From the NCBI RefSeq assembly GCF_019059575.1, contig NW_024881536.1:1488001-1552000 (forward strand): a stretch of 64,000 bases of DNA, written 5' to 3'. Source of the DNA: Amphibalanus amphitrite. Taxonomy: Eukaryota; Arthropoda; Thecostraca; Balanomorpha; Balanidae. The notes beneath the pieces were generated by a model. It was not told the DNA's origin. It saw nothing but the letters and a program-made list of their open reading frames with translations, and ran no database searches. Numbering within the stretch: the stretch's first letter is position 1; the number at the start of each line of letters is the position of its first letter. Positions 1 to 64,000 of this stretch are shown piece after piece. The position numbers and the translations under genes are program-made.

Positions 1-503
1 TTTCCAAATTCCTCGCTCTTGAGTATCAGGCTGTTCATTCGTCTGTTGGTATCTATGCCTTCTAGCTGCTCCTGTAGAGCCTTAATGGTAGCTTCTTGAG
101 AGCTAACTCTGTCCTTCAGTACGTTTGTTTCGGCATCTTTCAAGAACAGTTCACCTTCCATGATTTCAATACGTCTCTCCATACTTCTAAACTTTTCCTC
201 CATGAGCTTCGTCACCTTTTCGATGCCTTTATCTATAATTGATTTCACGGCATCTAAGGACTCGCCGTCCAGACGGCATGAGTGCTCACCTTTTTCTGCG
301 CTGTCTTTTTCTCTGCTGGAACGCTTGCTCTTTTTTTGACGTCTTTGTCCGTGTCCGTCATCCAGAGCCTGCATCATCTCTGGGAAAGAACACTGACGTT
401 TTCGGCCACCTCTCCCTATCAGAACGGAGCGATCAGTGTCCTCGGCGTCACCGAACACGGAGTCCAGCTCCGATCCACCAGTGTCCGTGGTCATTTCACG
501 CAT
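1..503 (-). mobile_element. LINE ORF1, N-terminal part, runs off the left edge
   Basis: Reading the minus strand from an ATG at 503-501 gives about 167 residues open to the window edge. It begins with an acidic, low-complexity head, then a basic stretch (QRRQKKSKRSS), then a long heptad-like coiled coil (IEKVTKLMEEKFRSMERRIE and following). It ends in DTNRRMNSLILKS at the edge, which resembles the entry into the RNA-binding fold of LINE ORF1 proteins. ORF1 proteins of this build form trimers that coat the element RNA. The family cannot be named without the RT, which would lie left of the window. A host coiled-coil gene is possible but less likely. Confidence 0.55.
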
Positions 504-1017
504 CGACACCGAGACGAGCCGAAAATATCACTGTGTCCACCGCGAACGGGTACTGGCGTACACAAACACAAGCGTTCCACAAGGCTATTCCAGCGGCCGG
601 CCGGTAACTGGCGCGGCTAGGCGACCCTACCGGCCCGGTACCTGTCCCTCAGGGCACGGCCGGCGACCCTCGCGCTCGGAGCGTCCGACCTCCACCGCCG
701 CCGGGACGGGAATGACATACAGCTCGTCTTGCCGTGATCATAAACCATTGGTGATGGACATTTCATAACTGAAATAATTTATCGATTGCACTCACTTTTC
801 GTGTGACCTTTAAACGCCCATGATTCATGAATATTTAACTACCAATTTGACGTTACTGCGTTAACGATTAAATATTCGTGATTGATAGCAAGAAAAATAT
901 CATTTGTATAAGTTTATGGTATTGGAAGAGGAATATACATACCTTGACACATACAAAAGGGCCGGGTCAGCCGTGGTCACCAGCGCAGTGGCTGGGTTTG
1001 TGACCTGTACCGTGCGT
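504..1017. other. no gene seen
   Basis: GC-rich up to about 720, then AT-rich to about 960. It may hold the 5' leader of the LINE to its left. No exon, RNA gene or repeat could be supported. Confidence 0.4.
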
Positions 1018-1536
1018 TTCGGAGTCTGTCTCCCAGTGACCCGTGTCGTGTGCTCCGGGGGTCTCCCAGTGACCCGTGTCGTGTGCTCCGGGGGTCTCCC
1101 AGTGACCCGTGCCGTGCGTTCCAGTGTCTCCGGCTCCCAGTGACCCGTGACCTGTGCTCCGGGGGTCTCCCAGTGCCCCGTGCCGTGTGTCCCGGGGTCT
1201 CCTGTGCTGTGTGTCTCGGGTTCTCCCAGTGACCCGTGCCGTGTGTTCCAGGGTCTCCTGTGCTGTGTGTTCCGGGTTCTCCCAAGTCCCAGTGACCAGT
1301 GACCTGTGATCCGGGGTCTCCCAGTGACCCGTGCCGTGTGTTCCATTGTCTCCGGCTCCCAGTGACCCGTGACCTGTGCTCCGGGGGTCTCCCAGTGACC
1401 CGTGCCGTGTGTCCCGGGGTCTCCTGTGCTGTGTGTCTCGGGTTCTCCCAGTGACCCGTGTTCCAATGTCTCCCAGTGACCCGTGCCGTGTGTTTCAGAC
1501 TCAGTGTCTCCCAGTGACCCGTGCCGTGTGTTTCAG
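1018..1536 (+). repeat. minisatellite carrying repeated splice-acceptor sequence
   Basis: Tandem units of about 30-35 bases with the core CCCAGTGACCCGTGCCGTGT, alternating with CCGGGGGTCTC-type and CTCCTGTGCTGTGTG-type blocks. The array ends in TGTGTTTCAG at 1527-1536, directly before the exon at 1537. The same TGTGTTTCAG also occurs one unit earlier (about 1490-1499), so at least two full acceptor copies are present. Long ORFs in this array on both strands are by-products of a period that avoids stops. Confidence 0.85.
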
Positions 1537-1835
1537 GCGCGCCGCCGCTGAGTGTCAGCCCGTCGTTCCACCGGGCCGGCGGCAGCAGTCGTCCCTGCAG
1601 TCCGAGCCTGCTGTCGCGGGACGCGCCGCAGGACCTGCTGCTCGCAGAGATACGCCGACTGCGAGAGCGACTCACAGAGCTCGAGGGCGAGAACCACTCG
1701 ATGAGCATGAAGCTGAGCGCCCAGCAATGGGAGGTGGAACACCGGCTGGCAGAGATCGAGATGCAGATCTGCGGCGGCAGCTCGGCCGGCAGTAACAGCG
1801 AGGACAACGAGAAAAACCAGGAGTCCGCCATATGA
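1537..1835 (+). CDS. C-terminal exon of an unidentified coiled-coil protein
   Basis: The exon follows a TTTCAG acceptor, starts in phase 1 (GC completing a codon) and reads about 98 residues to a TGA at 1833-1835. It opens with a Ser/Pro-rich stretch (PLSVSPSFHRAGG), then a helix with heptads (LLLAEIRRLRERLTELEG, then KLSAQQWEVEHRLAEIEMQI), then a Ser/Asp/Asn tail ending ESAI. The last residues S-A-I fit a class I PDZ-binding end, which is an inference from the motif only. Upstream exons are outside the window or hidden by the minisatellite. Coiled-coil tails of RabGAP (EVI5-like) proteins look similar, but I do not recognise it firmly. A short imperfect copy of the last coding bases follows at about 1848-1885. 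Confidence 0.65.
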
Positions 1836-4041
1836 GCGGAGTAAACCGGCAAGGACAACAAAAACCAGGAGTCGGCCATACGAGGGGACAGCGGCGGATC
1901 GCGGAGGAGGGTCGGGCCCGTTGAGGTGACGGGGAGTGGTGGGGTTGGCGCTGAGTGGTGAGTGGTGAGGTGTGAACAGGTGGTGCTCTGAACCTCTCAG
2001 GAAGGCAGACCGCGGCCAGTAGAGACGGTCCTAGCCAGGACGGTGGGCCGGCAGCTCTGGCGAAGCGCACAGCAGATACTGGAACGGTATGTCTGACGAC
2101 TCAGGATAATAGTTTTGTGAGGGATGCACTCCATTGTTGCTGCCACAAACCGTCCCAAAAGAAACACTCGCTCTCACCTCACAGTCAATGCGCAGCCAGC
2201 CACCATCGCCTGAGAGTAGTGGCTGGCAGGAGTGCAATCAGTTGTCGCAAGAAGGCTCAGTGCTGTTTGCATCACATACTGTTCATTCCATTCACACTCA
2301 CATCGGGGAACCACGGACCACCGTATCGCACAAAGCGTTGCTCGTTAAATCAACGGCCAGCTTCTGCGGGCCATGCTCCACCGAAACTGACATCTTCATT
2401 CAGACCAGTCCTGCTCGGGACGAGGCGACCCGACTCAATGCAGCCGAGCTGAGCGCGGCCCAGTCCAACTCAGCTGAGCGCAGCCCAGTCCAACTCAGCT
2501 GAGCGCGACCCAGCCAGCTCACGGGCGGAGCGGCGCTCCATTTTACCAACAAAGCAACGGCCGTGCCGCTGTCCGCCGGCACCAACCACGGCACGAGCTT
2601 ACAGCGCTCGTATGAGCTTACAATAGCGCCGGTCCGGGCACCTCTCTCGGCGTCTCGGGCTGGCCTCGATCGGACACAAATCGGCCGCTCTGTGGCCGCC
2701 AAACGGCCGCGCCGGCCTCCCAGGGGCAGTAAAGTCGCTGCCGAGGCCGCGGCGCCGCAGCCGACAACAAATGGCCGAAACATCTTCCCAGCGGCCGAAT
2801 GGCAGCGGAATCTGTCGTTAATGTCGCCACGAGTTGGCCAAGTTGGCGGATTCGCCGCTTGGTTTGTTATCTCGAGGGAGCCGAGGAGCTCGTCCGGTCG
2901 TCTCGCTGTGGACAGGGTGTTTGAGAACAGATTTACCAGCGCCAACAGCTGGTGTGATGCCCGGCGGCTCGAGTGACCTCCCCTGACGAGAGACTGGTCA
3001 CTGGATCGTCTGTGACACCGAACACAGAATCACCCGCTCGGCCTGTCGCCGGGGGTCGAAGTCTCCCTGTTCCTTTCTTCCCTCCGTACTGCATGGAAGC
3101 TAACTCCTTCTGTCACGTCCCTCTATCCGGGGATTACTGCCAATCCCTGTATCTACACCTTTGTCTCCCAAAGGCACACCAGGCTTTTTCCTAGCCACCC
3201 CCTCAACCGCAACACTATACCGTCCCCGCCTTTGCTTCTAGCCAAGACGCTGCCACTGTCTACCCTCCCCATTCCCCAACGACCCCTCCAAAGCCGCCCC
3301 CGACACCCCCTACCCGCCGCCGCGGCGTCTGACCTTGACCCGGTCAGAGGCGCGGCCCGGCTCGGCTCTCGTCGCCAGCCGTCGTCATGGACGGTGGCTG
3401 AATAGACTGACCGTCCGCCGTCGCCGTCGCGTGGGGTGCCGACGTGCGGCGCGTCCCAACGAGGCCGGACCGCGGCGCTGGGGGGCAGCCGTCAGCTGAC
3501 TGCGGCGCAGGGGGGGGGGGGGCTGATGGCACGGCGACTGGCACGGCAGTGATTTGTAGCGCTGTGGATGGCCCGCTGATTACGTTCGACACACGACTGA
3601 TGACTGCACCACAACGACGTTTTGAAGACGACCGATTGAAGGCAGCCGGGTGGGTGGCAGACGACGAATGGGCTGGGCATTGTGGAGACAGAGGGCGGAC
3701 CAGAATCGGGAGAAACGGGGAGGGAGGGAGGGACGACAAAGACAGAGACAGAGACAGACAGACAGACAATCATACAGACAGACAGACAGGGCAAGGCAGT
3801 ACATATCTGATATCGCAGGCCGCAGCCATATAGCAGAAGCCTAGCGACCGATAACTGACGAGTGAGGGACGCGACTCGAAGAAAAGACGTTGACTGGACA
3901 GCGTAGTTCATGGTTTGCCTCAGCATCCTGTACGGCCCTCCAGGTATAAAGTGGTTGGGTGCCAACATCACAATAATCGATCTGCATTGATGAATACGTC
4001 TAATGGCTGTTAAAAACCACTGCCGAAATGTGTGCACGAAC
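1836..4041. other. no gene seen; 3' flank and intergenic sequence
   Basis: It presumably starts with the 3' UTR of the preceding exon. At 2440-2520 there is a short direct repeat (CAACTCAGCTGAGCGC). At 3728-3795 there is a GACA microsatellite, and a G10 run sits near 3511. The ORFs present have no recognisable domains. Confidence 0.4.
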
Positions 4042-4422
4042 TAGTGGTGTCAATCGGAACTTGAATCTTCGGAATTCCGATTTTGTCCAATGTCCAATTC
4101 GGAATTCGGTTGGACAATGACGGCAGGCGTTGGACAAATTTGGACAATCACTTGCTACAGCTCAGCATTTTTATAAAGCAATCGTGTTTAACACTGATTG
4201 GCGAATACCTAGAAAGCTCAGCTTTTGATATGATGAACACATTAAAGCTGGTAATAGTACATTTAAAACAAATTAAATAACAGTGTTGAGTGTAAACTAT
4301 TGCGTAGGTTTCGGAAATCTTTGGACAAATGGCTGGCTTGGACATTTTTGGACGGACAATCGACGTAAGCATTGGAAATTGGACGGACATTGGACATACA
4401 TTTTCTGAAACTGACACTACTA
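4042..4422. mobile_element. hAT-like MITE
   Basis: A 381-base element with inverted ends TAGTGGTGTC (left) and GACACTACTA (right). It is flanked by a perfect 8-base duplication GCACGAAC at 4034-4041 and 4423-4430. Eight-base duplications with TAG/CAG-type ends are the hallmark of hAT elements. The interior is rich in TTGGACA and GGAATTC motifs and encodes nothing, so it is non-autonomous. Confidence 0.8.
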
Positions 4423-6639
4423 GCACGAACCCTCCTCTAATTTCTATTGAGTTATTTTACAGGAGTGTCTTTGTCATTTGAAGTTATTACACCAAAAGCA
4501 CATAGGCTAACCAACCACTCTTTTGCTGGAGGGCCGTACTTCCGAACCCATCACCTGCATGTTTATCACACGGCGCAGTACCCCTCCCTGCAGAAGGACC
4601 ACGCACCCATCCACTGGGGACACATCTCTGTCCTGCCCTGCTCTCTGTACCTGCTCTCTATCCCTGCCCCTGCTCTCTGTACCTGCTCTCTACCCCAGTC
4701 CGTGCGCTCTGTCCCACGCGATAGCCGGCGGTCGGTGGCGTCGGTGTCCGTACCTGACCCGGTGTACCGACCGGTACAGACCCCAGGGACCCGGCGATGG
4801 ATGGGTCCCCCACCCCTCTCTGTACTGACACCGTCACCGGGCAGAGGGGCCGAGCGCCGGCTCCCCACTCTGCCCCACCTCCCACTGCGGCACCCACGCG
4901 CCGGGCGGCTCGTGCAGCGCGCTGTGCGCCGGCGGTGACCTTTCCGCGCCGGCCGGCGGCCGATCGGCGCTGCCGGCGGCACGCGAGGGCCGCGGCGGCG
5001 CCGGCAGACGCCGCCCGGTGTCACTGCGGTGGCTAATACCTTCCGCACACACGCAACGGGCCGCCGAGCGGGGCTCAGCGGCGCGCCGCGGCGCCGATAA
5101 TGAGGTCCGGTCGATGGCCGCCGGTGACACGGCACGTGTTGCGCGACACGGCCCGAACGGGTGTCATCCGGGGTAGGTAACTGGTGACATTGCTCCAATG
5201 GTTGTCATCCGAGGTAAATGGTGACGCTGCTCAGAAGCGGTGTCAATTAGTGACACCGATCCCAACAGGTGTCAACTGGAAACTGGTGACACGCAGCCCA
5301 CTGTGAGTGGCAGGGACAAATACGGGATGATGGGATAAATGCGGGCTGGGTCGGAAGGCTCAAGGCGCCAAAGCTGAGATCGATACAAATTTACGAGTAT
5401 TCAGTGGTATCACCGACGAATGCGCGGCATCTCAGGCGGTGCCGAACGTGAACCCTGAATGTGACTGAGAGCGGAGAGGAGCCGATGGGGAGCGGCGGCG
5501 GGCGGACTGCCGAGGACCCACCGGCGCAGGACTGTCTTCGCTGCTGCTCTGCGGCCCTCATCGACAGTGACTGAGTCAACAGCGGCGGCCGCGGACCGGC
5601 CCCCAGAGGCCGACGCGGCCAGCCCACAGAGCGGCGGCCGACCGCGGACCGGCCCCCAGCGGCGGCCGCCGGCCGGCCCACAGAGCGGCAGCCGCCGGCC
5701 GGCCCACAGAGCGGCGGCCGACCGCGGACCGGCCCACAGAGCGGCGACCGCCGGACCGGCCCACACGACACAATCAAAATACGAGCGGCGCGTGCATGGA
5801 CGTTTTTCACGGGCTCTGGCCGAGACCGGCCGGGCCGCCAGACGTGACGAGCGCGGCGAGCGCGTGACGCGACGTGACGTGTACATACCAATACTTCGTC
5901 TTATCATTGTTACAAATCACTTTCGATTTGCCATTCATTTGTTGTGAAATATGATCGAATCTTGTTTTTGAACCAATACATATTGGGATTAATATGGGCT
6001 TCTTTGGTACAATGGCCTCTGCGAATCTCATAGGGTCGACTGTGAAGGAATATAAAACACCGAAAAATGTGTCACCAAACACACAAACTGCTCCGGCGAA
6101 GATACGCAAGTCAAAAACCATGCTGAAGAAACACGTAAAATGACCCACTAACACAATAAGCAGTTTTCTTGTTAAGCTGCGAGTCTCGAAGCAATTCATA
6201 TGCAACTCAGAACGCTGCACAGTGGCAGGCCCTCACATTCAGCTAAAATACCAGGAACCCAGCAATAGGCTGCCATCTCAGAATAAAAAATCGCCCTTGA
6301 CTCTCCATCTCCTACCAACAAGCGCTGACAGACTAAAATCGCCGTCCGTCTCACCGAATTCAAGTCTCCCTAAACTCGATTCACTGGTAGGCTCTGCCTC
6401 AGCGGGCAGCGTGGACCGAGTCCCCATCCAAGGACCGCCTCACTCGCGATAATTGGAGAGTATGCAGAGGTCCACCGTCCTTCCAGATACCCTCCTGGCG
6501 CCCCAGCCGAGCCGGCCGACTGCCGGCGGCCGTCGAAAAGGCTCTCTCCTCGCGTGCGGGGCGTTCGGAAACAATAAGCGTCTCACGCACCGGCCGAGCG
6601 CCGTCAGCGGAGAGCGCGCGGGGAGGCGGCGTAACAGGG
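4423..6639. other. no gene seen; GC-rich intergenic sequence with short repeats
   Basis: It holds a CTGTACCTGCTCTCT repeat at 4645-4695, a TGGTGACA-type repeat at 5190-5300, and a GC-rich tandem block at about 5590-5765 (units like CGGCCGACCGCGGACCGGCC). The ORFs are repeat-driven. A few hundred bases around 5880-6450 are plain AT-richer DNA. Confidence 0.4.
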
Positions 6640-7715
6640 GACTGGTGGGGGAGTGGACAGGACGGGAACTGGTGGAACCGGGGGACTGGTGGGGGAGTGG
6701 ACAGGCCGCGGACTGGTGAGGGAGTGGACAGGCCGGGGACTGGTGGGGGAGTGGACAGGCCGGGGACTGGTGGGGGAGTGGACAGGCCGGGACTGGTGGG
6801 GAAGTGTCAGGCCGGGGACTGGTGGAACCGGGGGACTGGTGGGGGAGTGGACAGGCCGGGAACTGGTGGGGGAGTGGACAGGCCGGGAACTGGTGGAACC
6901 GGGGGACTGGTGGGATAGTGGACAGGCCGGGGACTAGTGGAACCGGGGGACTGGCGGGGGAGTGGACAGGCCGGGGGACTGGCGGGGGAGTGGACAGGCC
7001 GGGGGACTGGTGGGGAAGTGGACAGGCCGGGAACTGGCGGGGGAGTGGAAAGGCCGGGAACTGGTGGGGGAGTGGACAGGACGGGAACTGGTGGAACCGG
7101 GGGACTGGTGGGGGAGTGGACAGGCCGCGGACTGGTGGGGGAATGGACAGGCCGGGGACTGGTGGGGGAGTGGACAGGCCGGGGACTGGTGGGGGAGTGG
7201 ACAGGCCGGGGACTGGTGGGGGAGTGGACAGGCCGGGACTGGTGGGGAAGTGTCAGGCCGGGGACTGGTGGAACCGGGGGACTGGTGGGGGAGTGGACAG
7301 GCCGGGAACTGGTGGAACCGGGGGACTGGTGGGATAGTGGACAGGCCGGGGACTAGTGGAACCGGGGGACTGGCGGGGGAGTGGACAGGCCGGGAACTGG
7401 TGGGGGAGTGGACAGGCCGGGAACTGGTGGAACCGGGGGACTGGTGGGGGAGTGGACAGGCCAGGAACTGGCGGGGGAGTGGACAGGCCGGGAACTGGTG
7501 GGGGAGTGGACAGGCCGGGAACTGGTGGAACCGGGGGACTGGTGGGGGAGTGGACAGGCCTGAGACTAGTGGAACCGGGGGACTGGTGGGGGAGTGGACA
7601 GGCCGGGGAACTGGTGGAACCAGGGACTGGGAAGTGGACAGGCCGGGGAACTGGTGGAACCGGGGGACTGGCGGGGGACTGGTGGGAAGTGTCAGGCCGG
7701 GGACTGGGAAGTGAA
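6640..7715. repeat. 1.1-kb minisatellite
   Basis: Units of about 27-30 bases with core GACTGGTGGGGGAGTGGACA, interspersed with GGTGGAACCGGG blocks that make a higher-order unit. About 35 units. The period leaves open frames on both strands, giving artefact proteins such as GSGQAGNWW repeats. No exon edge is recognised beside it. Confidence 0.9.
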
Positions 7716-8735
7716 ATCAGCCGGACAGCCGACAGCCTGAGACCAACTGCGAGTCGCACAGGTCGAGATATTTCAATAAATACGAAATCAGTAGACGGTT
7801 TAAAAGGAAGTCTGCAGCTTATGTAAGAACACTGGGGCGTATTAGCCTTGACACGACCGTTTTCATCCTCAAGACGGGCTCAGTTCCTTTATCTTGAATT
7901 ATATTTACACAAAGCCTGTATAGCGCACGCCGTACCGGCACATTACATTGCCGGTCACTCCGACACGACTGTACAAAAAGACAACTCATTTCGCTGCCGT
8001 TCCGCCGCTACGCTCGCGTGTGGAGCGGCGACCGCTGGCAGCAGGGCTCTAGTGTGTCCTCTACGCTGCACGGCCTCTTCTATCTCTTATACGTCCGTGA
8101 AGCCGCTCTGTCATATCCGGCTCCTCGGCATTATTTCCGCTCCACAACTGCACTGCCCGTCCTAGCCAACTGTCTGAGGAGTGAGACCCTTTTGTGCGTT
8201 TTACTGCGCGGGTGGCCGACAAGCGGGGGCAGAAGTAAGCAATGTGACGGGTGGCTGGGGAGCGTTTTATTTTCACGGTGCTGCGCGCCTCGAGTGGTCT
8301 GTGAGTTCAGACGCCGCTTGCATTACACGGGGACCACTCGGTCGTTCCGCGCCAGTTCGACTTCATTAGCATTATAGTCGGACAGCGGAGATCTCCTAAA
8401 TTGGACCTTCAGATCCAGCGCCCGCCCTAGGCCGGCCTCATCAGAACAGTTGATCGCAGCGACTAGCTTGCATGAGCTACTAATTCCCTATCAGCAAGAC
8501 TATAAACCACAGTTAAAGTCTTCGCTTAAAATTCAGAAAATGGAAGGATTACAACTTTTGATACAATGTCAATGTATTCTCTGCAATAGGTGGAGGCAAT
8601 AACATGATTATCGCATATCTTTTGGTAGGTGAGTTACCATATGATATCAACCATAACACATGACAGAACAGTAACAAACGCAGTTAAATAACGTAATACT
8701 GACTAGGTTTCATGGACCAGATAGCGAAACAACTT
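7716..8735. other. no gene seen
   Basis: Mixed-composition sequence with no recognisable coding region, terminal repeats or RNA gene. Confidence 0.4.
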
Positions 8736-8876
8736 GATACGTACCAACGTAACAACGTATCGGCACGTACCAACGTAACAAAGTATCGGCATGTACCAAC
8801 GTAACAAAGTATCGGCACGTACGTACCAACGTACCAACGTACGTATCGGCACGTACGTACCAACGTACCAACGTAC
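8736..8876. repeat. short minisatellite
   Basis: Tandem GTACCAACGTAACAAAGTAT and CGGCACGTACGTACCAACG units, about five copies with nested 8-12-base sub-repeats. Confidence 0.8.
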
Positions 8877-9239
8877 TTGACACAAAGGCGAGCCAATTGA
8901 CCTGACTTGATCCCGGCCACACAGAAACAAAGGGAACAGCGTCTCTATTATAGCGAATAAACACGGCACAACCAGGGACATCGCTGCAACGGGACATTGT
9001 CCCCTCAGGTACCACGGTGCACAACTCAGGCAGGCTTCACTTCTGGGCGGAGTGAGGCACTTACCACTCAGCTGCTAAGCCGCTGATCCGCACCGCTTCC
9101 AAGGGCAGCTCGGTGCCACCATGGACCGCGCACACTGCCGTTTTGGACCGCTCAATTTGCCGTTTTGCACTGATTTTTGAGCAGCCTCCTCAGCCGCTCC
9201 AGGCGAGGTCTTGGCTCCTGCAGGCGAGAGACCACCACA

Positions 9240-9405
9240 CGTCACAGGTAGCACCAGCCACAGGACTGGTGCAGGAACAGGAGAGGCCAGGAACCGCCGC
9301 ACGTCACAGGCAGCAAATACCAACAGGACTGGTGCGGGAACAGGATAGGCCAGGAACCGCCGCACGTCACAGGCAGCACTAATACCAACAGGACTCATGG
9401 TGCAG
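9240..9405. repeat. three-copy tandem repeat
   Basis: Units of about 55-60 bases beginning CAGGACTGGTGC and ending CGCACGTCACAGGCAGCA, in roughly three copies. The flanking 8877-9239 and 9406-9639 hold no supported gene. Confidence 0.7.
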
Positions 9406-9639
9406 GAGCAGGATATGTAACCGGAGGAGGGATCTTAGACAAACGCCATAACAGAACCTCGCCACAATTCAACATCATCCAGGGCTCTCGCCCCGTGTCC
9501 TATTTCACAGTCAGCTCGGCGTCATTTTGTTCCGAGCTGCCGACCCGAGGAACGGAGAGACGGGCAGTCGAGGGACCCTCTCTCCACCACCACACGTTCC
9601 GGTGTGTCGGCGGACTGCCCTGAGATATAGCCGGCCTGG

Positions 9640-10140
9640 CAGTATCTGCAGACTGACACCTGAGGGGCGGACTGACCCGAGGGGTAGCCGGCAGTATCTG
9701 AGGACTGACCTGGGGGGCCGGCCGGCAGTATCTGAGGACTGAACTGAGGGGCAGCCGGCGCCCGGCAGTATCTGAGGACTGACCTGAGGGCCGGCCGGCA
9801 GCCGGCAGTACCTATCTGAGCACTGACCTGAGGGACGGACTGAGCGGGGGGGGGGGGGGGACGGCCGGCAGTATCTGAGCACTGACCTGAGGGACGGACT
9901 GAGCGGGGGGGGGGGACGGCCGGCAGTATCTGAGCACTGACCTGAGGGCCGGCCGGCAGCCGGCAGTACCTATCTGAGCACTAACCTGAGGGCCGGCCGG
10001 CAGCCGGCAGTACCTATCTGCGGACTGACCTGAGGGCCGGCCGGCAGCCGGCAGTACCTATCTGAGCACTGACCTGAGGGGCCGACCGGCAGTATCTGCG
10101 GACTGACCTGAGGGCCGGCCGGCAGTTACTGAGTACTGAC
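9640..10140 (-). repeat. minisatellite made from the 3' edge of the last recognised MLH3 exon
   Basis: On the minus strand the unit contains CTGCCGGCCGGCCCTCAG followed by GTCAGT and a GCTCAGATA spacer. This matches the end of the MLH3 exon at 10292-10141 (codons for L-P-A-G-P-Q then GTCAGT). Roughly ten imperfect copies run from 10140 down to 9640, interrupted by two G-runs (about 9845-9860 and 9905-9914). Each copy therefore carries a donor-like CTCAG/GTCAGT. Confidence 0.8.
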
Positions 10141-10292
10141 CTGAGGGCCGGCCGGCAGTCGGGAGCAGACGACCAGAGGCACCACGGACGGCCGGCCGTG
10201 GGCACACACCAGCGGCCGGCGACACCCACTCAGCTGGGTCACCAGACGCTCACAGACAGACAGGGGCAGCGGGTCCCCGAACCGTACCGCCG
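10126..10292 (-). CDS. MLH3: MLH3 last recognised exon (metal-binding motifs of the endonuclease)
   Basis: The acceptor TGTCACAG is followed by an exon starting in phase 1, which matches the phase-1 end of the exon at 14115-13877, so that ACH joins to SAVRFGDPL. It then reads SVCERLVTQLSGC and CAHGRPSVVPL. The pair ACxSAxxFGDPL and CxHGRPxxxPL is the signature zinc/manganese-binding region of MutL-type endonucleases, here closest to MLH3. The frame stops at 10128-10126. A strong donor (CTCAG/GTCAGT at 10141/10140) just before the stop could instead lead to a further tail exon, which I did not find. The exon's first part is tandemly copied upstream. Confidence 0.85.
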
Positions 10293-10450
10293 CTGTGACA
10301 TATATAGACAGGGACAGGGACCAGGCGGTCAGGGACAGTCAGGGGCAGCGGGTCCCCGAACCGCACCGCCGCTGTGACATATATAGACAGGGACAGGGAC
10401 CAGGCGGTCAGGGAAGAGACAGGGAACGGCACAGCCGCTGTAACATAGAC
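10262..10450 (-). repeat. triplicated acceptor and exon start of the last MLH3 exon
   Basis: The segment with TATATATGTCACAG plus CGGCGGTACGGTTCGGGG and CCGCTGCCCCTG occurs at 10270-10305, again at 10345-10385, and in a worn form at about 10425-10450. The middle copy still encodes AVRFGDPLPL behind an intact acceptor. Only the copy nearest 10292 continues into the HGRP-coding part. Confidence 0.85.
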
Positions 10451-11139
10451 AGAGGTTCCGTTGATACTTGATAGTGTCATAACAGTAACAGCAGTCGGGG
10501 CGATTGACCGATTAGAGCAAAACAAAGTTATGGTTGAAATAGGCGGTGTGATAAAACAGACAAGATACGATGCTCGACATCGTTGAGGGGTAAAACAAAA
10601 GAATCATAAACAAAAATACATGCATCACGGCTTAGTTGAGAGTATAAGAGCTAATTCTGTAAACTGTTAACTAAACAAAACATATGGAAGGTCTCAAAAT
10701 GGCTTGACTAGGAAATGTCAGAATGTGGGCGAAATAGTAAAACTGCTACCGAGGTCCTGTCTGAATGACAACATTCAATCGAGAAAAAAACATACGAGTA
10801 AACAATTATGAATGTTTGTCTGTACCCCAGAACAGTACTGAAATACATACAGATTACATGCTACGCTTTCTTCAGCCACCACAAGGCAATGTGATGGACT
10901 GCCAGGGGTCCTGTGCCGGTCCGCCGAGCTCGCCAGGCCTCTGGAGGCGCGGCTGGCACCACCAGGCGGCGGCAGAGCGCCAGGCTCGCGCCACACAGCC
11001 CGGACCTAACTGCTAATGGCCCGGTCTAATGTTATTACCAGCGTCCACCTGGTACCGTCCGACCCAGCGCCTAAACGTCACTGAATGTCTTCGAGGAACG
11101 TCCTCAATCTGCTGGCTCCTCTGCCCGTCCTCCTTCTAC
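10451..11139. other. MLH3 intron; no feature seen
   Basis: AT-richer sequence on the minus-strand intron path between the exons at 14115-13877 and 10292-10126. Nothing coding is supported. Confidence 0.4.
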
Positions 11140-11410
11140 CATCTAGTTCTCGCGCTGCCGTCCTCACTGAACGCCCCCGCTGAACGCCTCGCTCTGCCGT
11201 CCTCGTTGAACGTCCCCGCTCTGCCGTCCTCACTGAACGTCCTCACTCTGCCATCCTCGCTGAACGCCTCGCTCTGCCGTCCTCACTGAACGTCCTCGCT
11301 CTGCCGTCCTCGTTGAACGTCCCCGCTCTGCCGTCCTCACTGAACGTCCTCACTCTGCCATCCTCGCTGAACGCCTCGCTCTGCCGTCCTCACTGAACGT
11401 CCTCGCTCGC
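11140..11410. repeat. minisatellite in an MLH3 intron
   Basis: Units of about 20-40 bases built on GCTCTGCCGTCCTCACTGAA and CGTCCTCGCTCTGCC, about ten copies with a higher-order pattern. Confidence 0.8.
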
Positions 11411-12129
11411 CATCGTCAATCTACTGGCTCCCCGGACCGTGCTCCTTCTTCAATCTAGTCCTCGCTCTACGGTCCACAATATACTGTCCTAGCTGACCGT
11501 ATTAACATCTTGAGCAGATCCTAGCAACTCCTCAGACAGATCCGTGTTTAGCACCTTGACCGTTTTATTTATGTCTCCGCTCGCTCTGTCTAATCTGACC
11601 GGCTAATAAGCGCCGCGTGTCCGCCACCCGAGAGCCGCGATACCCGTCTCCAGCCCGGCCGAGCGGCGTCTCCGGCGCTTAGAGGGCCTCATCAGACGGT
11701 TGGCGCGGCAGGAGTACCCTCGAGGCACGCCCCGCCGCCCCGCAGCCGGAGACAGGTGCCGGCGCAGAGTCCCTCTCCCACGGACCCGGAGGTGCACTCA
11801 CGACTCCGCCGCGGCACCGTCTCCGGATATGCCGCCCGTCGACTGACGAACGACGCACGAAGGCTCACTTAGCCAGAGGAGCACCGGTCCCAGAGGAGAT
11901 GGCTCTGCCGACTCTCAGTTATGTAATCTGAGGCGGAAAAGACCTTGGGCCGGCCCGGGTGAGTTACAGACACCCGAGCTAGCCAGTGACCGAGCGGCAT
12001 CAAATACGGGACTAGATAGTGGACACTGGACAGACTGCGGTCTCCAAGCTACCCAATGACTAGAGCAGCGGAAAAATTAACGCGTCCGGCAGAATTGCAT
12101 CCACAAATGCATCCACAAATACCTTTATA
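11411..12129. other. MLH3 intron; no feature seen
   Basis: GC-rich DNA; the open frames have no family resemblance. Confidence 0.4.
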
Positions 12130-12474
12130 TAAATTTAGTCAGAACCCTTTGATTGGAAGGATTTAAAAGGACAGAGCCTCCGCTAAGCGAAGCTTGTTGC
12201 GTTGAACTTGCCCTCTACCCTCCGATCGCGCAATTACGGGTCTATGGCAGAATTTAGAGTCCAAAGTTTAGCGTGCACACATAGCCGCGCACGGCCGGTG
12301 CCCTCACTGAATTCGTCGGGCTACGACCTGCCACCAACCGCAACCATACCTGTCAGGGCGCCCATAAACGTCAAGCGCCCGTCGAACCCAGACTGTTATA
12401 ACGGGGAACGCGTGCTCTCACCACGCGGAGTCCAACGCTCTACCGACTGCGTCACGGAGCGCCACGGGACCGGC
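12130..12474 (-). mobile_element. tRNA-derived SINE, worn copy
   Basis: Same family as the SINE at 55439-55795: shared blocks include GAAGGATTTAAAAGGACAGA, CCGCTAAGCGAAGCTTGTTG and CACCACGCGGAGTCCAACGC. The tRNA-like head is at the right end, so the element reads on the minus strand. The A box is partly decayed (GTCGGTAGAGCG survives) and the B box is weaker than in the other copy. Confidence 0.8.
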
Positions 12475-13499
12475 AATGTCCCAACACAGAGTACCTACTT
12501 GCATAGTATGTAAACATCAAACCTCAGTGGCATAGTTACAGTCTTCCGAGCCCTTTTCAGGTTTCACATATGCATAGCCTTTCGCTCTTACAAGCTGACA
12601 CTGAAACATTTGAGCTATGATGAATGACCTTTCAAGTTTCAACATTTGCCTGTGACGTTGCTGTCATTGCAGCACTGTTCTCGCGACGTGCATTTCTGAA
12701 CCTGTTTCATCATTTATATTGCGACGAGATTCAGAATCTCCCAGTTTCCATGTCAGAGATACAATACCCGCACAGCCCACCAGCTGTTCGCCGCTGTCTC
12801 GCCGCTCTACCGCCCAGTGGCGGACAGAGTCGCACTCCACCCACCCTGGGAACCGCCGGTCCGGTCCGACTGAGTGGCCCGACCAGCTCCACCGCAGCGC
12901 GCCCGACACCCTCCCTCCCAAACCCCGCCGTACAGAGCGGACCCGGGACCGCCCAGCTCCATCGCAGCGCGCCCTTCACCCTCCCCCCGAACCCCACCGT
13001 GCCGTACTGGGCAGACCTCGCCACCGCCGGCCTGGAGACCCCGGTACAGCTCACAGACGCCCACACGGGATTGGAGCCCCTCCGGCCGCTGTACTGGTAC
13101 TGGCCAGCGACTCAGCGGGGCGCCGCTGCGGATCGGCGGAGTGGATCGAACGGCGCGGATCAGGACAGCTGAAACAATCAATCAGCGTGGGAGCTGCTCA
13201 AATCCAGAGTGAAGCAGGTGCCTGCTTCGGGTGCCTTGATTTATCGGTTGAGAGGCAGTCATTTCGTGCGCTTTGTCCATGAGCGCAGCTGGGTAAATTT
13301 TCGAAGGTGCCAGCTGCCAATGTTCGGTGCCATCGCTCTTCTGTTGAGTGATAAAGCGGGCGTAATTCAAGTGAATGGAACATAATAACATTCATCGACA
13401 AGGAAACCGCACCAGAGAACAGAAATGCGCTATTCCTTCTCAACACGCAGCCAAACCGAAATAGGAATCTGTCATGCAGCTCTCGGGATCCATGCGTCG
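12475..13499. other. MLH3 intron; partial two-copy repeat only
   Basis: A roughly 75-base segment around 12885-13000 is present about twice (CGCAGCGCGCCC followed by ACCCTCCC). No gene is supported. Confidence 0.45.
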
Positions 13500-13876
13500 C
13501 GACTCCAGGGGTAGGGCCACGGGCAGGACGGCGGCTGCCTCGCGGCCCTCCCAGTACTCATGATGCGAGGGAAAGACGTCTGTCAGCGCCGAGGGCAAAG
13601 CGGAGGGCGCCCCGCGACTCTGCGGGTACTCCTGTACTCCAGTGGATACTCGGCACTCTGTGGGTACTCGGTACTCTCTGTAGGTACTCGGCATTCTGTG
13701 GTTACTCGGCACTCTCTGTGGGTACTCGATAGTCTCTGTAGGTACTCGGTACTCTTTGTGGGTACTCGGCACTCTCTGTGGGTACTCGGCACTCTCTGTG
13801 GGTACTCGGCACTCTCCGTGGTTACTCGGCCCTCTCTGTGGGTACTCGGCACTCTCTGTGGGCACTCGGTACTCAC
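13500..13876 (-). repeat. minisatellite plus decayed copies of an MLH3 exon end
   Basis: 13600-13876 is a 20-base-period array (minus strand GAGTACCGAGTGCCCACAGA) that begins with the donor GTGAGTACC of the exon ending at 13877. Beyond it, 13500-13640 holds diverged copies of the exon's own 3' end. The minus strand there reads LPSALTDVFPSHHEYW and then AAAVLPVALPL, against LPAALADVYHSLACHCEYR in the exon. Confidence 0.8.
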
Positions 13877-14115
13877 AGTGGCAGGCCAGCGAGTGGTAGA
13901 CGTCGGCCAGCGCCGCGGGCAGTGCGGCGGCCGCGCCGCGACTCTCGGTCAGCTGGTCGGCCAGCTGGGCCAGCACGGCGGCGGCCCGCTGCGCCGTCCA
14001 CTCCCGCTCGGCCCGCTCACACAGACAGGCGGGCGCGGCCCGGAGCGACAGCAGCGCCGCCTCGTGGCGCGACGGTCCCGCCACCTGCGCACACAGGGAC
14101 CGACGCTCAACAGCG
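13877..14115 (-). CDS. MLH3: MLH3 exon, C-terminal dimerisation/endonuclease domain
   Basis: Reads SAVERRSLCAQVAG, then APACLCERAEREW and LPAALADVYHSLACH. This aligns with the MLH3 stretch that carries VPLCFVERE and TVQKVLASQACH. The acceptor is TCTGCAG before 14115; one base completes the codon left open by the exon ending at 16631. The donor CACT/GTGAGT is at 13877/13876, leaving phase 1. A second possible acceptor (GTGCGCAG before GTGGCG) would give a shorter in-phase form only with a different upstream donor. The Cys of ACH is a metal ligand in the family. Confidence 0.82.
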
Positions 14116-14950
14116 CTGCAGACGCCGACTGAGGCGCCTGCATATTTCAGTGTCAAACAGCCGGGCACTGCAGCAGGATATTGACGACTGCTTGTTCAGT
14201 TTTATTGGATACTCGATACAGAACGCTGCTAAATAAATAATAAAACGAATAAAGCACAAGTTAGAAATTCAGAAGGCTTGGGAACTGGAATGTTTTAACA
14301 ACGTTATTGGAAACTTGTTCTGCAAAGGAAACATAGCCGTCAGAAGCCAATAACAATATGCAGGAGCTGGCTGTCGGAAATAACTTACCTCAGAGTCGTT
14401 AAGTTCGGTAAGCTGCTCCAGCACAAAGCCCAATCTGCCGGCAGCGACATTTACCAGTCACCATATCGCCAGCGGCCGGCAGTTACATTACCCATGTCCG
14501 GGGCCGCGCTTTACGCCGGGCCAGAATTTCCACAAAGCCGCTGCAAAGCCGGCCGTTCTTTTATTGAAATGACATTGCCATCAGCCGTATACATTTGGTT
14601 GGCCGACACAAATGTCATGAAGGCGGAACGTTCATGGGGCGACCGTTCGTTCCGGCTGCACCCAAAGTCGCCAAAGGGCGATGTAGTGTCGCCGCGCCCA
14701 GTCAATACACAGAAACGGCAGGGGACATCGGTACAGGCTGCGATATAGGGGATTTGCACACGCGAAATGAACTGCTCAAAGCGAACATGGCACACGGCCG
14801 TCCCATAAATTCGCAGGTGATTGTGATTTTATCCCCGGTCCCGGAAAACATCGGCGCCAAACTGCGAATGGCAGCGCGCCGAACACGTATGGCTAGACGG
14901 GACGGTGTGAGCGGGTTCCGGGCCGTGGGCGACGGGAGGTGACCGGGTCT
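14116..14950. other. MLH3 intron; no feature seen
   Basis: Ordinary intron-like sequence leading up to the foldback element. Open frames here lack recognisable domains. Confidence 0.4.
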
Positions 14951-16125
14951 ACGGTCGTCAAGTTAGATGTAAGTGAATCCTAATCTATAATCTAAGATTC
15001 GGAATCAGGTGAGCCCCTACGATTTGGACCAAACTTGGTCAGTGGATAGTACGTAACGTCCTGATTACGATGCACCCAAAATCTAAGCTCGGCCCGCCAT
15101 ATTTACGAAGTTACGGATGTTTGAATTTCAAGGTCATTCGGGAGAGCCCCTACGATTTCCGTCAAAATTTGTGTACGGACACTCTAGATGCTCCTCATTA
15201 CGAATATCACAAAATTTAAGCTCGGCCCGCCATATTTACGAAGTTACGGAGGTTTGAATTTCAAGGTCATTTGGGTGAGCCCCTGCGATTTCCGTCAAAA
15301 TTGGTATACGGACATATTACATCCTCCTCATTACAAATATCATAAAAGTTAAGCTCGGCCCGCCATATTTTTCAAGTTACGGAGTCACAAAGTTACGGAA
15401 TTTCAAGGTCATTCGGAGAGCCCCTCCGATTTTCGTCAAAATTTGTATGCGGACACATTACATGCTCCTCATTACGAATATCGTAAAAGCTAAGCTCGGC
15501 CCGCACTATTTCAAAAGTTAGAGATGTTTGAATTTCAGTGAGTTTCAAACGTCAGTAACTTTTGAAATAGTGCGGGCCGAGCTTAGCTTTTACGATATTC
15601 GTAATGAGGAGCATGTAATGTGTCCGCATACAAATTTTGACGAAAATCGGAGGGGCTCTCCGAATGACCTTGAAATTCCATAACTTTGTGACTCCGTAAC
15701 TTGAAAAATATGGCGGGCCGAGCTTAACTTTTATGATATTTGTAATGAGGAGGATGTAATATGTCCGTATACCAATTTTGACGGAAATCGCAGGGGCTCA
15801 CCCAAATGACCTTGAAATTCAAACCTCTGTAAGTTCGTAAATATGGCGGGCCGAGCTTAAATTTTGTGATATTCGTAATGAGGAGCATCTAGAGTGTCCG
15901 TACACAAATTTTGACGGAAATCGTAGGGGCTCTCCCGAATGACCTTGAAATTCAAACATCCGTAACTTCGTAAATATGGCGGGCCGAGCTTAGATTTTGG
16001 GTGCATCGTAATCAGGACGTTACGTACTATCCACTGACCAAGTTTGGTCCAAATCGTAGGGGCTCACCTGATTCCGAATCTTAGATTATAGATTAGGATT
16101 CACTTACATCTAACTTGACGACCGT
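14951..16125. mobile_element. giant foldback element (Mutator-like MITE)
   Basis: A 1175-base, almost perfect palindrome centred near 15540, with arms of about 580 bases starting ACGGTCGTCAAGTTAGATGT. It is flanked by a perfect 9-base duplication ACCGGGTCT at 14942-14950 and 16126-16134. Nine-base duplications with very long inverted repeats point to a Mutator/foldback type. Each arm is itself made of about four tandem units of 110-125 bases with core AAGCTCGGCCCGCCATATTT. No protein is encoded. It sits in the MLH3 intron between the exons 16751-16631 and 14115-13877. Confidence 0.92.
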
Positions 16126-16264
16126 ACCGGGTCTGGGTCCCCGGCGCGACACTGGCCAGCGGGTACCCTGAGCGACACTGATGACGGGCGGCTGGACCGG
16201 CAGGACTGAGCGGGCACGGCGGTAGACAGCCCAACCACCCTGCTGACTTGTACAGCATCCTACT

Positions 16265-16630
16265 TATACAGTGACCCGGACCACGTCTGGCCTCTGCAGT
16301 GACCAACGAGTACTGACCACTGGCCTCTGCAGTGACCCCTGACCGCTGACCGTTCAGAGACCCCTGTGGTGACGACTGGCCCCTGCAGTGACCCCTGGCG
16401 ACTGACCCCTGCACTGAACCCTGCGGTGACCCCTGACGACTGACCCCTGCACTGAACCTGCGGTGACCCATGACCACCGACCCCTGCACTGAGCCTGCGG
16501 TGACCCCTGACCTCTGACCCCTGCACTGGACCGGCGGTGACCCCTGGCGACTGACCTCTGTTCTAACCCCAGCAGTGACCCCTGACCTCTGACCCCTGCA
16601 CTGAACCAGCAGTGACCCCTGACGACTGAC
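16265..16630 (-). repeat. minisatellite next to an MLH3 donor
   Basis: Minus-strand units of about 35-40 bases containing GTTCAGTGCAGGGGTCAGAG and GTCACTGC, about nine copies. The array starts at the donor CAGAG/GTCAGT of the exon ending at 16631. CAGAGGTCAG-type sequence recurs in the units, so donor-like sites recur through the intron. Confidence 0.8.
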
Positions 16631-16751
16631 CTCTGTACCGCCGCCGGGTGTGCGGCGAGCAGCCTGGCCTGCCGGCGCGGCAACCGCAGCGGCAGCGGCG
16701 GACTGAGGTCGGTGGACCGCAGCCGTTCCGAGCCGCCCGTGGCGCCGGCGT
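16631..16751 (-). CDS. MLH3: MLH3 exon, C-terminal domain
   Basis: Follows GTGTCGGCAG; the two leading bases complete the phase-1 codon of the exon ending at 16942. It reads DAGATGGSERLRSTDLSPPL, then PLRLPRRQARLLAAHPAAVQ, matching the MLH3 region around [20 protein letters not shown]. The chosen donor CAGAG/GTCAGT (16631/16630) leaves phase 2, which fits the next exon. GGCG/GTACAG is a weaker alternative. Confidence 0.78.
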
Positions 16752-16941
16752 CTGCCGACACAGACCGAACACACCCGCTGAGAAGGAACCTGAATAGTGG
16801 GCAGTATGTGGATACTGGGCAGGCGTAACGGTGATGACTGATAATGTTAGCATAGATCGTTCAAAGGGGATCGGGAAATGGGTCACTTTTGGAGATCAGG
16901 GGGAGGGCGGTGGGCATGACTGCGTAGTGCGTACAACCCAC

Positions 16942-17053
16942 CTTCGAGAATGTTCTCCAGGTTGATCCTCTCGCTGACGGCGTGCTGATCAAACAGCAGG
17001 ACGACGTCCCCGGAGCAGGCTGCTATGAACTTGTTTTCCAGCTGTTTAAGCAC
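16942..17053 (-). CDS. MLH3: MLH3 exon with the endonuclease active-site motif
   Basis: Reads VLKQLENKFIAACSGD, then VVLLFDQHAVSERINLENIL. DQHA-VS-E-RINL-E fits the DQHA(X)2E(X)4E endonuclease motif of MLH3/PMS2 exactly, so nuclease activity is expected to be retained. VLKQLENKFIA corresponds to the family's QVLQQVDNKFIA. The acceptor is CTTCGGCAG before 17053 and the donor is GAAG/GTGGGT at 16942/16941, phase 1. The link to the large upstream exon is the one junction not settled. Confidence 0.9.
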
Positions 17054-17439
17054 CTGCCGAAGCGATTAGACACGGGATCAACAAGCAGCTTACAACTTAC
17101 AACTTACAGCCTTCCCAAAAAGTACAAGGTTCAGCAATGACATCACGGTAGTGATTGGCTCAGCACAGCACACGCCACCCCCCGCCCGCCCTCGCGCTCC
17201 GTCCCCCCCCCCCCCTCCTCCACTCACGCGGACCGTCTGCAGCGTCTTTGCAGTGACGTCACAGGCCAGCGGGCGCCAGGCGGCCGACAGACCCGTCCTT
17301 AGCGACATCACCGGACGCTCGAACTCGCCGCCAGAGGGAGAGAAAAGGAGAAACGTGGGGAGAGGGAGGGAAGGAGTGAGAGTCGGACAGGGACAGGGTA
17401 AAAGAAACATACAAAGGGCTTCCTATGTGATTGGCTCTA
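17054..17439. other. MLH3 intron; no feature beyond a C-run
   Basis: Contains a C11 run near 17205 and otherwise unremarkable sequence. Confidence 0.4.
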
Positions 17440-18560
17440 GTTTATATTGGGCCGGCTTTTTCATCTCTGCCGAACGCATCACTGGGCTGCTATCCGGTAC
17501 AGCATACCTCTCAGGCGTCAAACTACTAGCGACATCTGTGTAGAAGATTACAAAAGCTCGGCTGCTATCCGTTACAGCATACATCTCAGGCGTCAAACTA
17601 CCAGCGACATCTGTTGAGAGAACTGCGAACGCTCAGCTGCTATCCGGTACAGCATACCATTCCAGGCGTCAAACTACTAGCGACATCTATTGAGAGGACT
17701 GCGAACGCTACGCTGCCATCCGGTACAGCATAGGCCTGGTCGGAATCGGCTGCTGTGCTGTTGTCAGCTGAGATCCAAGCCCCTGATTGGTTGAGATATT
17801 GATGACGTATCACGCCTTCCCGCGCTGTGACGTCATACCTCTGCTGACAGCCGGCTTTTCGGCTGCTGGGAGAAGGCAGCAGCACGTCAGCCGAAATTCA
17901 AAGTGGCTCGAAAGTGGCGCATGTAAGTCAAAGCGCAGCTTTATAGTGCAGGTGGTTAGTTTTTATATACGATGTTTTTGACGTATTTTGTATTAAATAT
18001 TTTTCGCGAAAGATAGCAATTATTTCTTTTTCATGGCGTAATGTGCGAGTAAGCCTGAAAACAGTACCTACAAATCGAAATGCCAGCACCGCCTCAATTA
18101 TCAATCCTGTAATTTTTTCTATAGCCTCGGCAAATAAACCTCAGAAATATAATGTAACGACTAACGGAAGATAGTCGTTGAAAAAAGCGCGAAAATGCTA
18201 CCTCTCCTCAAGTCTCAACTCTCAACCCTATCTGTCGAGCGCCATCTTAGCGTCTCAGCGCCATCTGGGCTGACGTTTCCTGTCAGCCGATTATGAACAA
18301 GCCCGTCAGCAGCGTGGTGTGGGCGGGGCTTATTCTCGGCTGACAAAGTTCTGTCAGCCGATTCCGACCAGGGCTCATATCGTTCAGGCGTCAAACTACT
18401 AGCGACATCTGTTGAGAGGACTGTGAACACTCAGCTGCTATCCGGTACAGCATACCATTCCAGGCGTCAAACTACTAGCGACATCTGTTGAGAGGACTGT
18501 GAACGCTCCGCAGCTGTCCGGTACAACATACCGTTCAGGTATCGACTACTGGCGAAATCT
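17440..18560. repeat. 75-base tandem repeat split by an inserted element
   Basis: Units with GCTATCCGGTACAGCATACC, CAGGCGTCAAACTACTAGCG and ACATCTGTTGAGAG occur about four times at 17480-17734 and about three times at 18380-18560. The array is interrupted at 17735-18372 by a separate element, so the array is older than the insertion. Confidence 0.82.
17735..18372. mobile_element. short DNA transposon with 18-base inverted ends
   Basis: Begins CCTGGTCGGAATCGGCTG and ends with its exact complement CAGCCGATTCCGACCAGG; a second inner pair (GTCAGC/GCTGAC) follows. 638 bases, no coding capacity. I could not find a convincing target duplication, so the superfamily is open. Confidence 0.7.
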
Positions 18561-18767
18561 ATTGAGAGAGCTGCAAACACCCTACTAATGACTGAGGCAC
18601 ACTAGTGGTAACAGGTGGGATTTGAACAGTGGCAAATGGAGTGCCGATATCGTTTGAATTGGACCTCTCCTTATGCTCTGCATCGTTGCAAGGGCCGAAA
18701 GCGTCTTATAGCGCATACGGTGATGTTTTGAAATAAAGAAAACACAATTCTAACGAATAGCGTTGTC

Positions 18768-19293
18768 CAGGGCTGCGGAGTAGGAGTCGGAGTCGGAGTT
18801 AGTCGGAGTCGGAGTTAGTCGGAGTCGACAGCTCTGCCCGGAGTCGGAGTCGGAGTCGCCGAAATCTTACTGACTCCGACTCCGGAGTCGGAGTTAACGC
18901 TGCATGGCTCAGCGTCATGCACTGCACCTGTTTAATTGACGATACTGCGCTCGAAATTAGATTTTGTCGAAAAAAGGTCATTTTGCTGTTTAGGACGAAC
19001 GTTTTCAGCGAAAGAGGCAGAAGACGATGAATTCCCCAGAACCTGCTTTTTAATTCTGCATGCTATTTTTAATGCACATTTGCTACGCAAAGCCCTGGAA
19101 CGCAAAAGAGATCGTTTCAGGCAAGATAAAGACATATCCATTACGAACTTCATTATCGTGATATGTATTTTAATAGAACCGTCCGGTGTCGGAGTCGGAG
19201 TTGGAGTAGGGTTCGGAGCCGATTTTTGAAGCCGGAGTCGGAGTCTGAGTCTGAGTCGGAGCCAAACTAAAATCAATCGACTCCGCAGCTCTG
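18768..19293. mobile_element. hAT-like MITE carrying GGAGTC microsatellite ends
   Basis: Inverted ends CAGGGCTGCGGAGT and ACTCCGCAGCTCTG enclose runs of (GGAGTC)n at both sides. The flanks GCGTTGTC (18760-18767) and GTGTTGTC (19294-19301) are an 8-base duplication with one mismatch. The unique middle encodes nothing certain. A second member lies at 31744-32025. Confidence 0.82.
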
Positions 19294-19564
19294 GTGTTGT
19301 CTATTTCAAACAACCTGCGGTAACCTAACGTCTAGCTGAAGTTTTGAAGGCTTGAAACGTTATTTTGAGCACTGTTACGATTATGGTTGTGACGAGTATG
19401 AATGACAACGTTATTAATGTTACTACTTGCTTGCAATAATTACATAACAGAATTCCAAATGCACCACCCTTTCGTGTTTTTATCATTCCACTGAAGAACT
19501 GAAAATATATCCTAGAATTAGTTTTTAGTCTGCCCCTTTTCAGGCGTGAGCAGAATATTATTAA

Positions 19565-20494
19565 CCCGCGAGTTGCTGGGGGGGGGGGGGCGTGAAACGC
19601 CCCCACTTTTTTCGCCGGGCTATAGCATAAAAACGGCGCGCCGCAGGCGCGCCAAAATATAAGTACCTGTAGGGAATTGATTGAAGTTCATTGTGACAAA
19701 GTTTAAAAAAAAATCGGTCCGAAAATTTTTGAGATATCGAGGTTTTAGTGACGGCATGATTTCTGAGTTTTCGACCAAAAACGGCAAATGTTCAAAAAAT
19801 CATATAAAATCACAGAATAGACAAACAGACATGCCGTAAACACCATTAGACTGCCGATACCATGAACAATGAAATGGCCATCTTCGATTTATATTGATTA
19901 TCGTTTCACATTTTCCAAAATCTTGAACTGAATCTTGGCAATTTCTCATGACTACTTCACGACCATGATACATGCATTTCTTAAATTGAACTTTTTGAAC
20001 CAAACACGCACACATATGATAAAATGAATGTCAGCATCGTGTTCTACGCCCAAAATTACCCGTAAAACATGTGTCACAGGCTGCGAATATCAGTTTTGAT
20101 TTTCGGGGATACCTATGTGCCTGCCTGGTTGACCTGACCTTGACCCTGACCTATGCTTGACTGACCCCTACATGGAACTGACACTCTTGTAGGTCTTATA
20201 TGAAGGGTTGTGCACCGTTGTGACAGAGTTTATGACGAGAGGCGCCCATTGCGAAGTCCTGAAGTCCAAGCTACTGAAAGCCCGATCTCAGGTGTTTGAC
20301 CTGACCTTGACCCGACCTGTGACCTCAAAATTCAACTTGAATGTATTCATCTGAAGCGTCTTGTCGCGCTCTTTCGTTTGCCGCCTCGTGCGTTTCGCTG
20401 CGCCTATTGGTTCTCGAGTTATCGGCTGGGGGCGTTTAACGCCCCCCCCCCCCCAGCAAACGGTGGGTGGCGAAATACCCCAGCAACTGCAGGG
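19565..20494. mobile_element. piggyBac-like non-autonomous element
   Basis: Flanked by TTAA at 19561-19564 and 20495-20498, with inverted ends CCCGCGAGTTGCTGGGG and, on the other strand, CCCTGCAGTTGCTGGGG. TTAA duplications with CCC-starting ends are typical of piggyBac. Just inside each end is a G-run followed by a GC hairpin (GGGGGCGTTTAACGCCCCC on the right). The 930-base interior is rich in TGACCTTGACC motifs and has no transposase frame. Confidence 0.85.
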
Positions 20495-20621
20495 TTAATC
20501 ATGTTTGTCACAATCAACGTCCAACTAGGTGCTTAGCATAGCGAGGCGATCACTGCCAATGCCAACGCATTGGCAGCTGTGCGAATAAAGCAAAGCGAAA
20601 CTTGCTCTAAATACAATTGAG

Positions 20622-23600
20622 TTACATTGCTTGTGCGGGCCACCCTGACTCACTGGTTAGTGCATCCAGTGTCCGCGCGGCCTGGTCGTTCGGCGGCGGC
20701 TGACGCTCGTCCCTGGGATCTGCCGCCACCTCCGCGGCCGCGGCCGGGGGCGGGGGCGGGGGCGGGGGCGGCAGCCGGAGGCGCCCGCGCGGCAGGAACG
20801 GTGAGAAGCCGTGAGTGAGCACCAGCGGCCGCTGGGCTCCGGCCGCCCACGGATACCACGGCGGAGCGTCGTTCAGCAGGAACACCAGCGGCCGCCGCGG
20901 CCGGGCGGCGCCTCCCCCGACCTCCGCGACTCCGCTGACCGCAGACAGCCGGGCCGCTCCGCCGTCCCCCGCGGCTCCAGTGGCCGCCGGAGGCTCCAGA
21001 CCCGTGTGGTCTGTGACCGAGTTGATTAGCTCCGAGCTTCCGGCCGAGTCGGTCGCCTGGGGCCGGGCTGGGCTGGCAGCCGGTCTCGCTGTCACCGCTG
21101 ACACAACAGTGCTTGTGGCAGTGACCGCTGTCGCGGACGCTGCCTCTTCAGCTGCTGCTGCTGCGGAGGCGAAGTAGGAAAATAGGCGCCGTCTTGCAGT
21201 CAGTGGGCTGCTACCTTTAGAATTTAATGTCCTGTCGTCAGGGATGTAACCCGTAATCATCGGTGTACATTCTTGAAAATTAGCGCCGCAACCGGCAGCG
21301 TTTTGGTTTTCTCCCGTAGCCGACCCCACAGCTCGTCTGGGTGTGATAAAACACTTCTCATCGACGGTCACACTAACCAGAACCTGCGGCATATTGGGCC
21401 TCTCAGCTCCTCCCGCCGGTGGAGCTTCCTCACCACTCGGGCCCTGCGCTCCATCGTCCTGGCGGTCGGTGTCGGAGCGGTTCGTCTCATCTGCCCACGG
21501 GAGGTGGGACGCGTCGGCGCCGGTCGAATCCAGCACCTGTCCCGGTAGGATCTCCTCGGAGTCCGACTGATCGGTCGGACGCCGGGCCGGCGAGGGAGCC
21601 GGTCGAACCTCCCCGGCCGCCGGGACCGGCGGCGACGCGGGACCGTCTGACACTGGTAGGAGAGCGGTGGAAAATGGCGTCAATTCCTCCCCATCTGACA
21701 GCGGGGCGTGCAGGGGCGCCGCGGAGTGTTGTAGAGGAGTCGAGTGGACCGGTAACGTCGCCACAGACATCACCCCAGCCTCCGGCAGCGTCCCGGCGCA
21801 CGGCGTCCCGTCAGCCAGCTTCCGCAGACTCTCCGGAAGGTCTCCCTCCGACTCGCCGACAACGGCAGGAGTCGTCAAAGGACGCGGCGACAGGGCGGAG
21901 TCAGCCGCAACCTGACTCGGAAGGACTTCGCTGCACGACGAGCCAGCCGAGTCGCCGGCCGGATCGGGCCGATCTCCGTCGGTATTTGCCCGAGGGCAGG
22001 TAGGCCGTGGGGTCCCGGACAATTCGCCATTGATTGCGATCGAAACATCCCTTTTGGAGCAATCTGAGCCCTCTTTGGGCACCGAGAAGTCGGATATGGC
22101 AGATGGTTGAGCGTGATCTCGGACAGCAGCGTCACTGGCGACTGCGAGTGTAGGAATTTCTCCCATAGCAGACAGCTCCTGACACTGTCCGCCCTGAGAA
22201 GCGCAAGAAAACTCAAACGAAGCCACGCCGCTGGAAGAATGCCGTTCAGTGGGATGTTCGTTTGTCTCCACTGGAATCACGGCCTCAGCAGCCCAGCGTT
22301 TCTCAGTAGGTGCAGTCGCCTCATATACCGTTCCCGCCAACTCCCTGGTGCCATCGGGGCTTACACGGATGTACAGCCCTTGCGACAGCCTCACACGCCG
22401 GCGCGGTCGCACTGTTCGCACAGTGCCCACATCTACCCTGGCGAGTGGCGTACAGGGAGACCCTTCAGTTCGGTGGACCGCGGAGTCTGCCCCATGACCC
22501 GAGGAGACACACTGAGGCTGCCCAGCCACGGCCTGTGCCGTCCTCCCGCCAGGCATTGGTGAGGGTTGGGCAGATGTGACGCAGGTACTGGAGTCTGAGA
22601 CAGCGACTGGGCAGGTCTCAGTCCGGCTCTTGCTCCGTGGTTGGGAATGGTCGTCGGTATCCATGCTTTCTGTTTCGTGGTGATTTGAATTCACTGTGTG
22701 CTGGTGAGCTTCATCGCTGTCTTCGTGTTCTTCGTAGCTTTCCCGGAGCAACACTTCATTTGAAATGATACTGTCTTCCTCTGTTTTGGAGTTCCCTTGC
22801 GATTCTGACATATTACTTACGCCCTGTTCAGCACTACTGTACGTCTCAAAACTCTCTTCCTCACTCATCTCATGGACACAGCGCATCTCAGACTCAGGAT
22901 CAGCGCTGTCTACAGCATCACATCTCTCACCATTGTTGTGCCCCTGGGCACCATACGTCTCACTGTTCTCCCCTCCACTTTGCTCTATGTCGTCCTGTCC
23001 GTCACAGACACCATCCTTACTCACTTCTCCACCTTCCTCCATCACTGCACGCTCTCTATTGCTGCTCCACACCACGAACGGCTGAGTGGCGGCAGGCGGA
23101 GCCCCCGACCTCCCCGCAGGCACCGCATCACCGCCCTTACTGTCAGCAGTTCTTGTGGAGCGCCTGGTGTGGTCAGATGTTTCTTCGACAATCTGAGCGG
23201 CTTTGACAGAAAGAGCAGAGGCTTCGGCGACATGACCAGTCGCTGCCGAGGCGCTGGCGCCCTGAGCTGGCGAGCCATCGGGCGAAACAGACAACACTGG
23301 CTGCAGAGTGAAGCTGGTCTCTGGAGGCGCAGGCGTCATCCCGAATCCATCATCGATCATGGCCAGCCTTCCGATCTGCTGCGAGGTTCCCTGAGGACGA
23401 AGTCCGTCACTCCCGGCGCAGAGGCGTACCTCCATGTCGTCGTCACGTGGGTGCCCGACACCGCTGCAGAGGGCAGAGGTGGGACGGTGGGCACTTCCTG
23501 CGGTCCATAGAGACACCGTGTCGCACTGAGCGCCTGGGTCCTGGTCCAGGGGAGCCATGAAGCGAACGTTTGTCCCCTCGCTGGGAGCGAGTATACCAGC

Positions 23601-26325
23601 GGACACCAGGGACGAGAACCGAACGAAGGCGGAGGTCGTCTGCTCGGAAAACAGCCGTGGAAAGGTGAGCACAGGGTCATGGTTCGTCTGAAGACCAGGA
23701 AAGTCCGATGGCAGAGAGGTCGTAAGACAGACAGTCGGAGCGGCGTGGCCGACACTATCGCGAGCAGCCTGCGACGGTCCGCTGTACGGACGAAGGGTGA
23801 AGCTTTCCTCCAAGGACGGCATCAGCACGAAACTCTCTTCTCTCCTAGTGGCGTGCTGAGTGGACTTGGAAGAGTACAGAGCTACAGGCGCCAGGGAAAA
23901 GTCTTCAGCCCTACAAATTTCTTCGCCGTCACTGATGACTGGATGAATACTGAAACTACTCTCATTCGGAAGGAAGATTACACCTCCGCTATGAACGGGA
24001 GTAAAAGCCAGAATGTTTGTGGCGCATTTTCCACTGTCCGCAGCAATGACAGATCTCATAGGCGCATAGGTTTGTCGACGTGGTAACGGAGTGCTGGCTG
24101 CTCTGGCCGGCATGTCTGTCGTGACCATGACAGGGACGTCCCTTCTGGACCGCGCCGCTTCGTAACGGCTCTCTGAAACGGAATGATGAGACGGAGCCGC
24201 TGGGCATCCTCTCTGATCGGCGACACCCGACTGTACCGAGGGCAGCCGAAACTCGTTTTCACTGGCAGGTAATCGCTGAACCATGCCACGTTGGACGTTG
24301 TTCAATTCATTTTCCTGATTACCGTTGTCACCGCGTTTAGCATTGCCGGCGATCTGTTCGGGATTGTGAGCGTCTTTCTCGGCCTCAACACGAGCAAGAT
24401 GCGAAACCTTGACTGTCACGTGACTCTTCAATTGTGTTCTGCTATCCACTTCTCCCGTTATGCTTCCGCACAATCTCACTCCTGTTGGAGAAGCTCTTGA
24501 GTTGGCAGCTCTCCTAGTTCCGAACAGCTCTGCCAGAGGTCGTCTGCCTCTTCCAGGGACGGTGGTACCCGTCGGCTCCCCAGCGCACTCTGCCCCAGAG
24601 TCGGACAAACGTGGTCGTTTGAGTGGGGGCGGAGAGTGCGGACGGGAAAGGCGGCCATCCATAGGAGTTTGGGCCACATCGGTGGACTGGATAGGAGCCC
24701 TGTCAGTAGCCTTGGCAGATTCGGCCTGCAGCACAGTTTGCCGAAACAACTCGAGGCTGCCGCGGTAGACCCTGGTCACAGTTCCAGAGGGCTCGCGGTG
24801 GCCGGCATCGGTCAGCTCGTTTGACCGCTGTGGGGACGTTGCGTGCACGTTAGCATGACTGTGGTTCTCGGTAAGCGGAGAGACTGTCTTGTCTTGTTCG
24901 ACTTCTGAACATTTTCTATTTCCCGACGTTTTTCTGTTAGTGCTCCCGCGCTCGCACACCGATCCACTCAGTGCAGATGTCCTCCGTCCCCTTGTTGTTT
25001 TCTCTCGCAGATTCCAAGACACTGTCGGCTCATCCCGCCCAGCAACAGAGGGTTGCTGGGCGTCTGCTCGTAGGCTTCGATCGCGTTTCCTTTTCACTGA
25101 TTCCACACTTCTCTCTGTTCCACGGGACGTGCTTCGTGTCTTCTCGAGGTGTTTGCGCCCACCACAGTCCCCTCCAGCTCCAGGCTCTTTATCAGTATCT
25201 GCACGGTTTGGTCGACCGTTCTCTCGATCGCCCGAGGGATGTTCCGTCGGCTCCATGTCGCTGGTCTTGTGCAACACACTGCCGCCCGGCACTGTCTCTG
25301 ACTCAGGGACGGAGACGTCCAGCGGAGGCTCCGGTCTGCCGGGACGAGCCACCTTCTTGCCTCGCCGCGCCTCAGCCCTGTCCAACAAGTAGTTACACTC
25401 GGGTACGGCGGCGGTGCCGGCAGCGGCGGCGGTGCCGGCTGGCTCGTTCCCCGTCTCGGCACCGTCTCCCTGCAGCCGCGCCGCTCCGTCGGCCACTCCG
25501 GCCATCACAGCGCGCTCCACGGCGGTCAGCACGGGCTCCCAGTGGGCGAACTCGACCCGGTCCTCGTCCGGGTCGTACACCACCGAATACCGGTCGGCCG
25601 GACAGCGCAGCAGCAGCAGGAACCCCGGCCGGCCGGCCTCCGGCTGCGCGCCCGCCAGCAGCCGCGCCGCCAGCCGGTGGACTCTGCCGCGGCCCACCGA
25701 GCGGCCGTTGACGAACACAAGCTGAGGGCCGCCCGGCGCAGTGGTGAAGCCCGACACCCGGACCTTGCCGCGGCGCGCCGCCAGCGGCCGCGCCTGCCGC
25801 TCCGGCAGCGGCTCGATCACGTCGCTGTACCGCTCCAGCACAGAACTCCTCCTGGCAGCGTCCATGAGCAGCCTCCCCGTGGCGTCGTCGCGGAGGCTGA
25901 ACGACACGTCCGGGCGCGGCAGTGCCAGCGTCTCCAGGACGCGGCAGACGCTCTCCAGCTCGGCCTGTCGGCGGCAGGCGCGCCGGCCGGCCAGCAGACC
26001 CCGCACGGTGACCGTGGTGCCGGCGCTGGGCCGCTGCTGCGACACCGGGCTGGGCGCCGCGCCGGTCCCCTGCCGACCTGCCGCCTCACCCCGCCCCGAG
26101 TCACCCGGGCTGCTCGGGCCTTCACCGCCGCTGCTGACCGGTCCACCCCTCCTCGAACGGGAGGACGTCACTAGGCGACGGCGCCAGGTCTGCTCCGAGC
26201 CCCGGCGGCGCGACGTGATCTCCAGGCGGCGACACACGCGCGCGATGCTGGCCAGACTCTCACCGCGGTAACCGAACGGTTTGACCGAGGATCGACCTGG
26301 CGTGTCGCCGTGGGTCGTCACATAC
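20622..26325 (-). CDS. MLH3: MLH3 large central exon (ATPase rest, transducer, long linker)
   Basis: MutL homologue of mismatch repair and meiotic crossover; it pairs with MLH1. The exon starts at 26325 after TTTCAG with the base that completes the Arg codon, giving RYVTTHGD. Motif III GYRGESLASI follows, then GTTVTVRGLL and the transducer part FVNGRSVGRGRVHRLAA with WEPVLTAVERAV. NYLLDRAEARRGKK marks the end of the N-terminal half. About 1,500 residues of acidic, Ser/Thr-rich, low-conservation linker follow, much longer than in vertebrate MLH3. The frame stays open to a stop at 20624-20622, but the C-terminal domain lies in later exons. The best in-phase donor is GCGGAG/GTGGCG, ending the exon at 20730; using it, all exons sum to 2164 codons including the stop. 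A (GGGGGC)n/poly-Pro run lies at 20735-20775. Confidence 0.9.
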
Positions 26326-26620
26326 CTGAAACGGAGCCACCCCCACGGAGGGAGATGTCGTTTGCAGGGAGCAACCGGGCCGGCTGAGAGTATACAGGTA
26401 CCGATCCGTGATCCACGGTGACAATAGGTCGTCCGCGGCGTGTTTCATTAAGTTTACCGATAAATATTGTTGCGAGTCTACCAGTACCTTCTTTTAGGTC
26501 ACATTTATCACGTGGCTCAACAGAGAGGATCGAAGAACAAAGTTGACGATTAGATTGAGATGTTCAAAACAGCATACTTTAGCCCCTCCCCCCTCCCGAG
26601 CGGAACCCGTGCGCACTGAC

Positions 26621-26748
26621 CTGTCACCGACGCGTGCCATCAGCTGGGGCGTCATGCCGGTGCCGTTGTCGACCACCTGCACCTCCAGCTGCGGCAGGTT
26701 GACGCGCACGGCCACGCAGCTGGCGCCGGCGTCCAGCGCGTTACGCAC
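26621..26748 (-). CDS. MLH3: MLH3 exon 2, ATPase motifs
   Basis: Follows TCTGTCAG and reads VRNALDAGASCVAVRVNLPQ, then VVDNGTGMTPQLMARVGDR. NALDAGA (motif I, with the Asn that binds Mg-ATP) and DNGTGM (motif II) are intact. The donor GACAG/GTCAGT at 26621/26620 leaves two bases that join the G of the next exon. Confidence 0.93.
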
Positions 26749-26888
26749 CTGACAGACGGCACCGCACGGCGGAGCGGGGTAGGCGTACACGCTGCATCAG
26801 ATCATGTTCAGACAAATCGGAAATCCGGCCAATTCATCAAACATACAGCAGCTGTCTCCCCTCGGGGGTCGGGGCCAGTACTACTCAC

Positions 26889-27017
26889 CAGCTCTTTGAC
26901 GCACTGAGCAGCCGAGGTGATGTTGGCGCCGCTGCGGATCTCCTCCTGAACGGTGTCCGGCAGGGCGACCACCGGCTGCCGGGGTCCGGCGAGCTCGCGA
27001 CTTCCGGACGCCGACAT
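26889..27017 (-). CDS. MLH3: MLH3 exon 1
   Basis: From ATG at 27017-27015 the exon reads MSASGSRELAGPRQPVVALP, then DTVQEEIRSGANITSAAQCV and KEL, with donor CTG/GTGAGT at 26889/26888. It matches the family start (LRSGLAISSLGQCVEEL), including the catalytic Glu of motif I in KEL. It is 43 codons, phase 0. The short extra N-terminus before LPDTVQ is not conserved, so this start is likely but not proven. Confidence 0.88.
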
Positions 27018-27444
27018 CGGCTCGAGAAGGGACCGTCGCCAGCAAGAGGAATCGGACAGTCTGTTGATTCAAGCCAACTGAAACTGGAAAAAGAATCGCT
27101 CACAAATCGCTCATCTGGTACAGCCGTGACGTAACGGCCAAAATCGGTGCGCTAAAGCAGCATGCAGAGTGCAGACCCCGATTCTCAAAGGGGTAGTCAT
27201 GATATAATCATACCGGTTTACTACATATCGGTTTCAATATGAATAACGCTGATCGAACGGGAAACAAAACAACAAACGATTTTTATTCATTGTAATTTTG
27301 ATTTCGATTGAACCATGTCAATTGTCAACGCGCTGGCTCGATCGGCCTTGGGCTCGATCAAGGCTATAGGGCTCGATCATCGATGCAAGGTCGGGTGCCG
27401 GGATGATCTGTCATCTGAGAGCGCATGGGCAAAAAAAAAATAAA
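27018..27444. other. spacer between divergent MLH3 and USP37 regions; no feature seen
   Basis: AT-rich towards 27300. It may hold the MLH3 promoter. An A-run at 27431-27440 lies next to the truncated LINE. Confidence 0.4.
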
Positions 27445-29150
27445 TAAGTTTTTCAAGGCATCCAGCAAGGAGACCCTCTCAGCTCTTTGCTGTTCTCGCT
27501 GGCCATAGACACCGCCACCAAAGCAGCAGATGCAGACATCAACGTCTGGTACTTGGACGACGGCACTCTGGCTGGTCCGCTGCCAAAAGTGCTCGCCAGC
27601 ATTGAGCGCGTCAAAGAGAACTTTGAGAAGGCTGGCCTGCGCTTCAACGGTGCGAAATGCGAATGCACCTTCCTGGGAAAGCAAGGGGCCCAGCAAAAAC
27701 AGAACATCTTGGATGATTTGCACGGCATCCTCCCTGACGCTCATGAAGTCTGCCTGGATGACCTGGAACTGCTCGGCGCACCAATGAATGACTCTCAAAC
27801 ACGACACAGACTCCTACTCGGCAAGCAGGAGATTGAGAAACTAGTACGGCGTCTCAGAAGCATGGAAGAGCCCCACCAATCCTTCTTCTTGCTTAAGAAC
27901 TATGTCTCTATGCCTCGCCTACTCTACCTTTTGAGAAGTTCCCTAGCCCACAGACACATTGACTTGCTTTCTGGGATCGACGAGGTCGTGAGGAAGGGTC
28001 TAGAGGCGATCACCAACGTTCAGATGCGCGACGACGCCTGGCGACAGGCCACACTGCCTGTCAGTCTTGGCGGGCTTGGTGTGAGGATGACCTCCGATCT
28101 AGCCCTCCCCGCTCACCTGGCATCGCATGTCGCATCTGCGGCCATGGTGGCAGCCATCAATGCAACTACCTCAGCTGACTTCAACGAGACCACACGGCGT
28201 CTGATCAGTGAGTGGCAAAACCGCACCGGTCTAACACCGCCAGACGACGAAAAGCGGCACCTTCAACGCGAATGGGACCGCTCAGAGGCCAAGTCTATCA
28301 GCACGCACCTGCTAGACAGCAGCACCGATAAGGTGTGCCAAGCTAGGCTCCGAGCCGCCGGACAGCCACACTCAGGCGCCTGGCTCAACGCCTACCCGTC
28401 ACCAAGTGTAGGCACCCTGATTGAGCCTGACACCTTGCGGACAGCAATCGCTCTGCGGATTGGCGCTGAGCTCTGCGCTCCCCATCGCTGCCGCTGCGGG
28501 GCCGACATTGATGAGCGTGGTCTGTACGGTCTCAGCTGCCAGTTAAGCGCCGGTCGACTACCCCGCCACGCAGAGCTCAATAACATTATCAAACGTGGCC
28601 TCGCTGCCGCCGGCCTTCCAGCAGTCCTAGAACCTGCCGGCTTGGATCGCGGCGACGGACGCCGTCCCGATGGCATCACAACCTTCCCTTACTCAGAGGG
28701 GAAATGCCTCATTTGGGATGCAACGTGCGTCGACACTTTCAGTGCCTCCTCAGTATCCGCATGCGCATCGCGCGCGAGTGCCGCAGCCACTGCTGCCGAA
28801 GGACGCAAACGTCGACGCTACGCTGACTTAAGTCGGCGGTACCTGTTCCAAACAGTCGCCGTCGAGACATCTGGTGCTTTTGGCACTGATAGTCTTCACT
28901 TCTTAAGAGAACTCGGTCAGCGGATCGTTCAGACAACCGGCGATCGGCGAGACATGGAACACTTAATGCAGCGCATATCGGTGGCAGTGGCACGTGGCAA
29001 CGCGGCTGCTGTGCGACTGGCAGCAGCTGACGACACGTCAACGCTTCGACGAGTCCATGCGCAGCCTTCCTGCACTGCTGAGTCGTCACCATGCAGCCAA
29101 GAACCAGATAGCGATGAAAACGCTGGAAGGCAGGCATCTGACGTCGACTC
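27445..29150 (+). mobile_element. 5'-truncated LINE fragment: RT and C-terminal region
   Basis: Open frame starting inside the RT domain. GIQQGDPLSSLLFSLAI lies at 27457-27507, then the catalytic WYLDDG, then GLRFNGAKCECTFLG, then thumb-like GGLGVRM. A C-terminal part has CRCGADIDERGLYGLSC followed by a His (zinc-finger-like) and RPDGITTFPYSEGK with IWDATCVD, which looks like a PD-(D/E)xK-type nuclease region. It closes near ISVAVARGNAAAV. The missing fingers and ORF1 fit 5' truncation. I cannot name the clade. The frame runs without a stop into the USP37 exon; the right border is approximate. Confidence 0.75.
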
Positions 29151-29199
29151 AAGTCATTCCCTCTCAAAGTCGAGCCAAGGTGGATCTACATTGGGGACC

Positions 29200-30431
29200 A
29201 TGCACCCGTCCGAGGCCAAGGGTTCGCGACTGTCGCGCTCGAAGGAGCGGGCGCCCAGCTGCCCGGACCGCGCTGACAGGGAGAACACGAAGCTGCTGCA
29301 GGTGGCTGGCGTCGGCCCGCGCCGGTTCTACGGTGACTCGGCCGAAGCCGGCGGCTCGCTGTCCGCCGCCAGCCCACAGATGCGGCCGCCGCCGTCGCTG
29401 CGCAAGTCCGGCGAGGGCGACAAGAACCCGCAGCTGCACTGTGGCAAGGCGCAGGCGGCCAGCCGCGGCCTGCAGCTAGTCCCGGCCATCCGGCCGCTCG
29501 ACTCCGACAATGATGGCAAGGACCCTTTGTATATCGGCCTACCCAACTACGGGAACTCCTGCTATCAGAACGCCACCCTGCAGTCGCTGCTGGGCCTGCG
29601 ACCGTTCCTCAGTGAGATGATTTCCCTGATCTCGGGCCTGGACGAGAGCGGCCAGTGCCGCACGCTGCGTGCCGTCGCCAAACTGATGGTGCTGCGCCAG
29701 AAGGCACTCAGCAAATCAGTCTCTAGCCATCTCAACGATCTGCGCGACGTGTTCGCCGACATCGACCCGGCGTTCAGAGGTACCGAGATGCAGGACGCCA
29801 ATGAGTTCTTGCTGCGCCTGCTAGACACTATGAAGGGAGAGATCGACGCGCGGCGACCGACCGACAACCCGGTGCGAGACAACTTTCAGTACCAGGTCGT
29901 CGAGAGCTACATGTGCACCAAGTGTCATGAAACGGCGCTGAAGCGGCAAGAAAACATATGCTGGTTTGTCAGAGTGCCGCGCCGCCAGGGCACGGAGACG
30001 CCCACGCTGCAGGACGCACTGCGAATGTGCATGCGGCCTGACCGGCGCGAGCGGCTCTGTCAGCACTGCCAGCATGATGAGTGCCGCGTCACCACCAAAA
30101 TCAGCCAGCTGCCCAGGACGCTGATACTACAGCTCAACCGGTACGTCTTCCTTGGGGGGGGGAATCGAAGAAAATCCGCGCCAATGTCGGCATTCCCAAG
30201 TTCCTTTCACTGAACGAATATGTCGCGGATGACGTCACCCGGCCTCCCGAGTGGAAGTGCAGGAAGCCTTCCCTGTGCACCCTCTCCGACTTCGAGGAGT
30301 CTGAGGCGCCCAGGTCGGGTCCGTCGCCGCCGCCCGCCGCCTGTGGACCGTCATCAGTGCCGACCGCCAGCGCCGGCCCGCCGGAGTTCGCCGCCGCCGG
30401 ATCGCCGGTGTCGGCCGGAACCGCAGCGCCG
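29200..30431 (+). CDS. USP37: USP37-like deubiquitinase, first catalytic half (disrupted)
   Basis: A Cys-protease that removes ubiquitin; USP37 acts in cell-cycle control. After a charged linker the Cys box LPNYGNSCYQNATLQSLLGL holds the catalytic Cys, followed by QDANEFLLRLLDTMKGE, a zinc pair YMCTKCHE and LCQHCQHDE, and LPRTLILQLNRYVF. At a G9 run (30154-30162) the reading frame must shift by one to continue as SKKIRANVGIPKFLSLNEYV. That is either an assembly slip or a real break. The half ends in a Pro/Ala-rich stretch cut by a transposon at 30432. The usual N-terminal PH-like domain is not seen; a LINE fragment lies there instead. The exon start is approximate. Confidence 0.8.
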
Positions 30432-30886
30432 CACTATGGTTGGAAACGGCCTCACGGATGGCCGGGGGTCAACGCGAAAAATGTTTTGCCCATAACTTGT
30501 TAATGCGTAGACCGACTGCGATGAAACTTTGCATAGGTATACCAGTGTCTTTCGTGCATCATACAGTAACTCAGAAATGACGAGGTCACGTCACGTCACG
30601 CGTGTGTGACGTCATCATTGCAAGTATGTTATAAGTCGCCCATGTCTTTCGTTATGTTATCGATATCGCGAGGCATTTTGAACATGTTTTGAATACTGCT
30701 ATTACTGAATGGATATTGTTGTTATGCTTTAGGGCGAGAAATATCAACGTAGTGACGCACAGTGTCTTACTATTGGTCATAAAGGGTCAAAAATTTGGAG
30801 AAAGAGTATTTATGATTTTTTTTTAGATTGGGCAAAAAAGTAAGAAATAAAATGACGATCAAATGACAAAGCATGCGTCAGATTAA

Positions 30887-31652
30887 CCCGGCAGTTGCTG
30901 GGGTATTTCCCCATCCGCCGTTTGCCGGGGGGGGGGGGCGTTCAACGCCCCCAGCCGATAACTCGCGAACAAATAGGCGCAGCGCAACGCACGAGGCGCG
31001 GCAAACGAAAGAAGAACGCGACGAGACGATTCACATGAATACTTTAAAGTTGAATTTCGAGGTCACAGGTCGGGTCAAGGTCAGGTCAAACACTTGAAAT
31101 CGGGCTTTCAGTAGCATGGACTTTAGAACCTCGCAATCGGTACCTCGCGTTTCGCGTTTCGATTATATCGTCATCAGTTGGTCCTAAATAAATTCAGTCA
31201 TCAGTTGGTCCTAAATAATCTGTCACAACTGTCACAACTGTCACAACCCTTCATATAAGTGCTAAAAGAGTGTCAGATCAATGTAGGGGTCAGTCAAACA
31301 TAGGCCACTGGCCAGGGTCAAAGTCAGGTCAATCAGGTAAGCACATAACCCCGAAAATTAAAACTGGTACCTATTCGCAGCCCATGCATGACACATGTTT
31401 TATGGGTACTTTTGGGCGTAGAACACGATGGTGACATTCCTTTTATCATACGAGTACGTGGCTGGTTGAAAAAGATCAATTTCAGAAATGCATGCATCAT
31501 GGTCGTGAAGTAGTCACGAGAAATTGCCAACATTCAGTTCATGATTTTGGAAAATGTAGAAGGATGATCAAAAACCATAGATAGCCATTTGATTTGCCAT
31601 GGTATTGGCAGTGTAATGGCGTTTACAGCATGTCTGTATGTCTGCTCTGTCG
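30887..31652. mobile_element. truncated piggyBac-like element nested in the Transib-like element
   Basis: Starts TTAA (30883-30886) then CCCGGCAGTTGCTGGGGT, with the hairpin GGGGGCGTTCAACGCCCCC. It runs in inverse orientation to the 19565-20494 copy with recognisable homology down to CATGTCTGTATGTCTG near 31640; the other end is missing. Confidence 0.75.
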
Positions 31653-31743
31653 GTGGATATCCATATCCATACTCCAGGATATCCATACACGTTTGCACGA
31701 TATCCATACTCCAGGTGCAGGGGCGAGCAGTTACTTCTTACGA

Positions 31744-32025
31744 GGGGTGCGGAGTCGAGGTCAGAGTCGGAGTCAGAGTCGGAGTCGGAGTCAGAGTCGC
31801 CCAGAGTCGTGGCAACGAGCCAGGAGTCGGAGTCGGAGTCGGGGTCGGTCAGGAGCCCGCAGTGGAAGTCGGAGTCGGTCCGAATCGGAACAGCTCCATC
31901 ACGACTCCGAAACACTGGCAGGGGTCCGGAGTCGGAGACAGAGTCGGCCGGAGTCATGGCAACGAGTCAGGAGTCGGAGTCGTAGTCGGAGTCGGATTTG
32001 GCGCCACCACGACTCCGCAACCCTG
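31744..32025. mobile_element. hAT-like GGAGTC MITE nested in the Transib-like element
   Basis: Ends GAGGGGTGCGGAGTC and GACTCCGCAACCCTG with (GGAGTC)n inside. Perfect 8-base duplication CTTCTTAC at 31736-31743 and 32026-32033. 282 bases, same family as 18768-19293. Confidence 0.87.
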
Positions 32026-32654
32026 CTTCTTACCATCATTTATAAGGATAAGCGATTGCAAGACTGACGAGCCGACCTGGTGCTAACGAAGCGACGGGTA
32101 GGTACGCCTCGGGAGATGAAGCTTCACGGACGATTTTGCGCACAAGTGCGCAGTCTGCTTTTACGTTCCCCTTATGCAGAATTGAACAGAGATTTATTCT
32201 GCCAAAAAGCTCAATGGAGGTCGATGGAGAACTTTTTGTATGTCCAATGAAACATAAACGTAATTTTGCAAATATTGCTGTGGTGACACTGCAAACAGAA
32301 TGCAATGCCGTTCCTGATTTTGAACACGCATGGGAAAAAGAGTCACTCCACTCGATAGCCAACATAACAAGGATTATTTTGATATATAATAATCCAGTTT
32401 TACAACGTCATGGAGGTACTCCACATGCTATCACCAGCGCGGTTGTTTAAACCTTTGACGGCGCACAAAAAAGCCACTATCAGAAACTCCCGATTCCACG
32501 TACGATAATGGAGACTAAATGCGCAACTAAATAATTTTTTTCTGCCCAATTCAAAACATTTCATCAATTTCCAACAGAATGACACCCCAAATATACATAT
32601 ATTCCGAAATTGCCCACGGCCATCCGTGAGGCCGTTTCCAACCATAGTGCGCCG

Positions 32655-33185
32655 GCGCGTCCCTCTTCACCGGCGACCGGTGCCGAGCCGCTGCCGCCGC
32701 CGCCGCCAGCGCAGGATGAGCTGGTGGTGCTGGACGCTGACTCCGAGTCCAAACCGGCGCGGACCCGCGAGGACGAAGATGGCGAGCTCCAGGAAGCCAT
32801 CGTGAGGTCGCTGGGGAAGGGAGCGCCGGCCGACACCTCGGAGCAGGCACGGTGACTATAAATAGAGCAGGCACATCTCTCGGATTTCTGCGTGGAAGAC
32901 GGCCAGTCTCTCTGCTCAGTGGACCTGGCCGGCGACTTTACCTACCGGCTGGTGGGCATCGTCAGCCACTACGGCGGCGCCACGCACTCCGGACACTACG
33001 TGTCGGACGTCTACAGCGTCGGCAGGGACCGTTGGTACCACTATAACGATAGCCGAGTCAGCTGTGTCGACGAGGCCGACATTATGGGCGAGGGACACCA
33101 GAGAAACGGCTACATATTCTTCTACCTCCACAAAGACCTATATAACCAAGTGGTCAGCGCAGAGGGAGCCGGCGGGGCGCTGTAA
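32655..33185 (+). CDS. USP37: USP37-like deubiquitinase, UIM and second catalytic half (disrupted)
   Basis: Continues from the insertion with PSSPATGAEPL, an acidic stretch, then a ubiquitin-interacting motif LQEAIVRSL. The His box follows as LVGIVSHYGGATHSGHYVSD and the third catalytic region as WYHYNDSRVS, ending GYIFFYLHKDLYNQVV and a TAA at 33183-33185. All of this is USP37-like. Between the UIM and the His box the frame meets stops in a 24-base segment bounded by direct repeats GAGCAGGCAC (32841-32850 and 32865-32874). Either it is a small duplication that breaks the gene, or a tiny intron (donor ATC/GTGAGG near 32801, acceptor ATAGAG before 32868) removes it, with phases that would fit. 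Confidence 0.8.
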
Positions 33186-34905
33186 CCGCCGCGCCAGGGA
33201 GCACAGGCTCTGAGCGGCACCGGCGGTTCGTATGGGTACATGTGGTTAAAGGAAATAGTTCACATTTTAACATGGGTTTTTAACTGGAATAGCAGTTCCG
33301 TAGCTTGGGCTGAGACGAGCATAAATCAGGAGCTTTTACAGCCCAACGATCACCCTAGGCAAAGATATTCTATTTCTCGTCCCGAAAAAGGTGCCTTGCG
33401 TTGAGGTTGTGTGCCTTGCATATATTTGCATCCAGTATGAAACGAGCATGGGTCCCGAAAATTCTTCAGAAACGCTCCAGTAACAAAAGAAAATTATTCA
33501 GAAAATTCTTCAGAGGCGCTCCAGTAACAAAAGCATGAGCAGATCGCCCAAATGCCGGTGGCCGCGATAATTTCTCTAGCTTCTGAAGAATTTTCGGGAC
33601 CCATGCTCTTTTCATACTGGATCGCGTGTGCCTTACAGAAACTGAAAAGTTCTTCCTATATCAAAAATATAGAAAATAATATTTTGTTATAAAAAGGTTT
33701 TATTTTCTTTGCTGATCATTTTGAACATAAAAAATCATAAATCCATTGCAAAAAATATAATTTCGTGAAAGTGAACTATTTCCTTTAATGTGTTTATGCA
33801 TGTGAGCTTGTACTTTCTGTTAAATAGCACAATAAAAACGTAAGCATAATAGCTGGCAGCTGCTAGAATGTACCTATATATCTACAGCAGATCCAGTCCG
33901 ACTCTTCGTCCGTGTACTAAGCGATTGCGTTTTGAAAATTGCGCTCATTATAACGCTAAAAATGTTGTTAGCATTTTTCATATACCTACTATCGAAGAAG
34001 AATAGACTCGATGGTTTATGCAGCACCCGACAACCAAAAGCTAATACCACAGCGCCGATGGCCGATAGAAATATATCAAAAGTTCACGCAAAAGCTATAG
34101 AAGGCGGGTTTGGGGCTTGGGCATACTGAGGTATCGCGTTATTATTTGTTTCAGCTGTTCCACACAATACATACCAAAAGTGGCGCAACTAATTCATTTA
34201 ATATGTTCATCAACAGCTGCTTGCTGCTCACAGAAGGTTATCTCGGGTGAAGCTTGAATTTCATTAGTGAACTTTTAGCTAACGAAGAGTCGCTAAAAAA
34301 TTAGAACACCTTTTGCTTATTTACTCCAAATTTACTCCAACTCAGGATTTGTCTTAGAAATCTGTCAGGATTTGTCTCAGGTAACAGTTCCAAATTGTTT
34401 GGTATGTATCTTTAAACTTCCTACGAAGTACGATTAGCTATTAATTTTGAATTTGTATGGAAAGATTGCTAAGAATTGATCATCTCTTCTTCGGGATAAC
34501 TCAGAATTGCCAGTGCTTCTAGGTATCTGTTTTTTTCTGTGTTCCATCGTTTTGTACATGAAATCAAAATAGTTCAAGTTCGGTTACCCCTGCAGCTGCT
34601 GAGCCTCTGCTCCACCCGCCGGCTGCCGGGGAGGGCCAACTAGACTCTACCTCTCCAACGATATCATTGCAGAGGCGGACACAGTGTGAAGAGATAGAGC
34701 AACGAAACATTGCCTACACATTCCTGAATTCAAATTGGTAGCTGAGATAGTGTCTAAATTTGGTAAATGTCAAGTTTAAGTCCTAAGAAGATTTCATTGA
34801 TAAATTTTTCATATTATTACATTATTTGACATCCTGAATCCAAAAATGATACTCATATGTCTCGCAATTAAAGAAAAAAACATAATCAAACCTGACCTAA
34901 CCTTA
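33186..34905. other. 3' flank of USP37 and intergenic sequence
   Basis: AT-rich, with an AATAAA-type signal at about 33830 (CACAATAAAAACG). Apart from the palindrome at 33430 nothing is supported. Confidence 0.4.
33430..33622. mobile_element. small palindromic MITE
   Basis: Inverted arms of about 45 bases: ATCCAGTATGAAACGAGCAT and GGGTCCCGAAAATTCTTCAG on the left, with complement TTCTGAAGAATTTTCGGGAC on the right. The middle holds a CGCTCCAGTAACAAAAG direct repeat. No clear target duplication. Confidence 0.75.
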
Positions 34906-36022
34906 CCGTAAAACGGGGTGTTAAGGGACAGTTTTGAGGTGTTTTGTTATATAACTCAAGAAGGGTTGGAGATAGAAGCATCAAATTGTCAGCATTTTAT
35001 GTGGAATTTGGTGCTTTACATGCCTGCCACATTAAAGTTTTTAAGATTTATACCTGCATATTATTTTTTATTATTTTTCATCACTGTCCCTTAGCACCCC
35101 AATGTGGGGTGTTAAGGGACACCTATATTATTCCAAGAAATGGTCATCAAATGCCCACAATTGGGGTGTGGAAGGGCACACAATTTATTTATTGAAATGT
35201 TTTGCATATTCTGTCACAAAACAAGTCAGGTTCATTCACCACTAATGAGCTTTTTAGCCAATTACGTGTAATGCAGTTTACGCTTGTGGAAAATGTGCTA
35301 ATTATAAGGTAAACAGAACCAAAAAGTAATCTTCTGTCATCAATAAAAACCCATGTTGAAGCTTGTCACTTGTCATTATGTTGCCCTCTTTGTTTTAGCC
35401 TTTTTATGATGACATCACATTTACTTACATCAGTCTCCATTGACCCATCATTGTAAAAGAGAGTGTTGAGATGTTTTGTTACATAACTTAAGATGTGTTA
35501 GAGATAAAAGCACGAACTTGCCAGCATTTTATGTGGAATTAGGTGTTTTCCATGCCTACTTAATTAAATTATATTTAGATATTATTTTTTTATTTTTTCT
35601 TCCCTGTTCCTTAGCACCCCACATCCACCTCAAAATATGCATGTATCCGGAAAAGAGGAAGAGGATGATGAATGAATGGGTGGATTTGCACAAGTTTTTC
35701 AGGAAACATGTACAATACATGTGTCAATACACCTATGCATTCATCTTCCCTGTACACCCACTAGTTTATGTGGTACACACAGAGTTTTGGAGATGTTTCA
35801 ATTTTGTGAAAATGTAGCATGATTTTCAAATCCATTTTTGAACCAAATCACTTGCATGAAAAACCATGCCATTTTCTCCTATGGTCAAGAGCAAAACAGT
35901 GTTAACTACCACACTGAAGTTTTTATTGAACCTTCTCAAATTAGGAAGTTAATATGACTCAACGTTTTTCCCATGCAACTGTCCCTTAACACCCCACTGT
36001 CCCTTAACACCCCATTTTACGG
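34906..36022. mobile_element. Tc1/mariner-like non-autonomous element
   Basis: Flanked by TA on both sides (34904-34905, 36023-36024). Inverted ends CCGTAAAACGGGGTGTTAAG and its near complement. GGGTGTTAAGGGACA motifs are repeated near both ends, twice in tandem at the right. The interior holds two related halves (about 34925-35100 and 35455-35620) sharing CAGCATTTTATGTGGAATT. No transposase frame. Confidence 0.78.
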
Positions 36023-38606
36023 TACCTACTTACCTATAACCTACCAACCTACAACCTACAAACCTACCCTAACCTAACCTAACCTACAAACCTACCTACC
36101 TACAACCTAAAACCTACAAACCTACAACCTAACCTAACCTAAAACCTTAAATTTTTGCTGTTTCATATTCATATCAAAAGCGCCACAATTGTAGTTAGGA
36201 CCTAAACTTGACATATACCCTAAATTTGGTGTCAATCCCATTTGAAATGACTTCACACTGATGTCAGAAGTCCAGTTATAGATTTGAGTTTCTTAGTTTC
36301 CTCGGCTCACAATATATCTGACAAATAGAACTGAATTTATACCTAGTATGGTGACAAAAATGTTTATTCTGATTCGCCTCACATTCACCTCAACTGAAAG
36401 GCTATGACATCAACATGTTTTGATGCTACCAACTGAGCAAGGCCTGTCTTTAATCTCAGTTGGTGGAGAGTTTGTCTTCCATTAGTAGGGGCATGGGTTT
36501 GAGTCATTCCTGTGCTCTTTATTTAAGACTCCTGATGGGGATGGTTTGCGGTTGGTGGGAGCAGCCACAGCCAGTTGAGTGGGACAGGTTGTGTGTATCC
36601 TTGGGCTCATTAAAATTTGGCATCTAAATTATCCTGTTAATGGGAATTGTGAGGTTGGATAGTTAGGGTTGCTGGGTTCAGACTTCAGGGTTGGGGTGTT
36701 TTTTCCTCCTTTTCTTTCTATTTTTCTTTTTCTTTTTCTTCTCTTTTCTTTCTTGATTCTTTTTCTTTTTTCTCTGCCCTTTCTTTCCTCTGCAAGTTGC
36801 AACAAGCTTTGCAAGAATTGTCATTTGTAGGAACAAGCTGCTGGCTGAGAGATTGGGTAGGCAGCTAGTTACCTTACCTTCTTTCCCATTTGCACTCTTT
36901 TTCTTTCAATCAATGCTATGTTTTCCAATAGTGATTGTTAGCAGATGTCAGGGAAAGTTGTGGAAATGAATAACCAAGAGCATTTTTGCTTTTTTTTTGC
37001 AATGTGATCTTCAGTTCTTCACCCAAGTCAATGATAAATGCTTGGAATGGCCCATCCCTATTTGTCTTCCCAAGATAATTCAGGTCACTTTGATCATTGA
37101 TATATTTAAGGCACACCTTGTGTCCTGTGCTCTTTACCAATCTCACAAATATGTGTTTCTATGAGGAGCTTCACTGGCTTTGATGCCATATTATAAGACT
37201 GTAAGGTCCATCCAATTCTTAGTAACAGTAAGTAAATGAATAATTCCTTTCATTAAATTTTCCTAGCATGCATCTACAAGGGCAGGTTAGGTTCATGCTG
37301 CTTCATCAACCTTACACTTGTTAATTGCTCCCCAATTTAGACTGAAGCATGCAGTTGCATCAGTTGGATCAAAATGAAACAATTTTGGATGTGTTTGTAT
37401 CAAGTCTGGGTCAATTTACATGTCCATGCAAGTTTCTATAAAACTTTTAGTTTTTTTTTTCAGCGATTTTAGACTTTTTGGCTGAAAAGTTCAGAGCAGT
37501 GTGTGCCAGACTCGAAAGTGAATTTATTTTGTTTTGATTCTGCTACTCTGCTACTACAAATGGCAGATAGGGGGTCAGCATATTGCTCTCCACCACCGCA
37601 TTCTCCGTGAGCCGTGGCAGTGAGCGGGAAGCGCGGGTCTCGCACCCTTACGGCGGGCGGTCCCGGTCGGCACCGCAGTGCCGACCGCAGGATTCACCGC
37701 CGTACCGGCGTATTTCACGAATCCAGCGATGAGCAATGATGATTGATGAGTCATGAGCTGCCTACTGAGCTAGAAACGAACGCGGAAGGGAAAGTACAAC
37801 CCACGACGTCACAAGCACTGACGGGTCTATGCATTATACTGGCAATTGGAAGTTTGTGAAGTTTCGGGTAGGTACCTATGTAGAGGTCTGTTTTTTTTTT
37901 GGGGGGGGGGGGGAAATGTGTCTGAGGTGGCGGTAGTGGTTCCCAAATATCAATTTACTGTTCCGAAAAAAGTGATCCGGACGTTTCTTATTTAAAACCC
38001 AATTCGCCTTCAGGGGGTTAAATAATGAGGATATTATAAGAGTAATTTTCATGATTCAGGTCGTTTTCCTTTCGCAGTGCCAAAATGACACCTTGCTGTT
38101 ATCCGATGAACGATTCTGCTTGGACTCATCAGCGCTGATCTCACGGCCCGCTGGCGCGATCTGTATAATCCTCCCCGGACTATCTTTATTGGACTCTCGG
38201 TCGTGACGTGCGTCCCAGCTGCCCAGTTCCCGTTTCTCGCCCGATATCGTGTGCGATGTGCACGCTCGGACAGGACCAGCGCGGTACGATAAGGCGTCAC
38301 GATCTGGGCGAGGCTGAGTTGGCGTGATGTTTTGTCACGTTCGCCTGCTTTTCATGATACGGACAGATCTATACCTATGCTGATAATCTACATTGTATGG
38401 ACTATGGAGCAAACAAACTCAACTCGAACAAACTCGGCGCGATTCCAGTCTTGTGATTCCATTGGCTGTTTCGGCATATAATTATAAAGGCATTTTATAC
38501 AGGCAAAGAACTGTGATGACAATGATCAACCGACAGCGTCGATAGATTACAATCGTTAGCGATCAATGACTATCGATAAAATGTCGATCACCAGGGACAG
38601 GTCCTG
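36023..38606. other. intergenic; CCTAA-like run and polypyrimidine tract only
   Basis: 36064-36145 contains CCTAACCTAACCTAACCT and similar runs mixed with AACCTACA; 36700-36790 is a CT-rich tract; G-runs lie near 37900. No gene is supported. Confidence 0.4.
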
Positions 38607-38783
38607 GGGCCGTATTCACGTCGATCATTTTCGTAAGAATTTTCTTAAGTTTGACCTACTTCTTAAGTAAATTTTTTCATTCACGTGAACTCCGCCGATA
38701 AAAACTTAAGAAGTGTCGACGTGAATACCAAATTATACTTACGAAAGAAAATCGACTTACGAAGTCGACGTGAATACGGCCCC
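38607..38783. mobile_element. MITE with GGGGCCGTATTCACGTCGA ends
   Basis: Inverted ends GGGGCCGTATTCACGTCGA and TCGACGTGAATACGGCCCC around about 140 bases that also contain inner copies of GTCGACGTGAATAC. It encodes nothing. The target duplication is unclear, so the superfamily is not assigned. Confidence 0.78.
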
Positions 38784-39070
38784 TGATTTTCCACACAACC
38801 TATTTTCGGTACCCTCACTACCCACCATATGCCGGACATTTCACAAACATTACGATGTAAGAAAACAAAGGTGTAGAACACACAGACACCCAATTTCCGT
38901 CCCAAGTAATTAAAAGTACACCTGACTCGATATTTCATTGACCCTTGCCGGATCAGGCTATTGACCTACTTTCAGCTGTCTGTTGAAATCTGAAGTCACA
39001 AGTCACAGGCACTCGCGGCCGTTTTCGTTTCAGAGTTGTTCCAGAGTGTGTAAATTCTCCGGTTGTGACC

Positions 39071-39161
39071 ATGCTGCCCCGCCTGCGAGCGCTGCTGCCC
39101 ATCGCGGTATGTGTGACGCTGGCTCTCACCCACGGCTGCTCCGCTGAGGACGGCGACGATG
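39071..39161 (+). CDS. PTTG1IP: PTTG1IP exon 1, signal peptide
   Basis: From the ATG at 39071 it reads MLPRLRALLPIAVCVTLALT then HGCSAEDGDD: a basic start, a hydrophobic core and a likely cleavage after the C-S-A region. The donor GATG/GTAAGC (39161/39162) leaves phase 1, which fits exon 2. The upstream 38784-39070 probably holds promoter and 5' UTR; no motif stands out. Confidence 0.87.
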
Positions 39162-39506
39162 GTAAGCCGCGCTCGGCCGCTCGGGAGGGAAATTCATTGA
39201 TTTGTAATTCTCATTATAGTGTGCATTTTTTTTTTCGTAAAGTACGTGCCAGTCTTTCCATCTCATGTTACGTTTTTACTGTCATGTTTTCAGTGTCTTT
39301 ATAATTCCTTTTCAAACTTTCCCCATTGTGTGTATTCCTCATTGTGTTTTTATAAGGCATATTTGTTCCTTGCAACGATTGCTGTTTGCGGACACACTTA
39401 CAGCCATGCAACGCACAAGCCTGTTACCAGTAAACTGATCTTTAGAGATCGCACCTCAATTAACGCTGTTTTGTGTTGTTTTTAATTGGTTAATCTTTTT
39501 TTTCAG

Positions 39507-39562
39507 CCAAGTGTGCGGCCCAGTCCGGCAAGGACTGTCATGCGTGCCTTCAGTTTGCTCAG
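39507..39562 (+). CDS. PTTG1IP: PTTG1IP exon 2, start of PSI-like domain
   Basis: After a T-rich TTTTTTTTCAG acceptor it reads AKCAAQSGKDCHACLQFAQ and ends at GCTCAG/GTAAGT, phase 0. The cysteine spacing (KC, DC, AC) matches the PBF stretch CSQNTNKTCEECLKN. Confidence 0.88.
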
Positions 39563-39948
39563 GTAAGTTTGTTGTTTATTTTCTGTAAATAGTTTATTTT
39601 ACAGTCTATTCCTAAAAGTCTGTCGATAACTTTGATAATGCAAAAATTTGACTATAAGACAGTCATACCTACATGCACGCGAGCGCAATAGATTTGCAGC
39701 CGCAGGAACACCTTTTGCTGACTGCCTAATTTTGCGGTAGTTGTTGACACGATTAGGCGACATGTGCACGTATTAGCCACGTCTTAGCCTCGTCACTACG
39801 GAGCCCTGCGTAGCTGGCACGGCATTGCAATGCATCGTTCGCCTGCATTTGATAGTAGACACCAGGTACCCACCCTCCTACCGCCGCCCGAGAGCCCCCG
39901 CTGGTATAATGTCGGCGTCTGTACTACCCCGTGCCGCCCGACCCGCAG

Positions 39949-40057
39949 TGCTACTACTGTACATCGAGCAAGAAGTGCGCCTACAACCCCGTCAACAGCT
40001 TCCTGCCCAAGGCCAGCAACTGCTCCCTGTCGGACGTCCGCTGGGGCACCTGCTGGG
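39949..40057 (+). CDS. PTTG1IP: PTTG1IP exon 3, PSI-like domain end
   Basis: Pituitary tumour-transforming 1 interacting protein (PBF) is a small type I membrane glycoprotein that binds securin and helps carry it to the nucleus. This exon reads CYYCTSSKKCAYNPVNSFLP then KASNCSLSDVRWGTCW, matching the human CLWCNTNKACLDYPVTSVLP and RWGVCW blocks. All cysteines are kept and NCS is a possible N-glycosylation site. The acceptor is CCCGCAG, the donor TGGG/GTAGGT at 40057/40058, phase 1. The donor edge is multiplied in the next intron. Confidence 0.92.
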
Positions 40058-41165
40058 GTAGGTAGACCGTCCGCTGGGGCACCTACTGGGGTATGTCACT
40101 GGTCACTGGGGCACCTGCTGGGGTAGGTAGACCGTCCGCTGGGGGGGGGGGGGGACCTACCTGCTGGGGTAGGTAGACCGGTCACTGGGGAATGGTCTAC
40201 TGTGGTAGGTAGACTGGTCACTGGGGCACCTGCTGGGGTAGGTCACTGGTCACTGGGGAGGAGGGGGGGGGAGGGCCAGCGACTGCTCCCTGTCGGACGT
40301 CCGCTGGGGCACCTGCTGGGGTAGGTAGACCGTCCGCTGGGGGGGGGGGGGGACCTACCTGCTGGGGTAGGTAGACCGGTCACTGGGGAATGGTCTACTG
40401 TGGTAGGTAGACTGGTCACTGGGGCACCTGCTGGGGTAGGTCACTGGTCACTGGGGAGGAGGGGGAGGGGCTGGGGTAGGTAGACTGGTCAGTGGTCACT
40501 GGGGAGGAGGGGGGGCTGGGGTAGGTAGACCGGCCGCTGGGGCACCTGCTGGGGTAGGTGGTCCGTCCGCTGGGGCACCCTGGAGTAGGTAGACCGGCCG
40601 CTGGGGCACCTGCTGGGGTAGGTAGACTGGTCACTGGGGAGGAGGGGGGCTGGGGTAGGTAGACTGGTCCGTCCGCAGGGGGGGGGGGCTGGAGTAGGTA
40701 GACCGTCCGCTGGGGCACCTGCTGGGGTATGTAGACTGGTCACTGGGGAATAGTCTACTGGGGTAGGTGGTCCGTCCGCTGGGGCACCCTGGAGTAGGTA
40801 GACCGTCCGCTGGGGCACCTGCTGGGGTAGGTAGACTGGTCACTGGGGAATAGTCTACTGGGGTAGGTGGTCCGTCCGCTGGGGCACCTGCTGGGGTAGG
40901 TAGACCGTCCGCTGGGGCACCTGCTGGGGTAGGTAGACTGGTCACTGGGGGCACCTGCTGGGGTAGGTAGACGGGTCACTGGGGAATAGTCTACTGGGGT
41001 AGGTAGACCGTCCGCTGGGGCACCTGCTGGGGTAGATAGACTGGTCACTGGGGAATGGTCTACTGGGGTAGGTAGACCGTCCGCTGGGGCACCCTGGAGT
41101 AGGTAGACCGTCCGCTGCGGCACCTGCTGGGGTAGGTCACTGGACCGTCCGCCGGGGGCAGGATC
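40058..41165 (+). repeat. minisatellite made of the PTTG1IP exon 3 donor edge
   Basis: Units of 25-35 bases carry CGTCCGCTGGGGCACCTGCT then GGGGTAGGTAGAC. That is the last seven codons of exon 3 (VRWGTCW) plus its GTAGGT donor. Fifteen to twenty copies, some with G-runs in place of the GCACC. A longer copy at 40275-40320 repeats 46 bases of exon 3, from the codons for ASNCSL on (one A to G change), so a block of about 260 bases was duplicated as well. Pro-rich minus-strand ORFs here are artefacts. Confidence 0.93.
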
Positions 41166-41499
41166 TGCCCGCGCCGAGCCGCACCTGTGCGATACGTACT
41201 CCACAACTGGTACCTACATTGTTCACCTAGTTCCTAGCCTAAATTAGTGTGTAGGCATTTAGCACCGTTAATTAATGGTTTTATTATTTTTGAATTTTGC
41301 CTCAGTCTCAGTAGGTAAAAGTGCAGTTCTATACATTCATCATATTGTGATTAAAGCCGTGAAGACACCTTGTACTTGACGTAGATCATGCTAGATATGC
41401 GTTTTATCTCCCCCGAACCTAGCTATACGCCTGTAGCGGCAGTGTCCCGCTCACCCCACCTGTCTGTGACGCTGGCCCTGCGTGTGTTCTCCACTGCAG

Positions 41500-41605
41500 T
41501 GAATTTCCTGGCGCTGATCATCAGTCTGGTGGTGATTGTGCTGGTGATCGCCCTCTCCATCGGCTGCTGGTGCTACTGCTGGTGCAAGCGCCGCCGCACG
41601 CGCAG
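41500..41605 (+). CDS. PTTG1IP: PTTG1IP exon 4, transmembrane segment
   Basis: After CCACTGCAG it reads VNFLALIISLVVIVLVIALS then IGCWCYCWCKRRRTRR: one membrane span, a palmitoylation-prone Cys cluster and a basic stop-transfer, as in the human VNFEALIITMS to CCCCCCRRKRSRK. The donor CGCAG/GTGAGC leaves phase 2. Confidence 0.92.
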
Positions 41606-41854
41606 GTGAGCAGTGCCCACAGTGGTGCCGGGGCTGCTGGTGCCAGTCGGGCGCTGGTGGTGATCTATTGGGGGTCCTGTTCACCTGCTCTGCTGGTACT
41701 CCGCCGCCGCTGGGGACAGGTACTGTCAGCGCTCCGTCGGTTGTTACTGCCTTCTTCAGACCCTTAACCCTCCCCTCCTCTCCCGGTCCCCAATATGGAG
41801 GGGGTCAACAGCGGTACGCCGCGGGAGTGTGGTACCCGTAACCCTTCCTTCCCC

Positions 41855-42198
41855 TCCGCCCCCAGTGTGGAGCGGAACGAGCAGAGGTACGCCCCGGGAG
41901 TGTGGCATCCCTGACCCTCCCCTCCCGTCCCCAGTGTGGAGCGGGACGAGCAGCGGTACGGGAGTAATGCTATCCCCTAACCCTCCCCTCCCGTCCCCAG
42001 TGTGGAGCGGGACGAGCAGTGGTACGGCGGGAGTGTGGTGTCCCTAACCCTCCCCTCCCCTCCCCTCCCTCCCCCAGCGTGGAGCGGGACGAGCAGCGGT
42101 ACGGCAGGTCGAGTGCTATCCCCTCCCCTAACCCTCCCCTCCCGTCCCCAGCGTGGAGCGGGACGAGGTAGCGGTACGCCCGGGAGTGTGGTAGTCCT
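41855..42198 (+). repeat. tandem copies of PTTG1IP exon 5 start, left block
   Basis: Five copies of a unit of about 65-80 bases with CCCTCCCCTCCC, CCCAG, then GTGGAGCGGGACGAGCAG and CGGTACG. This is a polypyrimidine tract, an acceptor and the first codons of exon 5 (VERDEQRY). Copies start near 41867, 41934, 42000, 42079 and 42151. The block is cut by the copia element and continues at 47338. Confidence 0.92.
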
Positions 42199-45100
42199 TG
42201 TTCAATTTACAAAGATCAATATCTCTTGAGCGTGCATTTATTTAAGCCCCACCACAAACTGAAAGGTAAATGAAGACAGTATGAGTAAGGCATAGCACGG
42301 GATGCATAGCGCGGGATGCACATGCACATGCCAAACACATGCGGAAACCAGAGACACATGCGCATGCTCAAGACCGTGCACATTTACGTATACATATACA
42401 GCACATCAGGAATGTAAACAATTAAACTAACAATCATCCCCTTATCTTTTTTGTTCAATACGCGAGTCACAACAAAACAGGTCTTCAACGACACCTCCTT
42501 CAACAACGATACCGTAGTCATCCTCATAGTGACACCTAACCCGATTCACAGAATACCCGTCTTCAGCACGTCTAACAGAGCATTGGAAGATGCCGTCCTC
42601 TTGGTCAGACTGTCTGCCAGCTGCTGAGAACTGTCGACCCAGCAGACCCTGGTCACCTCGCCAACTTCCAACATCTGCCTAATCCTGGCTATGTCAATCC
42701 GAAGTCTCTTGTCCTGCACCGCCTTGGTCGAGTACAGTGCCCTGTACAGCCCTCTGCTGTCTATATAGCACATCACACTCATGTCTCCTGACCCGTCATA
42801 CAGTGCCTCAGAAATCAGCGCAGCCAAAAGGACAGCTGCATCAGCACCATCTTGAAGTGCCATGCACTCTGCAGCCAACGTACTTCTCACAATGCGCTTG
42901 ATCTTTGCTGAAGACCAGGCAAGTGGCGCGCATCTTCCCCTTTTGTCTCTAAGGAACACAACGTATCCTCCCTGCGAGGACCCATCTGGAAGATTGCCGT
43001 AACTCGCATCGCTGTACACTACCACCGAGCTCTGTGACAAGTCCAGATGAGGATATTTCAGACTAACCCGCGCCGACTGAGCCTTTCGAACTACCTTAGC
43101 AGCCCTTTGTAGATCAGCTACCTTTGGATCCCTAATGGAACAAGAGAGATCACAAACATCAAATGAAAGATCTGGTCTTGTCTGCGTGGCCAGCCAATTG
43201 ATTTGTCCTGTCACGCCACGGAGGCGGGTAAGCTCTGCAGGAGAGAGCTCACTGTCTTTCTGCATTCGCCTCTCTGGTGAGAGATTTGGCTCTTGCAGCT
43301 CCTCAGCCTGCGGCATCTGGTGAACCTTGATCACCTTATCAGACTGCTGGTGAATGTGCAGCCCAAGGTACTTGAAGATTTCAGATTCCTCAGAACCCAG
43401 GAGGAAGACCTGCCGCAGCTTCTCGATCACCTCCTTCTCGAACCTTGAGGAACCACACCACAGGAAATCGTCCACATGACAGGTGATGATGCCCTCAAGG
43501 CCGTCCTCAGCTCTCCAGTAGAAAAGCGCCGCATCAAGTTTGCTGGCCACCATTCCCAGTGCGAGGAGCTCCCGTCTGACACGCAGGTACCAGTACCTGC
43601 TGGCATCATTCAGGCCATACACGCACGTCTTCATTTTCCACACATGTGACCCTGCGTTAGCCTCAGAAGGCGGGCGCAAGAACACCTCGCGTTCGAGAGG
43701 AGAACCCTGAAGGAACGCTGCCTTCACGTCGATACTATGACAGCTCCAACTCTGTGAGGCTGCAATGGCGAGCACCACCCTTAGTGACTCCTTCCCGCAC
43801 GTTGGCGAGTCAGTCTGGACTCCAGATGTGTCCTCCTCAAAACCTCTGGCAACAAGTCGAGCCTTGATGCGTGAGCTACCATCAGGATTACCTTTTTCAG
43901 TTATCACCCAGCGGCAGCTGATACAGTGTTGTCCTTCATCGGGAACAGCGGAATACACCTCATTCTTTTCCCAGTTTTCTAACTCACACAATTTAGCCGC
44001 CATGATGTCATCCGAGGTGCACACCAGTACGTCTTGATTCAAAGGCTTCCAGTCATCAACATCCCGCCAGTCTACACATTTGCCAACTTCATCACCATCG
44101 TCAAGAACATTCAAAAAGGATTTGTACTTCCCTTTGGCTTTCCCAGCACGACTCAGGACTGTGGCACTCTTCCAATCAGAGGAATCACGAAGAACATAGG
44201 TAATGCGCGACTTAGCGCGAGGTATCGAGGGTTTGTCACGAACGACGACGCCACCACCGACCACGACACTGGAATCTCCGGTGGCATGAGCTGGCGAACT
44301 GGGTTCCGGACCAGAGCCACCATCACTGTCCATGGCATTGGACTCTCTGGTAGCCTGAGCTAGCGATCCGGGTTCCGAACCAGAGCCGCCTTCGACATCT
44401 TGCAGACCGCCAGTGGGTGATACCGTCACCAACTGGCGTTGTCTTGCGTCCCCAGACACCGTACACGAAGTAGACCTGGAGTTCTGCTCATCATCATCGG
44501 AGTCTTCAGCAGACTCCGGGATCGGAGCACTACTGATCTTCTCCAACTTCTGGGTCCCTGGAGCCGGATCCGAAGTTGACATCCGGCCTCGCTTTGTCAG
44601 TTCCCGCGGCTCACTTGTGTCGCGCACGACAGCGCTTAAGTGACACCTGTAGTACACGCCGCCATGTTTCACCAGGATCTGCTTGTTTTCCTGTCCAATG
44701 ACGACACCTGGACCTCGCCACTTGTCATCTTGGTGACGTCGGTACAGGACGACATCACCCGAGCAAAACCTCTCACCACTGGGACGGACCTGGTGAAGAA
44801 GTGCTCTCTGCAACTTCTCGCTCGACTCGTTCTGAATGAACGTCTGCCTGGCAGAATGCATGGCGTTCAGGTGTGTCCTCACCAAATCACTTCCGGAAGG
44901 AGGTCCCAGAGCCGGAGGTTTGTCATGGAGACACGCCGGGTTGTTCGGATTTCGCCCAAACACAAGCTGATTAGGACTGAATCCCAGGTGAGTCTCAAGA
45001 GAGTTCTTGGCTGACACAGCCCAAGCCAGAGCAACCTCGAGAGAGCATGGAGTGTCATCCATCACCTTCTTCACTGTGCTGGCGATGATACCGTTGTACT

Positions 45101-47332
45101 TCTCATTGATCCCATTCGACCAAGGGGATTCTGCAGCAGTAGTCCGCACGCGTATGTTGAACGCCTCGGCCATCTCTCGGAACTCTTCATTGTTGAACTC
45201 ACCTCCATTATCAGACAAGAACTGACCGGGTGCCCCGAACCTAGCTATCCACTCAGTCATGATTGCACGCAGGATCGTTTGCTTGTCTTTGTTTTTCACT
45301 ACCACGCACGCACTGTACCTCGTGGCCAGATCTATCATGTGGCAAAACCATACTCCAGGTCCCCACTGCTTTAGATCCAGCGCAACGACATCATTGAAGT
45401 CGCGAGCCATCCCAAAACCAACCACTGGTCGGGGCAGACATCTCCTATACCTCTTACATACATCACAGGTTTCCTCCACTGAGACAAGCATGCGAAAGAA
45501 ATCCTTGTCCTGGACGCCAGCATCAAGACACAGGGACTGCAGTTTCACACTCCTAGGATGACCGAACTGACGATGCAACTTCCTAGCTATTTGCATGCGC
45601 TCCTTCTCGTTGGCACCCTCAAACTTTGAACAAAAAAGTACCTGCTCTATGTCCTGCCTGGCACTCACACTACCGACATGAAACTTCGCCACAGGTACTA
45701 TGTAGTGGCCATTTGAGGTCACAGATAGCTTGACCTCAGTGTCAAACAGTACCGCCGTGTCTCGGGAAAAATCTAGCAGCGCATCACACTTCTTCAGCGA
45801 CTCCTTGCTGAGGAGTAAAGGTATCTCATAGGGAACCACATCAGCAGCCACGCGCACCGTCTTACCGGCTACCAGTGCTGGAAACGTTACTTTCTTTAGA
45901 GAAGTAACCTTCTCACCATCCCCAAATCTAAACGTTGTGCTGCTGGGCTCCTCTACCACTCGCTCCGCGTCATCTGAAGACATGGCATCCAAGTGACATT
46001 TGTACCACACCTCACCACACACGGTCTTACTACATCCACTATCGATGATACCATAGCCTAGTGTTTCGCCCAGCAGTCCCTCCGTCTTTGAACGTTCAGT
46101 TGGTCCACTTTCACATGTATCCCTCGCAAACAACGTCACGAATGCCTCCTCGTCCTGTGTGGGGTCATGGCTATCATCGTCACAAGCAGACGCCTCGAAC
46201 ACCTCACCGCGATCGGGGCAATCTCTGGCCCAGTGAAACCAAGAGTTGCACACTGCACAGGTGGTCACATTACCCCTTAAATCCCGTGGATTCTGCCTAG
46301 ATCTAGCCCTTGTGCGCTGGTTGGCGGATTGTCCAGCAGATCCAGGATCTCTCGAGCCGCCACGTGAAGTCCAGGTAGTCCCACTGCCACGCAGAGGCGG
46401 TCGTGAGGCGAAGCGCGGTCCACCACTTCGTCCTCTTCGGTTGAAACCTCGTCCGACACTCTGTGCTCTGCCTCGCTGTACGAAGAGGGTGTCGGCCGCC
46501 TGGCCGAGCCCTGGTTCTGCGACTGTATCCACGGGCTCGACTTTTACTGCCACTCTCGCTGACGGCACACCCTGAGAACTACTGTCTGTGAAGATCTTCT
46601 TCAGCTGGGTTTGCATGTTTGCATATGTGAGCGACGGCAGAGTTGCCCTTGCTAGCTGTTGATGTGCATCTGAAAGGTTAGCACTGCGAATGAGTCTGTA
46701 CGCTAGAACACCATCAGGCAACTCCAGCTTGTAGTGCTTTGCCTTCTGATACAGTCTTTCAAATGTGTTGATGTACTCAAACACAGACATGCCAGATGGT
46801 CGCTCATATCTCTCGAACGCATCATATGCCTCAAAGGCTGCATTGTTCTCATCTTTCAAGAACAACTCGTCCAACTTCTCTATGAGAGCATCAAGTCCAG
46901 TATCACTGTTCAGAATCTCTATTGACACCTCACGGGCTGCATCTCTGGCAGATCCACTTAAGGACAGGAACAGTGCTGGTCCCAACTTGGACTTCTCCAA
47001 GCTAGTGAAAGCTTTCCACACTTTGATCTCATGCTTCCACTCTGAATATGGCAAATCTTGACGCATAGGTGGTGGTTGTAACCACGCTCTGCTACCAATG
47101 TTCAATTTACAAAGATCAATATCTCTTGAGCGTGCATTTATTTAAGCCCCACCACAAACTGAAAGGTAAATGAAGACAGTATGAGTAAGGCATAGCACGG
47201 GATGCATAGCGCGGGATGCACATGCACATGCCAAACACATGCGGAAACCAGAGACACATGCGCATGCTCAAGACCGTGCACATTTACGTATACATATACA
47301 GCACATCAGGAATGTAAACAATTAAACTAACA
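42199..47332 (-). mobile_element. Ty1/copia LTR retrotransposon, looks whole
   Basis: Element of 5134 bases on the minus strand with 234-base LTRs that look identical (5' LTR 47099-47332, 3' LTR 42199-42432), TG...CA ends and a 5-base target duplication GTCCT (42194-42198 and 47333-47337). Next to the 5' LTR a primer-binding site TGGTAGCAGAG fits initiator tRNA-Met; a purine tract lies before the 3' LTR. The matching LTRs suggest a recent insertion. It lies inside the tandem exon array of PTTG1IP. Confidence 0.96.
42546..47066 (-). CDS. copia gag-pol polyprotein
   Basis: One long open frame of about 1,500 residues in copia order. Gag has a CX2CX4HX4C knuckle (CAVCNSWFHWARDC). Then come an aspartic protease (IIDSGCSKTVCG), an integrase with HRQFGHP zinc-binding start and DNGGEF core, a reverse transcriptase (DVKAAFLQG, YGLNDASRYW, CHVDDFLW) and RNase H (VYSDASYG). 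Integrase before RT is the mark of copia against gypsy. The first ATG clear of the LTR is at 47066-47064. Confidence 0.95.
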   Translation of the reverse strand: MRQDLPYSEWKHEIKVWKAFTSLEKSKLGPALFLSLSGSARDAAREVSIEILNSDTGLDALIEKLDELFLKDENNAAFEAYDAFERYERPSGMSVFEYINTFERLYQKAKHYKLELPDGVLAYRLIRSANLSDAHQQLARATLPSLTYANMQTQLKKIFTDSSSQGVPSARVAVKVEPVDTVAEPGLGQAADTLFVQRGRAQSVGRGFNRRGRSGGPRFASRPPLRGSGTTWTSRGGSRDPGSAGQSANQRTRARSRQNPRDLRGNVTTCAVCNSWFHWARDCPDRGEVFEASACDDDSHDPTQDEEAFVTLFARDTCESGPTERSKTEGLLGETLGYGIIDSGCSKTVCGEVWYKCHLDAMSSDDAERVVEEPSSTTFRFGDGEKVTSLKKVTFPALVAGKTVRVAADVVPYEIPLLLSKESLKKCDALLDFSRDTAVLFDTEVKLSVTSNGHYIVPVAKFHVGSVSARQDIEQVLFCSKFEGANEKERMQIARKLHRQFGHPRSVKLQSLCLDAGVQDKDFFRMLVSVEETCDVCKRYRRCLPRPVVGFGMARDFNDVVALDLKQWGPGVWFCHMIDLATRYSACVVVKNKDKQTILRAIMTEWIARFGAPGQFLSDNGGEFNNEEFREMAEAFNIRVRTTAAESPWSNGINEKYNGIIASTVKKVMDDTPCSLEVALAWAVSAKNSLETHLGFSPNQLVFGRNPNNPACLHDKPPALGPPSGSDLVRTHLNAMHSARQTFIQNESSEKLQRALLHQVRPSGERFCSGDVVLYRRHQDDKWRGPGVVIGQENKQILVKHGGVYYRCHLSAVVRDTSEPRELTKRGRMSTSDPAPGTQKLEKISSAPIPESAEDSDDDEQNSRSTSCTVSGDARQRQLVTVSPTGGLQDVEGGSGSEPGSLAQATRESNAMDSDGGSGPEPSSPAHATGDSSVVVGGGVVVRDKPSIPRAKSRITYVLRDSSDWKSATVLSRAGKAKGKYKSFLNVLDDGDEVGKCVDWRDVDDWKPLNQDVLVCTSDDIMAAKLCELENWEKNEVYSAVPDEGQHCISCRWVITEKGNPDGSSRIKARLVARGFEEDTSGVQTDSPTCGKESLRVVLAIAASQSWSCHSIDVKAAFLQGSPLEREVFLRPPSEANAGSHVWKMKTCVYGLNDASRYWYLRVRRELLALGMVASKLDAALFYWRAEDGLEGIITCHVDDFLWCGSSRFEKEVIEKLRQVFLLGSEESEIFKYLGLHIHQQSDKVIKVHQMPQAEELQEPNLSPERRMQKDSELSPAELTRLRGVTGQINWLATQTRPDLSFDVCDLSCSIRDPKVADLQRAAKVVRKAQSARVSLKYPHLDLSQSSVVVYSDASYGNLPDGSSQGGYVVFLRDKRGRCAPLAWSSAKIKRIVRSTLAAECMALQDGADAAVLLAALISEALYDGSGDMSVMCYIDSRGLYRALYSTKAVQDKRLRIDIARIRQMLEVGEVTRVCWVDSSQQLADSLTKRTASSNALLDVLKTGIL

Positions 47333-47337
47333 GTCCT

Positions 47338-47770
47338 AACCCTCCCCTCCCGTCCCCAGTGTGGAGCGGGACGAGCAGCGGTACGCCCGGGAGCGCCAGG
47401 AGAGGGAGCAGCGGTACGGGAGTAATGTTATCCCCTCCCCTAACCCTCCCCTCCCCACCTCCCCCAGTGTGGAGCGGGACGAGCAGCGGTACGCCCGGGA
47501 GCGCCAGGAGAGGGGGCAGCGGTACAGGAGTAAGGCTATCCCCTCCCCTAACCCTCCCCTTCCGTCACCAGTGTGGAGCGGGACGAGCAGCGTTACGCCC
47601 GGGAGTGTGGTAGGTATCCCTGACCACCCCCTCCCTCCCCCAGTGTGGAGCGGGACGACCAGTGGTACGCCCGGGAGTGTGGTTAACCTAGAGCAGCGGT
47701 ACGCCCGGGAGTTCCCTGACCCCCTCATCTCCTCCCCCAGTGTGGAGCGGGACGAGCAGCGGTACGCCCG
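47338..47770 (+). repeat. tandem copies of PTTG1IP exon 5 start, right block
   Basis: Five more copies of the acceptor plus GTGGAGCGGGACGAGCAG unit, near 47359, 47468, 47569, 47643 and 47741. Several extend through GCGCCAGGAGAGGGAGCAGC, so longer parts of the exon are repeated. Only the last copy continues into the full exon. Confidence 0.92.
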
Positions 47771-47853
47771 GGAGCGCCAGGAGAGGGAGCAGCGGCAGGC
47801 CGAGCGGCGTGCCGAGAGACAGACCCGCACCGACGCCATCCGAGACAAATACG
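47741..47853 (+). CDS. PTTG1IP: PTTG1IP exon 5, cytosolic coiled coil
   Basis: After CCTCCCCCAG one base completes Ser, then VERDEQRYARERQEREQRQA and ERRAERQTRTDAIRDKYG. This corresponds to the human charged helix ending RRAEMKTRHDEIRKKYG. The donor TACG/GTACGG (47853/47854) leaves phase 1. Upstream partial copies offer alternative acceptors, so variant tails are possible. Confidence 0.92.
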
Positions 47854-47879
47854 GTACGGTAACAGCCGTGCTTTGACGG

Positions 47880-48120
47880 GGGACTAGGCAGAGCTCAGAC
47901 AAATACGGTACGGTGACTACTGTGTTTAAAGGGGGACTAGGCAGAGCTCAGACTAATACGGTGTGGTAACGACCGTGTTTGGAGCTGGGGTGGGGGGGGG
48001 GGCTAGGCACTGGTCAGAGCTCAGACTGGTACGGTACGGTGACGACCGTGTTTGGGGGCGGGGGGAGGCTGGGCACTAGGCAGAGTCTAAACAGGTCCAG
48101 TACGATATCGCGGGAGGGGA
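47880..48120 (+). repeat. copies of the PTTG1IP exon 5 donor edge
   Basis: Four to five units of 60-80 bases with CAGACAAATACGGTACGGTG and GACGACCGTGTTTGG, repeating the exon end (GACAAATACG) and its GTACGG donor. The later copies are progressively diverged. Confidence 0.85.
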
Positions 48121-48326
48121 CAGTAGGCATGTGGCAGAGTCTTGACAAACGCGGTACTGCATGCTGTGGGAAGGGAGGCGTCTGTAGTCAGAACTAACAA
48201 AGTACGTACCACGAGAGTGGAACTGTAGACAGATCTGATACAAATACGACACGGGGATGTGTGCATTGTGGTCGTGGCTCTGGGGCAATTGCGGTACCGC
48301 GGGAGAGACAGGGAATATATAATACT

Positions 48327-48451
48327 GAACGAGGCCGGTGTAAATAAATTTTCAAGACCGAGGTCCTTACTGGATTTTTGAACGAGGCCGAAGGCCGAGT
48401 TCAAAAATCAGTAAGGACTGAGGTCTTGAAAATTTATCACCGGCCGAGTTT
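48327..48451. repeat. foldback hairpin, small MITE-like
   Basis: Arms of about 60 bases: GAACGAGGCCGGTG and TTTTCAAGACCGAGGTCCTT on the left, complement on the right around GGCCGAAGGCC. No target duplication was recognised. Confidence 0.75.
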
Positions 48452-51400
48452 GGTATGTATTTTACTGTATGCCAACGATAAATTTATTTTCTGGACCGAA
48501 GCTCTTAGCCGACTTAGGAACGAGACCATCCCAAAATGTTCGCTTAAGTGCATTCTGGTAATGCATTTTTGACCGTGGTCAATTTGCTTACACCAGTTAT
48601 TACCACACCCCTCTGGCTAATGTATTTGAATAGGCCAGGCATACAGTAAACAGCAGACACCACTCAGACAAACAGGGTGCGGTGCCGTCGAGAAACAGAC
48701 ACACCTGGGCTAAGTAAGTGACTTTAGGACTTGGAACCAAACTATTGTTGTTGTTAAAAAAAACTTGGTATTTGTATTTCTATCATGATCTTTATTCTTT
48801 TACCTTTGACGAATAACGCATCCCGCATCCTGTTAACAGTAAAGCAGCAAGGAGACGATGTCTGATCGTAAGTTTCCTTGAACCATGGCCTTAAATTCTC
48901 AGCCTGGTATATTTTGCGTCGTTGCTTTTCCATATTTAGTATGTCGTTGACTCTTTTTATCAATCAAAATTTCATCTAAACGCTTCACGCTTTTTACATT
49001 GTCAGTTGGTGTGGCTTTTCTGCACGCATGTCTATTTTCAGTGTCCAGAATGTGTCGTTGGGATGTATGTGTGTATATGGAAATCGCTTTGTATCCGCTT
49101 TTGTCCACGTTTTCTGTGTGGCGATATGCTGATCGCTGTGAACCTGGTTTGAATGCAGCATGTCAAAACGGGCCGTGTCTTTGTTCATGCATGAATGTTT
49201 TTTATGGGGTTGTATTTTTCCTGGGCACCCATGCCGTCACCATTTTCGTTTGTCTGTCGTGTCCCTCCCATGTTTAATGTTTAGTGCCGCTGAGTGCCCA
49301 GGTTTGTGCCAGGCTTATGTCTTGTGCCGCCGAGTGTACGAACTCTGTCGGTGCAGTGTCCAGATGGGACTCCGCTGAGTGTCCGGAGTCGCCGACCGTC
49401 CCGTGTGGGTCCACCGATTGTCCGCCTCTGTCGGTGCGGTGTCCAGAGGGTACTCCGCTGAGTGTCCGAACTCTCCGTCCGTCTCGTGTCCGTCTGGGCC
49501 CGCCGAGTGTCCGTCGCTGCCGCCGGGACTGTGTCGCCAGGTGTTGCCAGACGCTCGTCCGTCCCTGTTGCCAGGTCTGTCGTCCCCGGCGCGGGACCCG
49601 CCGTACACCGCTCTGTAGGGCGCTGTGCGGCTCGCCCTGTCCTCTACCGGCGGGCGGCGGAGTCTCTCGTTCGGCGGGCGTCCGCCGCGGCGCTGCCGGC
49701 CTCCGATCGGGTGATGTACCGCTTCTGTCGCCTCGTGCCGCCGTTTCTGTCGCCTGTGTCCTTCTCTCGCCTCGGTGGCCTTTGTGGTGGACTGAGAGGA
49801 AAATTCGCGGACGGGTGCAGTGTGCTGTGATATTGGACTTGCCTTTTTGTTGCAAGATCAGTCATCTGGTATATAGGACTAAGGACAAATCACGCAAGCC
49901 ACAGAAGAGTTCAAGTAATCGGAGCTTCTTTTGAAAAGATGTGGGTTGCATAATTTAGCCGCTGTTTTATTCGTATTTAACGTATTTTAGTGTCTTCTAG
50001 CGTAGAACTGTTCACCGTTAACCATATTATCAGTGAGGGGGTTCCACCGGACGTGAAGCTTTTAGCGGAACAACTGTGCGTCTGCAGCACGCTTCTCCTT
50101 TATAAACGGTGCTATAAATGTCGGTTGTGATACCCCGTAATTACATATTTATTTACATTTATATCAGATTTTACCGTTACATATCACTGTCACACATTGC
50201 TGTTTTACTCGATGTGTTTTCAAATACAAAAGTTATCTTTAGTCAGCATCCTTACTCGATTTCCCATATAGGGTCACCATTATTTGACTCTGAATAAGGT
50301 TAATTGACTGTCAGGGAGTCGTCTCTCGTCGCCTCAGTAGTCAGTGTATGGTGTTGTTCTGAGCTGACCGGCAGTGAGAGCCCGGCTCGGGCCGCTATTG
50401 CGACCGTTATTAGCTCCCACCCAGCATGACCTGTGGTCAGGTGACGGTCATCGGGTCAAAGGGTCACAGGTCAGGTCAGGTCGGTGGGCGGGGTGGACCG
50501 TGGACGACCATGTGGACGCAAACGTTTACCTCTGAATTACGTAATCATGCCGTATACATACTCGGAATTCCCAGATAGGGTTGTTTAGTGAAGAATCTGC
50601 GCAGTAATCTCTTAAAAGCAAAGGTCGTAGCCTCGAAAATCCAACCATTCCACGCATTCCAATTTAATTTGTAATAAGACTGAAGTTGACGTGACCGTGA
50701 CTTCTCGTGACCGGCGTGACCGAGGCGCGACCTCTCCTTCCCCCTGTCATTTCCAGCGATCCTCCATCAGCCCAGTTCTGGGGTTCGCTCCAGCGGATAT
50801 TTCTAGGTTTCGGATGAACCATATCACAGCGCCGTGTGGGAAATCGGTCTGACATCCGGCCCGATAGCGGCGCCCCTCCGTGCCGCGGTGTGGCGGCGGT
50901 CTCTGTACACCGCGGTCCGCCACTCCCCCCGGCCGGTCCATTCCACTGCACCGTCTCCCTCCCTCCGGGGGCTAGCCACTCCTCCCCGGCCGGTCCAATC
51001 CGCTCCCTCCCTCCGGGGCTCGCCACTCCTCCCCCCCGGCCGGTCCAGCCCGCTCCCTCCCTCCGGGACCCGACACTCCTCCCCGGCAGGTCCAGCCCAC
51101 CGTCTCCCTCCCTCCCAGGGCTCGCCACTCCTCCCCGGCCGGTCCAACCCGCTCCCTCCCTCCGGGGGCTAGCCACTCCTCCCCGGCCGGTCCATCTGTC
51201 TCCCTCCCTCCGGGACCCGCCACTCCTTCCCGGCCGGTCAGCCCGCTCCCTCCCTCCGGGGGCTAGCCACTCCTCCCCGGCCGGTCCATCCCCCCGTCTC
51301 CCTCCCCTCCGGGACCCGCCACTCCCCCGGCCGGTCCATCCCGCTCCCCGTCTCCCTCCGGGGGCTCACCACTCCTCCCCAGCCGGTCCATCCCCCGTCT

Positions 51401-52489
51401 CCCTCCCCTCCCAGGGCCCGCCACTCCCCCCGGGCCGGTCAGCCCGCTCCCTCCCTCCCGGGGCCCGCCACTCCCCCCCCCCCGGCCGGTCCATCCCCCG
51501 TCTCCCTCCCTCCGGGGTCCGCCACTCCCCCCGGCCGGTCCATCCCACTGCACCGTCTGTCCCTCCCTCCGGGGCCCGACACTCCTCCCCGGCCGGTCCA
51601 TCTGTCTCCCTCCGGGACCCGACACTCCTCCCGGCCGGTCCATTCCATCCCACCGTCTCCCTCCCCTCCCAGGGCTCCGACACTCCCCCGGCCGGTCAGC
51701 CCGCTCCCTCCCTCCGGGCCCCGACACACCGACACCGGGTGGACTCTGGGCCGGAATTTCCCGTCCTCGCCCGGTTCACAGAAATGGCACCCCGCTCGGC
51801 GGTCGGGACGTTTTAACCGCATTGTGCGCAGCACCGGTCACGCGTAGTAGCGGCGGTGGGGCCAGTAGACGTGCATAGAGCAGTGAGCAGGACGTGTGCT
51901 CCCTACTGAACAAAGGTCACATGGCCTATCAGCCGGCTTTGTGTCATTGGAGAGGAACACGTCCCACGGCAGGAACACGTCTCACGGCTGTATGATTTTC
52001 AATCAGTGGTGTTTGCTCAACGATTGGTGAGATCTGATGGCTGCCACGGCTCAGGTCCACACTTAGAATTTTGATCCCTAACCGTAAAAGGTCATTGCAT
52101 ATCAGCCGAATAGTATTGTTGAGCAGAGCTAGCTCAGCAGAGATGCGATGAGATGGGGACTGGGGAGTTGGGATGTGGTTTAGGGAGCTGCTAGTAGCGT
52201 GGTGCGTTCTGTGCGCCCTGGGAGGTTGACCTGGAGTTGGGAGGAGGTAGGAACAGACGGCGATGTGCCGATATGTTATTGGGGGACGGGGTGCTGGAAG
52301 GGTCAAAGGGCGCACGTGAAACAAGATTGACGGCACAATCAGGTAATTCATGGATGACAAAGTCGGACCAATAGCTAACCGTGAGTCGGGTTAGGTGGGA
52401 ACGTGACTAGGCGTTTGATGTTTTATCCCTTCCGCTTTGCCGGCATACAGTGCCCAGTACTTTCACCTCGTTGTGACGCCGTATTGCAG
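48452..52489. other. PTTG1IP last intron; repeats but no gene seen
   Basis: 49284-49600 has irregular units on CCGCTGAGTGTCCG and TCGGTGCGGTGTCCAG. 50930-51730 is a separate minisatellite. The remaining sequence is unremarkable, with a GTCAGGTCAGGTCGG run near 50465. Confidence 0.4.
50930..51730. repeat. 0.8-kb CT-rich minisatellite
   Basis: Units of about 35-45 bases with CTCCTCCCCGGCCGGTCCA and CTCCCTCCCTCCGGGG, about 20 copies. Pro/Ser-rich or Gly-rich ORFs in it are period artefacts. Confidence 0.9.
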
Positions 52490-52557
52490 GTCTCAGCGGC
52501 AGCGGTCAAACGGGAATGGGCAAGAAATCCAAGAAAAACTACCAGCGCCTTCCGTAG
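52490..52557 (+). CDS. PTTG1IP: PTTG1IP last exon
   Basis: The acceptor GTATTGCAG is followed by bases that complete the open Gly codon and read LSGSGQTGMGKKSKKNYQRL, then P and TAG at 52555-52557. The joined KYGL matches human KKYGLFKEE. The six exons total 181 codons including the stop, i.e. 180 residues, the human PBF length. The end NYQRLP contains YxxL, like the tyrosine sorting signal in the human NPYARFENN tail. The exon is short, so the call rests on phase, length and KYGL. Confidence 0.75.
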
Positions 52558-54068
52558 TCTCCCGCGTCTCCGTCTCAGAAAGTGATTTTGTGTCTGGGGA
52601 CCGGGACCTCGCCGGACCCCAGGCGAGGTCCTTTGAATGGTTAATTTAGGTCCTTTGGTTTCGTTTAGCCTTGCCCATTTCTTATGTCAGCGTCGCTATT
52701 TATATCCTATGACATACATGGAGGATGTTTAAGGTCGTAGAACAAATAACTGCCTGTAGAATTGAACATGGCATATGATGCCACTTTTATCAATCATACA
52801 CTGTTATGAGTTCCCGTGCCCTGCTTGTTCGTGCTTCGTTTTACATAACCATTTATTGTTTAGTCACATACGTTACCTTGGAATAGCTTCGTGTACCTTG
52901 TCTGTCTCGCTCACTGTAAATACAATGTATCTAAATCATATCGAGGGGAATTTGTATCATCTTCATGCTCCCGTCCCCTCCTTTTTCGTCCTTTATCAAT
53001 GTCTCGTCCCGCCCTCCGGGTCAAAGCGTTGGTCGACTCCAGTCGAGTGAACTCCGGAAATCTGCTGTCAAAGAGCGCAGCCCGTCTCTGGGGATGGACC
53101 GAGTGGTGCTGGCTCCCCAACTGGTGGCCGCCTCCGAGTTTTGACTTCAGCTCATTGTCTCCGTATCCGTACCCCTGTCGTCATCTGGTCCTGCAATAGC
53201 CATAGGTCACACACAGCAAAATACTCGTACATGAGAATGGAGTACACTTTTGGTTTGGCTAAGAAATGTCTGCTTCATTTCAGTAGCGGCGGAACACCTT
53301 AAATTAAGGGGGGGGGGGGGGGTACTGCCGACTTTTGGTCCCATTCTCTCTATGCAACGCCCATAGGGCTAATGTTAAAATGCCAAAATCAAAGAGGGGC
53401 ACGGTGCCCCGATGCCCTCCCCGTTCCGCCGCCTATGATTCATTTATCATATCTGCTTCCATTTCGCAAGCTGTTGATAGTCAGCCGCGACCTGAGCCGC
53501 GATGTGCGGACTACAGTCTCATTGGGCCTTGCTCGTGACCACTGGCCAGTCATATTTTGGGGTGATAAATGATAACCGATATGAATGAATGAACTTATTC
53601 ATCTCCGATATGTTTCCGTGTTCATTCAAGTTACATTGCAAATGATAATGTGAGCTGTATGATAGGTAAAGTAACCTTTTGAGGTCTGCTTTAGAAAAAG
53701 ATCCGATCTTTTTCTTGCTTCGTCCTCGAGACAAAGGGCGCGAACGTGTTTCTGGCAATATCTGCAAGAAATTGCTTTTAAATTAGTAGCAGCGTTCGCC
53801 AAATCGATACGGAAGGAATGTGGCGCAGCTGCTTCGTTTCCAGCGCCCTCTGTGTTTTGGTCACTGAACTCTATAATGGTTTTGGTGCTCGGGGACTGGG
53901 GTGTCCGTGTTTTGCGTTGCAAAGTTCAGCAAAAGTTCAGTGAATTTTTGATATTTAAGAAAATTAAGTGCATTTCAAGTGAGGATAGGTTCCGGCCTGA
54001 GTTAAATATTATCTTGTGGGAAACAAGTGGGATTTCGGATGCATTTGTGACTGAGTAACAAGATTGTC
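52558..54068. other. intergenic; no firm gene
   Basis: A G16 run lies near 53308-53323. On the minus strand 53922-53626 an ORF has a possible CxxC (SCRYCQKHVRALC) and could be a transposase remnant, but this is too weak to call. The right end should hold the PIGZ promoter and 5' UTR. Confidence 0.4.
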
Positions 54069-54129
54069 ATGAAGGCTAAACAGCCAACATCAAAACCTCA
54101 AAATGAAAAAGCCAAAATAAATCATTATG
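54069..54129 (+). CDS. PIGZ: PIGZ exon 1, cytosolic N-terminus
   Basis: ATG at 54069, then MKAKQPTSKPQNEKAKINHY and donor TATG/GTGAGT at 54129/54130, phase 1, fitting exon 2. A short basic tail before the first membrane span is plausible for an ER enzyme. An internal Met in exon 2 (NMLMLGF) is a possible alternative start. Confidence 0.75.
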
Positions 54130-55146
54130 GTGAGTAAAATATGAGTTATTTGTGTTTTGCTGTCAGTTTTAATCATTCTTTATGAAGCACCATAGTGAAA
54201 AACTTGACTTCAACTCTGGGTCAACTCGGGGATTGCCTGGGTATGATTGCCATCAGGAAAGTCTTGATCTGTTTGGTGAGCTTTGGTTTTTTGGTTTTGG
54301 TTGTTACTGTTAGTGGACATAACACATTAACCTACATAATTTACATATAAATAGGACTTGCTACTTTTTAAAGTCATATTGATGCACGTCTATTAATTTC
54401 ATTTAGTTACATATCTTATTGTGCTTTGTGAAGATAAATTTGTTTTTGTGCAACTGCAAGGCATGTAACATTGCAGCTCATTGTCCACTTCAGGCAGAGT
54501 TCAAATTAATTACAGTTAACCCTTTTTGCTAGATATTGATTAAGTGCTCGAATATCATTTACTTTAATTGAATTTCGACCTCAGTATTATATTATCTGAA
54601 TTCAGTCGGCTGGCTCATGGCTGGCCAGCTGGTGACATATTATAGCTTCCGTAGGTACTTATGGATTTAAGCATGGCAGTAGATAGACAGAAACACAAGA
54701 AATGGCACTAGTGGAGAAGTTGATAAATAGCTATTTGGTCTCTTATATTTAGCATTGATATACAACTGACAAGCTCTGCTAGCGCCATCATACGGCGGAA
54801 GCTGGCAAATAATCCAGTTAATACTGTGGCTCAAAGTTGTGGGGACTATGCCCCAATGGTGTGTCCCAAACTAACTTTCTGGGCTCACCAACTGGCATAA
54901 CTTTCCAACTATCTCTTCAGATTTTTAGAAATCCTCTTATCTTAGGTATTTTGCCTTCTTGTACACTGCTGTGCGATATCAAGCAGTGTTTTTATTTTTT
55001 AATTTGTTTTTCAGTTTCTCTGAGTGGTAAATGACAACATTCATATTTAGGTAATTGTTGCATGTTTGAATGTGTTAGCTACTTAAGTTATTAGGTAGGA
55101 ACCTTGTGAACAAATGTATTTATTAACATCATTCCACCCATTTCAG

Positions 55147-55302
55147 GCTACCCCTCCAACTCTAAAAACATGCTGATGCTGGGATTCGATGAACTAAGCC
55201 CACTCTATGTTTGCTTGGTTCTTCTGAGGTTCCTGCTCTGCATCATCCAGACTGGCTACATTCACCCAGATGAGTTTTTCCAGTCCTTGGAGCCAGTGGC
55301 AG
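55147..55302 (+). CDS. PIGZ: PIGZ exon 2, first membrane span and HPDE loop
   Basis: After TTTCAG it reads YPSNSKNMLMLGFDELSPLY, then a hydrophobic span, then QTGYIHPDEFFQSLEPVA. The HPDEFFQS luminal loop is the hallmark of GT22 GPI mannosyltransferases (PIGB, PIGZ, ALG9 and ALG12 group) and includes the catalytic Asp. The donor GCAG/GTAAGC at 55302/55303 leaves phase 1. Confidence 0.95.
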
Positions 55303-55438
55303 GTAAGCTATTTTATGCATTGCTTCTTGCTTAACAGGTATATTTGATGAGTCAGGCTAAAGTGCTTTCATTATACCATCATTTTCAGTTTTAACACCCA
55401 CCATATGTATTTCCGTATATTTTGATGATACCTACCAT

Positions 55439-55795
55439 TTTTTTTTTTTTAATAAATTTAGTCCGAACCTTTTGATGGGAAGGATTCACAAGGACAGAGC
55501 CACCGCTAAGCGAAGCTTGTTGCGATGACCCTGCCCTCTACCCTCCGATCGCGCAATTCCGATTCTATGGCAGAATTTAGAGCCCAAAGTTTAACGTGCG
55601 CACAAAGCCGCGCACGGCCGGTCCCCTCGCTGACTTCGCCTGGCTACGGCCTGCCACCAACCGCAACCATACCTGTCAGGAGGCCCATAAATGTCGAGCG
55701 CCCGTCGCGCTTCGAACCCGGACTGTCATAACCGGGAACGCGTGCTCTCACCACGCGGAGTCCAACGCTCTAACCAACTGAGCTACGGGACCGGC
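55439..55795 (-). mobile_element. tRNA-derived SINE in a PIGZ intron
   Basis: Reads on the minus strand: a tRNA-like head GGTCCCGTAGCTCAGTTGG (A box TAGCTCAGTTGG) starting near 55792, a B box GGTTCGAAGC near 55712, then a unique body and a 3' tail with an A-run (T12 at 55439-55450). A worn second copy is at 12130-12474. Confidence 0.9.
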
Positions 55796-56038
55796 GATCA
55801 TTTGGTTGTTCATTTGGCCTTTTAGTTAGATTACTTATGAGTTACCTATTGAATGGTTGTTCATCAAACTGATAATCTTTTTGCTGCATGGTTTTTAAGT
55901 GATCATTGGTGATCTGATGTGCTGCTGTCTCATTAAAGTGGCCCCATTATGCTGTCTAACGCCTATTGTCCCTGTGACACATGTAATGTCTGCGATCAGT
56001 GTGCAGTTCTGAGACGCCCCCCCCCCCCCCCCGTGCAG

Positions 56039-57762
56039 GCCAGTTTCTCGCTGTGAACGTGACGGTGCCGTGGGAGTTCTCCTCTCGGCTGCCGATCCGC
56101 AGCTGGAGCTCGCTGCTGCTCAGCTCTGGACTGCCAGTGCTGCTGCTGCGGCCCGCCAGCGCCGAACTGCTGCTGGCAGCGCCCCGGCTCTGGATGGCCC
56201 TGCTCTCGCTCTCCGTGGACGTGTGTGTGGCGGCCTGCGCGCGCCTGCTGGGCCGGCCGGCGCGCCGCTGTCTGGAGGCGCTGGCCGGCAGCCACGTGAT
56301 GCTCGTGTTCGCCACGCGCACCTTCTCCAACGCGCTGGAGCTGGCGCTGCTGGCCGCCCTGATGCTGGTGACGATGCGCAGTCTGGCGGCGTCGGGCCGC
56401 GCGGCGGAGGCCGAGGCGCGCCTGGAGCGCCGGCTGGCCGGCTCCCAGTACACGGTGCACCGGCTGCAGCTGGGCGAGGCGCGCGCCGCCGTGCGCCGCG
56501 CCGCCACCGCACACTGCGCCGCCGTCAGCGCGCTCCTCTGCGTCGGCGTGTTCGTGCGGCCGACGTTCGTGCTGTTCGCCGCCGCGCCGCTCCTCTACTG
56601 GCTGTTCCGCGGCGCCGGCGACGAGAAGGACAATCTGGTGCAGATGCGGCTGGTGCGCGTCGTGCCGATCTCGCTGGCCCTCGTCACGGCCATTGTCATC
56701 ATGGACTCGATGCTGTACGGCTGGATGTCGTTCGCCAACCTGATCGAGGGCACCGTCACCCTGGACCACGTGGTGCTGACGCCCTTCAACTTCATCGTCT
56801 ACAACGTCAAGTCTGCCAACCTGGCCTCTCACGGCGACCACTGGTGTCTGACGCACACGCTGGTCAATGTGCCGCTGCTGTTCGGTAGCCTGGGCGTCAT
56901 CGCGCTCGGCTCGTTCGTCCTGCACCTCAAGTCGTTCGCGCGCCACCTGCTCAACCTGGACCTGCACGTGACGACGTCGAGCGCGTTCCTGTCGGCCAGC
57001 TTCCTGTTGCCGCTGGTGCTGCTGTCGTGGTTCCCGCACCAGGAGCCGCGCTTCCTGCTGCCGCTGCTGGTGCCCGTGGTGCTGTTGTTCGCCGACCGGC
57101 TGGACGCCTCGCCGGGCCGCTGGCGCAACACGCGCCGCTTCCTGGTGCTGGCCTACTACTGCTGGAACGCCGCCTGCGTGCTGCTCTTCGGGTTCGTGCA
57201 CCAGGGCGGCGTGACGCCGGCGCTGGCGGCGCTGCAGCGCGCCCTGCCGGCCGACGGCGGCGCCACCGTCGTCTTCAGCCACACCTACATGCCGCCGCAG
57301 TCGCTGCTGCTGCGCTCAGATGTGGAGCTGCACGACCTGGCCGGTCGGCCGCTGCCCGAGGTGGCGCGCCTGCTGACCGACGTGACCGGCGCCAGCCGCG
57401 GCCGGCCCGTGTACCTGGCGCTGCCGGCGCCGCTCGAGGACCGGCTGACGGCGCTCACCAGGAGCTCGCTGCGGCTGCGGCCGACGCGCCGCTTCTGGCC
57501 GCACCTCAGCGTGGAGGCGGCGCCGTCGCTGGGCCAGGTGGCGCACCAGTGCCGGCGCGACTCGGCGCTGCGCGCGCTGACATGTCTGCTCGGCGGCATC
57601 GGCCGGCAGCTGAACCTGGTGCTGTTCGAGGTCACTGCCGTGTCACCGGCACCCACCGCCGCGGATCGGGACTCGGCTCGCGCCGCGCGCACCAGGACAC
57701 CGGAGCTCCACGCGACGGAGGAGGACGAGGAGATCGGGACCGTCGGGATCGGCGCGGCCTAG
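56039..57762 (+). CDS. PIGZ: PIGZ main exon, GPI mannosyltransferase 4
   Basis: Predicted to add the fourth mannose to GPI anchors in the ER membrane from dolichol-phosphate mannose. The exon follows a C-run and GTGCAG and continues GQFLAVNVTVPWEFSSRL. Diagnostic blocks are FATRTFSNALELALL, RPTFVLFAAAPLLYW, LTPFNFIVYNV, SWFPHQEPRFLLPLLVPVVL, FGFVHQGGVTPAL and FSHTYMPPQSLLL. HQEPRFLLPL, HQGG and HTYMPP fit PIGZ/SMP3 rather than PIGB (HKEFRF). About ten hydrophobic spans are seen. It ends with a variable charged tail and TAG at 57760-57762. The three exons sum to 647 codons including the stop. Codon use is strongly GC-rich. Confidence 0.95.
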
Positions 57763-58807
57763 CTCAGCTCGGTGGGTCGCGGCGCGGCCGGGGCGACTCA
57801 GAGTGGCCGGGGGATGAGTGGCCGGGGGGCTGAGCGGTCGCCTGAGGACAGGCTCAGTGGCGCTGGAGCGGCTTCAGTGTATTATCTGCCGCCTGCCCCA
57901 GAGAACCCCCAGTCAGACTCACAGCACGTTGGGCCGTCCACTCTACGAGGGACGGGTGTGATCCAGACCCGTTTACTTACAGTGTCTTATGCCGGATGAG
58001 GCCGGCTAGTTATTCACACATTCCACCAGCCGTTTTCCTGAGCACTTCGAGCTGCAAATGCTCTGCCGCTGTCCGGACCTGCGCTCGTTGAGCACTTCAT
58101 CACCTTCACTTTGGTCAGGTGGCCACACCCATCTGTGTGCGGCCGTGTGGTCCCGGGTTGTGCTGGGGCCGCGGCGCTGCTCGCCTCGAACAGACCCTTC
58201 CCGCTGCTCCACAATCGCCGCCTGTTTCGGAGTGCCGGAACCTTATCGAGCTGACGCTTACACCGGCTCTCGAAGGAGCCTTCACTCAAAATCATCGGTC
58301 GCCGCCGCTGCAGGAGCTAGATGATTTGCAGGTTCAGGTCATGGGTGGTTCGCGGGTGCTGTAAAATCATCGCTTGTGTTATTCTGTTAGTTTTTTAGAA
58401 AAATGCTGGGAGGCATCGAGTTGCTTTGCCTTTGTGCATACCAACCACGGCATAGCGCTTTGTCCAGATCTCAAAGATTACACATGTTTTGCTTTTGTAT
58501 CGTGATAGCACATTCTAGTCAAGCTGTTTCCGTCTAATTGAGCTTTGTGCTTCACCGCACGACGCAATTAGCCCTAGGCTATTACAATTATTTGTCATCT
58601 TCAAGTCATTGGCTGAAGTGATCCAATGCATTTTACGATTAATATATTTCGAGTGTTCGACTTGCACTTGCTCTTTTCCATTTCTGCCAACAGGGCTGCG
58701 TTTGCCTCTCGTAGGATAGTTGACGCTTGCCTGAGAGGCTCTGCACAGGTGTCGCCCTTTTTCCGTAATAGCTCGTAGCTAGACGCATCGAAACCGCGCT
58801 TTCAGTA
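57763..58807. other. PIGZ 3' flank; no gene seen
   Basis: A short GTGGCCGGGGG repeat lies just after the stop. Nothing else is supported. Confidence 0.4.
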
Positions 58808-59040
58808 CCGTAAGGTGGGGCTATTTGAGACAGGGGGGCTATTTGAGACAGTATTTAAAATTGTTATAAAATAAAAACCACTTGAAATTAATGCTTAATT
58901 TTTTGCTCAGGCGATTTACTGCTCGATTCCACACCTCCCTGAGTAAAAATATCACACAAAAATCAAACGATTTTCAGTTTATGGCGATTTTAAATACTGT
59001 CTCAAATAGCCCCACTGTCTCAAATAGCCCCACTTTACGG
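58808..59040. mobile_element. Tc1/mariner-like MITE
   Basis: TA on both sides (58806-58807, 59041-59042), inverted ends CCGTAAGGTGGGGCTATTTG and complement. The block GGGCTATTTGAGACAG is doubled at both ends. 233 bases. The tip CCGTAA and the end doublets match the plan of 34906-36022. Confidence 0.8.
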
Positions 59041-61190
59041 TACATTTAGCTTCATTCCACACCTTGTGTCCGAAGGAAACTTTCGTACCTTTCGTAGCTG
59101 TGATATCAGGCTAGCCGGAAATGACGGAACTGTGGATCGGTCAATTTTGATTTAGAATGGTGTACTGACGGCATTCACTGTCACGAGCGCAGTTTTCAAT
59201 CCGTGTGGGGTTTGGGAGGTGGCGTTTTCACACCTCTCGTTTTTCTCTGGCGAATTGACTGCCACCTGCTACCTAGCTGCTATCATCTGAAAAAAAAAAC
59301 TGCTGTGTGTCTCGGATTTTGGATATCGATCCGGTCAATTTCGCGACCTCCATTATATCAATGTAAGTGTAACTGCGCCATTTAAGAAGTCGTACTAAAC
59401 AGTAAAAGCTCAAACATCGTGAAGCAGGCATTGGAATGTGTCACGCAACGCCCCATCCTGAGTTTATCTTAGGAGGAAGATCATAAAAGGTCACCAGCAG
59501 TTTTTTTACGAGAACTTTTATTAGACCGATGAAACATTTTGGATGCGTTCAGCTGGAAGATATGGATCGACTGATATAAAACATTGTCTTTTTCAGTCAT
59601 GTCATGACCTTGACATTAGGTCAACTTTCCAAATTGATTTTTTAAGGTCAAAGTATATGTCGGTCGATGCGTCTCGACAAGATGCAATGTCGATAAAAAT
59701 CAATGTCGCATAATCTTTGTGTCTGAAATAGTCGCCCAAACAAACTTTTTCGACAAAACCGTCCATTTGGATGGTTTTCGCCCTGATGCGATTAAACCGT
59801 TGCTGAGGTGTTGACACAGAAATACCAGTAAAAGAGCCATCAAATGTTTTTCAGCGATAGTGAGGTGGCATTGTTTTCGAAAAAAATGTTAACTTTTTGT
59901 TTTAGTAAGGGAATAATCGACTAATTTCAATTCAAATTTCTTAGCAATCAATGAAATAACTCAACTCAGTCTCAAATCCTCACATCTCGTAACCTTCCGA
60001 TGTCTGCAAACAAGATTGTCGATAGTGTTTGCGAGCTGGAGATGCGACTATCAGTTTGGTTTGAGAAGATCCCTAGCAACTTCGTCGTGTTGCATTGCGC
60101 AGTGTCTTGATGAGCCCCTAGGAGGCGGACTGTGCCGCATTGCCACCGCCGATGGCTATTAACCCACTCCAGCTCGGCACGACGACCTTATCTAGTCGGC
60201 CGTCCCAGCATAGCGATCCTGAGAGCACCGTCAAAGCTGCTCCACTAGCACCGGCCAAATAACCCCGCCTTGCCTTTCTGAAAAGTTTCGCCTACACAGT
60301 CGTTACGGTTATATCTCAGGCAGCTTTTGCCAAATTGTCAGGGAACTCAGATTTGTTTTTCAATAGAAAAACACAATTGTAAAGAATAGTGTTTTGACTA
60401 TTGACAACAAACCTTCGGTTACGAAAATAAATGAGATTACTCTTGAAAACGCTGAACACCCTAAGCAATGGATCACAATGTCGATACCTATTTGTCTACA
60501 GCCTGAATTCTATATGCTATACCTACAATTTTTCGAACGGAAGCAAAAGTTACCATTTTCAAATCAAGTTCATGCTTTATTAATTTTGACGAAAATTACG
60601 AAAGGGAGAAAATTTTCCACGGATTAGTTCGACCAATGACATGAATAGAAGCTAGAATTATTTCATTCACTTTTGTCAGATATCGTAAAGGTGGGGGCGG
60701 CCAAACTATACTGCCGGTCAAATTACCCCATCCTCCCCTACACAGGTCGATCTGGCTCTGGCTGGATGTATATAGTTAGGTATTATTAGTGTCACCTTTA
60801 ACGCTTTCCCATAGACACATTGTCCTGCTGTTTATGATCTATAGGTATTTGTTGCTACTTCTCAACCTATCACGAGATGAAGTTGCATTTGTCAGGAACG
60901 CGTAATCTTTGCGACCCGTCACGAAAAGGTCTATACAAAGGTCGCACGTAATCTGGGATTCCACGATGACATTGCTGATATTGCTCTACATACCACTGCT
61001 GCTGGCTTCTTGGCTCGCTAAGCTCTGCCTTTGGCGGGTGCCAAAGGTTAATGAAATGCCAAGAGAGTGTTTTCGCTCGTCAGATGTGCTACTTGCCAGT
61101 GCCAAAGTGGGAAATTATCGACAGTGGCAGCATTTCGAGCTCTGGGAGGGGATCCCGGGACTTAAATTTCAAAACGATCCATGATATTAA
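59041..61190. other. intergenic; no gene seen
   Basis: AT-rich sequence. Around 59460-59800 it resembles TGACCTTGACC-type sequence inside the piggyBac-like element further right, so an old relative may be present. No coding region is supported. Confidence 0.4.
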
Positions 61191-62384
61191 CCCGCGCCCT
61201 GCTGGGGGGGGGGGGTGTTTGAACACCCCCCCTTGTGTTTTTTCGCGAATATCCCAAAAACGGCGGCGCTCCGCGCCGCCGTTTTTGGTACACCTTATCA
61301 TACATCAATTCTACACATGTTGTGAAAATTTCAGACCAAGGTCATTCAAGGTCAGGTCACCAGGTAACTTGAAGTGACCTCACCTCATAAAAAAACTTTC
61401 AATGTCTGTCATAGCTACACCGAGTGACCGATCGCTTTGAAACTTTCAGCGATTGCTAAGAGCAATAGCATGTACAAAATGTATATCTCAGAATTTTGAT
61501 ATCGATGACCTAAGGTCAGGTCAATTTTGCGACCTCCCCATTTTAAGTCAATGGGAGAAAATGAAATGAAATGCGCCTCTTTTGGATGAAAGACATTATA
61601 AACACTCCCAAACGCCGAATTACAAGTGGTTTAGACACACTGAACTTGAAAATGGTGTCCGTGACCCTTGTTTATGCCCTGAGGTCATCTTAGGTCACGA
61701 ATGGTTTCTAACAGTTTTTCGCAAATAACTTTTGATAGAGGCATGCTAGAGCGATGAAAACGCCTTAGATGTGTTCAGCTCGACGATACGGATCGACTGA
61801 TATGCAACATGACCCTTTCCGATCAGGTCATGACCTTGACCTGAGGTCAAATTTTCAAGTTGACCTTTCAAGGTCAAGTTATAGTTCATTCGATGCGTCT
61901 TGACGAGAGGAACACGATGCCGGTAAAAGTAAGCTTGAACAAGGCTTGGGTCAAAAGTTATTTCATAAAAACTGTTTTCGAAAAAAATCGGCTATTTTTG
62001 CAGTTTTTGCCCCCTGCAGGCAAAACCGTTGACGTTAGGTCAAATCTGAGAGAATTACTCAGAAAGGGCGTTAATAGGGCTATCGAATGCGCTTTTCCGC
62101 GGCGCTATAGCTCTATTGGTTCCCGAGTTATGCGTTGGCTTCTTGGAAATTTTTGACATTCGACCTGGAAATCGGCGAAATTTTGCCTTCAATGACCTCT
62201 GGTGACCTGACATTTGACCTGACCAAAAATAAGTGATTTCGTCATTATTTTTTACGCTCTTTCGAACGCCGCCTACCGCGTATCGCTACGTGGCCCAGGA
62301 GGCGAGTTACAAGGGGGGGGGGTGTTCAAACACCCCCCCCCCCCAGCAGGGCGTGGAAATCCAGGACCCCCAGCAGGGTGCGGG
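61191..62384. mobile_element. piggyBac-like non-autonomous element
   Basis: TTAA at 61187-61190 and 62385-62388; ends CCCGCGCCCTGCTGGGG and, on the other strand, CCCGCACCCTGCTGGGG. Subterminal hairpin GGGGGTGTTTGAACACCCCC on the left and its equivalent on the right. 1194 bases, rich in AAGGTCA motifs, no transposase. Confidence 0.85.
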
Positions 62385-62777
62385 TTAAACGTATGAGAAA
62401 GAAGGGAAGAGAGTAGGTATCATTTGTTCCCATCGTCAGCATGCTTACATATAAGATAGTCGTAACTGATGAGGACATTTTGCGTGCAAAGCTCGGCGGC
62501 ACGAACACCAATCGATGTCGGCGCCACGATGGAAGACTAACGACTATGTTTCCTTCGCCCAGTAAATCTGGCCTGCTATGCAGGCATAATGTTACCTAAT
62601 AAGATGATCACTGTAAAAAAGACTACCTATCCAGAAGCTCAATTTCCAGAAGCATCAATATAGCCTTATCTAGAACCGCGTACTATCCAGGACCGCACAC
62701 TGGCCATTTACCTAAAAGCCGTAAAATTCGGTCAGCTCCTCTCCGAGGGTGTGCAGTTGTGCTTAATTTGAACCATG
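62385..62777. other. no gene seen
   Basis: Unremarkable AT-rich stretch before the stop of the minus-strand exon. Confidence 0.4.
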
Positions 62778-62975
62778 TCAAAGCATTTTCTCACACTGCT
62801 GGCTGGAGCTTATCCTCGCTGATCCGCTGAGCTGGCCGGTTTCGGGGACCTCACGCGCCGCCTGGGCGCGCTCTGCGGTCGGGGATGTGTTGTGGGTCGC
62901 CGCGGTGACAGATACCCGTCCCTCCTTTTGTCGGTCCACCGGCTCCAGATACTGGCCGCTGCTCGGCGAACTGGA
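62778..62975 (-). CDS. possible C-terminal exon of an unidentified gene
   Basis: On the minus strand it reads SPSSGQYLEPVDRQKEGRVS, then VTAATHNTSPTAERAQAARE and ends SSSQQCEKML with a TGA at 62780-62778. The composition looks like a disordered protein tail. It follows the minisatellite and a CATCCAG acceptor near 62975. Its phase does not fit the simplest end of the exon at 63579-63365, so the join is unresolved. I do not recognise the family. Confidence 0.4.
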   Translation of the reverse strand, partial: SSSPSSGQYLEPVDRQKEGRVSVTAATHNTSPTAERAQAAREVPETGQLSGSARISSSQQCEKML

Positions 62976-63364
62976 TGTGTGACCGGCGCACCCCCGGGCT
63001 GTGACCGGGGGCACCCCCGGACTGTGACCGGACTGCACTCCCCGGACTGTGGTCTGTGACCACGACATTCCCCGGGCTGTGACCGGGGGCACCCCCAGGC
63101 TGTGACCGCGACATTCCCCGGGCTGTGACCGGGGGCACTCCCCGGACTGTGACCGGACTGCCCTCCCCGGACTGTGACCGGAGCACCCCCGGACTGTGAC
63201 CGGCGCACCCTCTGGACTGTGACCAGCGCACCCCTGGGCTGTGAGTTGTGACCGGGGGCACTCCCCGGACTGTGACCGGACTGCACTCCCCGGACTGTGA
63301 CCGCGGCACTCCCCGGGCTGTGACCGGGGACACTCCCCGGACTGTGACCGGGGGCCCGCGACAC
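62976..63364 (-). repeat. minisatellite forming most of an intron
   Basis: Minus-strand units of about 20-25 bases, GTCACAGTCCGGGGAGTG and GTCACAGCCCGGGGGTGC, roughly 18 copies. GGGGAGTGTCC in the units resembles the exon edge AAGGGAGTGTCGC at 63370-63360. An ORF reads through it, giving GHSPGS repeats. Confidence 0.88.
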
Positions 63365-63579
63365 TCCCTTAGCTGCAGAGCAGAGCTCCTGCCGTGAGAC
63401 CGCCGGCGAGCCGTGCGCCGCGATTATCTCCACAGGATTGCCGGCTATCTCGTCTGCTATGTCCTCGACATACTTGTTGTTTATGCATAATCTTAACGTT
63501 AATCTTCTTCTTTGAAATTCTTCCTTGATAGTCTTAGACGAATTGCGTCTTATTTTGTTGCTTTTCGTGCAAGTTTCAG
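63365..63579 (-). CDS. internal exon of an unidentified gene
   Basis: Open minus-strand frame reading TCTKSNKIRRNSSKTIKEEF, then QRRRLTLRLCINNKYVEDIA, DEIAGNPVEIIAAHGSPAVS and RQELCSAAKG. It looks like genuine protein: charged helices and an ordered NKYVEDIADEIAG stretch. The acceptor AAATAAACAG before 63579 is weak and the donor GGA/GTGTCG (63365/63364) is poor. I do not know the family. It may be the same gene as the exon at 62975-62778. Confidence 0.45.
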
Positions 63580-64000
63580 CTGTTTATTTTTAGATCACGT
63601 AGGCACGACAAGACTGCATCTGCCTTACCTTTTTGCAAATAAAAATTCAACTTATCTACATAGTCTCACTGCGGGGCATAACTTTTTCAATTTTTGCTTG
63701 GCCTTTTCTTCACGAAATTGTATGCCCTGTCCCACGCTTAATTCCGTATTTACTTGTGAAAATTTTGGTATATGTGGGCACGTGTTAGGTGAGATGTCAC
63801 TAGAGGCGTTATGTTGCAGTCGATTCAACGGATTCAACAACATAGGTATTTTTGCCTGATCGAAGAAATTTATTTTCATGAAAGCGCCATAGGTGCATTC
63901 ATATCAACAATACGGATTGACTATGAGGTATGCTACATGATTTTTTCGTAACGCTTGTCTTACCTAGACTTTGTCCCGAATTCAATTTTTTAGCTGATTT
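63580..64000. other. no gene seen to the right edge
   Basis: AT-rich, intron-like relative to the minus-strand exon. No terminal repeats or RNA gene. Confidence 0.4.

Follow-up and report, generated by a model that had tools for sequence, protein, structure and literature searches.

Tandem arrays that repeat the very junction between exon and intron raise the question of whether splice sites seed the growth of minisatellites, or whether ordinary local duplication and selection on exons lead to the same arrangement. A sequence-only reading of the DNA analysed here (a stretch of 64,000 bases, hereafter the window) had claimed that two unrelated genes carry arrays lying directly on their splice junctions and repeating both sides of the junction, and we confirmed this at five junctions through the copies that the arrays hold. 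Repetition of junctions has been proposed as a way in which introns are gained and exons lengthened, and such repeats probe how the spliceosome chooses one site among near-identical neighbours, a question for which five clear cases in two genes of one window provide a tractable setting. The window was picked as striking, and the array statistics given below therefore describe the window and not the genome.

Gene models and tandem arrays in the window

Gene models were built on reading frame and homology, and the true splice site of each junction is, by construction of these models, the exon-proximal one. On the plus strand, a gene of six exons is open from start to stop, with phases that agree across its five introns; its protein, which matched no Pfam family above the cut-off, is presumably PTTG1IP-like, being named for its resemblance to the human protein. 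The MLH3 gene, on the minus strand, carries a MutL_C domain (38.1 bits, cut-off 25) together with HATPase domains, and its model matches solved chains named MLH3 (E 4.3e-14), with the joint of exons 7 and 8 aligned without a gap. A downstream gene is an Alg9-like mannosyltransferase (E 1.2e-48). For the gene at 1537, the last exon gave no Pfam family at E 0.01. The acceptor of MLH3 exon 4 is provisional: it keeps exon 4 open, without a frame-keeping link from exon 3, and it was excluded from the 28 junctions considered below and included among the 29 edges. The uncertain donors of MLH3 exons 3 and 6 were included in both of these sets and excluded from the counts on 26 junctions. Searches of the window with Rfam at gathering scores and with ARAGORN returned no matches and no genes, respectively.

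The 98 rows that Tandem Repeats Finder (TRF) gave for the window were merged into 35 arrays with a period of at least 15, which occupy 9,102 of the 64,000 bases (14.2%); the GC content of the window is 0.539. Exons hold far less array sequence than this window-wide cover, with 123 of 9,404 exonic bases (1.3%) lying in arrays, 110 of them at array-crossed edges and the other 13 where the last MLH3 exon ends. No array was found in 7 of the 15 introns examined.

Junctions repeated within their introns

Copies of each junction were sought in the adjoining intron with the 12 bases on either side of the junction (12 + 12) as query and a match of at least 18/24, using shuffled introns and reverse complements as controls. 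Shuffled introns held a mean of at most 0.01 copies and reverse complements held none; 22 of the 28 junctions tested were without any copy in the adjoining intron. Junctions whose exonic bases and GT or AG recur together in copies running into the intron number five when counted strictly and nine when counted loosely, so that the claim of at least seven stands only if edges that are merely touched are counted. TRF intervals cross the junction at four of the five, the exon 5 acceptor of the PTTG1IP-like gene being shown by its copies instead. The dinucleotide is present in 45 of the 46 copies at these five junctions, a ratio that is not evidence of selection, since the 18/24 threshold favours copies with a kept GT or AG.

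Three of the five junctions belong to the PTTG1IP-like gene (all plus strand). The exon 3 donor array (40035 to 41137) crosses the exon end at 40057, where TGCTGGG meets GTAGGT, and is built on a basic unit of 33 bp (22 exonic and 11 intronic bases) plus higher-order copies, including a near-exact 198-bp repeat (99%, 1.8 copies; TRF). It holds 23 copies at 18/24 or better, all 23 with GT, and 17 when a longer match is required. The exon 5 acceptor array is split by an LTR retrotransposon into a left half (41773 to 42197) and a right half (47335 to 47740), in which the TRF interval ends at 47605 and the units run on to the acceptor at 47740/47741. Both halves together hold 9 copies at 18/24 or better, with AG in 9/9; in the 4 copies of the right half the exonic part of 33 bases is 0.98 identical, again with AG in every copy. 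Exon 5 itself (47741 to 47853), an open frame with matching phases, has arrays at both ends: its donor array (47843 to 48082), in which TACG is followed by GTACGG, has units of 53 to 73 bp and holds 2 copies at 18/24 or better, both with GT, and 3 copies at a looser match.

The two other junctions flank exon 8 of MLH3 (minus strand). At its acceptor, the array at 10241 to 10424 repeats a 79-bp unit across the junction, where CACAG meets CGGCGG; 52 exonic bases from the exon start at 10292 lie within the TRF interval, and both copies at 18/24 or better carry AG. At its donor, the array at 9669 to 10159 crosses the exon end at 10141 (CCCTCAG, then GTCAGT) with a basic unit of 33 bp, about 18 bases of which are exonic, and holds 10 copies at 18/24 or better, with GT in 9 of the 10, and 8 copies in the set used for the read-through check below.

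Four further edges are touched more weakly, three of them in MLH3. The 20-bp unit of the exon 7 donor array (13618 to 13874; CACT, then GTGAGT) aligns with the junction, and its TRF interval ends two bases before the exon, whose end is at 13877; GT is present in 1 of 11 aligned copies. The array at the 3' edge of exon 6 (16287 to 16635) adjoins the uncertain donor: if the exon ends at 16631, the frame is broken and the array ends 5 bases within the exon, while an end at 16639 keeps the frame and leaves three intron bases between exon and array. Four copies at 18/24 or better were found for this donor, three of them with GT. Before the last exon, exon 9, the array at 9231 to 9413 ends 13 bp upstream of the acceptor (exon start 9217), and the junction is not repeated, with AG in neither of the 2 aligned copies. 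The fourth edge is that of the gene at 1537, which the sequence-only reading had also listed: an array on the plus strand (1028 to 1530) does end 6 bp before the exon, but AG is found in only 3 of its 14 aligned units.

Association of arrays with exon edges

Whether arrays include coding edges more often than expected, as had been claimed, depends on the null that is chosen. When all 35 arrays were shifted circularly round the window, a null that lets arrays land in exons, where they are in fact rare, 5 of 28 junctions were spanned against 3.97 expected (p 0.37) and 8 of 28 had an array within 20 nt against 4.58 expected (p 0.13); once the two uncertain donors had been set aside, these counts were 4/26 (p 0.49) and 7/26 (p 0.17). 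When arrays were instead re-placed in their own introns, with an overhang of up to 50 exonic bases and in 20,000 trials, 5 of 29 edges were spanned against 1.30 expected (p 0.004), and 8 of 29 were within 20 nt of an array against 1.75 expected (1.5-2.0 across runs), a count of 8 being reached in none of the 20,000 trials. This excess was also seen after removal of transposon repeats, for which transposon-internal arrays were dropped and two insertions were excised by their coordinates, the ends of one being approximate: the 13 arrays left touch 8 edges against 1.96 expected, or 9 against 1.91 when the exon 5 acceptor array is extended to its true end. Judged by copies, two or more were present at 6 of 28 junctions (p 0.009), or 5 of 26 (p 0.026), compared with 6.6% of random positions, and three or more at 4 of 28 compared with 5.3% (p 0.059). 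Overall, arrays in the window favour intron edges over intron interiors, while the number of junctions that they span is not above that from blind sliding. We estimate that the number of exons with both edges hit (two) is about that from independent hits.

Decoy splice sites

Decoy sites had been expected to flood the introns, and rows of decoy GT and AG sites were recovered as the repeated copies at the five junctions. Read-through from the exon to the decoy donors meets a stop in 17/17 cases at the exon 3 donor and 3/3 at the exon 5 donor of the PTTG1IP-like gene, and in 8/8 at the MLH3 exon 8 donor. All 11 decoys of the MLH3 exon 7 donor leave the read-through open, though GT is present in 1 of them. 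Of four decoy acceptors examined before PTTG1IP-like exon 5, two (47359 and 47467) would give a longer exon that is open and in frame and the other two meet stops, as does the single MLH3 exon 8 decoy acceptor examined. As judged from these reading frames, acceptor decoys would be less self-defeating than donor decoys.

The exonic part of the unit is kept better than the intronic part at the PTTG1IP-like exon 5 acceptor (0.98 vs 0.60), the MLH3 exon 8 donor (0.89 vs 0.75) and the PTTG1IP-like exon 3 donor (0.88 vs 0.84), and worse at the PTTG1IP-like exon 5 donor (0.65 vs 0.74) and, in one copy, at the MLH3 exon 8 acceptor (0.90 vs 1.00). With the exonic part better kept at three of five junctions and worse kept at two, turnover is therefore not uniform.

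Origin of the junction arrays

We consider it likely that these arrays are mirage-type minisatellites, the product of local tandem duplication whose growth is confined by selection to the intron side. Short local tandem duplications would arise in GC-rich gene DNA, and some of them would straddle an exon edge. Such a duplication could survive because the authentic exon boundary and its splice site remain in the exon-proximal unit, the extra units becoming intron. Slippage or unequal exchange would then drive growth and turnover of the array, and growth would proceed intronward, since selection would remove growth into the exon. Decoys would be tolerated if the exon-proximal site is the one used, with much decoy use adding a stop codon. 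In this scheme we infer the mutational process, the sites spliced in vivo and the instability of the arrays. In its favour are the scarcity of arrays in exons, the local same-strand copies, the varied depths and periods of the arrays, the stops met on the way to the decoy donors of three junctions, the gene models that keep frame across the repeated junctions of the PTTG1IP-like gene and align through the MLH3 exon 7/8 joint, and the published lancelet globin and PGBD5 arrays of like structure. Three observations sit less well with it. Contact with 8 of 29 edges, where 1.5-2.0 are expected, is not obviously accounted for by blind seeding and selection unless the choice of window explains the excess; with the open decoys of MLH3 exon 7 and the in-frame sites at 47359 and 47467, not all decoys are self-defeating; and the uneven keeping of exonic and intronic unit parts shows turnover that is not uniform.

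The enrichment of edges within introns, affecting donors and acceptors in two genes, is what might be expected if a process linked to splicing, such as R-loops bound by U1 or the spliceosome or break repair linked to lariats, seeded duplications at junctions, and the sequence-only reading had proposed that the mechanism begins at motifs resembling splice sites. We regard this as quite improbable, and an origin driven by splicing, lariats or R-loops is not supported by the arrays themselves. At four of the five junctions their ends lie away from the splice cut, 11, 19, 23 and 52 bases within the exon (TRF), their periods vary from 20 to 108 bp (TRF), and their sense-strand GC skew ranges from -0.18 to 0.38, being positive in some and negative in others, so that there is no single R-loop polarity. 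Nine unit queries (blastn against the window, E up to 1e-3) matched solely within their own arrays, locally and on the same strand. Arrays also occur at least hundreds of bases from modelled junctions (6637-7682, 11178-11414, 50917-51697 and 62978-63402), where unmodelled genes may be nearby, and spanning of junctions is not above the window-wide expectation. The varied depths within exons, the differing periods, the mixed skew and the local copies in the same orientation favour ordinary local tandem duplication.

Arrays at edges might also persist longer rather than be born more often, if a master unit under selection in the exon re-homogenised its array by exchange while purely intronic arrays decayed. 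The higher exonic identity at the exon 5 acceptor, the MLH3 exon 8 donor and the exon 3 donor is in keeping with this; however, the reverse is seen at the PTTG1IP-like exon 5 donor and, in one copy, at the MLH3 exon 8 acceptor, and the comparison is drawn within one sequence. We view such persistence as unlikely. An artefact of assembly or mis-annotation of exons is extremely improbable. The near-exact 198-bp repeat of the exon 3 donor array, in evidence that consists of DNA sequence alone, would fit with one, but the majority of units are not identical to the true junction, the five introns of the PTTG1IP-like gene agree in phase, and passages of PMC3902484 report that similar repeats in lancelet PGBD5 were confirmed by new sequence data.

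Relation to known systems

Mirages, or mirage minisatellites, are described in parts of PMC3087553 and PMC3902484 for the lancelet genes Adh3, the globins BflGb6 and BflGb9, PGBD5 and troponin C; the latter paper adds PGBD5 and cites troponin C as a mirage case. They had appeared in print by 2002 at the latest (Canestro and colleagues, NAR, as cited in a passage of PMC3087553). Lancelet mirages are further characterised by lengths that differ between haplotypes, by somatic instability and by regular splicing that is undisturbed. As described there, lancelet mirages resemble the arrays here in spanning donor and acceptor junctions, in units with exonic and intronic parts, many though not all with AG or GT, and in affecting both 5' and 3' boundaries with units of tens to more than 100 bases. 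Three arrays here have 9-23 copies, whereas BflGb6 has 6 and 3 in its two haplotypes in the account that a part of PMC3087553 gives. Among the titles found in a literature search, none was that of a genome-wide study comparing lancelet arrays with exon edges.

The arrays here are thus new cases of an already described structure. They differ from lancelet mirages in the genes concerned, MLH3 and the PTTG1IP-like gene. The gain is new cases and possibly a new lineage. Lancelet GC is about 0.41, below that of this window, which is no test of lineage.

Related structures have been described elsewhere. Human segmental-duplication genes contain internal tandem repeats on exon-intron boundaries, averaging 30 bp repeated 4 times, which can change splicing (passages of PMC2812944); transcripts support the altered introns and exons there, while the arrays here, in contrast to these and to lancelet mirages, are known only as DNA. 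In intron gain by tandem duplication, as set out in part of PMC3443670, a duplication across an intron-exon boundary brings ready splice signals and makes a new intron, whereas the many copies here sit in introns that already exist; in-frame extension from 47359 or 47467 is a possibility at most.

It is doubtful, though conceivable, that splice junctions are hot spots genome-wide where minisatellites are born or persist, with introns as nurseries of exon edges and, if the DNA is non-lancelet, with mirages having arisen or persisting outside cephalochordates. If so, these introns would be a source of longer exons, for example through the frame that stays open between 47359 and exon 5, and of new introns.

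A retrotransposon within the exon 5 acceptor array

One array here also differs from lancelet mirages in carrying a Copia-type LTR retrotransposon with identical LTRs (42199 to 47332, minus strand). The two LTRs, of 234 bp each (42199-42432 and 47099-47332), have 0 mismatches, the element is flanked by a 5-bp target duplication, GTCCT (42194-42198 and 47333-47337), and its ORF (42549-47141) contains RVT_2 and rve domains. Because the LTRs are identical, the insertion looks recent, which suggests that the flanking array is older than the element. The intron before exon 5 is 6.1 kb long, and would be about 1.0 kb with the element removed.

An open frame on the forward strand (47340-47876) crosses two decoy acceptors, the repeated look-alike AG sites at 47359 and 47467, before entering exon 5 of the PTTG1IP-like gene (47741..47853), and it encodes repeated copies of this exon's VERDEQRYARERQE stretch. 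This frame is a candidate for lengthening of exon 5.

In the MLH3 gene, an element with long inverted arms and TA on both flanks was recognized by eye between exons 6 and 7 (about 14952-16124), and its arms appear in the Tandem Repeats Finder output as 133-bp repeats. The repeats at 58817-59034 and 35978-36014 carry GGGGCTATTTGAGACAG motifs, in direct as well as inverted orientation, along with ACTGTCCCTTAACACCCC motifs, and are perhaps two miniature elements. Two other stretches, at 12380-12510 (reverse strand) and about 55490-55800, resemble each other and are possibly a SINE; ARAGORN identified no tRNA in the window. By eye, one end of one member of this pair is tRNA-like.

A single open frame at 27448-30213 (forward strand) contains a partial RVT_1 reverse transcriptase (Pfam match below cut-off) followed by a UCH ubiquitin hydrolase domain (Pfam, E 8.8e-23), and this joint frame would be either an in-frame fusion with a retroelement fragment or read-through by chance. 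Inspection by eye also indicated that at 30140-30215 (forward strand), close to a G run, the UCH frame is interrupted and resumes in a different frame, and that additional pieces follow past repeats, from about 32650, possibly reflecting a pseudogene or a sequence error.
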